A stretch of DNA of 64,000 nt, from contig CM068831.1 of NCBI GenBank assembly GCA_028554795.2, positions 63,516,982-63,580,981 on the forward strand, read 5' to 3'. The position numbers and the translations under genes were made by a program. This document shows positions 1 through 64,000 of this stretch, in pieces (within the stretch, counting starts at the first letter, position 1; each line of letters starts with the position of its first letter). This stretch comes from Sinohyriopsis cumingii (taxonomy: Eukaryota > Mollusca > Bivalvia > Unionida > Unionidae). The notes below the pieces were generated by a model that saw nothing but the letters and a program-made list of their open reading frames with translations, ran no database searches and was not told where the DNA came from.

Positions 1-1979
1 GGATACAATACAATCTTGGTCCGTTTGCACCTTGTAACTTATCATGCGTGAATGGCAGGCGCCTTCAAGCAATCTGGTGATATTTTCGTTTCTTTTGCGA
101 TATTTTTTTTTTATTTGACATTAGCAATACACACACAGTAAGGATGCATACGCATGCCGGCATCCGCTACATTTACGGAGTTCGTTGATATATTTTGTTC
201 TCTAAATTTCGCATGATGAAAAAAGAAGGAATACATTATAACAATGCAAGGTTAGTTTCTTTTATTTTATTTTCAATCAAGTGTTTGTTTATTGTACCGT
301 GCCGGGGTGGGGTGGGGGGTGGGGGCACAAATTCAACACAAAATTAGTTCCTTTCTTATCTGCATGGAATAATGGAGCAAATATGATTGACGATATTGAC
401 TAGTAATAACAAGCTTTCAATTTACACACACGAAGACAACTTGAAAAATAGAAACAAACAATAAAATTAACTGGTAACTTCGCACTTGTTCAAGGTTTTG
501 TAGTTACAATGGGGGGGGGGGATTTTCTTTGCTATTCTTTGGTTAGGCATGACTATTTCGCAGAAATACAAACAAATCTTTTGAGATGAGCATAAAAGAC
601 AATTTCTTTTCCTCCATACATTTACGATGCTCTCAAAGGACCCACATATTTAGGTAAAATTATGACCGTTACCAGGCGTTACTGAGTTGAAAAGATGCCG
701 AGTAAACTTACGAATTACGCCACGTACAATGTATAAACAACACTTGGCAACTTTTAATGATAAAAGTTGGTGTTTTTATTTATTTACTTTTTTATTTAGT
801 TATCAGAACTCTTTCAGAATAACAATGTAATTGCCGATTATACAGCTCGCCTCTAAGAAGATTTTCGTAGTTTCCAACTGCCATGCATAAAATAAGTTTA
901 TGCCAAAGTGATCGTGACCTGCATAATGTTGGCCATTGTCACAGGGCATAACATTCATAAAACAATAAAGAGCATTCCTTTTTGTTCTATCAAAGCAGCG
1001 GAACCATAATGAGTTGATAAAACACAAGGATATTTGTTGTTGTTTTGCAAACCATTGCTAATAAAATCAGCTTCAGAAACTATTATTATTGTCCGCCCTA
1101 GAGGAAAGATTTTACAAGGTGGAAATCACTGACTGTCAGTATCCCTGGAATGACAACCAGTATGACAACTCTAACTAGTTTGTGCATCAGTAAATAATCT
1201 TGAGTAGCCACTGCACCTGAAATGCATGCAGTCCATTCATCGAATACCTCCTATTCATTTATTGTATAATACACATTTTACTTACTAAGAATACCCTATC
1301 ACAGTATAAATGTTTAGTCATAAATCGGGAAAGTTTACAACTGGATATGCATATTTATTTCTATTTTAACCGTACTGTCATAAAAGTACTTCTGTGGAGG
1401 CTAGTGTGTATATGTCATGATGAAAGGTTATGTCATCAATAGTTTTCTTTCTTTGCTCTTTACAAAAAATCAAAATAATAAGACTTTCGTTCATCTTTTG
1501 TTAGATTTCATATTTTCTTGAGAAATTTTTTTAAAATGTATCTGGAAAGTAAACATAAAAAAATACGATAATTTAAAAAATGAAATTTGGGTCTCCATCT
1601 AAAGAATTTATATATTCTTAGTTACTACTCAGTAATTTTTAATTATTCATAAATGATTGTAAGAGAAATTAGTTTTACAATGTAAAAGTGCGAGTTTGCT
1701 CCGTTTACAGAAGGGTTTACTTGCTTTTCTCTTTGTATAATTCTCCCAGCTTTAAACTGCAGAGACAGAACATTACATAAGACAACGAATTTCAGTCTTA
1801 ACCTAAAGCTCGATGCTGGAGAAGAGGTCACTAAATTACCGTTTCCATAGTTACACACTGATCAGATAGAGCAGTCTCCCGCAGGTATCATTCCCTATAG
1901 ATGAATTAGAGGCCAAGTAAACTGCCTTCATTTCATGAGCTATACTAGTGTAGTATAGATGAAATACGTTTTAAATTGC
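1..1979. other. non-coding host DNA, no gene seen
   Basis: AT-rich sequence with only short ORFs that have no recognisable domain. It contains a G-rich patch near 305-325 and a run of about 11 G at 511-521. I see no tRNA, no coding exon with convincing splice sites and no transposon terminus. Confidence 0.5.
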
Positions 1980-1980
1980 A

Positions 1981-2079
1981 AAAGTTGTCTCTTTTGTAAC
2001 AAAGTTGTCTCTTTTGTAACAAAGTTGTCTCTTTTGTAACAAAGTTGTCTCTTTTGTAACAAAGTTGTCTCTTTTGTAT
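1981..2079. repeat. 20-bp tandem repeat, five copies
   Basis: The unit AAAGTTGTCTCTTTTGTAAC is repeated head to tail. The first four copies are exact and the fifth diverges in its last bases. It is a short minisatellite with no coding context. Confidence 0.97.
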
Positions 2080-2431
2080 AACCAAAGTGCAAATCAATAA
2101 AGGAATATAATGACATGTAAAATTACATGAACAACAATGAAGGATCTTTTACGAGAGTCGCAAAAGATTGAAACTATTTAATGAATTTCATAAATTTCAT
2201 TTTAAATAATCTTAAATGTAAGATTATGTTATGTGTATCACATGACAGAAATGATATTCAATAAAAAGCATAAAAATAGGTTACATAATTGACTTTAAAT
2301 TACATTCGTCATTACACCTTCAATTCATATGTCGTCATGCCGGCATTTGCTGAGTTATTGGGTGTTATTAAACGTATCATATAGTTACGTATGATACTGG
2401 AAAATATCATATGGGTATATTAATCTTAAGA

Positions 2432-2520
2432 GGAGCCACATTGGCTCAGTGGTTAGCGTCTCAGACCTGCGACCGAAAGGATGCAGGTTCAACCCCTGCC
2501 ATCGGATCAAATCCTCGACT
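2432..2520 (+). mobile_element. tRNA-derived SINE head (fragment)
   Basis: The sequence begins GGAGCCACATTGGCTCAGTG and looks like a tRNA: an A-box-like TGGCTCAGTGGTTAGC and a B-box-like GGTTCAACCCC about 30 nt apart. The same head (GGAGCTG.., GCTCAGTGGTTAGC) recurs at 19731, so this is a dispersed SINE family and not a single tRNA gene. The acceptor ends do not pair as in a working tRNA. The 3' limit is uncertain. Confidence 0.6.
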
Positions 2521-2759
2521 TTATTGGAAAATAATGAGATAACAAGTACATTCTACAAAGACATGGAACCTATTACTTCCACTGAAACGTACGAAATGAT
2601 CATCTAAATTTGCAAAAAGTGATCAGGAGAAGTGCGATCTGTTGAACTCGCAAGTTTGATATGTTACACGTTTAAAAAATTATGATAAACAGTTACCGCA
2701 TTTTGAAGTTAGAAATCAAACTTTTATTTCTGCCATCATTATATATAAACAAGAAATTA

Positions 2760-3466
2760 TTGATGTAATAACTAGTCTTGACCTAAACAAAACCGCTGGA
2801 ACCAATCCAATAAGTAATAAACTTGTACAAGTATAGTTGAAGAAATGTATGTTCCATTGCAAATACTTTTAAATAAATCACTCCCAGCCAGCGTGTTCCT
2901 AACATAGTGCAAGCTAGCGTATGACATACAGATGTATAAGAAAGGAGATAAAACACTACCGTCTAAATACAGACTAATTGTTGACTTCGGCTAAATTATA
3001 TACACTATTCATAAGTCCAACCTTAGAATATACTTCTGGAGTCTGGGATAATTGCTCTATTGAAGATTCGGAAAGATCAGAATAAAGGGGGGAAAATCAG
3101 ATGGAAGATGCACGGATCGTTCCAGATCTATACCCATTAATTCTTCTAGATAGTCTCTTTATGCGGAAACTCTTTGGTTTGCACAACGAAGGAAAAGGAA
3201 GAGATTATGCATTATGTATTCGAGTATAAATACTCAAGTACCTAACTATTTAAGCGAACTTCTTCCACAAAGGAGATATGAGGCATCTAATTATCGTCTA
3301 CGTTACTCTCAAAGTATCACACCAATCTCTACCAAACTTTATATTTTCACACGACCTTTTACCATATACGATTCGTCTTTAGAACTCTCTCCCTGATGCT
3401 ATCCGAAATCCTCCAAATCTTTCTATTTTTAAGAAACGTTTCTCTAATTTAACTAACGGATCATCA
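2760..3466 (+). pseudogene. LINE reverse transcriptase remnant (Jockey/CR1-like)
   Basis: Broken plus-strand frames carry the pattern of a non-LTR reverse transcriptase. Near 2765 the translation reads ITSLDLNKTAGTNPIS, like the 'L..NKAxGPDGI' motif. Near 3020 there is TLEYTSGVWDN, like the 'P.LEYAS.VW' motif. At 3214-3396 and continuing in another frame lies the LINE carboxy-terminal pattern 'YxLRxSQ...PxxTK...F...W/LxLP...IRNPPNLSIFKK'. Several stops, at least one frameshift and a large internal deletion make it non-functional. The clade is not certain. Confidence 0.6.
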
Positions 3467-3817
3467 CACAAGCAGAAAGACATCTTATTGTAGCTGGGTA
3501 GTCACGTCACTTTTCAATGATAAATCTAGACTTAACCAAGAAGTGTGTTGAAAGGTAGAGCGAAAGAGCTGGGATCTTTGGCATTAGGTAAGGGGCAATA
3601 GACAAAGTGCTCAACTTCTTCATTATCATAAGCACATGCACACGTGAAAGAGTTAACTAAATTCACCATGTAAAGGTCGGAATTCAGGAGACTACCTGCT
3701 TATCTAAGTTTAGTATGTAGGATATTAAGATGACATTTGTCAGTAGCATAATTTTAGCGTGATGACCCGTTAGTTGAATTAGAAAAACGTTTCTTAAAAA
3801 CAGAAAGATTTGGAGGA
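3413..3817. repeat. inverted repeat of LINE 3' coding sequence
   Basis: The arms 3413-3466 and 3764-3817 are reverse complements with only a few mismatches over about 54 bp (for example AAGAAACGTTT in both). The inner ~300 bp holds further minus-strand material. This is a head-to-head pair of truncated copies of the same LINE tail, and the right arm runs straight into the satellite array. Confidence 0.75.
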
Positions 3818-6770
3818 TGAGAAACCTATAAATTGATATCAAATATGTTAACATCGGTGGTTCTTTACAATTGGCATGACTTATTTGATTATATACAAAC
3901 CATCAAAAAACGGCAAGGGTAGAAGCGGGTGGCAAAGATATGAAGATCGGTAAGTCTCAAGCAATACCGAGACAAAAAAGGCAACTTTCAAGGTAGCATT
4001 TTCACACATTTATATTGACACGGGTCGTTTTAGACTAATGAGAAACCAATAAATGGATATCAAATATGTCCAAATCTTTGGGGTTTTTTTACGATTAACA
4101 TGACATATTTAGCCTTATAGAAAACGATCATGTTGCAAGGATATAGGCGCACGGACAGAGAAATGAAGATGTACTTAAGATACATACACATAACTTTTAC
4201 TGTTTTATTGCTTAAGTATATGCTTCATATCATTAGTATCAGCATCGAGATATGTGATACCATCGCAAAACATCAATGGTAGAGGCACGTAACAAGAATA
4301 TAAGATTGGTAATAGTAAAGTCGCAAAGGATAATGGGTAAAATATATTAACTTTTCTAGGTTGCATTTTCACACATTTCTGTAGGCATATATCAATTTAG
4401 ACTGATGAGAAACCTATCAAATAATACCAGATTTGTCAAAATCTTTGTGTGCTTACGATTGGTATGACTTATTCGACTCTAAGATAAACGTTCGTGTTGT
4501 AAAGATCTAGGAGCACTAACATTCAAATGATTATCATCGAACTATATGGTACCATCTCAAAGCGGCAAGAGTAGAGGCACGTAGGTAGAATATGATGATC
4601 CGTTGATGATCCGTAATATCGCAAGCGACACCGAGTAAAAAATATCAACTTTTTTACTTGCATTTTCACACATTTATATATTTCACAGATCAATTTAGAT
4701 TGATGAGAAACTTATCAATTGATATCAAATTCGTCTAAATCGCGTTTTTTAAAAAATTACTAATGTTGTAACTTATTTGCTTATATGGACAACGCACATT
4801 GAGAAAGACATTGAGCTGACATACAGACACATAAAGATGTACTTTATAAGATGCATACACATATTATATACTGTTGTATAGCTTTCCCTATATGCTTCAA
4901 ATCTATACTATTAACATTGAAGTAGGTGGTACCGTGGCAAACGGCAATGGTTGATGGACGTATCAAGGATATGAAGATGGTTAAAGTCGCAACCGATACC
5001 GAGCCAAAAATATAAACTTTTTTATTTTGCATTTTCGCACATTTATGTTGGCACAAATAGATTTAGACTGATGAGAAAATATCAACTGATATCAGATTTG
5101 TCTAAATCCGGGTTTATTTACTATTGTTATGACTTATTCACCTATATGGAAAACGATCGTATAGGAAGAGAGGGCGAAAGGACAGACAAATGAAGACGTA
5201 CTTAATAAGATACATGCACATATTATTTACTGTTGTACAGCTGTAATTACATGCTTCAAATATATAGTATTAGCAACGAAATATGTGGTACGATCGCAAA
5301 ACGGCAATGGTAGATTCACGTACCAAGGATATGAAGATCGGTAATGTCGCATCCAATATTCAGTAAAAAGAACAAAACGATTGATTTTGCATTTTCACAC
5401 ATGTCTATTGGCAGATCGACTTAGTCTCATGAGAAACCTATCAATTGATATCAAACTTGTCAACATCGCTGGTTGTTTGCGATTGGTATGACTTATTCAC
5501 CTATATGGAAAATATTTGGTTAGGAAGGCACTAAACGCAAGGACGTACAAATCAAGACGTACTTCATAAGATGCATACACACATATTATTTACCGTTGTG
5601 CAGCTTTTATTATATGTTTCAGATTTATAGAATTAGCATCGTAAAAATGTGATACGATCGCAAAACGGGAATGGCAGATGGACGTAGCAAGGAATCGATG
5701 ATCGGTAACGTTGCAAGCGATACTGAGTGAAAAATATTAACTTTTCTATTTTGCATTTTCACCCATTTATATTGGCACAGATCTATTTAGACTCATGAAA
5801 AACTTGTCAACTGATATCAAACGTATTAAAATCGTTCTTTGTTTGCGATTGGTATGACTTATTCGCCCATATGGAAAACGTTCGTATAGGTCAGATGTAG
5901 GCACACGGAAAGGCAGATAAAGACGTGCTTAATAAGATACATACACATATTTTATAATTATGTACAGCTTTAATTCTATGCTTCAGATCTATAGTATTAG
6001 CATGGAAGTATGTGCGACCATCGCAGAACGGGAACGCTGTATGAACGTAGCAAGGATATGAAGATCAGTAAAGTCGAACCCAATATTCAGTAAAAAGTAC
6101 ACTTTTTTGTATTTTGCATGTTAACACATGTCTATTGGCACAGATAGAGTTAGACTGATGAGAAACCTATATAATAATATGAAATGTGTCAAAATTGGTG
6201 TTTGTTTACTATTGGTATAACTTATTCGTTTATATCGAAACCGTTCGTATAGGAAGGCATTGGGCGCACGAACATATATATGAAGACTTACTTAATAAGA
6301 TACATACACATATTATTTACTGTTATACAGCTTTAATTATATGCTTCAAATCTATAGTATTAGCATCCAATTATGTGCTACCATCCTAAACGGCAAGGAT
6401 GGAAGCATCAAGGATACGAAGATCGGTAAAGTCGCAAGCGACAATGAGTCACAAATAGCAACTTTTTATCATTCATTTTCGCCATATTTTTTTATTGTGT
6501 GTGTGTGTGTGTGTGTGTGTGGCATAGATCGATTTAAACTGATGAGAAACCTATAAATTGATATCAAATATGTCGAAATCGGTGGTCGTTTACGATTGGT
6601 ACAACTTATTTACCTATGTGGAACATGTTCGTGTAGGAAGGCATTTGGCGCACGGTAAGACAAATGAAGACGTACTTAATAAAATATATTAACATGTTAT
6701 GCTGTTGTTTAGCTTTAATTTTATGCTTGAAATCAGTAGTGTCAGCATCGAAGTATGTTGTAAACTCCCC
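3808..6770. repeat. ~360-bp satellite array, about eight units
   Basis: A degenerate unit recurs with the landmark GATGAGAAACCTATCAA near 3812, 4038, 4403, 4704, 5071, 5429, 5789, 6158 and 6540, so spacing is mostly 358-382 bp with two short units. Each unit also repeats TTGCATTTTCACACA, a GGTATGACTTATTC box, ATACACATATTATTTACTG and a GCAAAACGGCAATGG box. A (GT)n run at about 6496-6521 interrupts the last unit. No ORF is conserved between units, so this is satellite DNA. Confidence 0.9.
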
Positions 6771-6967
6771 CTCCCCTTAGTACGCTACTGCAAGCACACT
6801 TTGTCAAATTCTAACAGGCACTAACTTTCTTGAAAATTATAATTATCAAAAAAATTCTGGATTCGTATATTATAACCTTATAATGCGCCTTCATTTTCCC
6901 TCAGGTAGGTCTCCAGGTCGAGTTGTCAAGAACAACAGGAACCAATATCGTACATTCTTTGTTAAGC

Positions 6968-7289
6968 GATCGCTCCGGTGGTGCAGTGTCTCTACAGAGC
7001 GTCCGCCTTGGATGCGAGAGGTCGCGGATTTAAACCCCGGCCGAATCATACTAAAGACTTGTAAAAATGGCACTAGCAGCTGCCTCTTTTGGCGCCCATC
7101 ATTAAGAGGTTAGTGTTCGGATTGGTCGGACAGGTGTCAGGATAATGGGATTGGGTGGGACAAAATGCTGTATGTTTGTGGCATGATGCCACATTGCTAC
7201 ACATCATTATAAACTGTCACAATGCAGACATGGTAGCGATATGATTGCATTTTTTTAAAGCTACGTAAAAAATTACACACACACACACT
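6968..7289 (+). mobile_element. tRNA-derived SINE, family shared with 40289-40602
   Basis: The head has tRNA-like promoter boxes (GGTGGTGCAGTGTC and GGATTTAAACCCC). The body matches the copy at 40289 for most of its length: the shared blocks include ATACTAAAGACTTGTAAAAA, TAAGAGGTTAGTGTT, GTGTCAGGATAATG and CACATCATTATAAACTG, and both end in AAGCTACGT then (AC)n. A clear target duplication is not visible here. Confidence 0.88.
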
Positions 7290-7980
7290 TTACTAGGGTA
7301 TTTGCTATTAAAAGAGATGGAATCTTGTTCATATTTCAACCGCTTTTTATTAATGATCATAGCTGTGACCAACATATACGATAATAATAATCCCGATGAT
7401 GATGATGATGGTTGCTGTTCATGATTTGTTTTATTACTACTGCTCCATGGTTTTATTATATATCGAACTTGAAAACAGAAGCACTACCAGCAATAAAGTA
7501 ACTTTGAAAACAAATCGCACTTAGTCGATATAAATAATATTGACATCAAAATGAACGTCAAATGCTCTTGTGCAAATGTATCGAAATGAACTATCACAAG
7601 CCGGGTTTTTATTTTATTTTTATAATTTTTTTTTTTTTTTTTTAATTTACATTTCTAAACCGAAATAAGTAGTACTTCAAGGCTCTGTCTATGGTATAAA
7701 TATGTTCATGTACACTTTTCCATTGTAACTTTAAGTGTATAGACTGCAAATACGATGAAGCACAAATCGAGGACGTCGAGTGGTAACATTGGAACAATAT
7801 TACTACTTCGGTCCAGAAGGATAGCGACCTATATATATATTCCTGCCCACTACCATGTAGGATGTATCAAACTGTATATTACTCAAGCGCTCTTTGTCGA
7901 GCGTGCTGGTGTGTGTGTAAATATAATAACTTTAACTGAAATATATACAATTAAATTATATTTAAAAGTGATGCGGCACC
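7290..7980. other. non-coding spacer, possibly LINE 5' UTR
   Basis: No domain-bearing ORF. There is an ATG-rich microsatellite-like patch near 7395 and a long T run near 7628. The right part may belong to the 5' untranslated region of the L1-type element that follows, but I cannot fix its start. Confidence 0.4.
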
Positions 7981-7996
7981 TGGGAGTAAAGCAAAA

Positions 7997-10900
7997 ATGG
8001 AAGAAACAAACTTCCGGATCGCTACTATCAACAGCAAGGGGATATACAAAGCGAAAGCAGACAAAATAGCCAAAGAAACAAACTTTGAGATAATAATGAT
8101 ACAAGAAACACACTATGGAATTAAGCCAGAATTCAAAATTTTAGTAGAAGACAAACTTAACGCAATAAAGATATGCAACAATTTTACAAACAATGATATT
8201 AGAGTGGGTTGCAACAATAATATTTTTTAATAAAACAGGCAGTAAGCTAGTAAAGGTTTGAGGTGGGGGAATTTTTTTAAGGGACGGTTGCTACATGTTA
8301 AAATGTTGAATTGCCATATTATAAATGTGTACATGCCAGCTAATAAAAATAAGAAACTAATTTTAAAGAAAACTTACATACCTACCTACAACAATATTCG
8401 ATGGAAAATCTAATCATAGGGGAAGATTTCAACTGGGTAGGGGACGAAATTGACAGAACGGCTGACCTAACAAGTGACAAAATATACCGAACTGAAATGG
8501 TAAATTTATTAAATAAACACAATTTACATGACATTCATAGAAAACTGAACATTTTAAGAAGAGAATTTACCTTTAACTATAAATAAAACCAGTCTAGCAG
8601 GTTTTATAAATTTTACGGGAATTTTTATGATCCATTAATATATATTAATGCTGCAATAACCAACCAAAAACTATCAGACCATTTCATGTTCACTATTGAC
8701 CTAAAAATGAAAAAAAAATAATAGAAAAATATGGGCCAAATAATAAAATAAAAAAAGAAATTGAAACCTTCAAAAATGAAGAAAATATTAATATAATAAT
8801 TGATTGGGATGTTTTTGAAAAACATAATGAAAAGAATATATATTCAGTACTCAAATAGAGGGCGGAAAAACAGAAAAAAGACAAACACGAACTCAAATTT
8901 GAACTAAGCAAAACAACAAACGACGATGGAGAAAAAAAAACGATTGACAGACAAAATTATAATCGTTGAAGAAGACGAAAATCAGGGGGGAATAATAAGG
9001 GCGGGAAAATTTATAGAGATCTACAACAAGGCAAAAAACTTATATAAACGAGAAGAATTTAGAAAAGGGGGTGATACAATTTTAAACAAAATCAAAATAA
9101 ACAATGTAACCCATACTGTAAAAGAAGATATCCTAAATAATATTTCCCAATATTATAAAGAACTATACACCACACAGAACATATACTTCAGCACAATCGA
9201 CAGCTACTTAAAAAATGTCGACTGTGAGATGACATCAACAGAACATAGAGACCAATGTGATGACGTCATCTCAGATGAAGAAATCACAAAAAGTATATCT
9301 ACACTCACAACAATCGCCAGGGAACGATGGACTCACCGTGGAATTCTATCAAAAGTTCCACGGTGAACTGACCCCGATCTTAAACGCTTTGTATAACAAT
9401 ATATTTTTAAGTAAAAATAAAATGACTAAATCTATGAGGGAGGGAGTTATCACACTTATATACAAAGGGAAAGGGGATAGAGACGAGATTAAAAACTGGA
9501 GGCCCATATCACTTTTAAACACGGACTATAAGATTTTAAGTAGTATTTTAACAAATAGAGTAACGGGTAGGATAAACAAAATAATTATTGTAAATCAAAC
9601 TTGTGGGGGAGGGATATACAAAACAAAATTTTAAACATTAAAACTATAATTAACTACATAAATGAAACATGTATGATGAGTGTTATGGTACTCTTCGACC
9701 AGGAGAAAGCTTTCGACCGATTTGAACAAAACTATATAAAGAATGTTTTTAAAAAATTTGGTTTCAGACCCAGTTTCTGAAATGGACCAAAATCCTACAA
9801 ACTGGGATAATTTCATGTGTACAATTAAACGGGAAATGCACGAAATAATTTGAAATAAAACGATCAGTGAGACAAGGATGTCCACTATCAATGCTACAAT
9901 ACGTAATGGCAATAGAAATCCTAAGTCACACGATAAGAAACAACCCAGAAATACAAGCAGGGGCGTATTAACCATTAGGCAGACTAAGCACTTGCTTAGG
10001 GCACCAGGGCCAAAGGAGGCACCACAAAGTTGAGAAAAGGGTGAAAAGAAAAAAAAAAGCGAATGAAGATTTGTAAAAACAAATTGATAAAACTAGTGCC
10101 AATTGATCATAATGTTCTGTTTCTTGATCATGGTACACCCTAGGGTTATCTTCCCAGGTGTACGTTGAAAGGAGGGGGTCACCAAGATTTGTCAGTGCTT
10201 AGGGCACCAGTGAGCCTTAATCCGCCCCTGAATGCAAGGCATACAAATACCAAACCTAAAAAAGAATAAAAAATGCTCTAACATGCATATGATTGCACCA
10301 ACTTTATAAGAGAGGGGAAATGCTATATGCATCTAGTAGAAGAATTTGAAAAATTTGGTAAAGCGTCGGGTTCCAAAATAAACCACAACAAGCACGAAAT
10401 CTTAAAAATAGTTAACTGGAGGGGCAACCACCCTGGATTGCCCCCCCCCCCCCCAACACACACACACACACCTACTGAGAGACACGGTAAAGGCTCTAAG
10501 GGTTTACTTTGGTAAAAAAAGAAAAGAAGCTGTAGAAAACTATGAACATATTATCAACAAAATAAGAGAAAATATGAAAATCTGGCCATGGCGCCATTAC
10601 GTATCATGGAGCGGGCCCAAGTGGCCAAGACTTATTTATACTCAAATATTAACTACATAATTAAATCCATATATACGGATAATACTATTTTAAACAAAAC
10701 AGACAAGGAAATAATAGATTATATATGGAATCATAAAATGCATTATGTAAAAAAAGAGACATTATATAGGGCCAAAAGTAAAGGGGGCTTGGGGTTGCCG
10801 AGCCCCCTACTACTATAATTAACTAACATAATCAATAGATTAAAAAATTGCAATCAGACCCGGCTACAGCGTGGGAAGCACTGTACATCTACTGGTTCGG

Positions 10901-11590
10901 CTTCACCTTGAGAAACCGACCAGAGATATACAAAAATAACAAATTAATATAAAAAATTGAAGTGCCACGCAAATTTAAATATATAAGAGAACTAATCTTA
11001 AAATATAGAGACAAAACAGATTTATGGAAAATAGAAATAAGTAAAAGTGACGCTTGGATTAGAGAAGAGGTAACCAAAAATATAAAATGTAGATTAGAGC
11101 AGGACAACTGGGGGGTAAATTGGACAAACACTTGGAAAAATTGGTGAAAATAAGATCTGTCAAACACAAAGTATAATTTTTTAAATACCTGCACAACACC
11201 TGGCTAACAGACGAAGAAGCAATCAAACGTCGTATGCTCAGGATAATGCCGAAATGCCCTTTATGTAAAACAGCGAACTTCACCAAACTACATACGATTG
11301 CCCAATGTGAAAAAACTAAACATAATAGGATAAAGTTAATAATGGAAATTTGCAAAAAAAATATAAGTATAACAAAAATAACATTTTATTCATAGATGTA
11401 GACTACGAAAACAAAATCGTTCTAAAAATGTATAGACTATATAGTAACTACGATGATATCCTGTGAACAGGTGATAAAGATTTTTAAATAGGATACGCCG
11501 TAAAAATAAGAATATTAACCACAATACGAACTCAGTACGTCTTACGACGAACAGATACTTACCGTCAGGCTGATATAACGCAATTTATGT
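7997..11590 (+). pseudogene. L1-type non-LTR retrotransposon ORF2, degraded
   Basis: The frames follow the order of an L1/Tx1-type ORF2. The N-terminal AP-endonuclease starts FRIATINSKGI with the active-site motif IMIQETH (8000-8120). A second endonuclease piece has GEDFNWV and a DLHDIHRKLN-like stretch (8401-8586). Reverse transcriptase appears at 9257-9634 with the SPGNDGLTVEFYQ and WRPISLLNTDYKILS motifs. A zinc-knuckle-like end (CPLCKT..H..QC) lies near 11250-11310. Many stops and frameshifts separate the pieces. A MITE sits inside at 9958-10230. The final AT-rich part may run to about 11.86 kb. Confidence 0.88.
9958..10230. mobile_element. non-autonomous hAT-type MITE nested in the L1
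   Basis: The terminal inverted repeats read CAGGGGCGTATTAA at the left and TTAATCCGCCCCTG at the right. The flanks carry an 8-bp near-identical target duplication, AATACAAG (9950-9957) and AATGCAAG (10231-10238). Length is 273 bp with no ORF. The 8-bp duplication and CAGGGG tips are typical of hAT elements. Removing it restores continuity of the surrounding L1 sequence. Confidence 0.9.
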
Positions 11591-11599
11591 TGGAATTGG

Positions 11600-14530
11600 G
11601 TAGAGAGGAATAGGTATGACAGACCGAAGGGTCGCGTAGCGCAATTGCGAGCTGATGCCATACCCATACCCCCTCCTCGCACCCCACAACAGCCATATTT
11701 TAAAGAAAATTTCAAATTATATTTCAAATATTTCAAAGAAACCCATATAACTTTTTTTTTAAAAGAGAAAAGGGAAGAAAGGAAGAAAGAAAACAATAAA
11801 AGAATTTTGTAATTTATTTTTTTTTTCTTTCTATGAAAAAAAAATTCTAAAGACATATATAGTAAGGGATACAGGGAAAATATAAGGGGGAAGTAAATAG
11901 CGATGACATCATGGGGCTAAGTCACATGGCGTTAAGCGAAGTGGACAGGCCCATCAAAAGTCTTTGAAAACACGCCATGTAGAACATAAACAGACAAAAC
12001 AGAGACACAAATACATACTGTATAACACTTAGTTTAAAACCCTACTAACTTCTATATCTTAAAATCCATACAGCTCCCGCACTGCATGGTTGACCACTGC
12101 ACAATAATGTGGTCTCATACATACGTTTGGATCTTTCAATAAAGCATAATCAGATAAACTAAATGAAGGAAGCCTAATGCGACCCAGGAGAAACACATAA
12201 AGAATAAAGAAGCGTGAACCTTGGATCGAGCGTAACCTACCTATCAACATCTTTAAAACCTATTATGAGGAACGATCATATTATCACTCGAATAATAAAA
12301 TGAGAAATTATTTTTTTTTTAAACAAAATCTAAATAGTACACCATTCCATCGTCAAAATTAGAAAACCATAAAACAAATTAAAAGATACAATATAACATC
12401 ATAAAGGAAGAAATACAACTGGGAAAGATAGTTGATCTATACTTGCTGTCTCAAACATAAAGAAAATATAGCATACATACAATATAGCACCATTACATAT
12501 AGCAAACACTGAGACCTAGGCGACATATAGCAAAGGTCACAAAATATTTCAAGGGAAGGAACTTCGAGCAAGGTGAGGGAAACCAGACTCGGACGAACAA
12601 CCCTTTAGATAACACTATGGAAACATAAATACCCCATCAAAATATCTACAAACTAAATTTTTTTATATAAAATTTTGTTTTAAATAAAACATACAACACA
12701 TCTGAGGGGGAAAGACACAAACATAAAATACTTTTTAATTTTTTGGAAATGGGGGGGGGGGGCATATTTCCGGCGCCCCCCCCCCCAAAAAAAGTGTGTT
12801 TGTGTGTGCGTGTGTGTGTTACTATACCCATTACATTACTTGCAAAATATATATGGTGCTGACATTTTCGGCAAGAGGGAGACATACCGATATTCTGCAT
12901 ATAATTATTTTAATGTTTGTCAGAGCGAGAGTATTGGGGCCTGATCAGTTCAATATATTTCTCAACTGATATAGCGGGTATAATAGAGCCCCCCCCCCCC
13001 CCCCCCGAGTTCGCCACAGAGCGCTCGTGTAATATACGGTTTAATACAAAATACATGATCGTGGGCAGGAATATACAAATTTTGGTCGATATACATGATC
13101 GTTGTTATCTATTCAAACGAGGGCCATGAAATACATTAGTAAATCCCTACAGTATTTAAGGCAGGCGATTACGAATTATTTAAACCACATTCTTCATCTG
13201 TCACAGATTTTATAATCATTTTGAAGTGGCTGCTTTATCTCGAGGAAAACGAGCGGTAAGTGTTATATAAAACAAAATCTTAATAGCAATTTGATCACTT
13301 TTGCGTCATTTTACAGTAAGAATAGTAACAAATAGAGGATAATTTCTTTTCCTACGTTAGGCCTAATACCTGGTATGTTTCTTAGTGTGATACACACACA
13401 CAAAAACCAAAACAACACCAACAACATTTTAAAAAACCCACAAAAACGAATGGCGCGCCGAAGCCACGGGCTAAAATGTTTTTTTAAATATTTATTTATA
13501 GTATCAATCACAAATTGAAATATATCCAGTATTAGCGTTGGAAAAGAAAGTTTTATTTTTGATATATTTTTTTTTAAAATTATCTCATCCTAGCGAAACA
13601 CTTTCTGCAAATGACCTTAATAAAGGAAAATAATAAATTAACCTAAACCACTTTGAATGTTGACCGTAACTTGTATTTACACGGCATCATGCGCGGAAGA
13701 AAATACCAACTGAACCGGGATTTCAGACAGCAGATGAACTTGATTCATTGAACTTCATGAGCACAATCAAACAAATGCAACAGTGAAAAAGTGGAACTAT
13801 GAAAAATCGAGAATGTTAGATTTGCGGAGGATTTATTCCGAATTATTGTCTGCTAATAAAGGATTCATGTCAGTTGCTGTGTCAGGGATGCCCACACAGC
13901 ACGCCGTCCAAATGTGAAGTTGCGTCGTGCTGAAAGACATAACACTGTGCCATAATTTATCTTATGTCATGTAAAGAAGCTGCTTAAATTATAGTATTTA
14001 AAATTTTCTTCATTTTGTAAGAGCTCAAGAAATTAATTCTGGTTTGAAAGACAAGATGACGGTAAAACTCAGAAGACGTAGCTGTACAGTACCGTTGGTG
14101 TTTGAGACATCATAAAAAAGGTAACTGCGTTAACTTCGCTTTTTGTTTGGTAATATGTTGGAGATCATCTTTTGCAGATCTTCTTTGAGCTTGGAGTAGC
14201 TTTTACATTCTAAACATTTTTATTTGCACTTATCTGCTTAACATGTATTGCTGGGATATCATATAGAATATGAAGTCAGTATAATGGTACTATATTTTAA
14301 ATATTTGAATGATAAATTACTGATAAATGATATAATGATAAACTACAAAATAAATAATTTGCCCATTATCCAAAATATGTTAATTAAAACAAACATTGAA
14401 TGTAAATTCAGATATAATGAGCAGTTGTAAGAAGTCAGAAATAACATTTTATCAATTGAACCAGTTATGTGTTATCATCATCAATTGTAAAATAAACACA
14501 TGGAGACAAGTATGCTTAAATTCTAAAATG

Positions 14531-14570
<40 letters not shown>

Positions 14571-15005
14571 GTATTTTAATTTAATACAGAAAAGGTGACA
14601 TTGATATATGCAGACCAATAATTTTTTTCTTTTTCAGATACAAATTAAAAAGCCTAATTCTGAGAGTTTCACCTACAACATTCATGATGGAAAAGGGCCA
14701 CTAATTAAGAGCTGACATATGTGGAAGAAAAATACCATCCATGTTGAAAAGGGCTAGAGGTAATGTGAGAAAACATAATTTATCAATCTGAATTAACATT
14801 ATTGTTGCTATTTTATCTCAACTGGTCAAAAGGCTAAGTGGGTTTATGTAATGGTCCAGAGTGTGTTATTTATTTCACATCCCTTCTGTCTTTCAACAGT
14901 AAGAAATTAGCTACTTTGGAGTCCATAGTTCTGATCAATTTGTTTATATAAAACTTGGTTTTGGGCTTAAATCAACATCTTGGATAAATCTAATAATGAG
15001 CAAAA
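11600..15005. other. non-coding host DNA with homopolymer runs
   Basis: I see no supported gene. It includes G/C homopolymer runs near 12750-12786 and 12990-13006, A/T-rich low-complexity patches and an isolated (CA)n microsatellite. Short ORFs here have no family pattern. Confidence 0.5.
14531..14568. repeat. (CA)n microsatellite
   Basis: A pure CA dinucleotide run of about 19 units. Confidence 0.97.
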
Positions 15006-15011
15006 TCCAAG

Positions 15012-15900
15012 TTTTTTTTTTTTTTTTTTTTTTTTTTTTATTAACCCCGTAACAGGTTGACCACTGGGTCGGGGAACCATCCCAGGATCACCTTACAATC
15101 AAACATTTCTGGTTATCAGATAATCTAGGGATAATAAATATAATCTACAGAGAAAGTAAAAAAGAAAAACACACACACACACACACGCATATACACATGC
15201 ATATGGCCAAAATCTAGGTGACATGGCTTTTGTGATATTACAGTATTTTGTTCCTGTTTACCCTCAAGTCAGAGACAAGTTAAATGTTCATTGTTGAGGT
15301 CCATTTTTGAAGAAATTTGTCCTCTTTTTTATTTACCTTGGCAGTGTAATTTTCATTGTTCTTATGCATTGCAACTATTTGCTTAAAAGCAAAAATAGAA
15401 GGATTTTTCATATTGAATCTGCAAGTATAAATATAATATTTTGCCAAAATAAGCAGAAAATTACCCAAACTGTCCAGTTGTTCACTTCCTAAAAATGTTT
15501 CTTTTTTGGACAGATGTACAATATTTGGGCAAAAAGGTGCAAAAACTTCATTAAAACGGTACCAAAACTGTGAAGTAATACTGCAGTCATAAAAGAGATG
15601 CTCAATACTTTCAGTTTCACTCTTACAGAAAGTACATTTGTTGTCATCAAATATGTTAATTCTTTTAAGAAAATCATTAGTAGCGATTATTCTATGGATT
15701 AATTTAAAGTTAAAAGAGATCAACTTGGTATCCTTGGTACAGCATTTTGCCCGGCTATATATATCAGACCACTCCTCACTACTTATATTTTTATTTAACA
15801 CTTGCATCCAAGTTTCTTGCTTCGCAGTGTGTTGCCTTTTAGCTTCCTGTCAAAGATCTTTGTAAATAAACTTGAGTGAATCTTGTTTTCGCAAGTTCGT
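15012..15900 (-). pseudogene. L1-type LINE 3' fragment, minus strand
   Basis: A minus-strand ORF of 175 codons (15807-15280) has the carboxy-terminal pattern of L1/Tx1-like ORF2: NFKLIHRIIATNDFLKRINI followed by the zinc motif CTFCKSE..SIEHLFYDC and a FWYRF box. The run of about 28 T at 15012-15039 would be its poly(A) tail. It is 5'-truncated, as is usual for LINE copies. Confidence 0.82.
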
Positions 15901-18900
15901 TATTTTATCATCCTGCTTATCAAAATTATTATGTACTAGGTGGTTTTTTATGGCATCTTTCCATGCTTTAGGAATTCAGCAAAATCCAAGTATATACACG
16001 AGGTGATCATGTATAAGATTAGTTGAGTTCTTTTAACCAACCTAAAAGCCATACTTCCACAATATAGACTAAAATCATTAAGTTGTCCTCGAAGTTTGAT
16101 GAGTGTTAACCATTAATAATAATAAAGTGATCTTTCACCTGACTGAGCATGTTACCACCGCATGCAGTATTTATGCATATAGTGCAGTTTTTACTAAATT
16201 TAGAATACATGCTTATATAAATGAGATCTAGATTGAAGAAGTGAAGATGCATACAAATACACGAGGTTATAACCACTACTGCTGATTCAAGTTTGATCAT
16301 ACTTGGCCATTGGGCTTCTATAGTCAAGCTTCACAATGATGCTTATTAAGAGTGTGATAAAGTTATGTTAATGAAGTGACCTTGCATCTGATTGGCAGAG
16401 TTTCTTACGACTTGCACAACAGTGTTTATGGTCAAATTTAGATCTGACTTGTTTAATTATTTGCTTGTATGTCTGAGGCTGTAAGCAAATTCTATGCAAA
16501 TAATGTGGTGGTTCTACATCTCACTCGCCATTCTTGCTACTGCTCTTAAAACTATTTCTCATTAATTTTATCAGACTTGGTAAATAGATTTATCTCATCA
16601 AGATATAGCAAAGGAGCAATTTTGTAAAAAAAATATTCATTCATATTAAACTCAAATTCTGCATCTGATTGGTTGACCTTGCAAATACTATAAGGGCTCT
16701 ATTTCTGACAAAAAGATTATTTTGATCTAATGTAGCAGAAATGCTTATATGATCAAAACATCTAACATATTTGATAACAAATAAGAAATAGTTTTTCATG
16801 TAAATTTGATAAACATTGATAAATCAGTTCATATCATTAAAAGCTTGGAAGAGTTTGATTACATGCGAGACCTTCACATATTAATCATGCTTTATTTAGA
16901 GAATTATTTTTGTCAGGATTTAGTAAAATAGGTAAAATCAATATGGACTGGTTTTGTTATGTACAGCAACACTAGTTGTTTACTGAGTACTGAGGGAATT
17001 GGAGTAAGGCAAGGGTACATTGCAGTAGGTAACCTGGTTGACTTGATAACAGGATTGTAACACAAACATTTTTGTCAGGAGTCTATCATACATACCATTG
17101 ATTCACTGCAGATCCTGCCCCCATTAGTTACCTTTTAATACATAAAGCATTTGGGTTTTTTATGTCACAAATCCCATAGGGATTAAAATTAACATCATAG
17201 GTCTCACTGGATAATTTTGTATTTTGACATACACCTAATTTTTAAGGTAGAAGGCATGAACCTAATTATCACAAGCCTAGCATTTCTAAATTCACACATA
17301 AGCTAAATCTATAATGTGGTTTAGATTTACTTTGAGTTAGGCATGGAAATAGGTTGGCTTGTTAGTGACTGCCTGTCACAGTTAGATGAGCATTGGAGAT
17401 CAAATGCTTGATCTGCAAATGAGCTGCTGACCTTGATGTGTGTCTGCTACAGAGGCAAATATAAAAAAATCTAGATGGTTGAGGGTTGATGAAAAAAGTA
17501 TGCTAATTTGTTATAGTACTAGTGAACTTCATTCATGCATAAGCCACATACTGATTCTTTTAGCTGCCTTGTCACAGAAAAATATTGAAAATAGCTATTT
17601 CTTGTCAAAAATGAATGTAAAATTTAGGAGATGGTGGCAGTGATGGTTCAGTATAGAAATCAATAGCTGCATCAGGAATTAACCTGATTACTGCAGTCAA
17701 AATCTCACATGTATGCTTTCTACAATAATCATTAGTTTGTTTTTGTTAGTATCTTCAGTGTAAAATTATTCTCATTTTTCTGTAATTGGTCATTGTCGGA
17801 TGAAAATTCACCAGATAAAGTGTCCAGTGAGACCATAAAATACACAATTAGAAAATAAAATAAATTTATTCTAGAAAGAAATATTGCATGCAACTCTGTG
17901 ACACAAATGAAATTAATGAGAAAACACTTAAACAAATGGCTAACATTACTCATCTGGCTTATATAACTTAACAGTTGGCCATTTCACTGTGGAGTAGTCA
18001 GGTATATCTAGTATTGTAAGAACAGAGCCTAAACAGTAATCTCAAAACTTTTATCAGATCAATTGCTTACTTAGGTTTGGAAAGTATTACATGGAAATTA
18101 TGTTAATTTTTAAAGATCAAAATGTACCTGCATGTTTTGACCCTACCAGAACCAAACTAAAAGCTCAAATGTGTGCAGTGCTTTTTGCTCGTCACAACAT
18201 AATTGGGATTATAACTGCTAACCCTACCCTCTAGCACACATTTAAGATCTTTAGAGTTTTTAAATACAGCCTTCTAATTATATAAGTTTCATTACATTGG
18301 TTAATAATTAGTCACATGTGATGACACTTGTAACTAATCAAACCACAGCCACTGAGAGCAGACTAAGCACTGATATTTATGTGGTACAGTGGCAATATAC
18401 AGTCCGTCTGCTGCACATTTAGTTACCTGCCCATTAAACTGACAACACATGAAACAAACTGGACAATTCTGAAAGCCTTGAATTTGACTTTATTTATCTG
18501 TATGGTAGAACAGAACATGAGTTGAAAAGCTTTTAATGAAAGACCTTGATATCAAACCTAATAATAACTGCAGGAGTTATATTATGGATAATTAACCATT
18601 CTCTCAGTTTCAAACTGGGCATTCCATCCCATGGGGTTCTAAATGTAAACCAAGTGTAACTGATATCCTAATGAACTGTAAAGACCATAGCAGCACAACA
18701 GCAGGGGGCCAGATATGTCCAGATCCAGGAATCATAGACCAGTTTCAAACTGATAATGAGCCACATAAAAATGACACATCTGCTAGAACTTATGTGATGA
18801 AGATAACTTAAACTGCATTATTATTAATCCTCCTCCTCCACATCATCATAATTGAGATGCATCATATATGTTTTATTGTAAAATAGTTTATGCAACATAA

Positions 18901-19730
18901 TTCAGTGAAGACCTTTACTGCCAATTTACCAGTGAACCATTTGTTTCAATGAACATATTTTATGTTGTAACAAGGAGCATCATTTAAACATTATGATACA
19001 CTTATCATACCTGTATATGAAATCTTAATACTAACACTTATACTTGCAATACTACTACTAATAAAAACACCTGCACTGATAATTTGATTATGTTCAATTG
19101 GACTTGTATCTAAATGATCACCAGCTGTATGAAAAGACATATTTTAATATATAGATATTGGATGGAATACTAGTTACCACAATTGAATAGTCATATGATA
19201 AATGATATATTATTATTTTAAACAATTTATATTTGCAGTGAAACATACTTTTACATTATCTTCCCATAAATTTCATTTATAGAGCAGTATACTCTGCATT
19301 CATTAAATTACTGAAATGGTTAATAATACAACAACAAATACTGCAACTTCCAGAACCACAAAAATCAAAAGATATAAACAAAAACTTCCCTACATGTATC
19401 AACAGTTGTCACTTTATAGACAGAACCATGAAGATTTAGGACAGGATGTTAACAAATTAGGTATTCAAGTTAAAAAGAAAAAAATTCCAAGTAAGCTTAC
19501 TACCAAAAAAATCAAACATTAACAGTGAATTTTAGTACATTCCCAGGAAACAGAATATATAATTTTTCTTAACTTGATCTGATACATCTTAAATCTGTAG
19601 AAAATGATTCATATTGTATGACTAAAATATTATGTAAACAAAAATTCCATCACTTTTTTCAGATGCAACATGCATACCCCAACCCATCCTTCTTGATCAT
19701 AAAGTATACCAGCATTCCACTATAAGATGG
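15901..19730. other. non-coding host DNA, no gene seen
   Basis: AT-rich intergenic or intronic sequence. A weak degenerate repetition around a 'GTGACCTTGCATCTGATTGG' phrase occurs near 16120, 16375 and 16660. The short ORFs (for example 19316-19522) have no recognisable domain and no splice-site support. Confidence 0.45.
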
Positions 19731-19925
19731 GGAGCTGTAGTTGCTCAGTGGTTAGCTTTCTGGACCTGTGAAATAAGGTAGGTTCAAATTCTACCATCGG
19801 ACCAACCTGGGTTAGCTACCATGGTGCGTCCTTGGGCAAGGCACTATACTTAAAGTGCCTTGGCACTAAATAACTTACTTGTGTTGCTTTACCATAAAAA
19901 GCCAAACCAAACACAAAACAACAAC
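19731..19925 (+). mobile_element. tRNA-derived SINE
   Basis: The tRNA-like head (GGAGCTGTAG, GCTCAGTGGTTAGC, GGTTCAAATTC) resembles the copy at 2432. It is followed by a CCTTGGGCAAGGCACT block common in invertebrate SINEs and an AAC-rich tail (CACAAAACAACAAC). No exact target duplication was found. Confidence 0.72.
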
Positions 19926-22631
19926 TTTAAAATATGAGTTGTGTCACTACTAAGTAAAGGAAAATCATACTGAAGAAATGTTTTTGTTAATACAATTTAA
20001 TGGATCTAAAAATCTCTTTCTTCTGCAGGAGTTTAAAATGTTAAATTAAAAAGGTCATGGTACACATTGCTTTGTTCATACACATCAGGCTCCGTATCCC
20101 ATATCCAGCTAAAATTTTCAGTAGAGTCTGAATAAAAAATATTTTAATCTGGATGATAATATTCTTTCTCCATTCATATATTACACCAGCAAGATTGATC
20201 CAGATAAGATTACATTTTACTATAACACTGATGATGAGTATGCCTCATAACAACTGACAAATGTGGAGAGAATGGAGTTAAAATGAACTCGGATTTCTTT
20301 TCAGCCATAACACAAGATGATCATTTATTATGAAAAAACCTGAATAAAGTTGGAGTTCATAACCATGACAGTCTTGATATAATATAAATTCAATATATTA
20401 TTGTTGTCTTGAGGTATAGTTCTGTATATTACAATCTCACACAAGATCAGGGTATATTTTAGTACCATACAGTTAATTCAGGATTGTATTAATACCTATT
20501 CTGGTGAATGAAAACTGAATAAGTTTTACTATTTTGGAACCAGTTGCAATAAAGTTCACTACACAAGAGAAAATATGACCTTACTGTAATATCTAAAATG
20601 TAAAATCTGCAAACAGAATACTCGCTTGACTTTACACTTCAACTATATCATAATATTTATTTGAAATGAATTTATACAAATGGCATTAAATTGGGTTTCA
20701 GGCTGGTAATGACAATGGTCACACTGACTTAGACCCAGGGTGGGCAACCTTGTCACCAATTGCCACAAGTGGCAAATTGGCCATGTAAGTTTGGCTCAGT
20801 TGTGGCATCGTATGATGTTTTTCACTTCTCATTCGCCACACCTGTGGCTACATTGAAAAATAGTTTGCCCACCTCAGACTTAGACAACTAGTAAATTATG
20901 AAAGAAAAATGTCATTAAATTATGCTTTTCTGGATTGCTAGATTAATAAGTTATTGTTGACTTGAAGTTAGAATATTATGTCAGTGAAGATAACACTCAC
21001 AGTGACTTTGACATTTTGAGCTTTTTGTGAAGACATTGGAATTATGTGTGTGAAGTGCTAGATTAAGTGTGTGTGTGTGATTTGGATTTGTTACATTACA
21101 AAAAAATGTAATGTAATTTAAAAAATTACTAGTTTAAAAAAACCTCAATCATATCATGGATTAAGTAATGATTAAATTGTATCGCAAAGATCAAATCAGC
21201 AAGGATAACACTCACAATGACTTGGGTATTCTATATCCCTAAGAACATTTTTGGACCTATACTGTATAAGAAATTGAATCATGTATTGCAGCATAAGAAA
21301 AATTTCTCAGGCATGGAATTAGAGTCTTAAATACAGAAAATCAGTACATACACGTGTTGGTATGTGAAGATAACACTCACTTGACAATATAGCCAAGTTC
21401 TTATAACAAATGATATAACTATATGTAGTTTGCTTGTAAAATAAGTTAGGAATGAATATTAATTATTTAAATTAGAATAGAGAAAAGCACATTAAATTCC
21501 ATCAATAAATATTTTGTGCTTAAATAAAATCTTAAACAAAAATGTACAAGTCCAAAATATTTTGTTTTAGTGCTATGTCTTACTACCCAAATAACGGCCA
21601 TGTATATGTGTTCCAATGTCAATTGTCATCGGAATGAGTAGTCCAAGTTTCAGGAATAGCTCACACACTTGGCAGCCTATATCGACACTCTTCCACTAAT
21701 TTATGTCTAATTAATATACTTACAGTGGTGTCTTTATCCTGGTGGAGTGAAAATATGACACTAGCAAATGGATACATTATCATGTTCGATTGACATACAT
21801 TTGAATTTGTTGCAATGCAATGGTAGTCGAGGTACGCCAAAGTTTGTTTAAGTAGGTTCATGTGGGGAATATGTTTCTTGAATGAAACAAAACATTGCTT
21901 ACAGTTCCAATAGGCAAAACATATTTTTATTTGTTTCCTTAAAGAATAATGTTTCAGCTTAACCCGATTTTGGCATTCCTGACTTTCATCGCTTTCCAGC
22001 CAACTGAAATGTGGGCCAACAAAACTTGAAAACAGGTCCGGTTCTTTTGTGAGAATTTGAATTTATTAGAGAAAAGACATCAGGATAAGTGAAGTCTGAC
22101 AAAAACATTATAACTTTACTTTGTAGAAATGCATTGTTATTGGTTACCAGTTGTGTGTGATATTTCAGAAAATTTGACTTTCATTACACTGTTAGTCGAC
22201 ATCAAAACGCTCCACACAGCACCCTTCGTTAGGCAGTAAGACCCATCAGCCCCCCAACAAATATATTGGGTGATGTGTCTTATGTTATCGGACTAGTCCA
22301 AAATATTGCTTAAAGTTTCTAAACTATATACAGAACAGTAAGAAACAACTTAAAGAAAATAAATAACTTTTAAAAAAGCTCATAGTAATTGCAATATTAG
22401 TTAGAAAGCTGCTGAGCTGTCTTCATACATGCAGCCCACAACACCTTATATACTTATGACATATTGCATAAAAACCCCAGCTTGTTAGAACCTTTAAACA
22501 AACATTGGACTTAGTATCGCAAAAGTACATTTAGTAAATCTGCACAATAATTATATTTAAAAAATTACTTAATAGTTTACACATTAGTACCTAATGATTT
22601 TATAGCCAAGAAGAAAAAAAGTTGATTTCTA
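19926..22631. other. non-coding host DNA with a short dispersed repeat
   Basis: No supported gene. The phrase GATAACACTCAC recurs at about 20988, 21207 and 21371 with similar flanks (GTGAAGATAACACTCAC and a following TGACTT), suggesting a decayed ~165-220 bp tandem repeat. A MITE lies at 20735-20877. Confidence 0.45.
20735..20877. mobile_element. 143-bp hAT-type MITE
   Basis: The ends GGTGGGCAA (left) and TTGCCCACC (right) are inverted repeats. The flanks carry a perfect 8-bp target duplication, ACTTAGAC, at 20727-20734 and 20878-20885. It has no coding capacity. The 8-bp duplication points to the hAT superfamily. Confidence 0.9.
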
Positions 22632-22834
22632 GTGGTACATGCCATGTTTACTGCTGCTGCTCATAGCAAGAGTTCGAAACCTGTGTTAAGCTATGCACTT
22701 TTACAGTATGATCGAGATACACCACATGACAAGATTAGTCAGCATGTGTTTGTATCAAGTGAAATAAAACAGAGAAAATCAAAACTTAAACACAGTGACA
22801 TACAGAAACTTAATATTGGTATAAACACATTGAG
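22632..22834 (+). other. short host ORF cut by element A
   Basis: An open frame (first ATG near 22644) runs into the left end of element A. Bridging the element through one copy of the ATTGAG duplication, the frame closes at a TAA shortly after 32599, so the empty-site ORF would be about 65-70 codons. I recognise no family and see no promoter or splice sites. It may be chance. Confidence 0.25.
22829..22834. repeat. 6-bp target site duplication, left copy (element A)
   Basis: ATTGAG directly precedes the first base of element A. The identical six bases occur at 32594-32599 directly after its last base. Six-base duplications are the rule for Maverick/Polinton integrase. Confidence 0.95.
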
Positions 22835-23290
22835 AGTAGTGAAGTGGGACGATATAGCGTCAATGGGACTTACCATTAAAAACCACCCTGGGACGATATA
22901 GCGTCAATGGGAAATTTAACATTGTGGAAACCCCTGGGATGATATAGCATCAAGGGGAATTTAACATGGGAATATGGGACTGTTTAGCGTCAAGGGGAAT
23001 TGAACAGGGTGGGACTGTATAGCGTCAAGGGGAATTTAACATGGGCAAAAAAAAAAAAAAAATCTTGGGCCTGTTGAGCGTCAAGGGGAAATGGAGCAGG
23101 GTCGGGACCCTATTTTAATAAGGTCCCGACCTGATGGGTCTATGGAAATGGAACAGGCGAAAATTGAAACAGGGAGGGGTCTCTATTTTTTATTTTTTTT
23201 AAAACAAAAAAAAAATAGAAAAAGGGTAGGCAGTGAAAGTCAAGATCTTTTCGAGACCTATGAGTGGCCCTGAAAAGGGCCTTTGGGTTT
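22835..23290 (+). repeat. terminal inverted repeat of element A, left
   Basis: Reverse complement of 32139-32593 with few differences. It holds six to seven degenerate units of ~35-47 bp with the phrase ATAGCGTCAAGGGGAATTTA, a GGGACC..GGTCCC inverted repeat near 23103-23126, A/T homopolymers, and at the inner end a histone-type stem-loop on the minus strand. The iterated phrases are candidate binding sites for replication or integration proteins (inference). Confidence 0.93.
23244..23281 (-). terminator. histone-type 3' stem-loop plus downstream box (left TIR)
   Basis: Read on the minus strand: GGCCCTTTTCAGGGCC (23281-23266) preceded by AAA and followed by ACTCA, then CGAAAAGATC (23253-23244). 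The match to the metazoan histone stem-loop (GGYYCTTTTCAGRRCC, then ACCCA) is near exact. It lies 23 nt after the stop of the minus-strand 76-codon gene. Confidence 0.85.
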
Positions 23291-23304
23291 ATGTTAATAT
23301 GCCC

Positions 23305-23535
23305 TTAACATAAAGGGCATCTGTGACTTCTTCTTGTCCTTAGGCTTCGCCTGACTGCAGGACCATAGACTAAAACTCTTTTGAGACATCCTTGCCTCTC
23401 CACATAGATCCTACGTATCCATAGGCTGGTATCTGTCCTATGGACAACTGTCCACTTGGATCGGACGTACATCGGTATGTCTGTCCTGAACATCATCGAA
23501 GACACAAGCGTAGAAGATTGAACGTTGGTCCACAT
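23305..23535 (-). CDS. small unknown protein, 76 aa, element A terminal gene
   Basis: The ATG at 23535 is chosen because a TATAAATA box lies about 45-50 bp upstream (23580-23587), which leaves the longer 5' extension of the frame untranscribed. The product is basic, especially at the end (RRSLRTRRSHR), and has no family I recognise. The stop lies 23 nt before a histone-type stem-loop that sits in the terminal repeat. This agrees with a real short transcript reading outward. It is divergent from the gene at 23732, with a shared promoter region. Without a second copy, coding status is plausible but unproven. Confidence 0.5.
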   Translation of the reverse strand: MWTNVQSSTLVSSMMFRTDIPMYVRSKWTVVHRTDTSLWIRRIYVERQGCLKRVLVYGPAVRRSLRTRRSHRCPLC

Positions 23536-23578
23536 GTTGAGGCGCCGAGAACAGGTGAAGGAATGCAGTGAACTACAC

Positions 23579-23684
23579 TTATTTATAGGGAGAGGAAGGA
23601 TTGAAACGGAGTTCACTGACCAATCCAAACACGCCCACATCCAATCCGAAGAGAGCAGTCTGTGACGTCATGTGGTCTATATAG
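23579..23684. promoter_or_regulatory. divergent promoter with CRE-type site
   Basis: The minus strand has CTATAAATAAG (23580-23588) for the 76-codon gene. The plus strand has TCTATATAG (23677-23684) for the gene at 23732. A perfect cAMP-response/ATF palindrome TGACGTCA sits at 23663-23670, just upstream of the plus-strand TATA. Confidence 0.65.
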
Positions 23685-23731
23685 ATTTGCTAGCACCTGT
23701 GTGCAGTCAATTCATGCGACAGTTTTTCAAC

Positions 23732-24304
23732 ATGACGGAAACTCAGAAAACGATAAATTGGGGTGCACCAGCTGTGGAGACTACCCAAGGGAAACCGGAC
23801 TTACTTTCAGAAGAGGTGAATTGGGATTTTGTGGATTTTCTTACCTCGCAAGAATTTGTTCCGGAACCTTCGTCACCTTCTCCTTCATTACCACACGTGG
23901 AGAAATTTAGACAGAGACAGAAAGAAGAATTGGAGAAATTTATACAACAGCAAAAGGAAGCGGAACAAGCTTTTCTCCTACAGCAACAGCAGCAAAAAGA
24001 AGAGGTAAGAAAAAAACAAGAAGAAGAAGAAGCAGCAGCAAAGAAACAAGGGTGTGAAAATCAAATGGTCACGGTACTGTTAGACATTTTAGCGGAGTTA
24101 AGAAGTCTGAAACAAATGTTATCAGACTTCTTTATTACGACCAAAGAGAATACGACCTTCCCGAGCTAAACACTCCAACCCTGTGACTAAGCCTCCCGTG
24201 CCACCCTTAGTGATTTCAACCAAATCATCATCATCAACACTACGCAGTCCAGAAGTAGGCCTTGGCCGTGGCAAAGGCTTAAGGCGGTTAAAGTTGATTG
24301 CTTA
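23732..24304 (+). pseudogene. Q/E-rich coiled-coil protein, one frameshift
   Basis: From ATG 23732 the frame begins MTETQKTINWGAP and contains a long charged, Q/E-rich coiled-coil (residues ~60-115, with QQQQQ and EEEEAAAKK) and a helical TVLLDILAELRSLKQML segment. The frame stops at 24169. In another frame the sequence continues with plausible coding content (PVTKPPVPP.., GLGRGKGLRRLKLIA) to a TAA at 24302-24304, so a single frameshift near 24155-24175 is likely. That second stop lies 22 nt before a histone-type stem-loop, the same spacing as in sister genes. No family recognised. Confidence 0.6.
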
Positions 24305-24326
24305 AACTCACCCCTACACCAAAAAA

Positions 24327-24364
24327 GGCCTTTTTCAGGGCCACCCACGTCTGTCGAAAAGAGA
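24327..24364 (+). terminator. histone-type 3' stem-loop plus downstream box
   Basis: GGCCTTTTTCAGGGCC at 24327-24342 (one G-U pair in the stem) is followed by the canonical ACCCA and, 13 nt after the stem, by GAAAAGAGA at 24356-24364. The GAAAAGAG box is complementary to the CUCUUUU segment known at the 5' end of animal U7 snRNA. This is the best textbook match of the six in the window. Confidence 0.88.
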
Positions 24365-24501
24365 TAGACTTTCAATTGCCAACATCCATTCAAACTATAA
24401 AAAAAAAACATTTTACCTCTGTAGTATGTGTGTATGAGTGTGTGAGTGTAGGTTCTTATTTTAAAATCAAAACCCAAAGACACTTACCTTTTAATACCTA
24501 A

Positions 24502-24507
24502 TTTATT
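24502..24507 (-). terminator. AATAAA polyadenylation signal (minus strand)
   Basis: AATAAA on the minus strand, about 130 nt after the stop of the zinc-knuckle gene. It contrasts with the histone-type ends of neighbouring genes. Confidence 0.5.
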
Positions 24508-24636
24508 CTTTTATAAATATTTACAATCCAATTCACAATTCACAACAGAGCACTTTAAAAAGTTCATAAACTTCTTCTGTCTCATTGTTCACTCTCTGAG
24601 TTTTTTGAATTTCTTCACCACCACAGTCTTTTCCTC

Positions 24637-25017
24637 CTATTCCTCCTCACTTTCTTCTCTTCTTCTTTTCTTCTCCTGTTTCTTTTTCTTCACCTGTTTT
24701 CTTCCTCTTCTTCCTCTGAAGAATCCCTCTCTTCTTCTGACTCCTTGTTTCTTTTTTGGGCAATCTGGAGACCAGTGTCCTTTTTCTTGACAATAATAAC
24801 AGGTATCTTGACTTTTGTCTTTTCTAGCCCCTTTTTTTCTTTTTTGACGGTCTGGACACTCTGAAGACCAATGCCCTTTCTTCTGACAGATATAGCAAGT
24901 ATCTTGACTTTTATCTTGAAAGGAAGGAGAGTAGTCCCTCGGCTGGTCTGAAGAGAATTTTTGGATGACCCCTCGCAAAGCTCTGATGAAACGTTCGATC
25001 TGGGTAGTCTCTTCCAT
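24637..25017 (-). CDS. CCHC zinc-knuckle protein, ~126 aa
   Basis: The ATG at 25017 (METTQ-type start) is preferred because a TATATAAAAG box lies at about 25073-25081, and the longer frame has only a GTG start. Two retroviral-type zinc knuckles are plain: CYICQKKGHWSSEC and CYYCQEKGHWSPDC, both C-x2-C-x4-H-x4-C, in adjacent KSQDTCY repeats. They are followed by a K/R/E-rich tail. CCHC knuckles bind single-stranded nucleic acid, so a role in genome or RNA binding is likely (inference). It is transcribed divergently from PolB and convergently with the gene at 23732. The frame is intact although PolB beside it is broken. Confidence 0.75.
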   Translation of the reverse strand: MEETTQIERFIRALRGVIQKFSSDQPRDYSPSFQDKSQDTCYICQKKGHWSSECPDRQKRKKGARKDKSQDTCYYCQEKGHWSPDCPKKKQGVRRREGFFRGRRGRKQVKKKKQEKKRRREESEEE

Positions 25018-25070
25018 CGTTGTGCTCGGTTTGAGAGTGAAATGAATAGTGAAAGGACAAGACACATACC

Positions 25071-25104
25071 CTTTTATATACGCTGGTCTGCTATGACTAT
25101 AAAT
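25071..25104. promoter_or_regulatory. divergent TATA boxes, zinc-knuckle gene / PolB
   Basis: Minus strand TATATAAAAG at 25073-25081. Plus strand CTATAAATT at 25097-25105, about 50 bp before the PolB ATG at 25152. The two TATA boxes are ~20 bp apart. Confidence 0.55.
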
Positions 25105-25151
25105 TAGTCCATGGTGTTTAAACTTTAGTCATTTGACATTTTGCTATCAAG

Positions 25152-28100
25152 ATGAAACGATCCAATTCATTTGAGAAGAAGGAAGAAGAAAGTAAGAGGC
25201 AGAAACGTGCTTTATCGCCTCGTACCAGGGCTGAAGTCTTGGCACAAATTCATGCCAGTGATTTTGAAGAGGACATGAGTGAACCAGAATCCAAACCCTC
25301 TAAACAAAGTTCACCACCCTTAGTCAACCGTGAAAAGTACTATTCCATTCAAGAGACGGAAGAGCATCCCTCTAGAAAATTTAGAACTACAGCTTACAAA
25401 TACACGGTGAAGTTTAAAGATTTCAAGTCCGAAGTACTGTTAGAGAAAGCAGAAGGGTTCATCACCGAGATGTGGATTGAAATGCTCAGCATGTTTGGCC
25501 TCTCCACCCTGTCTGAGCGAAGGACAAGAACGAGTGCATTGTTCAACTGGTCTGCGCACGTTTGTCAGCCCTGCCTGTTACCAACAACATTTGAAGATGC
25601 AAGGTTCACAGAAGAAATGTGCTTGTCAGCTGCTGAGATTGTGCCCTACCTGTGGACAAGGCATACTTACCAATAATGCCAAGGCACACCTGTGTCGAGG
25701 AAAGAAAAAATGTCACATTTGCTGCCACATCGTGGACTTGGAACACGAATGCTATGTGCAAAAATACCAACCCCAACCAGAGAAAGAGATCGGTCACAAG
25801 AAGAAAGGCAATTTCATCTTTTTCGATTTTGAATGCATGCAAGAGACTGGTATTCACATTCCTAATTTCTGCGTTGGTCATCGAGCGTGCGAGAAGTGCA
25901 TTCAAGAACCTATTTTCAGTCATTGCCTTCACTGCAGCAAGATTTCTGGAGGACGTGAAAAAATCTTTCGAGGACCGAACACGCTAGCTGATTTCGCTCG
26001 ATGGGTCTTACACCCCATCGACAAGACGTGGATCCAAGAGGACATCGAACGTTACGGAGATTGTCATCGTCATGCCACAGTGATGGCTCACAATTTCTCC
26101 GGATACGATGGACAGTTTCTTCACAGATACTATACAGAACATGGCACCGAACGTCCTAAAGTCACTTTGAATGGAGCCAAAATCATTTTCATGCAAGTGG
26201 GACAAGTACAGTTTAAAGATTCGATGAGTTACTTAGCCATGCCTTTGAGTCGAATGCCTAAAACGTTTGGAATGACAGAAATGGCTAAAGGGTGCTTTCC
26301 ACACTTTTTCAATACGGAAGCCAATCAACACACCGTTCTACCCCATTTGCCTGAGGCTCACTATTATGACCCTGACAACATGCGTACCGAACAACGAGAA
26401 GCTTTCTACGCTTGGTACCAGGCTCACGCCTCTGACCCTTTCGACTTTCAGGAAGAAATGCTAAAGTATTGTCGTTCCGACGTGGACATTTTACGGTGTT
26501 GCTGTGGAAAATTTTGAGAACTGTTCATGGAACACGGAGGGGTCGATCCTTTCAAAGAAGCTTGCACCATTGCCAAAGCATGTTCCTTAGTGTACCGGCA
26601 ATGATTCATGCCTGAAAACACCGTGGCTGTCATCAGTCCTCAAATGACCAACTATGTCAAACGTCAATACTCGGTCAAAGCCCTACGCTGGTTACATTAC
26701 TTGTGCGACAAGGAAGACAAATGGATTCAGCATGCCCGCAACGGAGGGGGTGAAAAGACCATCAGAATGCATTCGGTCGATGGTTGGGACTTAGAAAACC
26801 CCAAGATTGTGTACGAGTTTAAAGGTTGCTTATTTCACGGATGCCCCGTCTGTTACCCTGACCGTGGCACTAAAAATCAGTTTTTACAATGAACCATGGA
26901 AGACTTGTACCAGGCCACATGTCAGCAACGCCTAAAGTTAGAACAGGAAGGATACTAAGTGGTGGAAATGTGGGAACACGAGTACCATCACCGTTTGAAA
27001 ACCGATCCAGAGTTTAAACACCTCGTGGAAAGTTACCAGTTCATGGACCCCCTGAACACGAGGGATAGTTTGTACGGAGGAAGGACCAATGCCACCAGTT
27101 TGCTGTACCAAGCCGACGAAGAGAAAGGAGAAGAAATCAAATACTTGGACGTGTGTTCACTGTATCCCTACGTGTGCAAATATTGTCGCTTTCCTGCAGG
27201 GCACCCACAATTGTTGACGGAACACATCGATTTGAAAAACATTCGACAATATGAAGGCTTGATCAAATGTAAAGTTTTGGCTCCCACTGACTTGTACCAT
27301 CCCGTTCTACCTCACCATTGTCAAGACAAGCTGATGTTTCCTTTGTGCCGTACTTGTGCTGAAACGTGCAACCAAGACCAGCCTTGTCAGCACACCCAGG
27401 AAGAACGGGCCTTGACGGGGACGTGGGTCAGCGTAGAATTGTTCAAAGCTCTGGACATGGGATACCAACTGTTAGAAGTGTATGAAATTTGTCACTTTCC
27501 CAAGACAGAACAATACAACAAGGGTGACCCCACTCAGAAAGGCATTTTGGCAGACTACGTGGATGCCTTTTTGAAACTAAAGCAAGAAGCCAGTGGTTAT
27601 CCGTCCTGGTATCACACTCCCGAAGACCAAAAGACATTCAAAGAGAAATACTGGGCACAAGAAGGCATTACTTTAGATCACATCGAGAAAAACAAAGGCA
27701 GGCGATCGTTTGCCAAAGTGATGTTAAATTGCTTGTGGGGTAAAATGGCACAACGACCGTGTTTACCCAAGAATATTTGACAGAACCTTCCTGCTACTTC
27801 CAGATGATTCACAACAAAACTAAATTCATCAAACACGTGGACGTTGTTCGCGAAGATTTGATCTTAGTCAATTACGAAGAAGATCTGGACTTTGTAGAAG
27901 CCGATCCTTTTGGAAATGTCATCATTGCAGCTTACGTGACAGCTCATGCTCGCTTAAAACTGTACGAAGCTTTAGAACTGTTAGGGGAACGCGTCCTGTA
28001 CTTTGACACGGATAGTTGCATCTACATCGATCACCCGAGTCAACAGCACTCTAACATCGAAGGAGACCGTTTAGGAGCCTGGACAGACGAGCATTCTGAT

Positions 28101-28448
28101 GACAAGATTCTAAGTTTCGCCAGTGGCGGTCTTAAAAATTACGGCTACGAATACCGGGACAAACAAGGAGAAGTGCACACGAAGTGTAAAGTGAAAGGAT
28201 TGACTCTGAATTATCGTACCAGTCGAGTGGTGAACTTTGGCGTATTGAAAGAAGCTTTGCAGTCTAGAGAAGATGAACACTTTAAAGTGACCACCTATCA
28301 ACCGAACAAGATTGTACGTTTACCCACTGACCACATCGTCAGTCGACCCTTGGAAAAAGTCTGTCAAATCGTGTATCAGAAGTGAGTGCGGCTTCCCAAT
28401 CACTTTATATTGCCATATGGACATGTCGGTATAAAACATTGGTTGTAA
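25152..28448 (+). pseudogene. polB: protein-primed DNA polymerase B, broken
   Basis: A polymerase of family B of the Polinton/adenovirus type that would copy the element. Motifs are in order: Cys-rich N-terminal region (CPTCGQ..H.C..KKCHIC), Exo I FFDFECM near 25821, Exo II AHNFSGYDGQF near 26085, Exo III YCRSDVDIL near 26467, motif A DVCSLYP near 27148, motif [11 protein letters not shown] near 27717, motif C YFDTDS near 28001. The span is ~1,100 codons. It is interrupted by frameshifts near 25480 and 27765 and by stops at 26515, 26602, 26890, 26956 and 28383. The last is CGA to TGA when compared with element B. Confidence 0.95.
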
Positions 28449-28471
28449 GTGGATAGCCACTCACCAGAAGC

Positions 28472-28902
28472 ATGACTACGCCACAGCAAGAATCAAGTGA
28501 GAAACCTGATGAGAACTACAAGTTCAAACCCTACCATTTTCCAGTCTTCTTACCTGACTATTGTGATTGTGCCCGTCGATTGGACACATTTCAGAAATAG
28601 TTTACGGATAGGGAAGGATTACCTTCTTCGCATGTTTTAGCTAGAACAGGATTTGTCTACTTGGGACCTGAGTCAGGATTGGGATATGAAGTACAGTGTT
28701 TCGCTTGTGGACTGAAGTTACGAATGGATCTATGTATCTATAAAGGTTCAGCTATTCTGGAACACACTCGATGGTCTTTGCACTGCCCTTAACTTTCTAT
28801 GGCCTTTCCACCCATTACAATTATGACGGTACCTTAGAGACAGTACCTTCAAAAACTAGATATAAAAAAGGAACGATGTACAAGCTTGAGACTGCATTGT
28901 GA
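28472..28902 (+). pseudogene. BIR-domain (IAP-like) gene 1, broken copy
   Basis: Counterpart of the intact gene at 63309-63767. It has the same order: YCDCARRLDTF, then GFVYLGPES, CFACGLKL and the H..W..C end of a baculovirus IAP repeat. It is broken by TAG at 28598 where element B has Trp, by TAA at 28790 within the zinc-binding end, and by an indel of about 10 bp near 28815. A TATAAAA box ~35 bp upstream overlaps the end of PolB. Confidence 0.88.
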
Positions 28903-28969
28903 CTAGTATAAAAAGGGGCTATGGTCAAGATCGATAGTTCATTGTGACTACCAAGACCAAGCGAACAAG

Positions 28970-29605
28970 ATGAATCCTTTCAGAGAAACACAAAACAAGT
29001 TCAGAAAGGCACAATTCAAGTTTGGGGCTTCTGAAGTGGAATGTGATTGTGAGCCTTGCGATGGGAACGATGCTGTATGCTGTGACCTTAGCAATGCCGT
29101 AAAGCATCATGAGAACTTTGTTCTCACTACCCCTCTCATGGAAAGTGATGCTGTGCGTGTCAAACCTGAGGGATGCGAAAGCGATGCTGCTCGTCCTCTT
29201 GGACACTTTACTGGGTTTCATTTTAAATGTGGATGTTCACCTTCACGTCTACCCCCCTACGGATGTCATCCAGACTTGAGCAAACTCCTGTCCATGTCAC
29301 CCAGCCCTCATCGAAACGAACCTGTGAAAGACGAATATTCGTTCCCTGTGTGTTTGTCGGAATACTGCGACTTTGAAAATCGTCTTCAATCATTCAAATG
29401 AAAATGGCCAAAGTATCTGGGAGGACCGATCCCCAAAGAATTAGCCAGAGCCAGATTTTTCTACTTGCACGAAGGGGATAAAGTCAAGTGCTTCAGTTGC
29501 GGTGTGTCACTTCACCACTGGGAACCACAAGATTCGGCCTATCTAGAACATGCTCGTTGGTCACCGAATTGTCATTACTTACCCTTAGTGGGACCGAGAC
29601 ATTGA
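28970..29605 (+). pseudogene. Cys-rich plus BIR-domain gene 2, in-frame TGA
   Basis: The first part (143 codons) ends YCDFENRLQSFK at a TGA (29399-29401). The same frame then continues KWPKYLGG and a canonical BIR: CFSCGVSLHHW.., H, WSPNC in C-x2-C-x16-H-x6-C spacing, stopping at 29603. The same TGA is in the copy in element B. Compared with B, the amino-terminal Cys-rich segment is shorter by roughly 35-40 residues. A TATAAAAAGG box lies ~60 bp before the ATG. Confidence 0.85.
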
Positions 29606-29616
29606 AGTAACTTACC

Positions 29617-30049
29617 ATGTCGTTAAAGAAGAAACCAGATTGGTTAGGAGTCAAATGTTGGACATCATCGAGACCAGTATTTAAACTTCATTTCAAAAAC
29701 GATATTGAATCATTACCTAAAGAACTGCAAGAGAAGATTTACAAGGAAGTTTGGCAGGGGCTTGCCAGAGTGAAATCTCAATGGATAACTGTAGAACTTT
29801 TATTCCGAGAAATTCACAAGAGATAAGTGAAAAAAGTCAACCAGTGTGTTAGATTTCTCTGGGTCAAGGGTGCATTCATACTATTATATCGCTTTAGACC
29901 GTTTACATCAAAAGAGTTCAATGAGATTCTTGAACGTTACCCTGAATGGCAGTGGTCTGAAATTACTCACTATGTGGATTACTTTTGCTCTAGGAGAAGA
30001 TTGTGAATTGTACGTTTTAAGTGATGATCTTGGTAATATAAGATTTTAG
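29617..30049 (+). pseudogene. F-box-like protein, broken homologue of the element B pair
   Basis: ATG 29617 opens a 69-codon frame with SLPKELQEKIYKEVWQGL, matching the LPEELRERIYRELV segment of the genes at 62022 and 61491. After a stop at 29824, sequence in another frame (FNEILERYPEWQWSEITHY) corresponds to the IRELI..FFQWSDIVQH region of the B copies. It is therefore a frameshifted remnant. The LPxEL..I pattern is like the start of an F-box, but the assignment is weak. Confidence 0.55.
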
Positions 30050-30053
30050 TCTT

Positions 30054-30097
30054 AGGGGGATGTTTTCCTTCAGGTCTGCGCTTTAACTATAAGAACC
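30054..30097 (+). promoter_or_regulatory. shared terminal-gene promoter, copy in element A
   Basis: GGGGGATGTTTTCCTTCA then GGTCTGCGCTTT and CTATAAGAACC. The same block, with CGTNCGCGCTTT before the TATA, occurs three times on the minus strand of element B (52208-52251, 51359-51400, 50556-50598), each just upstream of a small helical-protein gene. In A the leader is split by the insertion at 30120-31498. Confidence 0.8.
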
Positions 30098-30119
30098 TAC
30101 AGTATTCGTCATTCAGACC

Positions 30120-31498
30120 GTGTGATCGACGAGAGAATCTAATCCGAAACCGGCTAAGCAATGAAATTATCTAAATTACACTAATAAATACTTACATAAA
30201 ATATATATATATCAAATTTGGACCAATGGCGAAGACAAGGATTCGGTCTCCCCGAACTCTCCATTTATGAGAGGCGAGTGTGATCGACGAGGGAATCTAA
30301 TCCGAATCTAGCCAAAAGTATTACAAAATAAATACACTCACAAAACAAGTACCAAATTCTGAACAATAGAAAAACTCATTTTATCAAAACTAGCCCACTG
30401 ACTGATAAAACTCTACAAACAAATATCATTAAATTAAAAAACACCTAGTTCAAATACCAGGAAGAAATATACAGGGGGTGGGTGGTGGGAAAAACAAAAC
30501 AAACCTTCTCCACTTCTCCTAACTTAATACTCACCTAACACCCTAACTAACAGCTCCAAAAGTCTATCTTCTACATAGGTGACAGCTAAGACAAAAACTA
30601 GGTATAACCATATAGTCCCAAAATAGAACGTAAAAGGTGGTCGCAAGAATAGACCATCAGGGATCCCCCGTATTAAGACCCTAAACTTACACATATAAGG
30701 TAGTCAAAAAAACCCAACGACTATCGGGCCCGGCGGCACAATGCTGCAAATATAACAAATATATAGAATACCACCCCAAAAATTACTTGTATAAGGTAGT
30801 CAAAAAAAACCAGTGACTATAGGGCCAGCAGCACAAGGCTGCAACCAAAATTTACAACTAGATAATTAGGACCCAAAAACAATTACTCAGTAAGATGGAA
30901 AAAACACCAACTCCATCCAGGGCCAGCAGCACAAGGCTGCAAAACCAATCGACAAATACTGTCACCTAAAAGCTAACATCGACCTCAATAGACTCTATCT
31001 CTCTTAAAAACAGCACAGAGTTTTTATGATTCAAAATTCCAAAGACGGAAATTTAGAACAAAAATACCCTGGATCAGAAAAACCCTGCTAACCTGTGGCA
31101 AGACAACTCCGCCCGAGCCTGACCACTTTCGCCCTTTGCGACGGACAGACATCAAAACACATACGTGCAGTGCACGCATCATAAATTAAAAATACGGACT
31201 AGATCGGGTCCAATCCCACTAGTCGCTAATCAATGCAAATGAATGACAGAGTGTGTGCTGGGTCCAATCCCACTCAAACAAAACATAGGCCTTACAATCA
31301 GATCGATGTGTACACAAAAGTACCTTGACCTGACGGCCCAATCAATTAGTGTTCTGTGAACACAGATATGCCTGGAGGAAGTGGCTCCATTCCTTCCTCC
31401 AAGGAGTAATCAGTTAGGTGCCTGTGGCATCATGAACCAGTGGTACATGCTCAATGCGAAGCGCACGCCACTATAATTCAACTCAACAACAACAACAA
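30120..31498 (+). mobile_element. 1.38-kb non-coding retroposon-like insertion
   Basis: The insertion splits the leader between the TATA box (30088) and the ATG (31533). It is flanked by an 11-bp near-identical duplication, TCATTCAGACC (30109-30119) and TCGTTCAGACC (31499-31509). It ends in ACTCAACAACAACAACAA, a (CAA)n tail as in many LINE/SINE retroposons. The 5' part holds a 158-bp direct repeat of GTGTGATCGACGAG.GAATC (30120 and 30278). The middle holds a hairpin array (30636-30945) and GGGTCCAATCCCACT twice (~31206, ~31259). The 3' part has hairpins such as GTGTTCTGTGAACAC. No ORF of note. Family not recognised. Confidence 0.8.
30636..30945 (+). repeat. array of covarying double hairpins
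   Basis: Units at 30699, 30795 and 30893 (period 96-98 bp), with a shorter relative at 30636. Hairpin 1 stems are GGTGGTC/GACCATC, GGTAGTC/GACTATC (twice, once imperfect) and GATGGA/TCCATC: the sequence changes but pairing is kept. GGGCC follows, then hairpin 2, GCAGCACAAGGCTGC or GCGGCACAATGCTGC. This looks like selection for RNA or single-stranded DNA structure. Confidence 0.75.
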
Positions 31499-31532
31499 TC
31501 GTTCAGACCATTCCACGGAATAAACAAAGAAG

Positions 31533-32129
31533 ATGGAGGTGACAAAATTACTCAATCTATTAAGAGATATCTATTTTTGGATAATGGATGTTGAATATGT
31601 TGTAGGAAGAATAGAAAAGGAATGGAGTGATGGAAATAGGCAAGACTTGTTAACTATTCAAGTCAAAGGACTAAAGGTGGCCGGAGATCTCATCGCAGGG
31701 ATGATAGAAGAAGAAGTCAACAAGTCAAGCGGATTTACTGACCCACCTTATGTCAGAGTGGGAAGTTTGAAGGAAGCACTGGACCATGTCATCCAAGTCG
31801 GGTGCTTCCTGGAAAAAGTATTGTATTGGATGAAGTGGTGATACGTAAAATGGGGGTTCGACCAGTTGACAAAAACGGAAGAAGTAATGAGGAAAGTGCT
31901 GACGGAAGAGGTAAAGAACATCAAAGAAAAGTGGTCTAAGGAAAGAAAAGAAGAAGAAAATAGAAAGAGAAAAAAAAGCTTTGAGAAACTCAACAATAAC
32001 TGGATAAGAATACAGGAGAAATTCCGAGTGATAGGTCATCCTGACTGGATGCCTGAGTCAGAAATAAAGAAGAAGATGACAGGAATATTGGTAAAAGTTA
32101 GAAGATGGTTGAAGAAGTGGAAGAGTTAG
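31533..32129 (+). pseudogene. small helical protein, terminal-gene family, in-frame TGA
   Basis: The frame from ATG 31533 (context AAGAAGATGG) is open for 102 codons, meets TGA at 31839, and continues in the same frame to TAG 32127, 198 codons in all. The first half (TKLLNLLRDIYF..VKGLKVAGDLIAGMIEEEVNK) has the heptad pattern of the three element B genes (L..L......L..V, then LK..DLI..L..EE). The second half (SLKEALDHVIQ.. and EEVMRKVLTEEVKNIKEK) looks like a second copy of the same domain followed by a lysine-rich tail. The stop is 18 nt before a histone-type stem-loop. Function unknown. Confidence 0.7.
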
Positions 32130-32138
32130 AAGAAGAAG

Positions 32139-32593
32139 AAACCCAAAGGCCCTTTTCAGGGCCACTCATAGGTCTCGAAAAGATCTTGACTTTCATTGCC
32201 TACCCTTTTTTTTTTTTTTTTTTTTTGTTTTAAAAAAAATAAAAAATAGAGACCCCTCCCTGTTTCAATATTCACCTGTTCCATTTCCATAGACCCATCA
32301 GGTCGGGACCTTATTAAAATAGGGTCCTGACCCTGTTCCATTTCCCCTTGATGCTCAACAGGCCCAAGATTTTTTTTTTTTGCCCATGTTAAATTCCCCT
32401 TGACGCTGTACAGTCCCACCCTGTTCAATTCCCCTTGACGCTAAACAGTCCCATATTCCCATGTTAAATTCCCCTTGACGCTATATCGTCCCAAGGGTTT
32501 CCATAATGTTACATTTCCCATTGACGCTATATCGTCCCAGGGTGGTTTTTAATGGTAAGTCCCATTGATGCTATATCATCCCACTTCACTACT
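32139..32593 (-). repeat. terminal inverted repeat of element A, right
   Basis: Inverted copy of 22835-23290, ending CCCACTTCACTACT. It carries the same iterated phrases, the same GGGACC inverted repeat and the stem-loop. The two arms differ at a small number of sites and in A/T run lengths. Confidence 0.93.
32148..32184 (+). terminator. histone-type 3' stem-loop plus downstream box (right TIR)
   Basis: AAA then GGCCCTTTTCAGGGCC (32148-32163), ACTCA, and GAAAAGATC at 32177-32185. It lies 18 nt after the stop of the gene at 31533-32129 and points outward. Confidence 0.87.
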
Positions 32594-32599
32594 ATTGAG
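32594..32599. repeat. 6-bp target site duplication, right copy (element A)
   Basis: ATTGAG, identical to 22829-22834, directly follows the last base of element A. Confidence 0.95.
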
Positions 32600-33299
32600 T
32601 ATATATTTATAAATCTGAAATGGTTAATTAAAAATAGTTATTAGTCAAATTAACAAGGATGCCAGTTACTAGCTTTGATACTCTGTTTTTGTTAACTGAA
32701 AACATGTAGACTCAAGCCACATCTATAATGATAATTTCTGGCACTTTCAAGGCTGATATAGCCCTTTCATTAAAACCTGCAAACATTTTTGACAATTTTA
32801 TCTGCACACATTGCTGTACATTTTATACACATCTGACTTGCCAGTATTTCTCCCAGCCATTGAGCTACCATTGGCAGAAGAGATCTTTTTGCGAAAAATA
32901 TTTCCAAATCAAATCCTGTTTGGTTACTTGTAAATCGACATGGAATAGCACAACCCTAGCACAAATATTACTATCCCTACTTCGTGGAGACATTGAGGCT
33001 ATGACATTGTAGCTACTCAACCTTCTGTCCTATGACCATTTTGAATTTTGCGCTAGATATGGCTGTTACCAAATACCGGTGTCTAAACAGTACATAGGTG
33101 CTTTCTGGAAAGATTTGCATGCAGTAAGATTGCACATCAGATCCACAATATTTCCATCAATATCAACACAGATTGGAGGGGGGCCTTTGAAATTGTTTCT
33201 ACATATTTAAACAGGTTTTCAATGAATTGTTGCTTTTTGTTTTTATTAGCAGGTATTTATACATTTATAAAATGAGTGTCCTGTATCACAATATGTATC
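32600..33299. other. non-coding host DNA
   Basis: A 94-codon ORF at 32728-33012 is open but has no recognised family, skewed composition or splice support. Otherwise nothing is seen. Confidence 0.4.
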
Positions 33300-33640
33300 A
33301 ATCTTCCTGCAAAAAAGTTTCCCTTGTTTTTTTGCTCCCAAGTTACTCCCATTTTATTCTTGATAAAAGTAGCTACCCCTCCCCTTACATCTCCTTATAA
33401 TCATTCACAATTATAACCCCATTTAATTTTTCCTCATATGAAGTTATTAGTTCTTTAGTCAACTTATTATGTGTTTCTTGTATGAAAATCATATCATAAT
33501 TTGTCTTGTTGTTTAGTTTAATTATTTTTTCCCTATTTATTCAGTTTAAATTTGCTGAGGCTATATGGAAGTTTTTTATATCCATTTTCGCCTCTCCACC
33601 AGGTTGTCGCATTTTTGGTTATACATTAAGTATTATTAGT
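33300..33640 (-). pseudogene. L1-type endonuclease fragment, minus strand
   Basis: Minus-strand translation gives NFHIASANLN, then KTNYDMIFIQETHNKLTKEL, the amino-terminal AP-endonuclease pattern of L1-type ORF2 with the QETH motif. Stops follow within 100 codons. It is an isolated 5' piece. Confidence 0.72.
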
Positions 33641-34574
33641 TTTAATTTAGAATTGAAATATCACCTAGGGGATCAAATAGTAATTTATTAGTCAACATGT
33701 AGACCCACTCCATGACCTTCTTGAATCTGTAACCCAGAAATTCCGATTAACTATGCATCTTTTAGAATCATACAATACATTATATAAAATATGGTAATGT
33801 ATACCTTAAAACAATACTGCATTTTAATCCAAGTTTCCAATTTTGCAAGAAGTTGTCCCGCACATGCAAAATCATCTGCTACCCAATATGTAAACTTGTC
33901 GCCAGAACATAAATTCTCAAAAAATTCCCCAGCGTATAGTCTGTTTCTAAATTCTTTAGTAATTTTCCCCCATCAACAAGACGCAAACACATTGCATCCT
34001 ATTTCATTGTTGTTTCTCTTCCACATAATAGCTTATTTTTTATAAAATGTTAAACTTTACTAATCTTTTTTCAAGATCACTTTAGTTTGCAAAAATATAT
34101 CTTGTCATTTATTGGCATTCTACATTGAATTTTGTAAACTAGCTATAAACCTGACCTAATTACTCAACTTAACTGCTGACAGAAACAGTCTACAGTAAAT
34201 GTATTTCATTTCTATAGCTCGATGGATAAACATTACATCTTTTAAAGCTGTGCACAGAATAGGCCGACATATCACGAGTCAGGAAAACATGGGGGTGGTA
34301 TCCCCTGTGTCCAAAATTAATATCATTTTGAATAGAATATTCTAGTGACAATTGTCTCTTTTCAAATGGTAAGCATTGCTTTTTTTTATTTTCGTCAATC
34401 TGTCAAATTTGGTATGCATTTTGCTTTAATATTTGAGATGGAAACCTTAGGTGCATAGAAATGTCAGACAGCATTGTACATCATGGATGGTGTCCAACAT
34501 ACTTTTATGATCATAAAACAAAATCCCATTGTTTTAGTTATGGCCACTGATTTAAAAAATATTCATCCAAGCTA

Positions 34575-36100
34575 AATATAATAATAATAATAATGAGGAC
34601 TTTGTATAGCGCCTAATCTTTAGAAGCTCTAAGCGCTTTGCAACATTAGACAACATAAAAACATACACAATGATATGATTACAAAAACAAACACCATGAA
34701 ATTAGAAAACATAAAAAACATGCTGAGAATATTTAAGGTAGTTAACATTATTAAGTCATTAAGTTTGTTTTTGCAGTCAGAATAAGTAGTTTTGAGAGCA
34801 CTCTTGAATGGGATCACTGCGTCTTTGTGTCTAAGTTCAGTGGGCAATTCGTTCCATGTTGCTGGGCCCTGGTATGCAAAAGAATGCTGTCCATGTGACT
34901 CTGTTTTCATAGTGAGAATAATGAGTATATGATTGTCGGAAGAGGAGTGTAAGTATCTTGCTTGTGTGTACACATAGGTGAGGTCAGATAGGTATGTTGG
35001 ACTAGAGTCTGTCAGTGAAACGTAGCACAGAGAACTAATGTTGTGTTTGATTCTGGATCGAATGGATAGCCAGTGTTGGGTACAGAGCAGCAGGGAGGTG
35101 TGCTCTGATTGTGGTACTCTGAGTATGATCCAAGCAGCTATGTTTTGAACTTTTTGAAGTCTCTGCAGTAGATATTAAGATGAACCAGACAGAATTGAGT
35201 TACCATAGTCCAGTCTTGAAAGTAGTAATGAACACACAAGTGTTTTAGTGGCATCAACTGAAAGATATCTGAGAATGGAGCTGATGCGTCTCAGCTCAAG
35301 ATATGCAGCCTTGCATATGTTCATGACATGTTGGTGCAATGTGAGAGTACTGTCCAGAGTAACACCTAGGTTTTGTACTGATTGTGTGAATTTAATGTTG
35401 GTGTTGCTGATATTTATTGTGTGAGGTAAAGGACGTGAATGAGAAAGTCTTTGTGTTGTAATCAGAATGGCCTCAGTTTTATCATCATTCATCTGCAGCT
35501 TGTTACAAGTCATCCATGATTTCACATCAGAAATGCACATCTCTACACCTTGGATGGTAGCATCAACTTCAGTTGGGTGGCTAGATTTGTATATTTGGGT
35601 GTCATCAGTGTACAACTGGTGAGACACTGGATGATGATCTATGACACTTGAGAGCAGCTGAGTGTATAGAGTGTAGAGAACAGGTCCAAGAACAGACCCC
35701 TGTGCAACACCACAACATAGATCAACTGGGCTGGAGCGTAATCTATTTGCAGACACAATTTGTGTCCTGTGGCAAGGGCGATATGCAGATTGTACATTGC
35801 TAAAAAGACTGTTTGAATTCAGACAAGATGCAAGCTGGGATTGAACAACCTTTTGTAAGATTTTTTATATGAATTGGAGATTAGAAACCGGGCAGTAGTT
35901 CTTTAAATCCTTATGGTGTAGTGTTAGTTTCTTCAGCAGAGGTTTTACAATGGGAGTTTTGAAAAATGATGGAAATTATGCTGATGAGAGAGAGGTATTA
36001 ATAACATCAGTTAGTGAAGGCAATACTGGATCTAAGCACTCAAGCAGCAGTAATGTTGGAATTGGATTAAGTTCACATGACTTTGGTGCACTCTAGGATG
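34575..36100 (-). pseudogene. CR1/L2-type LINE, 3' half, minus strand
   Basis: The 193-codon minus ORF (35756-35175) contains reverse transcriptase blocks: GVAQGSVLGPVLYTLY, the YTDDTQ catalytic box, KLQMNDDKTEAIL and NLGVTLDSTLTLHQHV. The ORF at 34973-34629 has the carboxy-terminal pattern KTESHGQHSFAYQGPATWN, LPTELR and FKSALKT. The 3' end near 34575 has AGCGCTATAC-type sequence and ATT repeats, common in this group. Upstream (35760-36000) there is KNYCPVSNL and SAYRP, with an internal deletion between SAYRPCHRT and the 193-codon ORF. Dead copy. Confidence 0.9.
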
Positions 36101-36534
36101 ATTACTTAAAAATGCATTTATTGGTGGTGAGAGACTAAATACATGACTTGATACTTGTGTTTAGCATTAATTGGAAAGCTGAAGATTAGTAATCTTTTGA
36201 CATACATATCTTAATTGTACCATTTAATTTACAAAATTCAATGTAATTTGCATTGGTAAAATGTGTAGCACAAGAAAAGTCATTATGAATCAGAGATAAA
36301 TCATATCTTTGTTTTGTCTGGAGCTTGACTAATTTATTGCACATTTCTGTACACTATTTTGTCTCTAATCCAGGATTATTCACTGCATTCGGATGCATTT
36401 CATGGTGAAAATTCACCAGCTGGATTTAAAAGTGGTGAATATTGCTAGCGATTGTTCTGCAAACCCTGTATGTCACAAGGAGTCAGTGTATTCAAGGACT
36501 CATACAGTATTTACAAGTTCTCATTGACATTTCA

Positions 36535-37096
36535 GATGAAAATGAAGAACTGAAAAAAGATGAAAATCTCAAGTGGAAACCTTTCTGGTCAGCCATCTCA
36601 TCCAAAACCTCCTGAAATGGAGAGTATTTTGCAGACTCCAAGATTTCCTCTTATCCTGCTGGTATGTTCTATTTAGTTTATCTGGTCTCTTTTTATTTTT
36701 TATCAATTGCTTTTATACCATGCCACAATTGGAAATTCTTTATCAAAAGTATGTATAAATTTCATCATTTTTCTGTCTGTTTAATAAGATGTGTTTAAGA
36801 GTACTTACTTATTCATGATGCTGTATATATGAGATTAGATGTTTTGTTAAAAAAGAATGCATTTTGTGATATATTGTATCACTGCTTTATATACAGTGGT
36901 CATTGCAACCAGTATGCATTTTGTTTACATGCCAAAAAATCCAGTCTGATTTCTTTGTTTCTTTTTTACTGCAATTAAGGAGTAGTGATAATCTTTATAC
37001 TCTTAGCTGCATCCAGAAGGACAACACCATCACCATCCCCATCCACTCTGGAGTGGAGAATATAAAGATTTCTCTCTGCCAGTTCCTCTGCAAGTA
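36535..37096 (+). other. possible upstream exons of the DUF4806-like gene
   Basis: A segment after an acceptor at 36534 (TGACATTTCAG) ends before GTATGTTC at 36661. A second segment (about 36980-37096) ends before a perfect GTAAGT donor at 37097. Their reading phases do not fit the exon at 37950 cleanly, so they are tentative. Confidence 0.25.
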
Positions 37097-37949
37097 GTAA
37101 GTATTGAGGATGGAAAAAAAAATGTACATTATAGAATAATGAAACAAATACTACAGGTGTTGACTTTTATATAATCTCTTATTTCATTTACAGCTCTCTA
37201 AATACGAGTAGGTCAATTATACACTGTATTTATGAATTTAATTCTCATCTAAGGTAGTAGAACTGTTTTATGTTTGACAAAATGTTGGGTAATTTGTGGC
37301 CATACACTAAAAACACATTTTATAGCATTTAAAAATGCTTATGTTCAATGCACGTAAAACTCATTGGTTTGTTGTCACTTCAGTTGATAATAGTCTTGTC
37401 ATCTTGTAGACATTTTGAATGTTAGTGTTCAATGCTAAGGTCATATACATTGATTCAACATCAAAATTTGTTTGCAAAATGGAAGATTATGACATGAAAG
37501 CACAAGCTCTTGTAGCTTAGATACTGTTATTTCAGAACATTGTGAGATGTTAATTAATTAAATTATAGGTCATAAAACATACTGTTCAAGACTTATTTGT
37601 GCAAATAAACAATGAATTGTTTTTCATTGATGTGTCGACTGTTCATCATTCGATTGGTTTTTTTTACTTTTCTTTCTGATGTATACCATTGTCTTGTGTA
37701 AGTCAGATGCCTAAACCATCTACATTGAATGCAGACTTTACAGACACCAGCAGTGAAACAACATATCCAGGGAATAAAAAAATAAAGGATTATGGGAAAA
37801 GTTTTCATATAAACTGTACAAAAACCATGTATTTCATTCCATAAATATATTTCATTGTTAAACCCATGTTCACTGTACAGATCTTTTTAAGGAGTTTATA
37901 ATAATGATCTTGATCTTTCAAAACTAATTTCATCACAAATCTGTTACAG

Positions 37950-39579
37950 ATTTCCAGTTCAATGTACTTATGAAACTGGACACAAATATTGAGAATTTGT
38001 TGGAGCAGCTGGCCCTCCAAGTTCATACACAAGGCCCAGACACAGAATATAGAGAAGAAATTCTTGCAATGCCATGTGATTCAGTGGAGGAACTAGAGGG
38101 CCTTTGCCAGAGGTTGGAGGAGAATCCCAAACTCTCCAAGAAGATGGTAAATTGGGGCTTTATTTTCTATTTAAAAAAACTGTTATAACCTTTATTTGCT
38201 GTTGTGAACCTCAATATGCATTATGCAAGTTCTGCAGTGCCTGTATAATTATTTTTGGGGGTGGGGTGAACATGTAGTGGTCGGCTGTTTTGTCTTACGG
38301 ATGTAGGCCAAAACATGTTTAGAGATGAACATGTAACAGGTATTTTACTACATATACACTATTACATATTATGTGGCTACTTTAATTCAATCCTTGAGTG
38401 AATGTCATTTATGAAGTTAATAGATTCACGGTGGTTAATTTGGTTTATAATTGCTATTAGTACATTGTGTTGCATAGTTAATGTTATCAAATTTTTTTCA
38501 AGTTAGAGAAATTAAATTTGCTTGCAAAACCATGGCAAAAAATAACTATATACAAGCATATTTTGTCACATCGATCATGAAATACTACTACTAATAATAA
38601 TATCAAAATCAAAAAATAGTAATATTATTATTATTATTATTTTCAGATATGCTACTTGAGCTCCCTTGGCAGGTTTACAATTGGGGATAGTGTCTGCAGG
38701 ATGATGAAAAAGCTTAAAACAAAAAGACTGGCCAGAGTATAGTCCAAAGGGACGTAAAGGGAAAAAAGCATTTCAAGAGCTTGTGATATGTCAGGTTTTG
38801 ATAAGTAAGTATGGCTTGATTTAAATTGTGTTTTTCATGTGACTTGCCAGAGATTTTTAAATGAATTGATAAAGTAACTTGAGACCACATTTCAAAGTAC
38901 ATGTTTTAAAAATATTCCATTGATTATTGCTGGCATTTAGAAAAATGCAATGCATCCTTTGTTGTGAAACTTTTTTAAAACATTGTATTACTCTTGCAGA
39001 AGCCTGCTTGAAAACTAATGGCAAAGCAAAGGCAAATGGAATGGAAGAGACCATATCAGAGACCCTCAAATATGCACCCAACCAACGCAGAATGATAAAA
39101 AACAAGGTAATCCAAATGACTCTTATTTCATCAATATTGGATTTAGTTTCGTCTTTTAAAGCATAGTATTTGCAAAGTGGATGCATTTCTAAACTGATAA
39201 CAAAATCAGCTTATCCTATTGCCCAGGACTATCAAAGCTAGAGTCCAGCTAACTACAATATGCATATATCTTGTCTGATCGGACAGGTGCCTCCATTTGG
39301 AATTTTTATTCACATGAAATATTTGGATGAAATAAATTCATCTTTGTGCAAATTGATTGCACCATCCACTTGCCAGAAATGATAAGTAAGTGCAAAGTTA
39401 TCTTGTATCATGGCTTAACGATAGTAAGGGAAGCACAAGTGCAGTGAAGAAAATTTCATACATTTTTATAATGCTGATTAACATGACTTCTGCATATGTA
39501 ACTAGTGCTGAGATGATATGACTTTATTTAAGCATTACAATTTTGTTTTAATTTGCAGGTGCCTGAGCAGAAGAAGTAA
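37950..39579 (+). CDS. host gene, DUF4806-like, last four exons with one frameshift
   Basis: Exons by splice sites and phase: 37950-38146, 38647-38804, 39000-39106 and 39559-39579 (VPEQKK then TAA), with AATAAA near 39640. Exon 1 reads DSVEELEGLCQRLEENPKLS. Exon 2 reads SSLGRFTIGDSVCRMMKKL, then GRKGKKAFQELVICQV, the hallmark order of DUF4806 proteins. All exon joins keep phase. Within exon 2, between KRLA and EYSPKG (about 38735), the frame shifts by one base, so this copy may be a pseudogene or the assembly may carry an error. Function of the family is unknown. Confidence 0.7.
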
Positions 39580-39649
39580 TAGATAAACTTTACAGTGGAG
39601 TTGGAGACTGATTCTGACTCATAATCTTAATTAAATCTAGAAAATAAAC

Positions 39650-40275
39650 ATTAAAGTCATATTAAAATATCTGTTGTATTGTTTCCTTCTTTCATTTTTC
39701 TCTTAAAAACAAATGTCTGAACCTTTAGTCTGTAAATTCAGTGGATTCCTTATCAGCCCATCTACTTTTACTTTACACCATGCTACTTTAAAAAAAAAAT
39801 GAATTATCCCCATTGGGGTAGGTCCCCCCAACCCCCCACAATACTTTGTCAACTTACCTGCCACATTTAAATCTAATGGAAGGCCCTGCTGTAAAGCCTG
39901 TTAGTAAAACTACCCAACAAGAGGATTTCATACATTTGCAACTCCTAGGTGGATGGTAATGTTTTCATTTTTGTAATGTAGATTTGGACATTCTTGCCAC
40001 CAGTATGGAATATGTGTTTCAGAAACACAAGCAGCTTTCATCAGATTTGCATAAAGGTTTTATATGTTGTGAGTATGTTGTAGGAAGTTTTTTTTAAATA
40101 ACATCATATGAGATGATGCCAGTGGAAATGGCAGAAAAGTGTCTGTATTGTTCACCAACTACACCTTGTTCTTACAAAATGTGGCTGTTACACATTCCCA
40201 TGATGATGTCACTGACAGCCATCAGTGAGGAATGCCCCAACAAGCATAATACAAATTGCTTCCATTGTAATTGTT
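39650..40275. other. non-coding host DNA
   Basis: Sequence after the poly(A) signal of the DUF4806-like gene. I see nothing in it beyond short ORFs. Confidence 0.4.
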
Positions 40276-40288
40276 ACAATTCCATTCT

Positions 40289-40602
40289 GACCACTCCAGT
40301 GTCCTAGTGGTTAGAGTGTCCGCCTCAGAAGTGGGAGGTCATGGGTTCAAACCCCAGCCAAGTCATACCAAAGACTTACAAAAATGGTATTAACAGCTAC
40401 CTCGCTAGACGCTCAGCATTAAGAGGTTAGTGTTAGGACTGATCGGCCTGGTGTCAGGATAATGTGACTGGGTGCAACATCATACTACATGTTTGCAGCA
40501 TGATGCCCCAGTGCTATACATCACTATAAACTGCCACACTGCAGACATAGCAATATGACTGAAAAATTATTCAAGCTACGTTAAAAATCCAATCACACAC
40601 AC
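40289..40602 (+). mobile_element. tRNA-derived SINE with 13-bp target duplication
   Basis: The head has A-box-like TAGTGGTTAGAGTGTC and B-box-like GGGTTCAAACCCC. The body is shared with 6968-7289, and the tail is (AC)n. The direct repeat ACAATTCCATTCT at 40276-40288 and 40603-40615 marks exact ends, giving 314 bp. This is a well-preserved and relatively recent insertion. Confidence 0.95.
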
Positions 40603-40615
40603 ACAATTCCATTCT

Positions 40616-41929
40616 ATGATCCAGAACCAACACTAATTCCGTACTACAGTTCTTGCATTTCAATCCAATTTTGCTTTTGAAATGTAGTGCCACTCAATTC
40701 ATAATGAACCCATTCATTTCAAACACTCGCAAATACATATTATTCCTGTCTACAACTGAAAAATATCTATATAAAAAAACGTGTAACTGTGTTTTATGCA
40801 AGGGCATGGAGATGCACAAAAACTTGCACCTGAAGCTTGAATAAATCCCCGACTGTGGATAAGACTTTACCCATCGATTACCCCAGCTTGGGGATAAATT
40901 CCGACCGTGGCGATTTATTATATATCCTATGACTGCTCCAGCTTGAGGGCAAAATCCAAGCACATCCCTAAAAAGATAACAAGTATAGCGGCTCTTTACC
41001 TTCTGTAAATGCCACTTGAGCTTCCTGATGCTGTTGTATCTGCCATTTGACAGAATCACGAATGTGGATATATTTCTTAATTGCCTCTAGTTGTTGAGTT
41101 AGTTTAGCTGTATGAAATTCCTTTGTGCAGACTCGCTCATTATTAATATTACAACAGTGATTTAATTACACATTACCTGTCAGCACACCGATGATAAGTC
41201 AGTTATTTTATAACACACCAACAAGCTTGCCCCTTGCACCCCCCCCCCTCTTTTTTTTTATTTGGGCACCTGTGGACATGAATCTGCAAGGCTCAAATTG
41301 TCATTTTTAATATAAGATCTCAACATTTTTAAGGCCTTAATTTTAAAGACATCCTTAAAACCCCCAAAAGGTTATCAACTGGATCACCAGCCTTCGTTTA
41401 GAGTAACAGCAAGTATATATATATATTTAGGTCTAAGGAAACACAATAAAAATGTTTGATTTAACAATGACATATTTGCCTCAGGTCTGTGATCCTGAAG
41501 TGAATATTAACTGTCCATTTATTTTCTTGGCTTTTCTTTACTAGGAAATTGATTATAGAGATTTCTGCGATGGTGAAGGCAATGTAAAAATTGGTTACTA
41601 TAACATACTTTTTACGCCATGTTTGAAAAAATAAATCCAATGGAAAGGTTATAGTCTGAACATCTTCATTAAATTAAGTTAATATAGGGGAAAAAACTTT
41701 AAGAGTTCATAAATATTTTTCAGTGCTGAATAAAGATATAACACTTTCTGCTGTGATTTTAATAGTTTCTGAGAGCATGAAAAATTTCTAGAACTATAAT
41801 GTATAAATGTTTTCAAAAGATTATATTAATATGAGGGAAAAATCTGTTATGAAATAAACCAACAAGATCTTGTATGAATTCATGTTATCTTTAAATATGA
41901 TATTTGTGTGAAAATATCTGGAAGAAAAA
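40616..41929. other. non-coding host DNA
   Basis: A C run near 41240 and AT-rich stretches. The ORF on the minus strand at 40694-41059 has no recognised domain. Confidence 0.4.
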
Positions 41930-42400
41930 ACAAGATGGTGCCACTCACACATACAATGTGGTTGCCACAGTAGCCATATTAAGAAACTTTTTATCGCTAC
42001 TTCTGAATGGATAATTGTGTCAGCGTGTCAACATGTGTACAAAATACTTATGTTGATGTCTAGCAGGTCCTGAATGAGAATTATGGTGCTGTACAGACAT
42101 CCTATAAGGCCACCAATGTGGCCATCCTGAAAATCCTGTTATAACTACTTCTCCTGAATGAATCGTCATATCAGTGAAAGACTTCTTATGTCTAGTTGGA
42201 CGTACATGAAAATAGTGCCAATCTAACCTCCAATATGGCTGTTTTAATGGGCATCTGGAAAACCCCTTCCTTGCTACTTCTCCTAGATGGCTGGTCATTT
42301 TGACATTGTGCTTTCACTAGATGACCTATTTGATGTCTGGTTGGCCGTAAATGGAACTATGCATATGGTTTTGATGTCTAGTTGGTCCTAAATGTGGTTT
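41930..42400. repeat. degenerate ~140-bp tandem repeat, three to four units
   Basis: The landmarks GCTACTTCTNCTGAATGG (near 41995, 42143 and 42276) and GATGTCTAGTTGGNCCTAAATG (near 42055, 42192, 42335 and 42380) recur at ~135-148 bp, with CCAATATGGCCATNTT between them. This produces spurious minus-strand ORFs. Confidence 0.75.
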
Positions 42401-42879
42401 TTGCTGCTCATAAACTTCTAATGGTATTATAGTTGGTTCCTTAATGAAACTGCTGTACAAAATTAAAAGGCCTTCTGACTTTCTATCAAGTTGGATACAA
42501 TTATCTTTACTAGCTAGGATTTCTTGATCCTCTTTTTTATACATCAACCCTTCGCATATGTAGTTAGCTAAAACAGTATTTTGAACAATTAATTGCTCTC
42601 TTGCAAATAAAATCCCAACTACATGCTTTTACCAGTGTGAGAGCTCCTTATATAAGTAGCTAAGTATTCAGTAACTGAATTTCCACATCCACATGCATCA
42701 ACTCAGAATTAAAAGTTGCAAAACATATACAAATTTGAAAATCTTGAGACGTGTCACTTTGCATGGTGGGTGTTATGATTTAAATGCAACAAGGAAATTG
42801 AATTAGGGTTAATTTCTTTAAGCTGTATTCAATCATGGGGCCCTGGATTATAGAATGGTCTAGGCATACACATCACTAA

Positions 42880-43035
42880 TCAACTCTCTCTAGTCCAACC
42901 AATGTGTGTATATGGGAAAGTTTGCCAGTAGCGTTATGTGTGTTGATTTCTTCCAATAAATATGTTGGCTGCCATGTAAAGTCTATGATGTCCTGAAAAA
43001 TGGTGTTAAGCTCCATACAAGCAAGCTAAACAATC
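42880..43035 (+). mobile_element. SINE 3' fragment, family of 49071-49312
   Basis: GGGAAAGTTTGCCAGTAG, then TGGCTGCCATGTAAAGTC and ATGGTGTTAAGC match the 3' half of the SINE at 49071 (GAGAAAGTTTGCCAGTAG, CTGGCTGCCATGTA, AATGGTCTTAAAC). The tRNA-like head is mostly missing or decayed. Confidence 0.65.
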
Positions 43036-43699
43036 AATGATATAATGGAACAGTAGACACCATTTTAGCTAAATATGCCAAGAATTGATTTAGAGACTTG
43101 GTTAGTGATGATGACTTAAAATTGGCAAGGGATTAAAAAGATAAAAGAAATGACCTTTCATGGCACTGTAATATAACAAATGAGGAAAAACAAAAGTTTA
43201 TTGCATTTGAACCTTTTGTTTTTTCACAGTTTCAATTTAAGTCATAAGGCCCCTTATTTTGCCTTACCAAACATATAGCAAGTTATTACCTCAAACCCTA
43301 GCACTAATAATGCCTCACAAGTAAGCAGTCTTTTATGAAGTCTCAGGTCTGAGTATATGTCTAGCAATACTTATGTCCAGTTTCTTTATAAAATTCTTTC
43401 TCACATGGTACAGTTTTCAGAGAGACACGATAAATTCAGCAAGTGTGGTAATGAAGGGACAGGCATTCTTTATTTATGCACACATCCCAAAGGGACATTG
43501 CTATGTTTGAATCAACACTGAACTGAAGAATGGAGCATCAGTTGCATCAATTAAAATATTGTGGCCCACACAAAATACTGCAAGGACTATAATCAATTTA
43601 TGAGTGCAATGGGCATGAATTACTGTAGCAGACTGGAGGAAGTAATCCGAATTTATTAATATCTTGAAGCTAAATATAGTAAAGTTTTCATCTATAATC
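43036..43699. other. non-coding host DNA
   Basis: No gene or repeat recognised. Confidence 0.4.
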
Positions 43700-43739
43700 T
43701 GTGGAATCGTTTTTGCACACAGTTTGCAGGATTTGTCTT

Positions 43740-43990
43740 TGGGTCATCGTTTTTCTTTTTCTTCATCTTTCTAGCTTATGGTATCTTGATAAGTCTTATG
43801 GTGCCGTGCAACTGCACTTGATGATTACCACAACCAGTGACATTGTATCAAATCTTCTGGGATCAGATGATTCAATGCAAATTCCACATAACCTATCACC
43901 ATCCTCATGTTTGCCATCTGACTTACTAAGTTATTTTGCCTAAATAATAATAAAAACAATCTGGTCTGATGTATTGATAGCGTTCTGAAT
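43740..43990 (+). pseudogene. possible LINE linker fragment (endonuclease-RT junction)
   Basis: The frame reads DIVSNLLGSDDSMQIPHN, then LPSDLLSYFA and IIKTIW. This resembles the 'NxLLG....xxP......LAxxFxxFFxxKI' linker before reverse transcriptase in CR1/Jockey LINEs. Short and isolated, so tentative. Confidence 0.35.
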
Positions 43991-46900
43991 GACCATAATA
44001 TATTCTCTGTATCTACCCTAGAAAATCCTGAGTGGATCGCTGTTTGGTTTTAATAAACCAAAGTAATCCAATGAAAGGCATTTTACAGACACAAGTGTCT
44101 GTTTCCTGTATGCAGTGATTAAATGATAGTATTATGTCTTTATTTTTTTAAAACTGATGATACATATGATCACCTTCAATGTGCAATATTAGTTATGTTA
44201 ATTAACGAGTGGGCAATATTTGAATTTCAAAGACAAAAGTGTATGCCATGATCACTTTAGTAGGATGATTTGTCAAGTGAGGTTATCTTTTCTGTTTGAA
44301 TAAATATTGTTAACTAAACTATTTTCGCAAGTTATGACATAAGAATGATTCAAAGAAAGAAAATTCATTAAATTGAACATATAAAATGTAATACTGCAAC
44401 AGAGTCTAGATGAACTATTTCTTCAGAGACACAATCCAGACTCTGTGGCAGCAAAATTATCAAATAGGACACAACTAAGAGACAATCACATTTTCAGTCA
44501 CAATGGTTTGACAATTATCAATGGCTTGAATTCATTGACTGTGAAGGCAAAGTGATTTGCAGTTACTGCAAAAAAAGTTCCCAAACTGTCACAGATTTTA
44601 AATTCTACCAGTGGACTTGTAAGTGTAACTGACAAATTCAGGATTTAATCAAGCAAGTCTCATGATAGTATTATACCTAATAAAGCAAAATGTAGCACAG
44701 TATATTCATGACACTTAGGCCAGCATGTACAAAATATTCCTCAAGTTACAGTTGCTAGCACTCCACTAAGAAATGTCATTTTATAATAAATAAAAATGTA
44801 ATGGAAAAAAAAATCGATAAAGTGATTGCACTCTTTAACATAGCCTACTACCTAACTCAATAATGAAAATGATTTGGTTCATTATATCTTTGTGTTTTAT
44901 GGAATAAATGCATACATCTGATTGAATTTTAGGCAAGAGACTGAACTTTTGGGTTAAGTTAAAATGTATGTGGAACAAATGCATTTTCTAAAACTACTTG
45001 TATCAGTGTGCATTGTGACTTTTCTTTAAGATAACTCTAAATGGTACTGGGTATATATCATTTTCTTCAACTGCACACTGTTGTCTTCCATTTGATTTGA
45101 TGACTTACAGCTATACTGTCTACACAGTAGGCCTCAGTATCAGGAAAAATTCTGTATACTTCAGTTACAGCTGAAATAAGTTTTGCATTAGTACCTGAAT
45201 CAGACAAAAAAGGTTGTGTTCTGGTGTGTGAATAGAAATGGCTAAAAGTAATATAGACAAAAGCCATAAGAGTACACAAGTTACATATGAAAACCACCAA
45301 TTCACTTGCATGTGTGGCATACAAGTTCAAAGATTTGCTTTATGTTTATTTGTGTACACACATTGTTCAACTCCTAAGATATTTTAAGAGCTATTTCTCT
45401 ATTGTATGCATAATTCATTTACAAATGTGATTAGTGGGCCACACCGAAGGCCATACTATTAGTTCACTTGGCAATATGGTAACGTCAGCTGAAAAGCATA
45501 ATCATCCATTAAAAGAGCATTATGATATGAACATTAGGTATTTAGAACATATAGATTTTTCTTTTCCAAATGGAGTCCAAGTAATTATTGCCCAATCCAG
45601 GTATAATTTTGTACACAAGTAAAGAACAAAATAAGATAAATCTTCATTTATTTGCAATTGACAATACACTTCTTAATGAATATACACTTTTACATTTATT
45701 TTGTATCACTTGAATAAACAGTATTTCTTTCAGTTCATTTTAAACTTTTATTTTATATCACTTGAGTAAACAATATCTCTTTCATTTCATTTAACACTTA
45801 GAAACAGGTTCTTCAAGTTACAATAATCAACTCTGGAAACAATAAACAAACTGGAACTTTTGACCTAATTATATTACATTTACTAGGGTTAAAACAATAA
45901 ATTCCTTAACATAATAAATTAACAGTTCCAGTTAATCAAACACAAAATCATCTTTTATACAGGGTGTGAACTGTTAATATTTACAGGGTAAAGCTTATAG
46001 TTTCCAAATTGATTGAAGCTTACATGTTTCAGTTGCTGGCACATATCTATTTCCAGCATGGTTTGCATACATTCCACCTTTAATAATTTTGTTACTTCCC
46101 TACCCCACCCCATTCAGTAACAAGTATCAAAAATCAGGCTCATTCTAAGGCAAAGTCTGTAACTTGTGTACCACAGTCATCAGAGTGACAAAGATGCAAA
46201 ACTTTATGATGCCTGTCAAAGGAAGAAAACAGTTTGTTGTTTACCCAAGTTTTGAACCAGTTAACTTGAATTCTCAGACCATCAATTGCTACAGCCCCAC
46301 TAATTACAATTGTTAGGGAATAATGAGAACTCACCTTCAGTTATCTGTGTATATATATAATTTTAATAACCAAGAATACCGGATGTCTGGGAACATTATA
46401 GCATTCAATGGTAACGTCAGAACTGAGATGAGAGAATTAAACAAGCATAGTACATGACATAATATATCCATAAACTATTAACTGGGAAAAATACTACAGA
46501 ACACCATTTCTGCTGGCAGTAAGATGTTGAACCTATATGTCATAAATATCAGGTTGGACATCTAAGACCAGTAATATTCATAATGGGCAGTACCCACCCC
46601 CCACCCCCCAAGTGAGAAGGGCCTGATTTGTAATCTAAGCCACCCAACCTATCACAGCCTTTATAGTACTTGAAACAAATATTGAGTAATAGTAAAACAA
46701 ACTCTGAAAGTTATTAAAACCAATTTGTTATATTTCCATAACTCTGCATAGTTAACTGTGCAAGCAGACTTAAACATATCAGTGTATGACAGTTAAATTG
46801 AGCTATAACATTGATTAACAGAAGCTACGAATTCATCAACAAGCAGTGAACAATCATCTTCACAATAAATGTCAAACATTAGCATCCATAAGCTGTCAAG

Positions 46901-47030
46901 ACAAGTTGTTACACTGGATATATAATCATCCATTTATTTCAAACAAGCTGTGAAAAACGAACCTCACGTCCGCTATATGTACGCTGGCCATTGCAAAGGA
47001 TGCTTTAATAGATTAATGTTTATCGTCGTG
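43991..47030. other. non-coding host DNA, no gene seen
   Basis: AT-rich. One stretch (45434-45622) is open and ends near a GT donor but has no clear family. G/C-rich CCCACCCCCC run near 46595. Confidence 0.45.
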
Positions 47031-47064
47031 TCTTGACAACCATTTTGCGCGCGCACACCGGAAA

Positions 47065-47190
47065 GTCATGCTATATATTTGTTACTTGTGAACGTATTCG
47101 TGGGCAGTACGCTATATATTGTTCCCGGGGCCGTGTTCGCGGGCAGAATGCTATATGTTTGTTCTTCGTGAACGTATTTTTGGGCAGTTA
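47065..47190. repeat. ~41-bp tandem repeat, three units
   Basis: Units start GCTATATATTTGTT at about 47070, 47110 and 47150 and each ends with GTGAACGTATTCGTGGGCAG or a close variant. GC-rich islands inside AT-rich DNA make it stand out. Confidence 0.8.
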
Positions 47191-47425
47191 CTTTGTCATC
47201 TTCAACCTAAAGGTCAAAACTGCCCATGAAATTTATATATCTGCCCACGAACCGAAAACATGAATAGGACTATAACATAAGTGTATATACTTATTTTCAA
47301 CATATACATAATTACTATGTAAGAAATACAACCTATGTATATGTATTTTGATTTGAAATGTAAACTATATCATGTCCTTCCCGTAAACCCACTTTCGGGA
47401 TGACTGCCCACAACGCACCTAAAAC

Positions 47426-47426
<1 letters not shown>

Positions 47427-47503
<77 letters not shown>
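47427..47503. repeat. (TA)n microsatellite, ~38 units
   Basis: Pure alternating TA. It is self-complementary and produces a spurious poly-IY ORF. Confidence 0.98.
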
Positions 47504-47506
<3 letters not shown>

Positions 47507-49068
47507 TCTTGAAAGGGAAACATCTTTAGATTTAGAAAATGCATGTTTATAATATAAAATGTTCTTTAATTCCATTCAGTAATGGTCATATGTGAACCTT
47601 GAAAATATTTCATCCTGCAAATGACCTGGAAATTAATCTTTAGAAAAGAGTGGGAGTCATGGTTATGGTAACTATTTCTATTTTAAATGTCTTCAAGGAA
47701 GTTAACGTTTATTCTAAAATATAGCTCGTGTGCAACCTATTTCTTATGAGTATTTTCAACCAACACATTTTTATGTATATTTGATTTAATTAATATTTGA
47801 TTTCATTTAGTTGTTTGTCTGTTAGTTTAAATTTTTCTTATTCCATTACATGTTATAGTAATGTAATTTTGTTACTGGAATTTTACATTTTCCAGGAAGT
47901 AGTTTGACCTGTTTTTTCATAAACACCTAAAAATAGAACTTTGTATCTTTATGCTGACCTAGTTCCTGACCTTGATTCAAAATTAGTAACAGTTGGAGTA
48001 AACAGCTTTGTTTTTTTAATTCATTCTTAATGTGTGATTTAAAGAGGGAAATCGATGCTGTATGGGAGTATGTGATGTAAAGCTTCTACCTTGTTCTGGA
48101 AAGTGATCACATGACCCTCATACAGGCATCTGTTTTGTGCAGTAGCTAGGTTTAATGTCAATGTTTTTAGAAATCATCTCAGTTGGGCTTTTAAACACTT
48201 AGATATCAAGGTGGATTTTTTCTGTTGTGACCAGTTGGAATTTTATTTTAATTTTTCTTCGAATTATTTGGATTCTAAGAGATTAATTCTTTTCCCAGGA
48301 GAATATTTGAGTGCTCATACAGAATTCTTGGACAAAGACATTTATTGAAATTTGATTCTGAATTCAAACACTGGAATATTATTGTTTGTGGATCAACAAA
48401 GAACTGTTGACACATCAGTGCTATACTGGCTACAGTATACGTCATCACATTCCATTTTGGATTTTCATTGGGACTTGAACTCAAATTCATTAGAACACTT
48501 TATTACTAGGACTTCTAATTCTTAATTCTTGGATTATTTTTGAATTTGATTCATAAAACTGTAAGTTCTTTTTTTTCTATTTTTACCTTGTTTTTCTAGG
48601 GAAATAAATTATTTGTTACTGTTTTTAAGAGCCTAAACACATAATAACATGTACTGTCAATAACCCTAAACTATATTTTACTGTTTCATTATCCTTTATG
48701 CATACCATTTTACATCCCCCATTGATCAGGAATCTTCATGTATTATACTCATCATCTCATCTTTTGGTTTTGTACTTTGATCACTCAATAATAGACCTTG
48801 TCATACGTAAAACATTTATCACATAACTTTTTGTTGTGCTTTATAGCCTTACAGTGCTGGCATGCCATAAAACCACAAAAAATTAATAAATCCATGATCT
48901 TGAATCTTGTACTATGAACTTGTTTCTTTAGTTTCTTTGTAAACACTGAGCATCTCGTGTGATAACTACAAATTGCCCATGAATAAATAAATTGTTGCAG
49001 AAGTGCGAAACATACCAAACATTCTTAGAATGGAAAGTGAAAGCAATTTGACTAAACAAAAAATAGAG
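47504..49068. other. non-coding host DNA
   Basis: AT-rich sequence. I see no gene, tRNA or transposon terminus. Confidence 0.45.
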
Positions 49069-49070
49069 TG

Positions 49071-49312
49071 GTCCCGGATGGCCAAGTGGTCTAAAGCACT
49101 CATCTTTACTGATCACTGCCAGTTCAAGTCTGTTCACATGGATTTGAGTCTCAGCCTCAGCCAATTTGGTTATGAGAAAGTTTGCCAGTAGTTGTCCATG
49201 GGTCGGTGGTTATAACCGTGGTTTTCTTTCACTAATTATACTGGCTGCCATGTATAGCTAGCTGATCATGTGCTGTAAAATGGTCTTAAACCCACAACAA
49301 CAGCAACAAAAA
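49071..49312 (+). mobile_element. tRNA-derived SINE
   Basis: The head GTCCCGGATGGCCAAGTGG resembles a Leu/Ser-type tRNA start, with a decayed B box (AGTTCAAGTCTG). The body continues with GAAAGTTTGCCAGTAG, GGTGGTTATAACCG and CTGGCTGCCATGTATAG, and ends in an ACAACAACAGCAACAAAAA tail. Its 3' half recurs at 42880. Confidence 0.75.
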
Positions 49313-49666
49313 TAAAGTCCTTTGATCATTACTATGTACAAAGTTTCCATTATATCTTGGTGAACTATTACATATTAAAACCAAGACAACACTTGCAATT
49401 TACGATCAGTTTCAGCTAACCATCTTTCTATTCCACAACCGAATGAATTAAGAAAGGTTTCTATGTTCGGGGTCACTGATTTGGAACAGAATCCCAAAGC
49501 AAACTAGAGAAAGTACAAATATCAATGAATTTGCTTATAATCAAATTCATTGGAGGAGTGGAGCATGTTTGATTTAACAATTACATTACTACTTAAAGCA
49601 TAAATTCTCAAACCTTCCACTTTATATCTTAAATTTATTCTACTGTATATACAGAATGGACCTACT

Positions 49667-49783
49667 ATGTTCTTACAAAAGTTTTTGTTAATTATGTCCA
49701 TATATATACAAGTACTTGAAGCATGTTCTTACAAAAGTTTTTGTTAATTATGTCCATATATATACATGTACTTGAAGCATGTT
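49667..49783. repeat. 56-bp direct repeat abutting element B
   Basis: Two copies (49667-49722 and 49723-49778) differ at one base, and the first bases of a third copy (ATGTT) follow up to 49783, where element B begins. The last six flank bases, CATGTT, are the candidate target duplication. The other end of B is outside the window. Confidence 0.88.
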
Positions 49784-50120
49784 AGTAGTGAAGTGGGGCA
49801 CCCTACGGACAATGGGAATTAGCATTACAGGGACCCCTGGGTCACTCTACGGACAATGGAAATTTAACATGGCGAAAAATCGTGGGTCAATCTACGGACA
49901 AGGGGAATTTAACATGGGAATAAATCGTGGGTCACTCTACGGACAAGGGGAATTTAACATGGGAATAAATCGTGGGTCAATCTAGCGTCAAGGGAAATTG
50001 AATATAGGATTTTTTTTAAAAAATAAAAAAAATAAAAAAATTTTTTTAAAAAAGGGGTAGGCAATTCAAAGACTATCTCTTTTCGAGATATATGGGGGCC
50101 CTGAAAAGGGCCTTTGGGTT
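49784..50120 (+). repeat. terminal repeat of element B
   Basis: About five units of ~45 bp with CTACGGACAAGGGGAATTTA and GGGTCA, then A/T homopolymers, GGGGTAGGCA and the stem-loop. Its layout is the same as in element A, but the core phrase is CTACGGACAA where A has ATAGCGTCAA. The unit next to the homopolymers has the A-type phrase TAGCGTCAAGGG. Confidence 0.88.
50076..50112 (-). terminator. histone-type 3' stem-loop plus downstream box (element B terminus)
   Basis: On the minus strand: AAA, GGCCCTTTTCAGGGCC (50112-50097), CCCCA, then CGAAAAGAGATAG (HDE core 50084-50076). It lies 17 nt after the stop of the gene at 50129-50509. Confidence 0.87.
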
Positions 50121-50128
50121 TTCTTCTT

Positions 50129-50509
50129 CTAATTTCTTCTTTTCCTCCACCAACTTCTTATTTTATCTCCAACACTCTTTCTCTTCTTTTTTTTCTCCTT
50201 CTCTTCTTTCTTCTCTTCCTCCTCCTCTTCTTTCTTCCTCTTCTCATTTTCCTCTTCTTTTTCAATTTTTTCGTTCCATGTTCTTATTCTTATCTTTTCC
50301 TCTTCATCCTCCTTCTCCTCCTTTATTTCTTTCAACAGATCACTGATGATTACCTTCATTTTTCGTAAATTGTTTATCTCCATCTTCACTCGATGGGGAC
50401 TATATGAATAGTGATCCTCGTTTAGGTTAACCAACATTTGCTCTATCATTCCTAAATTGTCGAGGACGTTTTGCAATTTTTCCATTTTGTCCATTTGGTT
50501 AGAAGCCAT
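50129..50509 (-). CDS. small helical protein EE3 (126 aa), terminal-gene family
   Basis: The ATG at 50509 has the leader context AAGAAGATGG, like its homologue in element A. The product begins MASNQMDKMEKLQNVLDNLG, with an N-terminal helical hairpin (residues ~8-70: KLQNVLDNL, IEQMLVNL, then NLRKMKVIISDLLKEIKEE). A highly charged K/E coiled-coil and a basic end (SWWRKRRN) follow. The helical pattern is shared with the genes at 50942, 51798 and 31533, so these form one family. The promoter block lies at 50556-50598 and the stem-loop is 17 nt downstream. No known function; a role early in infection or transposition is inference. Confidence 0.78.
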   Translation of the reverse strand: MASNQMDKMEKLQNVLDNLGMIEQMLVNLNEDHYSYSPHRVKMEINNLRKMKVIISDLLKEIKEEKEDEEEKIRIRTWNEKIEKEEENEKRKKEEEEEEKKEEKEKKKKRKSVGDKIRSWWRKRRN

Positions 50510-50555
50510 CTTCTTTGTATTCTTTGCAGAATGGTTTGAACAACGAGCACTGTGG

Positions 50556-50667
50556 GTTCTTATACGAAAAGCGCGAACGTGAAGGAAAACATCCCCCTAA
50601 AACATAAAATGGATCTTACCTAGATGATGACCCAACATCGCGCGTACGTGAAGGAAAACATCCCCCT
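50556..50667 (-). promoter_or_regulatory. terminal-gene promoter for EE3, with a second upstream copy of the block
   Basis: The minus strand has GGGGGATGTTTTCCTTCA, then CGTTCGCGCTTTTCG and TATAAGAACCCACAG (50598-50549). A second GGGGGATGTTTTCCTTCA with CGTACGCGCG lies at 50667-50640 without a TATA box. Between them is ATCTTACCTAGATxATGACC-type sequence (plus strand) also found at 51410-51432. Confidence 0.8.
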
Positions 50668-50873
50668 ACTTTCTCATTTCATATAATAAAACCCTAACTA
50701 TACTCTTCACATACGCTAAGAAACCCATAATCTACTATTCACACTAACATACCTGAGCTCTTACAAACACAAACACACAAACACACAAACTCATACCCTC
50801 ACACTATCTAAAATAAGAGTTAGTGTTTATATACACACTACTCTACCTACACACATTGGCAAATTAATAGTTA

Positions 50874-50911
50874 TTTCTTTTCTAGAGTATTGGGTAGCCC
50901 TGAAAAGGGCT
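50874..50911 (-). terminator. histone-type 3' stem-loop plus downstream box (EE2)
   Basis: On the minus strand: AACAGCCCTTTTCAGGGCT (stem-loop 50911-50896), then the canonical ACCCA and TAGAAAAGAAATA (HDE core 50882-50874). It lies 30 nt after the stop of EE2. The stem differs from the TIR version (AGCCCT/AGGGCT against GGCCCT/AGGGCC), so both arms have changed together. Confidence 0.9.
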
Positions 50912-50941
50912 GTTTTTGTTTGGAACTTCATGGACACCTGG

Positions 50942-51304
50942 TTAATGGTGGCACCTTCCAGGCCTTGCGCCACATACACATCTTATCCCCCAGTTACTTT
51001 TTACCTTTTGGGGGCAGAGAGCAGAGGCAGGATATGTCGCGTCAGAATCCCAATTTTCGCTCTCTGGGATTTTGAAATTTCTTCTCTCCTTTTCCTCCTC
51101 CTCTTCTTTGTTTCTTCTTTCCTCTTTATATCTTCTTTCTTCTTCTTCTTTATATCTTCTCTCCTCCTCTTCTTTCTTTCTTCTTTCCTCCTCTCTTACC
51201 CTTCCCTCCTCTACAATGGCTTCCGCGGCCAGTTCATTTAATATGCGCCTGGCATATTCCAGATGCACATGAAGCTCCAACAGTTTCTCAAGTCTCGTGT
51301 TCAT
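50942..51304 (-). CDS. small helical protein EE2 (120 aa)
   Basis: The first true ATG is at 51304 (MNTRLEKLLELHVHLEYARR); the longer frame starts only at a TTG. A helical N-terminus (EKLLELHVHLEYARRILNEL) is followed by a long E/R/K repeat region (EEERR.KEEEERRYKEE) and a Cys-containing end. It belongs to the family with EE1 and EE3 by position, promoter, helical start and 3' stem-loop, although the second helix is replaced by the charged repeat. It lies between EE1 and EE3, each as a separate transcription unit. Confidence 0.7.
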   Translation of the reverse strand: MNTRLEKLLELHVHLEYARRILNELAAEAIVEEGRVREEERRKKEEEERRYKEEEERRYKEERRNKEEEEEKERRNFKIPESENWDSDATYPASALCPQKVKSNWGIRCVCGARPGRCHH

Positions 51305-51358
51305 TCTTCTGGCTGTGTTGATCAATCAACAAGGGTAGCTGGACTGCCGAACGAGTTT

Positions 51359-51400
51359 CAATTTATACTGAAAGCGCGTACGTGAAGGAAAACATCCCCT
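51359..51400 (-). promoter_or_regulatory. terminal-gene promoter for EE2
   Basis: The minus strand has GGGGATGTTTTCCTTCA, then CGTACGCGCTTTCAG and TATAAATTG. The spacing between the CG-rich box and TATA is the same as in the sister promoters. Confidence 0.82.
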
Positions 51401-51722
51401 AAAAAACATAAAATTCATCTTACCTAGATCATGACCAAAAAACATCAACAACGCGCGGACCTAAAAGAAACACTCGCTCACTTTTTTATGCTACCCATCA
51501 CTTCAATAGACTATCCACATACGCAAAGCAATCCAATCTAACCCAAAATATACACCTCAAACAGCCCAAAAAACAAACATCATTTTAATCTACTATCCAC
51601 ACCAACCTACTTTATCACTTACAAACACAATCACACCAACACATACCCTCAAAATTTTTAAGAAAGAGTTAGTGTTTATTTTCACACTACTCTACCTACA
51701 CAAATTGGCAAATTAATAGTTA

Positions 51723-51761
51723 TTTCTTTTCTAGAGTATTGGGGTAGCCCTGAAAAGGGCT
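51723..51761 (-). terminator. histone-type 3' stem-loop plus downstream box (EE1)
   Basis: The minus strand has AACAGCCCTTTTCAGGGCT (stem-loop 51761-51746), then ACCCCA and TAGAAAAGAAATAAC (HDE core 51731-51723). It lies 36 nt after the stop of EE1. Stem-loop, HDE and ~40 bp beyond are nearly identical to those of EE2, so the gene blocks were duplicated with their 3' ends. Confidence 0.9.
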
Positions 51762-51797
51762 GTTTTTTTGTTGTTTTTTTTGCTATGGCATTCTTTT

Positions 51798-51922
51798 TTA
51801 GTTTCTAAGAATGCGATGTCCTCTGAGGATAGACTTTCTGGCGATAGGTCTGCTTCTTCGGAAAGAGAAGAAGAATTCTTTGGTGTCGATACGACAATCG
51901 ACAAAGCCTCTGTCAGCTTCAG

Positions 51923-51953
<31 letters not shown>

Positions 51954-52157
51954 TTGTTGCTGTCTCTGAAGTCTGTACTTCTCTGTCCATTCTTCTTTTT
52001 CCTTGTTCATTTCTTCTCTGAAGAGCTCTTCTATCAGGTCTTCAGTGATTTTTAACATTCTCACATTCTCTATTTCTTCTGGCTTCGGTATCAGACTGTG
52101 TCTGACCCTATGCAAATTCACGTAGGCTTCGTTGAGCTTAGCTAGTTTGGAGCACAT
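51798..52157 (-). CDS. small helical protein EE1 (119-120 aa) with polyglutamine run
   Basis: ATG at 52157 (MCSKLAKLNEAYVNLHRVRH); the longer frame begins only at TTG and would include the promoter. Residues 1-60 are the family helical hairpin, ending MLKITEDLIEELFREEMNKE, the closest match to the element A homologue. A run of about 13 Gln follows (mixed CAG/CAA codons), then an acidic/basic tail. TATAATAACC and the shared promoter block lie ~55 bp upstream. Confidence 0.75.
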
Positions 52158-52207
52158 CTTCTTAGGAGGATGAGTCGACAATGGATGGCTAGACTGGGAA
52201 CAACCCC

Positions 52208-52251
52208 GGTTATTATAGTGAAAGCGCGGACGTGAAGGAAAACATCCCCCC
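52208..52251 (-). promoter_or_regulatory. terminal-gene promoter for EE1
   Basis: The minus strand has GGGGGATGTTTTCCTTCA, then CGTCCGCGCTTTCAC and TATAATAACC. It is the same block as at 51359, 50556 and 30054. Confidence 0.83.
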
Positions 52252-52367
52252 ACACGGTTTTCGAGCCGCAACGTTCATGAGAGGGATAGTAAGAAATGAA
52301 AGAGCATCAATCCAATATTCTTATAGCTAAACAAACCACAAAGGCATTTTTTTTCAAAACACAACAT

Positions 52368-52373
52368 TTTTAT
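52368..52373 (-). terminator. AATAAA polyadenylation signal after the protease gene
   Basis: GAATAAAAATG on the minus strand ~117 nt after the protease stop, at the end of the capsid gene cluster. The region 52260-52489 has no ORF and no stem-loop of the histone type. Confidence 0.55.
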
Positions 52374-52489
52374 TCAAAAATCACTTAACACTAAACAACA
52401 ACAACTCTAACATTTTTTAACATTAATCCAACACTATAACATCTAACAATTTTTTTCAAATCACAAACATTTTTTTCTTCAAATACGAT

Positions 52490-53050
52490 CTACTTTAAAC
52501 AAGGCTGACAACGTTGTGAATGAAACTGTGATTTCCACTGTTGGAAATCATTAGGCCATTGATGGACACTACGTTTCCTAGCTTGAGACAAAAGATAAGC
52601 ATAATGGTCACAAAACCATCGATCTACTTTCACATCGTTTCTAGCAGAAGAACGAGGATCAAAATGAGTCACTAAATGTTCTAAGGAATAGCCCAGGCTG
52701 CGATGATGCAGAAAATACACACAGTACTGTCCACACACCAAGGAATCTGTGCCTTGTAATTTCACGTTATTGAATCGGGTGGTTTGAGCATTTCTTCTCA
52801 TAAAGTCGATGATATCGTCTTCCAAAGGGGGCAATCCGTACGAATCGAAATATTCCACACATCCTTCTTGAGGAAAGTAGACGGCTACCCAGTGGGTTCC
52901 TGGGAGATGACTTTCGTCCGTGTTGATCACGTAAGCTTGATGGTCTTTAGGTTTGCGATGAGGGAGTTCATCTTTAGCACAGACGACAGGATTCCAAGAA
53001 GCCGTATACGAACTATGGTTCAAAAGGTAATAAAGTTCCCAGGTATCCAT
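52490..53050 (-). CDS. adenain-type cysteine protease (186 aa)
   Basis: A maturation protease of the adenovirus/Ulp1 clan that would cleave capsid precursors. The catalytic order is visible: His53 in PGTHWVAVYF, Asp69 in EYFDSYG, Gln99 in KLQGTDS and Cys106 in LVCGQYCVYF. The length matches the family (~180-210 aa). The frame is intact. It is the last gene of the capsid cluster, 21 nt after the stop of the gene at 53072. Confidence 0.95.
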   Translation of the reverse strand: MDTWELYYLLNHSSYTASWNPVVCAKDELPHRKPKDHQAYVINTDESHLPGTHWVAVYFPQEGCVEYFDSYGLPPLEDDIIDFMRRNAQTTRFNNVKLQGTDSLVCGQYCVYFLHHRSLGYSLEHLVTHFDPRSSARNDVKVDRWFCDHYAYLLSQARKRSVHQWPNDFQQWKSQFHSQRCQPCLK

Positions 53051-53071
53051 TGATTTGTGTTTTTTTCTTCT

Positions 53072-53557
53072 TCACAGGTAATAATAAGTCGTCAATTCGA
53101 TCCTGACTTTTTGCTTGAAAATGTCTGACGAATAAACGGTTATTCGTTCTGTTTCCTCACTCTGATTCAGGAGAGCTTCGATACGATGGATCTCTTGAGT
53201 GGTTAATGGTGGACAAGAATGTTCACGCAAGTCTTTATACCACTGGTGCAACACGTCTTTGTTTGAGATGAGACTCCAAGCTTCGTCCAGATACTCGTCC
53301 AATTTTTCTTCTTGACTCAACATCAGGCATTTATCGTGTTGAATTTGACTGGGATGATCGTTTTGACATCCATAGCAATTTTTCTTGATCAATTCTGTTA
53401 TTTTGTCGACCAAGTGTTTGGCAAAACAGGAGACTAAATGGGCTTCTTGTTCTGGCCATCTCGACTTCATCATGATATCTTCTTCTCCTTCCACGGTCTC
53501 CTTACATTCCATCTCCAAAGTTTCTTCACTAGGTAAAGAGGGACAACAGTCTTCCAT
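53072..53557 (-). CDS. unknown conserved-type protein with C/H motif (161 aa)
   Basis: Intact frame starting MEDCCPSLPSEETLEME. The centre has NCYGCQNDHPSQIQHDKCLM, a compact C-x2-C-x3-H-x5-H-x2-C arrangement that could bind zinc. Around it are helical segments (FAKHLVDKITELIKK and LDEYLDEAWSLI). It sits between the major capsid protein and the protease, so a role in virion assembly is likely (inference from position). I recognise the pattern as one seen in Polinton gene clusters but know no function. Confidence 0.7.
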   Translation of the reverse strand: MEDCCPSLPSEETLEMECKETVEGEEDIMMKSRWPEQEAHLVSCFAKHLVDKITELIKKNCYGCQNDHPSQIQHDKCLMLSQEEKLDEYLDEAWSLISNKDVLHQWYKDLREHSCPPLTTQEIHRIEALLNQSEETERITVYSSDIFKQKVRIELTTYYYL

Positions 53558-53563
53558 GGCTTT

Positions 53564-54874
53564 CTAGTAATCTAGGATGACTTCTCTCAAACTGTTGATT
53601 TCTATGGTATTATCGAATTCTGCGTACAGGATGACGTTCACCGTTACATCAGGGTCTCGGTTTGCAAACTGAATTTCCACACGAATCTGGCCTGATTTTA
53701 TAGGGTGGAAATGTCCCTCGTCGCTGCCTTGGTCTGGAGTGAAATCGAAAGCCCACAAAGCATAGCCTCCTACATAATCCTCGTACGTAATACCGTGACT
53801 GGTGTTGGTTCCTAACTGACCGGTGGCTTCGTACAGGGACAAGTACGATCTCAAGTAATTCTTCTTCTCAAAGTCAGGCTCAAAGGGTCGGGTACACAAG
53901 GTCTTGCCATCGCGACTGACTTCGATCTTGGACACGCCAAAGTGTTGAAAGTAGAAAGGATTTTTAGCCAAAGCTCCGTTGAAGGCTTCATTTTCGACGA
54001 TACCAACGATCAAACGCTTGGGTAGCTGTCCTTGGAACAGATGATCTTCGATCATGGATCGTTGTCCCTTGGGAATGGTGAAGGTTTTCACTTCCACGCG
54101 TCGTATGGGATACTTGGCTGTCGTTCTGCTCAACGTTTGACTGATGTCGTTACCCACTTTAGGTAACACTTCCACACGACGTACGTAGAGCCTGGCTTCC
54201 TCGATGACAGTTTTGCAAACAGTATTACCTATCAAATGGAAAGCGGCACTGCTCCGATTCAGTCTCAGGCGGACATTGACCCCGTTTAGTAAATATTTCT
54301 CTTGCAACCACATGTCCAGATGTAAACGATCCATCAGTTCTAAACTCTGTCCATCTTTGATTCTCTTTCTTCGTTCTATAAATCCGTCATTGTTTTCTTT
54401 CTTTTCATCAGTTTCTAAATTTTCAAACTTTTCAGCTTCGTCAGCTTCCCATACCACACAGGCATTGAGATGAGTGTTCTTGGCGTCTATTCCGTACGTC
54501 AAGAGATTTTCCAGGTACGCTCGATAAGGGTAAGTATCCATGCTGCTGCTGACCAGTTTGTTGTTCAAGTACAAGTCCACTCCGCTAAACAAGGAATGCA
54601 TGAAATTGTTGACGGGAGCTATTACCTCATCGCCATCTAGGGTCGAATTGTCCTCATCGACAAGTTTGACTTTCAAGTACAAGTAACTGCTATTCAGATC
54701 GATGTAATCTTCGGGCTGTCCTTTGATTTCAAACTCGATGGGAGCTGAGGCTGTCAATGAGGAGACGGGGTGAAATTCCACCCATTGGGATTCTTGCATG
54801 GTCATCATGGTGGGGGGCATGGCAAACAGATCCAGTTCCGTCTTGGAACAGGCGCAAGATTCTCGGTGCATCAT
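53564..54874 (-). CDS. major capsid protein, double jelly-roll type (436 aa)
   Basis: This belongs to the F54H12.2-like family of Polintons/adintoviruses, which is the hexon-type capsid protein. Family landmarks: DLFAMPPTMMTMQESQWVEF at the start, IDLNSSYLYLKVKL, FMHSLFSGVDLYLNNKLV, YPYRAYLENLLTYG, and near the end GGYALWAFDFTPD with a β-rich C-terminus (IRVEIQFANRDP..VNVILYAEFDN). Length is typical of short Polinton capsid proteins. Intact. It lies 15 nt after the pX-like gene and 6 nt before the next gene. Confidence 0.93.
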   Translation of the reverse strand: MMHRESCACSKTELDLFAMPPTMMTMQESQWVEFHPVSSLTASAPIEFEIKGQPEDYIDLNSSYLYLKVKLVDEDNSTLDGDEVIAPVNNFMHSLFSGVDLYLNNKLVSSSMDTYPYRAYLENLLTYGIDAKNTHLNACVVWEADEAEKFENLETDEKKENNDGFIERRKRIKDGQSLELMDRLHLDMWLQEKYLLNGVNVRLRLNRSSAAFHLIGNTVCKTVIEEARLYVRRVEVLPKVGNDISQTLSRTTAKYPIRRVEVKTFTIPKGQRSMIEDHLFQGQLPKRLIVGIVENEAFNGALAKNPFYFQHFGVSKIEVSRDGKTLCTRPFEPDFEKKNYLRSYLSLYEATGQLGTNTSHGITYEDYVGGYALWAFDFTPDQGSDEGHFHPIKSGQIRVEIQFANRDPDVTVNVILYAEFDNTIEINSLREVILDY

Positions 54875-54889
54875 TTTTTGTCTCTTTTC

Positions 54890-55306
54890 TCAATAATCGA
54901 AAACGTCTAAGTCTCGTACGGTTCTTCTTTTCTTGGCCTTTCTCGCTTGAAGTCTGGTGAAGGGGTGTTTTCTTCTTCGTCTCTTTCTGCCTTGTCCTTG
55001 CTGAATGCTTGACTCGGTATCGTGCAGGGCATTTATAGGTGTGTCTCGTCGGCCCAAAATGTCTTTACCCGTTTGCAGCAAGACATTTTTGCCTGCCCTC
55101 ATGAAGGCTTCTTTAGGGTTTTGTTTGTCGATGATGACATTTTGGAGAAATTCTTTGCCTTGCGTCAGTGCCGCATCTTTCAAGGCGTGCAATCCGCGTG
55201 TCACCATCGGTTTCAACACCGGGGCCACCGAACGAAAGGCCGATTTTAACATGTCTCCTAAACCGTGTCCTCGCTGTCGAGCCACCCCTCGGTACACTGG
55301 ATACAT
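54890..55306 (-). CDS. pX-like basic virion protein (138 aa)
   Basis: Begins MYPVYRGVARQRGHGLGDML, with the RQRGHG(I/L)G signature of small Polinton virion proteins placed before the capsid gene. A helical middle (HALKDAALTQGKEFLQNVI..PKEAFMRAGKNVL) and a strongly basic tail (GRKRRRRKH..RLQARKAKKRR) suggest DNA binding, like adenovirus core proteins. Role by analogy only. Confidence 0.8.
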   Translation of the reverse strand: MYPVYRGVARQRGHGLGDMLKSAFRSVAPVLKPMVTRGLHALKDAALTQGKEFLQNVIIDKQNPKEAFMRAGKNVLLQTGKDILGRRDTPINALHDTESSIQQGQGRKRRRRKHPFTRLQARKAKKRRTVRDLDVFDY

Positions 55307-55313
55307 GACTTAC

Positions 55314-56252
55314 TTACGAATCGTGAGAGAACCGTTTTCGAAAATGGAGTTTCACCGTGACTTTTCCTTTGGTGAATGGAATATTTTGTCCCAAATCTCC
55401 TTTTATAGTAATGTTGACCGTGTCCAAATACGACTTGCTGACCGGCAAATAGTGAGGATGGACAAATTCGCGGTGGACGTGGTAAGTGTTTCCACCTTCC
55501 TCGTCAGCGTTTGCGGCAGAATCCACTTTGAAAGGAATGACACGCAGTAACGGTACGGAGGTGTGTCCCACCACGTTGTATTCCACCACATCGGAGTACA
55601 CGAACATCAAATTCAGTCCTTAGTTCAGTTCTACCGGGGTACGAAAATACTTGGCAAAAGTATCGTTGTCAGAAATGACTAGTAATTCGCCTTTTTGTTG
55701 TTCTACTTTCTTCTTCATCTCCATGTCCCCGCCCAACATGTCAAACAATTCAGGACAAAATAAGAAAGACATGATTTTGGGCCCCTCAGGAAATTTTATC
55801 AGGAAGCGACGAGCTGTTTTGTGGTACTCCAGGGTGACACTTTTTTTGACACTTTCCAAAGCTTTCAGAAACACACCATTAAACCTGGTGGCTATGGTGC
55901 TGACCAAATGTTGACCACTAAAATAATAGCCTGGGGGAATGAACAAGTGATAGGTGGTCCACTTTGGATTTTGTGTGTTACGGGTTTTCTTGTCATATTT
56001 GCCATGGGTATCCAAGTACTGTTGCATTTGTTCGTCATGAACTTCCACATCAAATTTATTTTGATTGGGAAGGACATTGAGGACTTGGGTCGGGTGAATC
56101 ATTTCTACTAAAGCCACTTCCCAATGGGCTTCGTGATCTAAGGGGATGGCTTGAGGTAATTTGGCCGTGTAACAGCACAACGTGTTGTTGGGAAACACCT
56201 CCATGGAACTGTCACTGGGTAAGGTTAAGTAAAATTGGTTTTGGTGACTCAT
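55314..56252 (-). pseudogene. minor capsid (penton-type) protein with in-frame TAA
   Basis: The 5' part (210 codons) begins MSHQNQFYLTLPSDSSMEVF with LPQAIPLDHEAHWEVALVEM, the start of the Polinton minor capsid family. It stops at TAA 55620. The same frame continues GLNLMFVYSDVVEYNVVG, VPLLRVIPF and FTKGKVTVKLHFRK, which is the normal carboxy-terminal half of this family. One nonsense codon thus splits a 312-codon gene. A downstream ATG (55607) could start the second half separately. Next to pX and the major capsid gene, as expected. Confidence 0.85.
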
Positions 56253-56662
56253 AATTCCAGAGTTCTGTGGCTGTCCGAGGGAATATTAGTGGATGTCAGA
56301 GGTGTGTCTCCGCCCAAAATGGGGTTCTGATTGTGGTTGGAGTGGTGACTGGCACTGGCACTGGACACAACGTTCCCGTTCGAGGAGAATTTCAGGGAGG
56401 GATTGGGAAGTAGGTAACCGATGCAACTGCTCAATAAAATGGTCCACAATTGTTTGTCTCCTTGTTGCAAACTCAAATTGGCGATGGCTGCCCCGATGAC
56501 ACAATACACCACGAAGATTTGGCAGAAAAAGACGATTTGCGTTTTAGGCACACGTTCTCCACACCACACCCACAAGGGTTGTTTTTGTAAATCTTGCACA
56601 GAAGAACTAGGGGAAGAAGGACTGGTCGACGTAGCTGCGTCTGCTGCTGTGTGAAAGGGCAT
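56249..56662 (-). CDS. membrane protein (137 aa)
   Basis: ATG 56662 is chosen (MPFHTAADAATST); the frame extends back only to a GTG. Two hydrophobic segments are visible (IVFFCQIFVVYCVIGAAIA at ~37-56 and LWTILLSSCIGYLL at ~70-84), then a Ser/Asn-rich tail. TATAAAAAG at 56680-56672 lies inside the end of the integrase gene. It overlaps the start of the minor capsid gene by 4 nt. Small membrane proteins at this site are common in Polintons; function unknown. Confidence 0.7.
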   Translation of the reverse strand: MPFHTAADAATSTSPSSPSSSVQDLQKQPLWVWCGERVPKTQIVFFCQIFVVYCVIGAAIANLSLQQGDKQLWTILLSSCIGYLLPNPSLKFSSNGNVVSSASASHHSNHNQNPILGGDTPLTSTNIPSDSHRTLEL

Positions 56663-56667
56663 GATGG

Positions 56668-57780
56668 TCACTTCTTCTTTTTATAGTCGATGACTTGCGA
56701 AGCGTCGATCCAAGAATCGAAACTGGGTGGATATCCTTTCCAACGTACTTTGACTTCTTTGACACGTCGTTTGCCCACTTTACGGGTTCTGCGTTCCAGA
56801 ATGCTTTCGATGTCGTACACGTCGTCTTCTTTTTTGGTGACACGTTGTAACTCGGGCAAATAAAACGTTCCTTTGAGTACTTCTCCGTTCATGTCTTCCA
56901 ATTTATAGACGGCAGGATGACGGCCATGCACTCGTCCAGTGACGCGAAACAATTCGGTCGTCCAGTTAGGTAAGTAACCTTTGTCGAAAGTGCGTTTGGT
57001 TTTGCCAATGCGCACCCAATCTCCTACGGTCAACTCTCCACTTTTCTTGGGGACAGCCCTCGTCGGGGACGTACCAAACAGGCGCTCAAACACCAGCACT
57101 TCGTTCTCGGGAGTCACGTCTTGCGGGGCACGTCCGATGCTTCGATGGTAAGATTGGTTGTACGCTTGCACCAGGTGAGGTAAGATGTCGATGTACTTCA
57201 GAGTGTGGTGATGCGTAAAATATTTCCACATGCGTTCTTTCAAAGTGCGTTGAAAACGTTCCACGATGCTGGCTTTGGTTTCGGGATTCTCGGTGGTAAA
57301 AAAATGAATGTCACGTTTCTTTAATTCTTTTTGGAAAGCCTGGTTCAGAAATTCGGTGCCTTTGTCCGTTTGCCATCGAAGAGGGTGACGGCCGCTTTGT
57401 TTCAACACCCGTTGCAGGGCTCGCACTAACTCGCTGCTGGATTTGGAAGTCAAGGGCACGACCCAGGCAAATTTGGAAAAGACGTCGATGACACAAAACA
57501 AATATTTGTAGCCACGATTGTAGCTGGCTAAATGAGAGACATCGGCTAAATCGGCTTGCCATTGATGATCGATGCCTTCCACTCGGGTGCGACTTCTGGC
57601 AAACTTGCGTCGAATGGGTTTGTGTAAAGTGTAGGTAGCTTGTTCTTGTAACCATCGTTGCACTTGAGGTAAACGGAGACTTTTCAGTCGAGTTTTGGCA
57701 GCACGATACAATTTTTGAACTCCTGCGTAACCTGCAGGATGGGAGGGATCGTAGTAAATGCTGGCTAAGACTTTTTCCAT
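56668..57780 (-). CDS. int: retroviral-type integrase with C-terminal chromodomain (370 aa)
   Basis: It inserts the element into the host genome, making 6-bp duplications. Order: N-terminal region with YYDPSHPAGYAGVQKLYRA and WLQEQATYTLHKP, then the catalytic core with Asp77 (WQADLAD), Asp139 (WQTDKGTEF) and Glu174 (ASIVERFQ), so the D,D-35-E spacing is exact. A β-rich region (VGDWVRIGKTKRTFDKGY..W) follows, and finally a chromodomain (YDIESILERR..VKVRWKGYPPSFDSWI). The chromodomain could steer insertion to modified histone H3 (known for chromoviral integrases; inference here). Intact. Confidence 0.96.
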   Translation of the reverse strand: MEKVLASIYYDPSHPAGYAGVQKLYRAAKTRLKSLRLPQVQRWLQEQATYTLHKPIRRKFARSRTRVEGIDHQWQADLADVSHLASYNRGYKYLFCVIDVFSKFAWVVPLTSKSSSELVRALQRVLKQSGRHPLRWQTDKGTEFLNQAFQKELKKRDIHFFTTENPETKASIVERFQRTLKERMWKYFTHHHTLKYIDILPHLVQAYNQSYHRSIGRAPQDVTPENEVLVFERLFGTSPTRAVPKKSGELTVGDWVRIGKTKRTFDKGYLPNWTTELFRVTGRVHGRHPAVYKLEDMNGEVLKGTFYLPELQRVTKKEDDVYDIESILERRTRKVGKRRVKEVKVRWKGYPPSFDSWIDASQVIDYKKKK

Positions 57781-57801
57781 TTTTTATTTTGTGTTGGTGT
57801 G

Positions 57802-58452
57802 TTAATAAGGCACCCACTCTTGGAAGAGGCTACTCTTTTTCTCTGGGGGTATTTTCTTGGATTGCAAGGCTTTGCGTGTGCGACCGGCAATAGGTGTCGA
57901 AGAGGAGGAGGATGTCTGAGCGGGGGATATAGGTTCTTGTTTCACTTCTGTCTTCACTTCTGTCTTCACTTTCTTTTTCTCTTGTGAGGAAGAAGGGGTG
58001 GCCATCATCTTTTTAATCCATCCAATTCTGGAGGTAGGTGGTGTTGTTAACTTGCGTACTTTTTCTGGTGGAGTTTGAAACCCTTCTTCTTCTTCTTCTT
58101 TTCCTTTTTCTGTCTTGGTCACGGGTACTGGTGGTACTGGTACTGGTACTGGTACTGGTGATGGTGCTGGACTTTTCATCAAGGTCTTAAAATCTTTCAG
58201 AGTGGGTAAAGCTGTTTCGTCTAAAGCTTTCTGGTGAAAGAGTTGCAGTCGTTGCAAGAGTTGACCATACTTTTGCGATTTTTCTGTTTCGGACAAATCT
58301 TGGCGATCCATCAAGGATTGCAATTCGTGTTGTAACTGGGACATCTCGCTCAAATTGGGATTGGGAGGTAAATGCGGGGTGCGTTGTTCTTGCCACCGAT
58401 GGTATTCCATCCATCGTTTGTAAGGCACTAAAGCTAGTTTTCGTCCTTCCAT
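57802..58452 (-). CDS. P/K-rich protein of unknown role (216 aa)
   Basis: Starts MEGRKLALVPYKRWMEYHRW. A helical middle (LQHELQSLMDRQDLSETEK..LLQRLQLF) is followed by a PVPVPVPVPPVPV run coded by a GGTACT minisatellite (minus strand), an acidic patch, and basic TPP/TPIAGRTRK motifs ending LFQEWVPY. Position just before the integrase is the usual place of an uncharacterised LALVPY-type Polinton protein. Intact frame. It could be a core or scaffold protein. Confidence 0.65.
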   Translation of the reverse strand: MEGRKLALVPYKRWMEYHRWQEQRTPHLPPNPNLSEMSQLQHELQSLMDRQDLSETEKSQKYGQLLQRLQLFHQKALDETALPTLKDFKTLMKSPAPSPVPVPVPVPPVPVTKTEKGKEEEEEGFQTPPEKVRKLTTPPTSRIGWIKKMMATPSSSQEKKKVKTEVKTEVKQEPISPAQTSSSSSTPIAGRTRKALQSKKIPPEKKSSLFQEWVPY

Positions 58453-58501
58453 GGGGTTGTCAGGGGTGAATTCTGAGATCTTGGGACTTCCGATGGCCTT
58501 T

Positions 58502-58888
58502 TTATCTTGCTCCCATCAGTCCTCCCAACATGGTTCCCAAGACTCCTTTCAGTATGGGGCCTAACAAGAGAGGTAAAATACCTCCACGTTGCACTAACAT
58601 CTTCTTTTTTTGACGAATGGGAATTTTCTTTCGAACCATTTGGCGAAGAACGTGACGATGTTTGCTCAAGCATTGTTTCCGGTGTTTGGACAAAGGGATC
58701 GTGCCTTTCAAGACGTTCAAACAACATTCGCACACGGTATCGATGACCTCTTTGGAGGCCGTTTGAATGAGTTTTTTTCGTAGGGGTGGAGAAGCTTTGG
58801 ACAGGACAGATAACAGGTCCCCATGTTTGGCTAAACGTGGTGGCAGTCCTTTCCTTTTCTTTCCTTGGGGTTTTCTGGAGGGTGACAT
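58502..58888 (-). CDS. basic helical protein with GG motifs, paralogue of 58948-59898 (128 aa)
   Basis: The open frame begins at 58969, but a GTATAAAAAAGG box at about 58950-58940 makes the ATG at 58888 (MSPSRKPQGKKRKG) the likely start. Core: LLSVLSKASPPLRKKLIQ, CECCLNVLKGTIPLSKHRKQ, VLRQMVRKKIPIRQKKKML, then QRGG and a glycine-rich hydrophobic end (ILPLLLGPILKGVLGTMLGG). TMLGG followed by L fits the adenain site (M/I/L)xGG-x. The core aligns with the neighbour upstream (LLQGIIQIPHQTQ..KKQIIL..GG). A membrane-active or minor capsid role is inference. Confidence 0.7.
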   Translation of the reverse strand: MSPSRKPQGKKRKGLPPRLAKHGDLLSVLSKASPPLRKKLIQTASKEVIDTVCECCLNVLKGTIPLSKHRKQCLSKHRHVLRQMVRKKIPIRQKKKMLVQRGGILPLLLGPILKGVLGTMLGGLMGAR

Positions 58889-58947
58889 CTTTGAGTCTTT
58901 AGGAGCACCTAAAAAACACTGATACCCTACTCGGTCACAGGCCTTTT

Positions 58948-59898
58948 TTATACTGGAACGCGTCGCCACTGATTGTCTTTACGTTTTATCAGTTTGAGGA
59001 CAGGCATGACACGTCGTGCAGGGGTACGTAACGGACTAAATCGAGCCAGTTCTTGCTTGGACAAATCCAGTAAACTTTGTAACATGCCCGATCTTTCTTG
59101 AACTTTGATTTTGGGAGAAGGTACTTTGTGAGCAGCAGCCACTGCCACTAAATTGGAAGGTCCTGCCACTGGGGAAGTTCTTTTGGGGGTCATCAACGGA
59201 GAAGTTCTTGGTGTGATCAACGTCTCCAAGTACTCTTCAGTTCCTGGTGACATCAACGGAGAAGTGGACAAACGTGAGGCTACCGGAGACGTTGTGGCAG
59301 GTCGTGGCTTGCGAGTGTAAGGTTGCGTCCTGGCCGAAGTGCCTCTCTTGCGACTAGTTTTCTTCTGTGGACTTTTCTTTTTTTGAGGACTTTTTCTCTG
59401 TTTCTTTTTCTTGGGGCTTCTTTTCTTTTTCCGGGGTGATGGTGGTGGTGTCTGCTAAGAGGAGGGTCCTGCCACTGGAGAAGTTCTTCTTGGGGACTTG
59501 GTCTTTTTCTTTTTCTTCTTGGGGCTTCGTTGGACTTTTGTCTTAGGGATAACTTTGGGGGCATTAGGATCCCATCTTAAGAGTGAGCGAATGATGACCC
59601 CTCCTAGAGTACCGCTCCCTCCAGGTTTCAAAATGATTTGTTTTTTGGTTTGAGTGTCGATGCGGGGATCGGCCAGTTGGACCAAAGCGACTTTGTTTCG
59701 ATCGAAAAAGCGTTGGGTTTGATGAGGAATCTGAATGATTCCTTGGAGTAATTGACGTGCCGTCACCGTGAACCATCGTAAGACTTCTTTGAGACTAGCT
59801 TCTAAGACACGAGCTCGTGTTTGTGGATCTTTTTCTCGACTGATGCCATACAAGGCACGAATCAATTTGACGGGAAGATGCGACTGAAGGGACGTCAT
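58948..59898 (-). pseudogene. basic S/P-rich protein with in-frame TAG, paralogue of 58502
   Basis: The frame from ATG 59898 (MTSLQSHLPVKLIRALYG) has a core like that of the gene at 58502 (LKEVLRWFTVTARQLLQG, FFDRNKVALVQLADPRI, KKQIILKPGGSGTLGG). It meets TAG at 59455 after RTSPVAGPSS. The same frame stays open for over 160 further codons through SPRKKKRSPKKKK repeats, a second RTSPVAGPS and a closing PVLKLIKRKDNQW, to the stop at 58948. A single nonsense mutation or readthrough codon splits it. CTATAAAAACC at ~59945-59935 is the likely TATA. Core or scaffold role by composition only. Confidence 0.72.
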
Positions 59899-59939
59899 GT
59901 TCACACTGTGTGAGACAGACGAAAAAGGGTCTGAGGTTT

Positions 59940-60698
59940 TTATAGATTTTTTTCATGGGAGGAGTGAAATGAAGTCGAGGACGGAGACGTGTACAGGACA
60001 GGCCCTCCGTCTTGGCACCAGTGGTGAAACAAGTGGGTACGAAATCGCAAATCCTCGGGGGTCGTAGGTTTCAAATCGACGAGTAAATAGGCGTGTGGCG
60101 TTTGAGTGGCATCGTCGTACGCCTGAGTCAGCCAAGGCGTTCCTAACTGTTTGGCTAAGACTTGCACTTGCGATTTATCTCGAGGGCTTTTAAACAAAAC
60201 CACGTAATGCGCATTGAGACTGATGGTGCGATGGGCTTTACTTTGTTGAAACAAATTTTGGGTGATGTAAACGACACTGGCATTACGGTGATGCCCTTTG
60301 CGCGTAAACCACAATTTAATTTCTTCTTCGTCTTCTCCTAACATGTCGTCGAAAATGACCAAATGGGTTAGACGGGAGTCAGAGACGATGCCATCGTCTT
60401 CTTTAGGAATGCCTTCCACAAACACGATGTAATCGCCTTGACTTTCACGCAAGAGGCTGTACGCCGATTGCCACTCTTTGTAACACCACACGATCCGTTG
60501 AGGGGGCCGATCGATCAAATGATGTTTATGTTCGATCAAACGTTTGACGAATTCGGTTTTGCCTGAACCGCTAGGTCCAGCAATGAGCATGTTAAAGGGA
60601 TGGCGAAGATACAAAGCCTCCCAACTGGCACGATCTAAGTGTTCGTCGATGACTTTGACAGTAGAGGAAGAGGGAGCAGAGACAGCAGAGGTAGCCAT
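59940..60698 (-). CDS. FtsK/HerA-type (A32-like) packaging ATPase (252 aa)
   Basis: It would drive DNA into the capsid. ATG 60698 (MATSAVSAP) is preferred because GTATATAAAC lies ~50 bp upstream at 60753-60744. Walker A GPSGSGKT is at residues 41-48. Walker B HLVIFDDML is at 112-120. An ARG-finger-like/sensor region reads ASVVYITQNLFQQSKAHRT, with ISLNAHYVVLFKSPRDK after it. Length and order fit poxvirus A32/Polinton ATPases. Intact. Confidence 0.95.
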   Translation of the reverse strand: MATSAVSAPSSSTVKVIDEHLDRASWEALYLRHPFNMLIAGPSGSGKTEFVKRLIEHKHHLIDRPPQRIVWCYKEWQSAYSLLRESQGDYIVFVEGIPKEDDGIVSDSRLTHLVIFDDMLGEDEEEIKLWFTRKGHHRNASVVYITQNLFQQSKAHRTISLNAHYVVLFKSPRDKSQVQVLAKQLGTPWLTQAYDDATQTPHAYLLVDLKPTTPEDLRFRTHLFHHWCQDGGPVLYTSPSSTSFHSSHEKNL

Positions 60699-60743
60699 GG
60701 TGTGAGAAATGTCACTTGTGACACTAAAAACAAACAAGACAAG

Positions 60744-60775
60744 AGTTTATATACTTTTTCAGAACACGTTTATTG
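60744..60775 (-). promoter_or_regulatory. ATPase TATA box and AATAAA of the upstream gene
   Basis: GTATATAAACTC at about 60753-60743 precedes the ATPase gene. CAATAAACG at about 60775-60768 lies a few bases after the stop of the membrane-protein gene at 60782, so transcript end and next promoter are packed into ~35 bp. Confidence 0.6.
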
Positions 60776-60781
60776 AATGTT

Positions 60782-61111
60782 TCAAATATGAACACGAAAG
60801 ACAAAAATACATACAACCCAAATAGTGATGTACAGGAATATAAAACACAGCAAAGCGATCAAAGTGGAATATAAACAAGTGTCTGTACAACATGTTTTGG
60901 GTAACCAAGATGTCCTAGGGACAGTGTGTAATGTTCTTACAGTCTCTACATGAGGTATTGTCACACAAGTGTCCTCCCGGAATGACCTTTCAGGCATGTC
61001 CATGACAGTCCTGTCCTGAAGCGAGTGGTTGTTCTCGGTGACGGGTTCTTCTGGCACCGTCACTAACACGGGTTGAAAAGTAACTTTTTTCCTTGAACAA
61101 CTCTTGTGCAT
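60782..61111 (-). CDS. C-terminally anchored membrane protein (109 aa)
   Basis: From ATG 61111 (MHKSCSRKKVTF) a polar region with several Pro/Glu is followed by a strong hydrophobic segment near the end (LYSTLIALLCFIFLYITIWV), with a short VFRVHI tail. Tail-anchored or type II topology is likely. It overlaps the 3' part of the gene at 60990-61331 in another frame by ~120 nt. No family recognised; a Bcl-2-like or envelope role cannot be judged. Confidence 0.5.
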   Translation of the reverse strand: MHKSCSRKKVTFQPVLVTVPEEPVTENNHSLQDRTVMDMPERSFREDTCVTIPHVETVRTLHTVPRTSWLPKTCCTDTCLYSTLIALLCFIFLYITIWVVCIFVFRVHI

Positions 61112-61331
61112 ACTGGGCCACTTCTTGGGTCCAAGCCTCAAAACCCCCCTTTTTCCAATCACGAACATCTGTCCAATGAGGGTGTAAGTCACAAGCTACA
61201 CACACATCGTCATACACGTCTTGGGTTGCTAAAAGTTGACGAATCTTTTTTTCCTGTTGAGGTCGAGAAGTATCCAGATGAAAACGCAAGGCTTTGAACA
61301 AAAGGAGTTTTTCGTGACCATTTAAGGCCAT
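60990..61331 (-). CDS. unknown protein (113 aa) overlapping both neighbours
   Basis: ATG 61331 (MALNGHEKLLLFKALRFHLD) overlaps the stop of the gene at 61322 by 10 nt, as in coupled viral genes. It is helical with CVACDLHPHW and WTQEVAQYAQEL; the end (RRTRHREQPLA) overlaps the membrane-protein frame. The frame extends further upstream only into the previous gene. No recognisable domain. Confidence 0.5.
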   Translation of the reverse strand: MALNGHEKLLLFKALRFHLDTSRPQQEKKIRQLLATQDVYDDVCVACDLHPHWTDVRDWKKGGFEAWTQEVAQYAQELFKEKSYFSTRVSDGARRTRHREQPLASGQDCHGHA

Positions 61332-61546
61332 GGAGGTGGTAAGTACTGATCGTAAAGAGTCCACAAAGAATCGGCTGGTAAACGAAATCCCAAAAAACAA
61401 GTCACTAAGACACACACCACTTGTCGTCCCAAATTGAATGGATACAGTTCTTGTAATAATTGATGGTAATGATCCACGGTTTGAATATGGTCATTGAGTT
61501 CCTTCCACGGAATCTGTTGGATGACATGTGACATAAACCGTGGCAT
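61322..61546 (-). CDS. small unknown protein (74 aa)
   Basis: ATG 61546 follows a TATAAAAAC box at ~61565-61556, so it is a likely transcript start. It is helical and hydrophobic in the middle (LGRQVVCVLVTCFLGFRLP) and ends YDQYLPPPWP. It overlaps the end of the gene at 61491 by 56 nt and the next gene by 10 nt. A death-fold or Bcl-2-type helical bundle is conceivable but not supported by any motif. Confidence 0.5.
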   Translation of the reverse strand: MPRFMSHVIQQIPWKELNDHIQTVDHYHQLLQELYPFNLGRQVVCVLVTCFLGFRLPADSLWTLYDQYLPPPWP

Positions 61547-62009
61547 GGCAGCCTGTTTTTATATTCTCTTTTTTTCGGATGCAATAGACGTACTTTCTAG
61601 CCAGAGATCTTCGTTCTCCAGTAGGGAATCTAAATCTTGCATACTGTAACCGAAACGTCAGAGTTCGTTTAGGTGTTTCCTCTTCCTCTAAGTAGATTCC
61701 ACGTAAAATATGTTTGTAATCCTTTAACTTGTCTTCCTCAATGCGTTGCACTAGGTGAATCTCGAAGTAACCATAATTATGAACATGTCGATCATTAGCG
61801 ACCTCAAAGTGTTGAACAATGTCTGACCATTGAAAGAATTTCTGACGAATCAGTTCTCTTATACCATTCAGGTACCAGTGGTTAAAGATCTGGTGACGTA
61901 ACGGATGCAATTGTTCTTTACGTTTCACTTGTATTTTCACCAGCTCTCGGTAAATCCTTTCTCTCAACTCCTCAGGCAAAGCACGAATGTTCTCTAGCAA
62001 AGTATCCAT
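61491..62009 (-). CDS. F-box-like protein 2 (172 aa)
   Basis: Starts MDTLLENIRALPEELRERIY and shares with the next gene IQVKRKEQLHP, NHWYL, F.W.DI and a C-terminal RF.F segment. LPEELRERIYREL resembles the first helix of an F-box (LPxEL...I). A true F-box would link the protein to SCF ubiquitin ligases, but the rest of the motif is too diverged to be sure. The last ~25 residues (after KENIKTG) overlap the next gene and may be an extension. Confidence 0.65.
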   Translation of the reverse strand: MDTLLENIRALPEELRERIYRELVKIQVKRKEQLHPLRHQIFNHWYLNGIRELIRQKFFQWSDIVQHFEVANDRHVHNYGYFEIHLVQRIEEDKLKDYKHILRGIYLEEEETPKRTLTFRLQYARFRFPTGERRSLARKYVYCIRKKENIKTGCHATVYVTCHPTDSVEGTQ

Positions 62010-62021
62010 GAATAGGTCATA

Positions 62022-62477
62022 CTAAATCCTCTTTGGTCTGACACAAGAAATGTACTCTTTGCACAAACATGGTTTCACTTCAGTGTCAAATTTAAATCGT
62101 TGAGTCACTAATCTACACATGACAATTCGTTCAGAAGTTTCCTCTTTCACCAAGTTGACATTGTGTTCAAGATGTTGGTAATTCGTTAACTCTTCCTCTG
62201 GAATTCGATGCAATACGTTTACAATGTAGTAGATAGAATCGTCCATACCAAACCAATCCTTTTTATAACCAGGAGATCGTTGATCAATGTCTGTCCAATG
62301 GAACACTTTCAATTGAATCAGTCCTTGTATAGCCTGAAGGTACCAGTGGTTCAAACACCGGTGACGTATCGGATGCAATTGTTCTTTACGTTTCACTTGT
62401 ATTTTGACCAGCTCTCGGTAAATGCGTTCTCTCAACTCCACAGGCAAAGCACAAATGTTCTCTTGTAAAGTATCCAT
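62022..62477 (-). CDS. F-box-like protein 1 (151 aa)
   Basis: Starts MDTLQENICALPVELRERIY, with a near-identical first 40 residues to the gene at 61491 (ELVKIQVKRKEQLHP) and a diverged body: tandem duplication followed by divergence. It ends CKEYISCVRPKRI. It lies directly after the BIR2 gene. The broken element A gene at 29617 is a third member. Confidence 0.68.
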   Translation of the reverse strand: MDTLQENICALPVELRERIYRELVKIQVKRKEQLHPIRHRCLNHWYLQAIQGLIQLKVFHWTDIDQRSPGYKKDWFGMDDSIYYIVNVLHRIPEEELTNYQHLEHNVNLVKEETSERIVMCRLVTQRFKFDTEVKPCLCKEYISCVRPKRI

Positions 62478-62505
62478 GAACAGATGATTATGGTAAGAAG
62501 TTACT

Positions 62506-63249
62506 TCAATGTCTCGGTCCCACTAAAGGTAAGTAATGACAATTCGGTGACCATCGAGCATGTTCTACGTAGGCCGAATCTTGCGGTTCCCAGTGGTGAA
62601 GTGACACACCGCAACTGAAGCACTTGACTTTATCTCCTTCGCCCAAGTAGAAAAATCCGGCTCTGGCTAATTCTTCGGGGGTCGGTCCTCCCAGATACTT
62701 TGGCCATTTTCATTTGAACGATTGAAGACGATTTTCAAAGTCGCAGTATTCCGACAAACGCACAGGAAACGAATATTCGTCTTTCACAGGTTCGTTTCGA
62801 TGAGGGTTGAGTGACATGGGTAGGAGTTTGCTCAGGGCTGGATGACATCCGTAAGGGGGTAGACGTGAAGGTGGACATTCCCCTTTAAAACGAAACCCAG
62901 TAAAATGTCCAAGAGGACGAGCAGCATCACTTTCGCATCCCACAGGTCTGACACGCACAGCATCACTTTCCATGATAGGGGTAGGGGTACTAAAGTTCCC
63001 ATGATGCTTTACGGCATCGCTCAGGTCACAAGGTACAGCATCGGTCCCATCGCAAGGCTCACAATCGCACTCGTCTGCAAACTCCGTTACGCAATTACAA
63101 TGGTAACCACATGGACAATCGCAGTTTCCTTCCGGACATTTTCCGTCGCAATGCATGGGTCTTATCCATCCAGTATTAGTCACACTAGAGGAAGATACAA
63201 CTTTTTTACAATCCCCAAACTGAAACGATGTCTTTTTCAAAGTATTCAT
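62506..63249 (-). pseudogene. Cys-rich plus BIR gene 2 with in-frame TGA
   Basis: The first part (179 codons from ATG 63249) has a Cys cluster (CDGKCPEGNCDCPCGYHCNC) and ends YCDFENRLQSFK at TGA 62712-62710. In the same frame follow KWPKYLGG, ELARAGFFYLGEGDKVKC and CFSCGVSLHHWEPQ, with H and C at canonical BIR spacing (C-x2-C-x16-H-x6-C), stopping at 62508. The TGA is also in element A, inside the RL.(S/T)F..WP motif, adding one codon. Without readthrough the product would have no BIR. A TATAAAAAAGG box overlaps the stop of BIR1. Confidence 0.85.
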
Positions 63250-63308
63250 CTTGTTCGCTCGGTCTTGGTAGTCACAATGAACTATCGATCTTGACCATAG
63301 CCCCTTTT

Positions 63309-63767
63309 TTATACTAGTCTCAATGCAGTCTCCAACTTGTACATCTTTCCTTTTTTACGTTTTTTATGTCCTGTTCTGGAAGGTACCGTCTCTAAGGTAC
63401 CGTCAACATTGTACCGTAGTGTGATGGGTGGAAAGGCCATAGAAAGGTAAGGGCAATTCGGAGACCATCGAGTATGCTCCAGAATAGCTGAATCTTTATA
63501 GATACATAGATCCATTCGTAACTTCAGTCCGCAAGCGAAACACTGTACCTCGTATCCCAATCCTGACTCAGGTCCCAAGTAGACAAATCCTGTTCTAGCT
63601 AAAACATGCGAAGAAGGTAATCCTTCCCTATCCGTAGGCCATTTCTGAAACGTGTCCAATCGACGGGCACAATCACAATAGTCAGGTAAGAAGACTGGAA
63701 AATGGTAGGGTTTGAACTTGGAGTTCTCATCGGGTTTCTCACTCGATTCTTGCTGTGGCGAAGTCAT
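63309..63767 (-). CDS. BIR-domain inhibitor-of-apoptosis-like protein (152 aa)
   Basis: A single BIR with RRLDTFQKWP, LARTGFVYLGPES, the zinc ligands Cys76 and Cys79 (CFACG), His98 and Cys105 (HTRWSPNC). The Cys79-His98 gap is two residues longer than usual. No RING follows. BIR proteins of viruses block caspases or adaptor proteins of cell death, so an anti-apoptotic role is likely (family knowledge). The frame is intact, unlike the copy in A. TATAAAACATT upstream lies inside the end of PolB. Confidence 0.92.
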   Translation of the reverse strand: MTSPQQESSEKPDENSKFKPYHFPVFLPDYCDCARRLDTFQKWPTDREGLPSSHVLARTGFVYLGPESGLGYEVQCFACGLKLRMDLCIYKDSAILEHTRWSPNCPYLSMAFPPITLRYNVDGTLETVPSRTGHKKRKKGKMYKLETALRLV

Positions 63768-63790
63768 CTTTCTGGTGGGTAACTATCCTC

Positions 63791-64000
63791 TTACAACCAA
63801 TGTTTTATACCAACGTGTCCATACGGTAAGGTGAAATGATTGGGAAGTCGAACTCGCTTCTGGTACACGATTTGATAGACTTTTTCCAAGGGCCGACTGA
63901 CGATGTGGTGAGTGGGTAAACGTACAATCTTGTTCGGTTGATAGGTGGTCACTTTAAAGTTTCCATCCTCTCCCGATTGCAAGGCTTCTTTCAATACCCC
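63791..64000 (-). CDS. polB: DNA polymerase B, C-terminal 69 codons (runs off window)
   Basis: The frame is open from the window edge to TAA 63793-63791 and matches the end of the element A polymerase: [39 protein letters not shown] and LPYGHVGIKHWL. At the position of the last TGA in A it has CGA. The rest of the gene lies beyond 64000. Confidence 0.93.
   Translation of the reverse strand, partial: GVLKEALQSGEDGNFKVTTYQPNKIVRLPTHHIVSRPLEKVYQIVYQKRVRLPNHFTLPYGHVGIKHWL

Follow-up and report, generated by a model that had tools for sequence, protein, structure and literature searches.

According to PMC6303110 (available text), histone mRNAs are the sole protein-coding messages of animals to have a stem-loop at their end rather than a poly(A) tail, and the locus considered here raises the question of whether small genes of a mobile, virus-like DNA element can be expressed in the same way. 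The window, a 64-kb stretch (64,000 nucleotides) of the genome of the bivalve Sinohyriopsis cumingii, holds two such elements, and the original prediction for it was that six of their genes end shortly before a histone-type hairpin and a downstream purine box, and that their transcripts are processed by SLBP and U7. On comparative grounds, we find it quite probable that a distinct class of small genes, with uninterrupted frames and situated at both ends of these elements, is made as histone-type messages.

Two Polintons and their hairpins

Both elements are Polintons flanked by 6-bp target duplications, which read ATTGAG for element 1 (22829-22834 and 32594-32599) and CATGTT for element 2 (49778-49783 and, past the window, 6082-6087 of locus L033); the terminal repeat of element 2 that lies in the window (49784-50122) is 82% identical to its partner over 340 columns. 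As in known Polintons, Mavericks, and adintoviruses, terminal repeats and 6-bp duplications are found together with an rve integrase, an A32-type ATPase, and a double jelly-roll capsid, the predicted fold of which has Sputnik as its best PDB match, with mavirus and PBCV-1 also matching (Table 1). By eye and from polymerase motifs, the open reading frames of element 1 include a presumed protein-primed DNA polymerase B.

Table 1. Positions of the elements, genes, hairpins, boxes, and upstream motifs in the window.
Feature	Position	Strand	Remarks
Element 1, Polinton, internally deleted and decayed, 9.76 kb	22835..32593	.	Terminal repeats, target duplication
Element 2, complete Polinton, 20,298 bp	49784..64000, plus 6,081 bases beyond the window (L033)	-	
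Gene E, element 1	23305..23640	-	Basic C-terminus; family, 17 copies compared, pN/pS 0.19
Gene D, element 1	23714..24305	+	MTETQK family; frame broken here, last frame ends 24305
Right-end gene, element 1	31533..32129	+	Coiled-coil type by eye; two frames
Gene A, element 2	50129..50509	-	MASN family, 126 aa, charged
Gene B, element 2	50942..51304	-	MNTR family, 120 aa
Gene C, element 2	51798..52157	-	MCSK, 119 aa
Adenain-like protease, element 2	52490..53050	-	Weak Peptidase_C5 match, E 0.013, below cut-off
Major capsid protein, element 2	53564..54874	-	Predicted double jelly-roll fold
Integrase, element 2	56668..57780	-	rve core and chromodomain
Packaging ATPase, element 2	59940..60698	-	Pox_A32 match
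Hairpin, left terminal repeat of element 1, after gene E	23266..23281	-	Histone-type; RF00032 37.1 bits
Hairpin, after gene D of element 1	24327..24342	+	Histone-type; RF00032 29.0 bits
Hairpin, right terminal repeat of element 1	32148..32163	+	Histone-type; RF00032 37.1 bits
Hairpin, terminal repeat of element 2, after gene A	50097..50112	-	Histone-type; RF00032 32.1 bits
Hairpin, after gene B	50896..50911	-	Histone-type; A-U closing pair; RF00032 31.0 bits
Hairpin, after gene C	51746..51761	-	Histone-type; A-U closing pair; RF00032 29.3 bits
GAAAAGA box of hairpin 23266	23246..23252	-	13 nt past hairpin
GAAAAGA box of hairpin 24327	24356..24362	+	13 nt past hairpin
GAAAAGA box of hairpin 32148	32177..32183	+	13 nt past hairpin
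GAAAAGA box of hairpin 50097	50078..50084	-	12 nt past hairpin
GAAAAGA box of hairpin 50896	50876..50882	-	13 nt past hairpin
GAAAAGA box of hairpin 51746	51725..51731	-	14 nt past hairpin
Upstream motif before gene A	50568..50595	-	Second copy 50637-50664
Upstream motif before gene B	51371..51398	-	
Upstream motif before gene C	52221..52248	-	
Upstream motif, element 1	30057..30084	+	About 1.4 kb before the right-end gene

The Rfam histone stem-loop model RF00032 has exactly six matches in the window at E ≤ 10, all at the sites originally predicted (29.0-37.1 bits, E 4e-4 to 3e-7), with two above the Rfam curated cut-off and four below it. A search with the hairpin pattern at up to three mismatches likewise gave six matches, against 0.14 expected from shuffles, and every predicted coordinate and strand proved correct. 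The two sequences first reported are indeed the main forms, GGCCCTTTTCAGGGCC (three hairpins) and AGCCCTTTTCAGGGCT (two), but the hairpin at 24327 is a third form, GGCCTTTTTCAGGGCC, with one U-G pair; the stem has changed on both arms as claimed, albeit at the outermost pair only (G-C to A-U). The distances from stop codon to hairpin are short, although their measured range is 16-36 nt and not 17-36 nt (23 nt for 23266, 21 for 24327, 18 for 32148, 16 for 50097, 30 for 50896, and 36 for 51746). The ACCCA or ACTCA that was said to follow most hairpins is present at four of the six (ACTCA at 23266 and 32148, ACCCA at 24327 and 50896), the others having CCCAT (50097) and ACCCC (51746), and a GAAAAGA box, predicted some 10-20 nt downstream, lies 12-14 nt after all six. 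These sites are not all independent: hairpin 32148 is the counterpart of 23266 in the opposite terminal repeat of element 1, and the 3′ flanks of 50896 and 51746 are 96% identical.

A frame of at least 64 codons ends 16-36 nt upstream of all six hairpins, compared with 5.2% of positions (2,449/47,516) on both strands of the two elements, a background for which the range and codon threshold were chosen after the six hairpins were known. The claim that six genes end at hairpins holds in that a frame end precedes each, but two of these genes have disrupted frames in the present copies. For gene D, the frame ending before hairpin 24327 differs from that of the ORF at 23714-24169, whose stop lies 157 nt upstream of the hairpin; in 12 sampled copies this gene reads through without interruption. 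Element 1 also has its right-end gene split over frames 31533-31841 and 31887-32129. No Pfam family was found above cut-off for genes A, B, C, and the 80-aa right-end frame, and the lack of any histone family among these at E ≤ 0.1 rules out captured histone genes for the four. In the protein collection at E ≤ 1, gene A has one homologue and gene E two; the gene E homologue P0123 continues into residues KPFSGPL...LLEN, which fits, by eye only, a hairpin and box after the gene. The predicted structure of protein E is of low confidence (pLDDT 69.6, pTM 0.44), and functions of the element proteins are proposed here as putative.

The hairpin and box across the host genome

The enrichment at gene ends expected in related elements was tested within this genome and is present: near-matches to the hairpin number 67,529, versus 1,291 for a reversed control pattern, and for 75 of 88 sampled hairpins a frame of at least 60 codons ends 7-40 nt upstream, the other 13 having no such frame end within 60 nt upstream. 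Except for L033 and L118-L120, the host loci counted were picked at listed exact hairpin matches, all on contig C1, which biases the sample towards conserved hairpins; the box played no part in selecting the 88. These and the gene-family counts were made without L001-L004, L007, and L014 (overlaps), with the histone locus L013 kept apart, and matches were excluded if a locus start lay within 60 nt or if fewer than 80 nt followed the first base of the hairpin.

Exact GAAAAGA stands at +12 to +14 of 79 of the 88 sampled hairpins outside the histone array. Five of the remaining nine have at least two hairpin mismatches and look like chance, and four keep the exact 16-mer with a changed or missing box (loci L009, L048, L051, and L052). 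The outermost stem pair is G-C in 71 of the 88, A-U in 16, and mismatched in one; four of the A-U hairpins and the mismatched one are box-less and chance-like. Column identity over 65 distinct cassettes is 0.98 in the box, for which presence at up to two mismatches was an entry requirement, 0.71 in the spacer, 0.65 at +21..+34, and 0.43 at +45..+62. AGC replaces ACC in the 3′ flank of about one third of hairpins (28/83), and RF00032 gave 15 matches in loci L005-L012, 10 of them over cut-off (L006 and L007 overlap).

The same 16-nt hairpin is found in the host's own H2B tandem array (L013), 27 nt past the stop in 4/4 copies, each with a TAAAAGA box at the spacing seen in the elements. In a single RF00032 run, host H2B scored 37.2 bits and 14 of 36 element matches scored higher, up to 42.5. 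The element cassettes further resemble animal replication-dependent histone 3′ ends (RF00032 stem-loop and histone downstream element) in having a 6-bp stem with a UUUC loop, a short gap past the stop, a 5′ flank rich in A, a 3′ flank that is mostly ACN or AGC, and, 12-14 nt past the hairpin, a purine box; unlike those ends, they belong to non-histone genes in a mobile virus-like element. Because hairpin and box are of the kind carried by a host histone gene, expression of the element genes through the histone-message machinery of dividing cells is suggested. H2B was the only histone gene found in the fetched host loci, with no H2A, H3, or H4. Searches of the host genome at E ≤ 0.001 with RF00066 (U7) and PF15247 (SLBP) gave no match, the 14 control genomes being silent as well, and a U7-like pattern had 16 matches versus 23 in the control, with none of 10 examined resembling U7.

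Probable histone-type processing and its alternatives

In the processing that we propose, an element transcript would carry the stem-loop and purine box, the hairpin would be bound by host SLBP and the box paired by host U7 snRNP, and a cut 4-5 nt past the hairpin would yield an mRNA without poly(A). For mouse H2a, the available text of PMC7026596 gives a cut 4-5 nt past the stem-loop and an AAAGAG purine core. Judged from its sequence signals, SLBP/U7 processing of element transcripts is very likely. Of the five hairpin-ended genes of element 2, three are next to the protease/capsid block and the other two at the opposite end, and because the outermost hairpins are located within the terminal repeats, this repeated 3′ end could serve the outward-facing gene at either end of an element. 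The likely benefit would be that these genes are expressed, exported, and turned over in step with histone mRNA during S phase, at which time the element can replicate. The structural genes appear to be set apart, since their block ends with an AATAAA (116 nt past the protease stop in element 2). We lean, with some reserve, towards a broader reading for this virus-like lineage, in which the histone 3′ end would be standard for one gene class, with five small genes tied to S phase through SLBP/U7 and the structural genes using poly(A). Given tens of thousands of copies, the histone-processing machinery of the host may see more element than histone hairpins.

A captured histone 3′ end might instead be a compact terminator, with many transcripts polyadenylated further down and no link to S phase. 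Polyadenylated read-through is possible because an AATAAA lies 118 nt past the stop of gene C and AATAAA or ATTAAA occurs within 150 nt downstream of 17 of 84 sampled hairpins; however, the other 67 have no such signal, and spacing and box are kept while flanks diverge, so we regard this alternative as unlikely. It is very improbable that the hairpin works as DNA, for example in terminal-repeat replication or recombination, with its place after genes being secondary: two of the five element 2 hairpins do sit in terminal repeats, but three are internal, all six window hairpins are oriented with their upstream genes, and box and spacing match the host histone 3′ end.

Equally hard to credit is that the transcripts are a sponge for SLBP or U7, disturbing the host histone supply whatever their proteins do. 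The sheer number of near-matches would suit such a role, as would the finding that most sampled hairpins outside the H2B array come after frames of element gene families, but those frames are conserved as proteins. The pN/pS ratio is 0.15 for gene A (8 sequences), 0.33 for B (6), 0.39 for D (12), and 0.19 for E, values indicating that the hairpin-bearing genes are under purifying selection. Least credible of all is that the hairpins are inverted repeats arisen by chance or an artefact of a single expanded repeat. Many sampled copies are closely related, and some window hairpins are dependent on one another in pairs, but five gene families in the fetched sample carry the hairpin; the end of a diverged gene E, with both hairpin and box, turned up without the hairpin being used to find it (L120, 8003; gene read by eye); and far lower counts come from shuffles and from the reversed pattern.

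Among IMG/VR viral contigs, 65 exact copies of the 16-mer were compared; in none is AAAAGA, GAAAAG, or AAAGAG present within 30 nt, and none has an ACC flank. Chance hairpins are ruled out by this 0/65 together with the shuffle and reversed-pattern counts. Hairpin-plus-flank patterns had no matches in IMG/VR, and capsid searches there returned no relatives. The related Polinton contigs from outside this genome were four contaminants in bacterial MAGs (L001-L004); RF00032 had no match in them at E ≤ 1, a weak negative at most because no terminal-looking inverted repeats were seen and ORFs came only from L001 and L002.

Known systems and a shared upstream motif

The Polinton, Maverick, and adintovirus literature, in the portions available, yielded no mention of histone-type 3′ ends, and no prior interpretation of such ends on Polinton genes was found. 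One paper, in its available text, tallies six RF00032-type Rfam matches in Polinton-like viruses or virophages and none in cryptophyte elements, as a bare number among non-coding RNA classes that is neither placed at genes nor interpreted. A histone-like 'Histoid' gene occurs in adomavirus-type elements, one of which, from a clam dataset, has adintovirus-like virion proteins; these are likewise molluscan viral elements tied to histones, but there it is the protein that is histone-like; the words 'stem-loop' and 'polyadenylation' are absent from the available text (PMC11071296). A match to the same Rfam family, Histone3, in a coronavirus genome scores 14.7 bits, far under the cut-off of 34, and falls within coding sequence; as far as the available text goes, it appears to be a chance match (PMC7786107). 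If histone-type processing of the Polinton genes is real, non-histone genes of a mobile virus-like element would break the rule that stem-loop ends belong to histones only, a DNA virus relative would have a new route for tracking the host cell cycle, and the diverged copies would form a natural sequence set for probing what SLBP and U7 require.

A shared motif also lies upstream of genes A, B, and C and, at a greater distance, of the right-end gene of element 1 (Table 1). By eye, the stretch between the latter motif copy and its gene looks inserted.

Histone-type hairpins at Polinton gene ends

A scan of the whole window with all 4,227 Rfam families gave, up to an E-value of 10, six matches to the histone 3′ UTR stem-loop (RF00032), namely the hairpins at 23266, 24327, 32148, 50097, 50896, and 51746. 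Their bit scores, in descending order, are 37.1, 37.1, 32.1, 31.0, 29.3, and 29.0, so that two of the six pass the family cut-off of 34; the best match to any other family has an E-value of 0.87. A pattern search allowing up to three mismatches returned the same six hairpins against 0.14 expected, and each follows, on the same strand and at 16–36 nt, the end of a frame with 64–158 open codons, the background rate of such frame ends being 5.2% of positions across both elements. The original observation that six hairpins follow Polinton genes is thereby confirmed with small corrections, and its reading of them as histone-type 3′ ends is supported as far as sequence reaches.

The two Polintons (virus-like transposons) and their hairpin genes are listed in the table. 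Element 2, which is complete, carries five such genes: A–C lie at the capsid end, D and E at the opposite one. The outermost hairpin at each end belongs to gene A or E and, in both elements, sits within the inverted terminal repeat (in element 2, 49784–50122 against 5792–6081 of L033, the sequence beyond the window; 82% over 340 columns); thus, one repeated 3′ end serves two outward-facing genes. Tandem repeats of about 45 bp also occur within the terminal repeats near the element ends (22844–23107, 32370–32593, and 49837–50014).

Coordinates of the elements, the hairpin genes, and the host H2B array
Feature	Position	Remarks
Element 1	22835–32593	ATTGAG on either flank
Right-end gene, element 1	31533–32129	hairpin after
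Element 2	from 49784 to 6,081 bases beyond the window (in L033)	CATGTT flanks
Gene A, element 2	50129–50509	capsid end; hairpin after
Gene B, element 2	50942–51304	capsid end; hairpin after
Gene C, element 2	51798–52157	capsid end; hairpin after
Hairpins of genes D and E, element 2	L033 from 4699 (minus), from 5802 (plus)	
Host H2B array	L013, G000:C1:5072900-5079500	seven hairpin positions listed

Genes A–C have an upstream motif in common with the right-end gene of element 1, which lies about 1.4 kb away from it; all five copies in the window at up to three mismatches precede these genes (0 expected). Genes D and E are divergent and flank a short common region (23640–23714) in which TGACGTCA and a TATA-like stretch were seen by eye. 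As for polyadenylation signals, AATAAA occurs 116 nt past the protease stop of the structural block and at 118 nt for gene C, and neither AATAAA nor ATTAAA was found within 400 nt for genes A and B.

The hairpin and box across the genome and in host H2B

In the 2.9-Gb host genome, the 16-nt hairpin sequence has, at up to two mismatches, 33,358 forward and 34,171 reverse occurrences, against 642 and 649 for a reversed-pattern control. Among 88 sampled hairpins (up to three mismatches, H2B array excluded, six from the window), 79 are followed at 12–14 nt by an exact GAAAAGA box, and 75 have a frame of at least 60 codons ending 7–40 nt upstream. The stem closes with a G-C pair in 71 and an A-U pair in 16, and its outermost position is mismatched in one; the mismatched hairpin and four of the A-U ones are box-less and chance-like, and four other box-less hairpins are exact copies of the 16-mer. 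Across 65 distinct cassettes (gene ends with hairpin and box), column identity is 0.98 in the box, which had been preset at up to two mismatches, versus 0.71 for the spacer and 0.43 across +45 to +62. As a control, 65 exact 16-mers in IMG/VR viral contigs were inspected, and none has AAAAGA, GAAAAG, or AAAGAG within 30 nt or an ACC flank. A host stretch chosen for its proximity to the H2B array, independently of any hairpin, holds what by eye is a diverged gene E end with hairpin GGCTCTTTTCAGGGCC and box (L120, 8003).

The host's own histone genes provide a yardstick. The hairpin list led to a tandem array of 1,851-bp units, named as H2B by eye from the protein; in all four copies fetched, a 127-aa frame is followed 27 nt past the stop by the identical hairpin GGCCCTTTTCAGGGCC and then by TAAAAGA at a spacing equal to that of the element box. 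The H2B hairpins score 37.2 bits with RF00032, a value exceeded by 14 of 36 element matches in the same run. No H2A, H3, or H4 was found in the host loci sampled. A TTGCC-like stretch recurs about 35–45 nt after the hairpin in element cassettes, downstream of the box, and TTGC is similarly placed after host H2B.

Proposed processing by SLBP and U7

Histone pre-mRNA is cut by the U7 snRNP 4–5 nt past the stem-loop; a downstream element, with AAAGAG as its core in mouse H2a, is the pairing partner of the U7 5′ end (PMC7026596). Both the element box and the host H2B box contain AAAAGA. Searches of the host genome for U7 (RF00066) and SLBP (PF15247) produced nothing at E ≤ 0.001, as was also the case for the controls, and a U7-like pattern matched at chance level (16 matches versus 23 in the control). 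Since these searches found neither factor, it is from the cis signals and host H2B that we infer that Polinton gene ends would use SLBP and U7, as originally proposed. In the bivalve Lucina pectinata, histone mRNAs are reported to carry the stem-loop, and some of them a purine-rich element (PMC6210712).

No prior interpretation of such Polinton gene ends was found in the open-licence literature, and an earlier report may exist. One paper counts six Rfam matches of this kind in Polinton-like viruses or virophages. Adomavirus-type elements, including one from a clam dataset, are described as carrying a histone-like protein gene, and that text does not mention a stem-loop (PMC11071296). A twister-P1 ribozyme-like match, weak at 28.9 bits against a cut-off of 67.2, directly follows the capsid gene on a Polinton contig from a Bathymodiolus symbiont assembly (L002, 11734–11798).

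Gene products of the elements

The hairpin genes are real. Between copies of the four compared, pN/pS is 0.15 for gene A (8 sequences), 0.33 for B (6), 0.39 for D (12), and 0.19 for E (17), with copies taken as found, frames unrepaired. Their proteins are small, charged, and often coiled-coil-like by eye, and a family scan of proteins A to C and of the right-end frame gave nothing above cut-off; the closest named relative of the gene A protein is from the freshwater mussel Sinanodonta woodiana. Our guess is that these proteins might be early or regulatory, for the time of host-cell DNA replication.

Family matches identify in element 2 an rve integrase with chromodomain, an A32-type ATPase, a BIR-domain (inhibitor of apoptosis) gene at 63309–63767, and, weakly, an adenain-like protease. 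The predicted capsid model (pLDDT 86, pTM 0.87) matches the double jelly-roll capsids of Sputnik, mavirus, and PBCV-1, and named capsid relatives include clams, oysters, and a periwinkle (among 120 of 864 matches listed). Element 1 is decayed, with gene D and the right-end gene each split over more than one frame.

Further BIR-related sequence lies at 62710–63249, with remnants in element 1 at 28490–28800 and 28970–29600 (partly by eye), and element 1 also holds a CCHC zinc knuckle gene on the minus strand (24637–25017). Neighbouring paralogous genes in element 2 (61491–62009 and 62022–62477) are 84% alike in DNA across 210 bases, and diverged repeats of about 365 bp form an array at 3800–6750 of the window.
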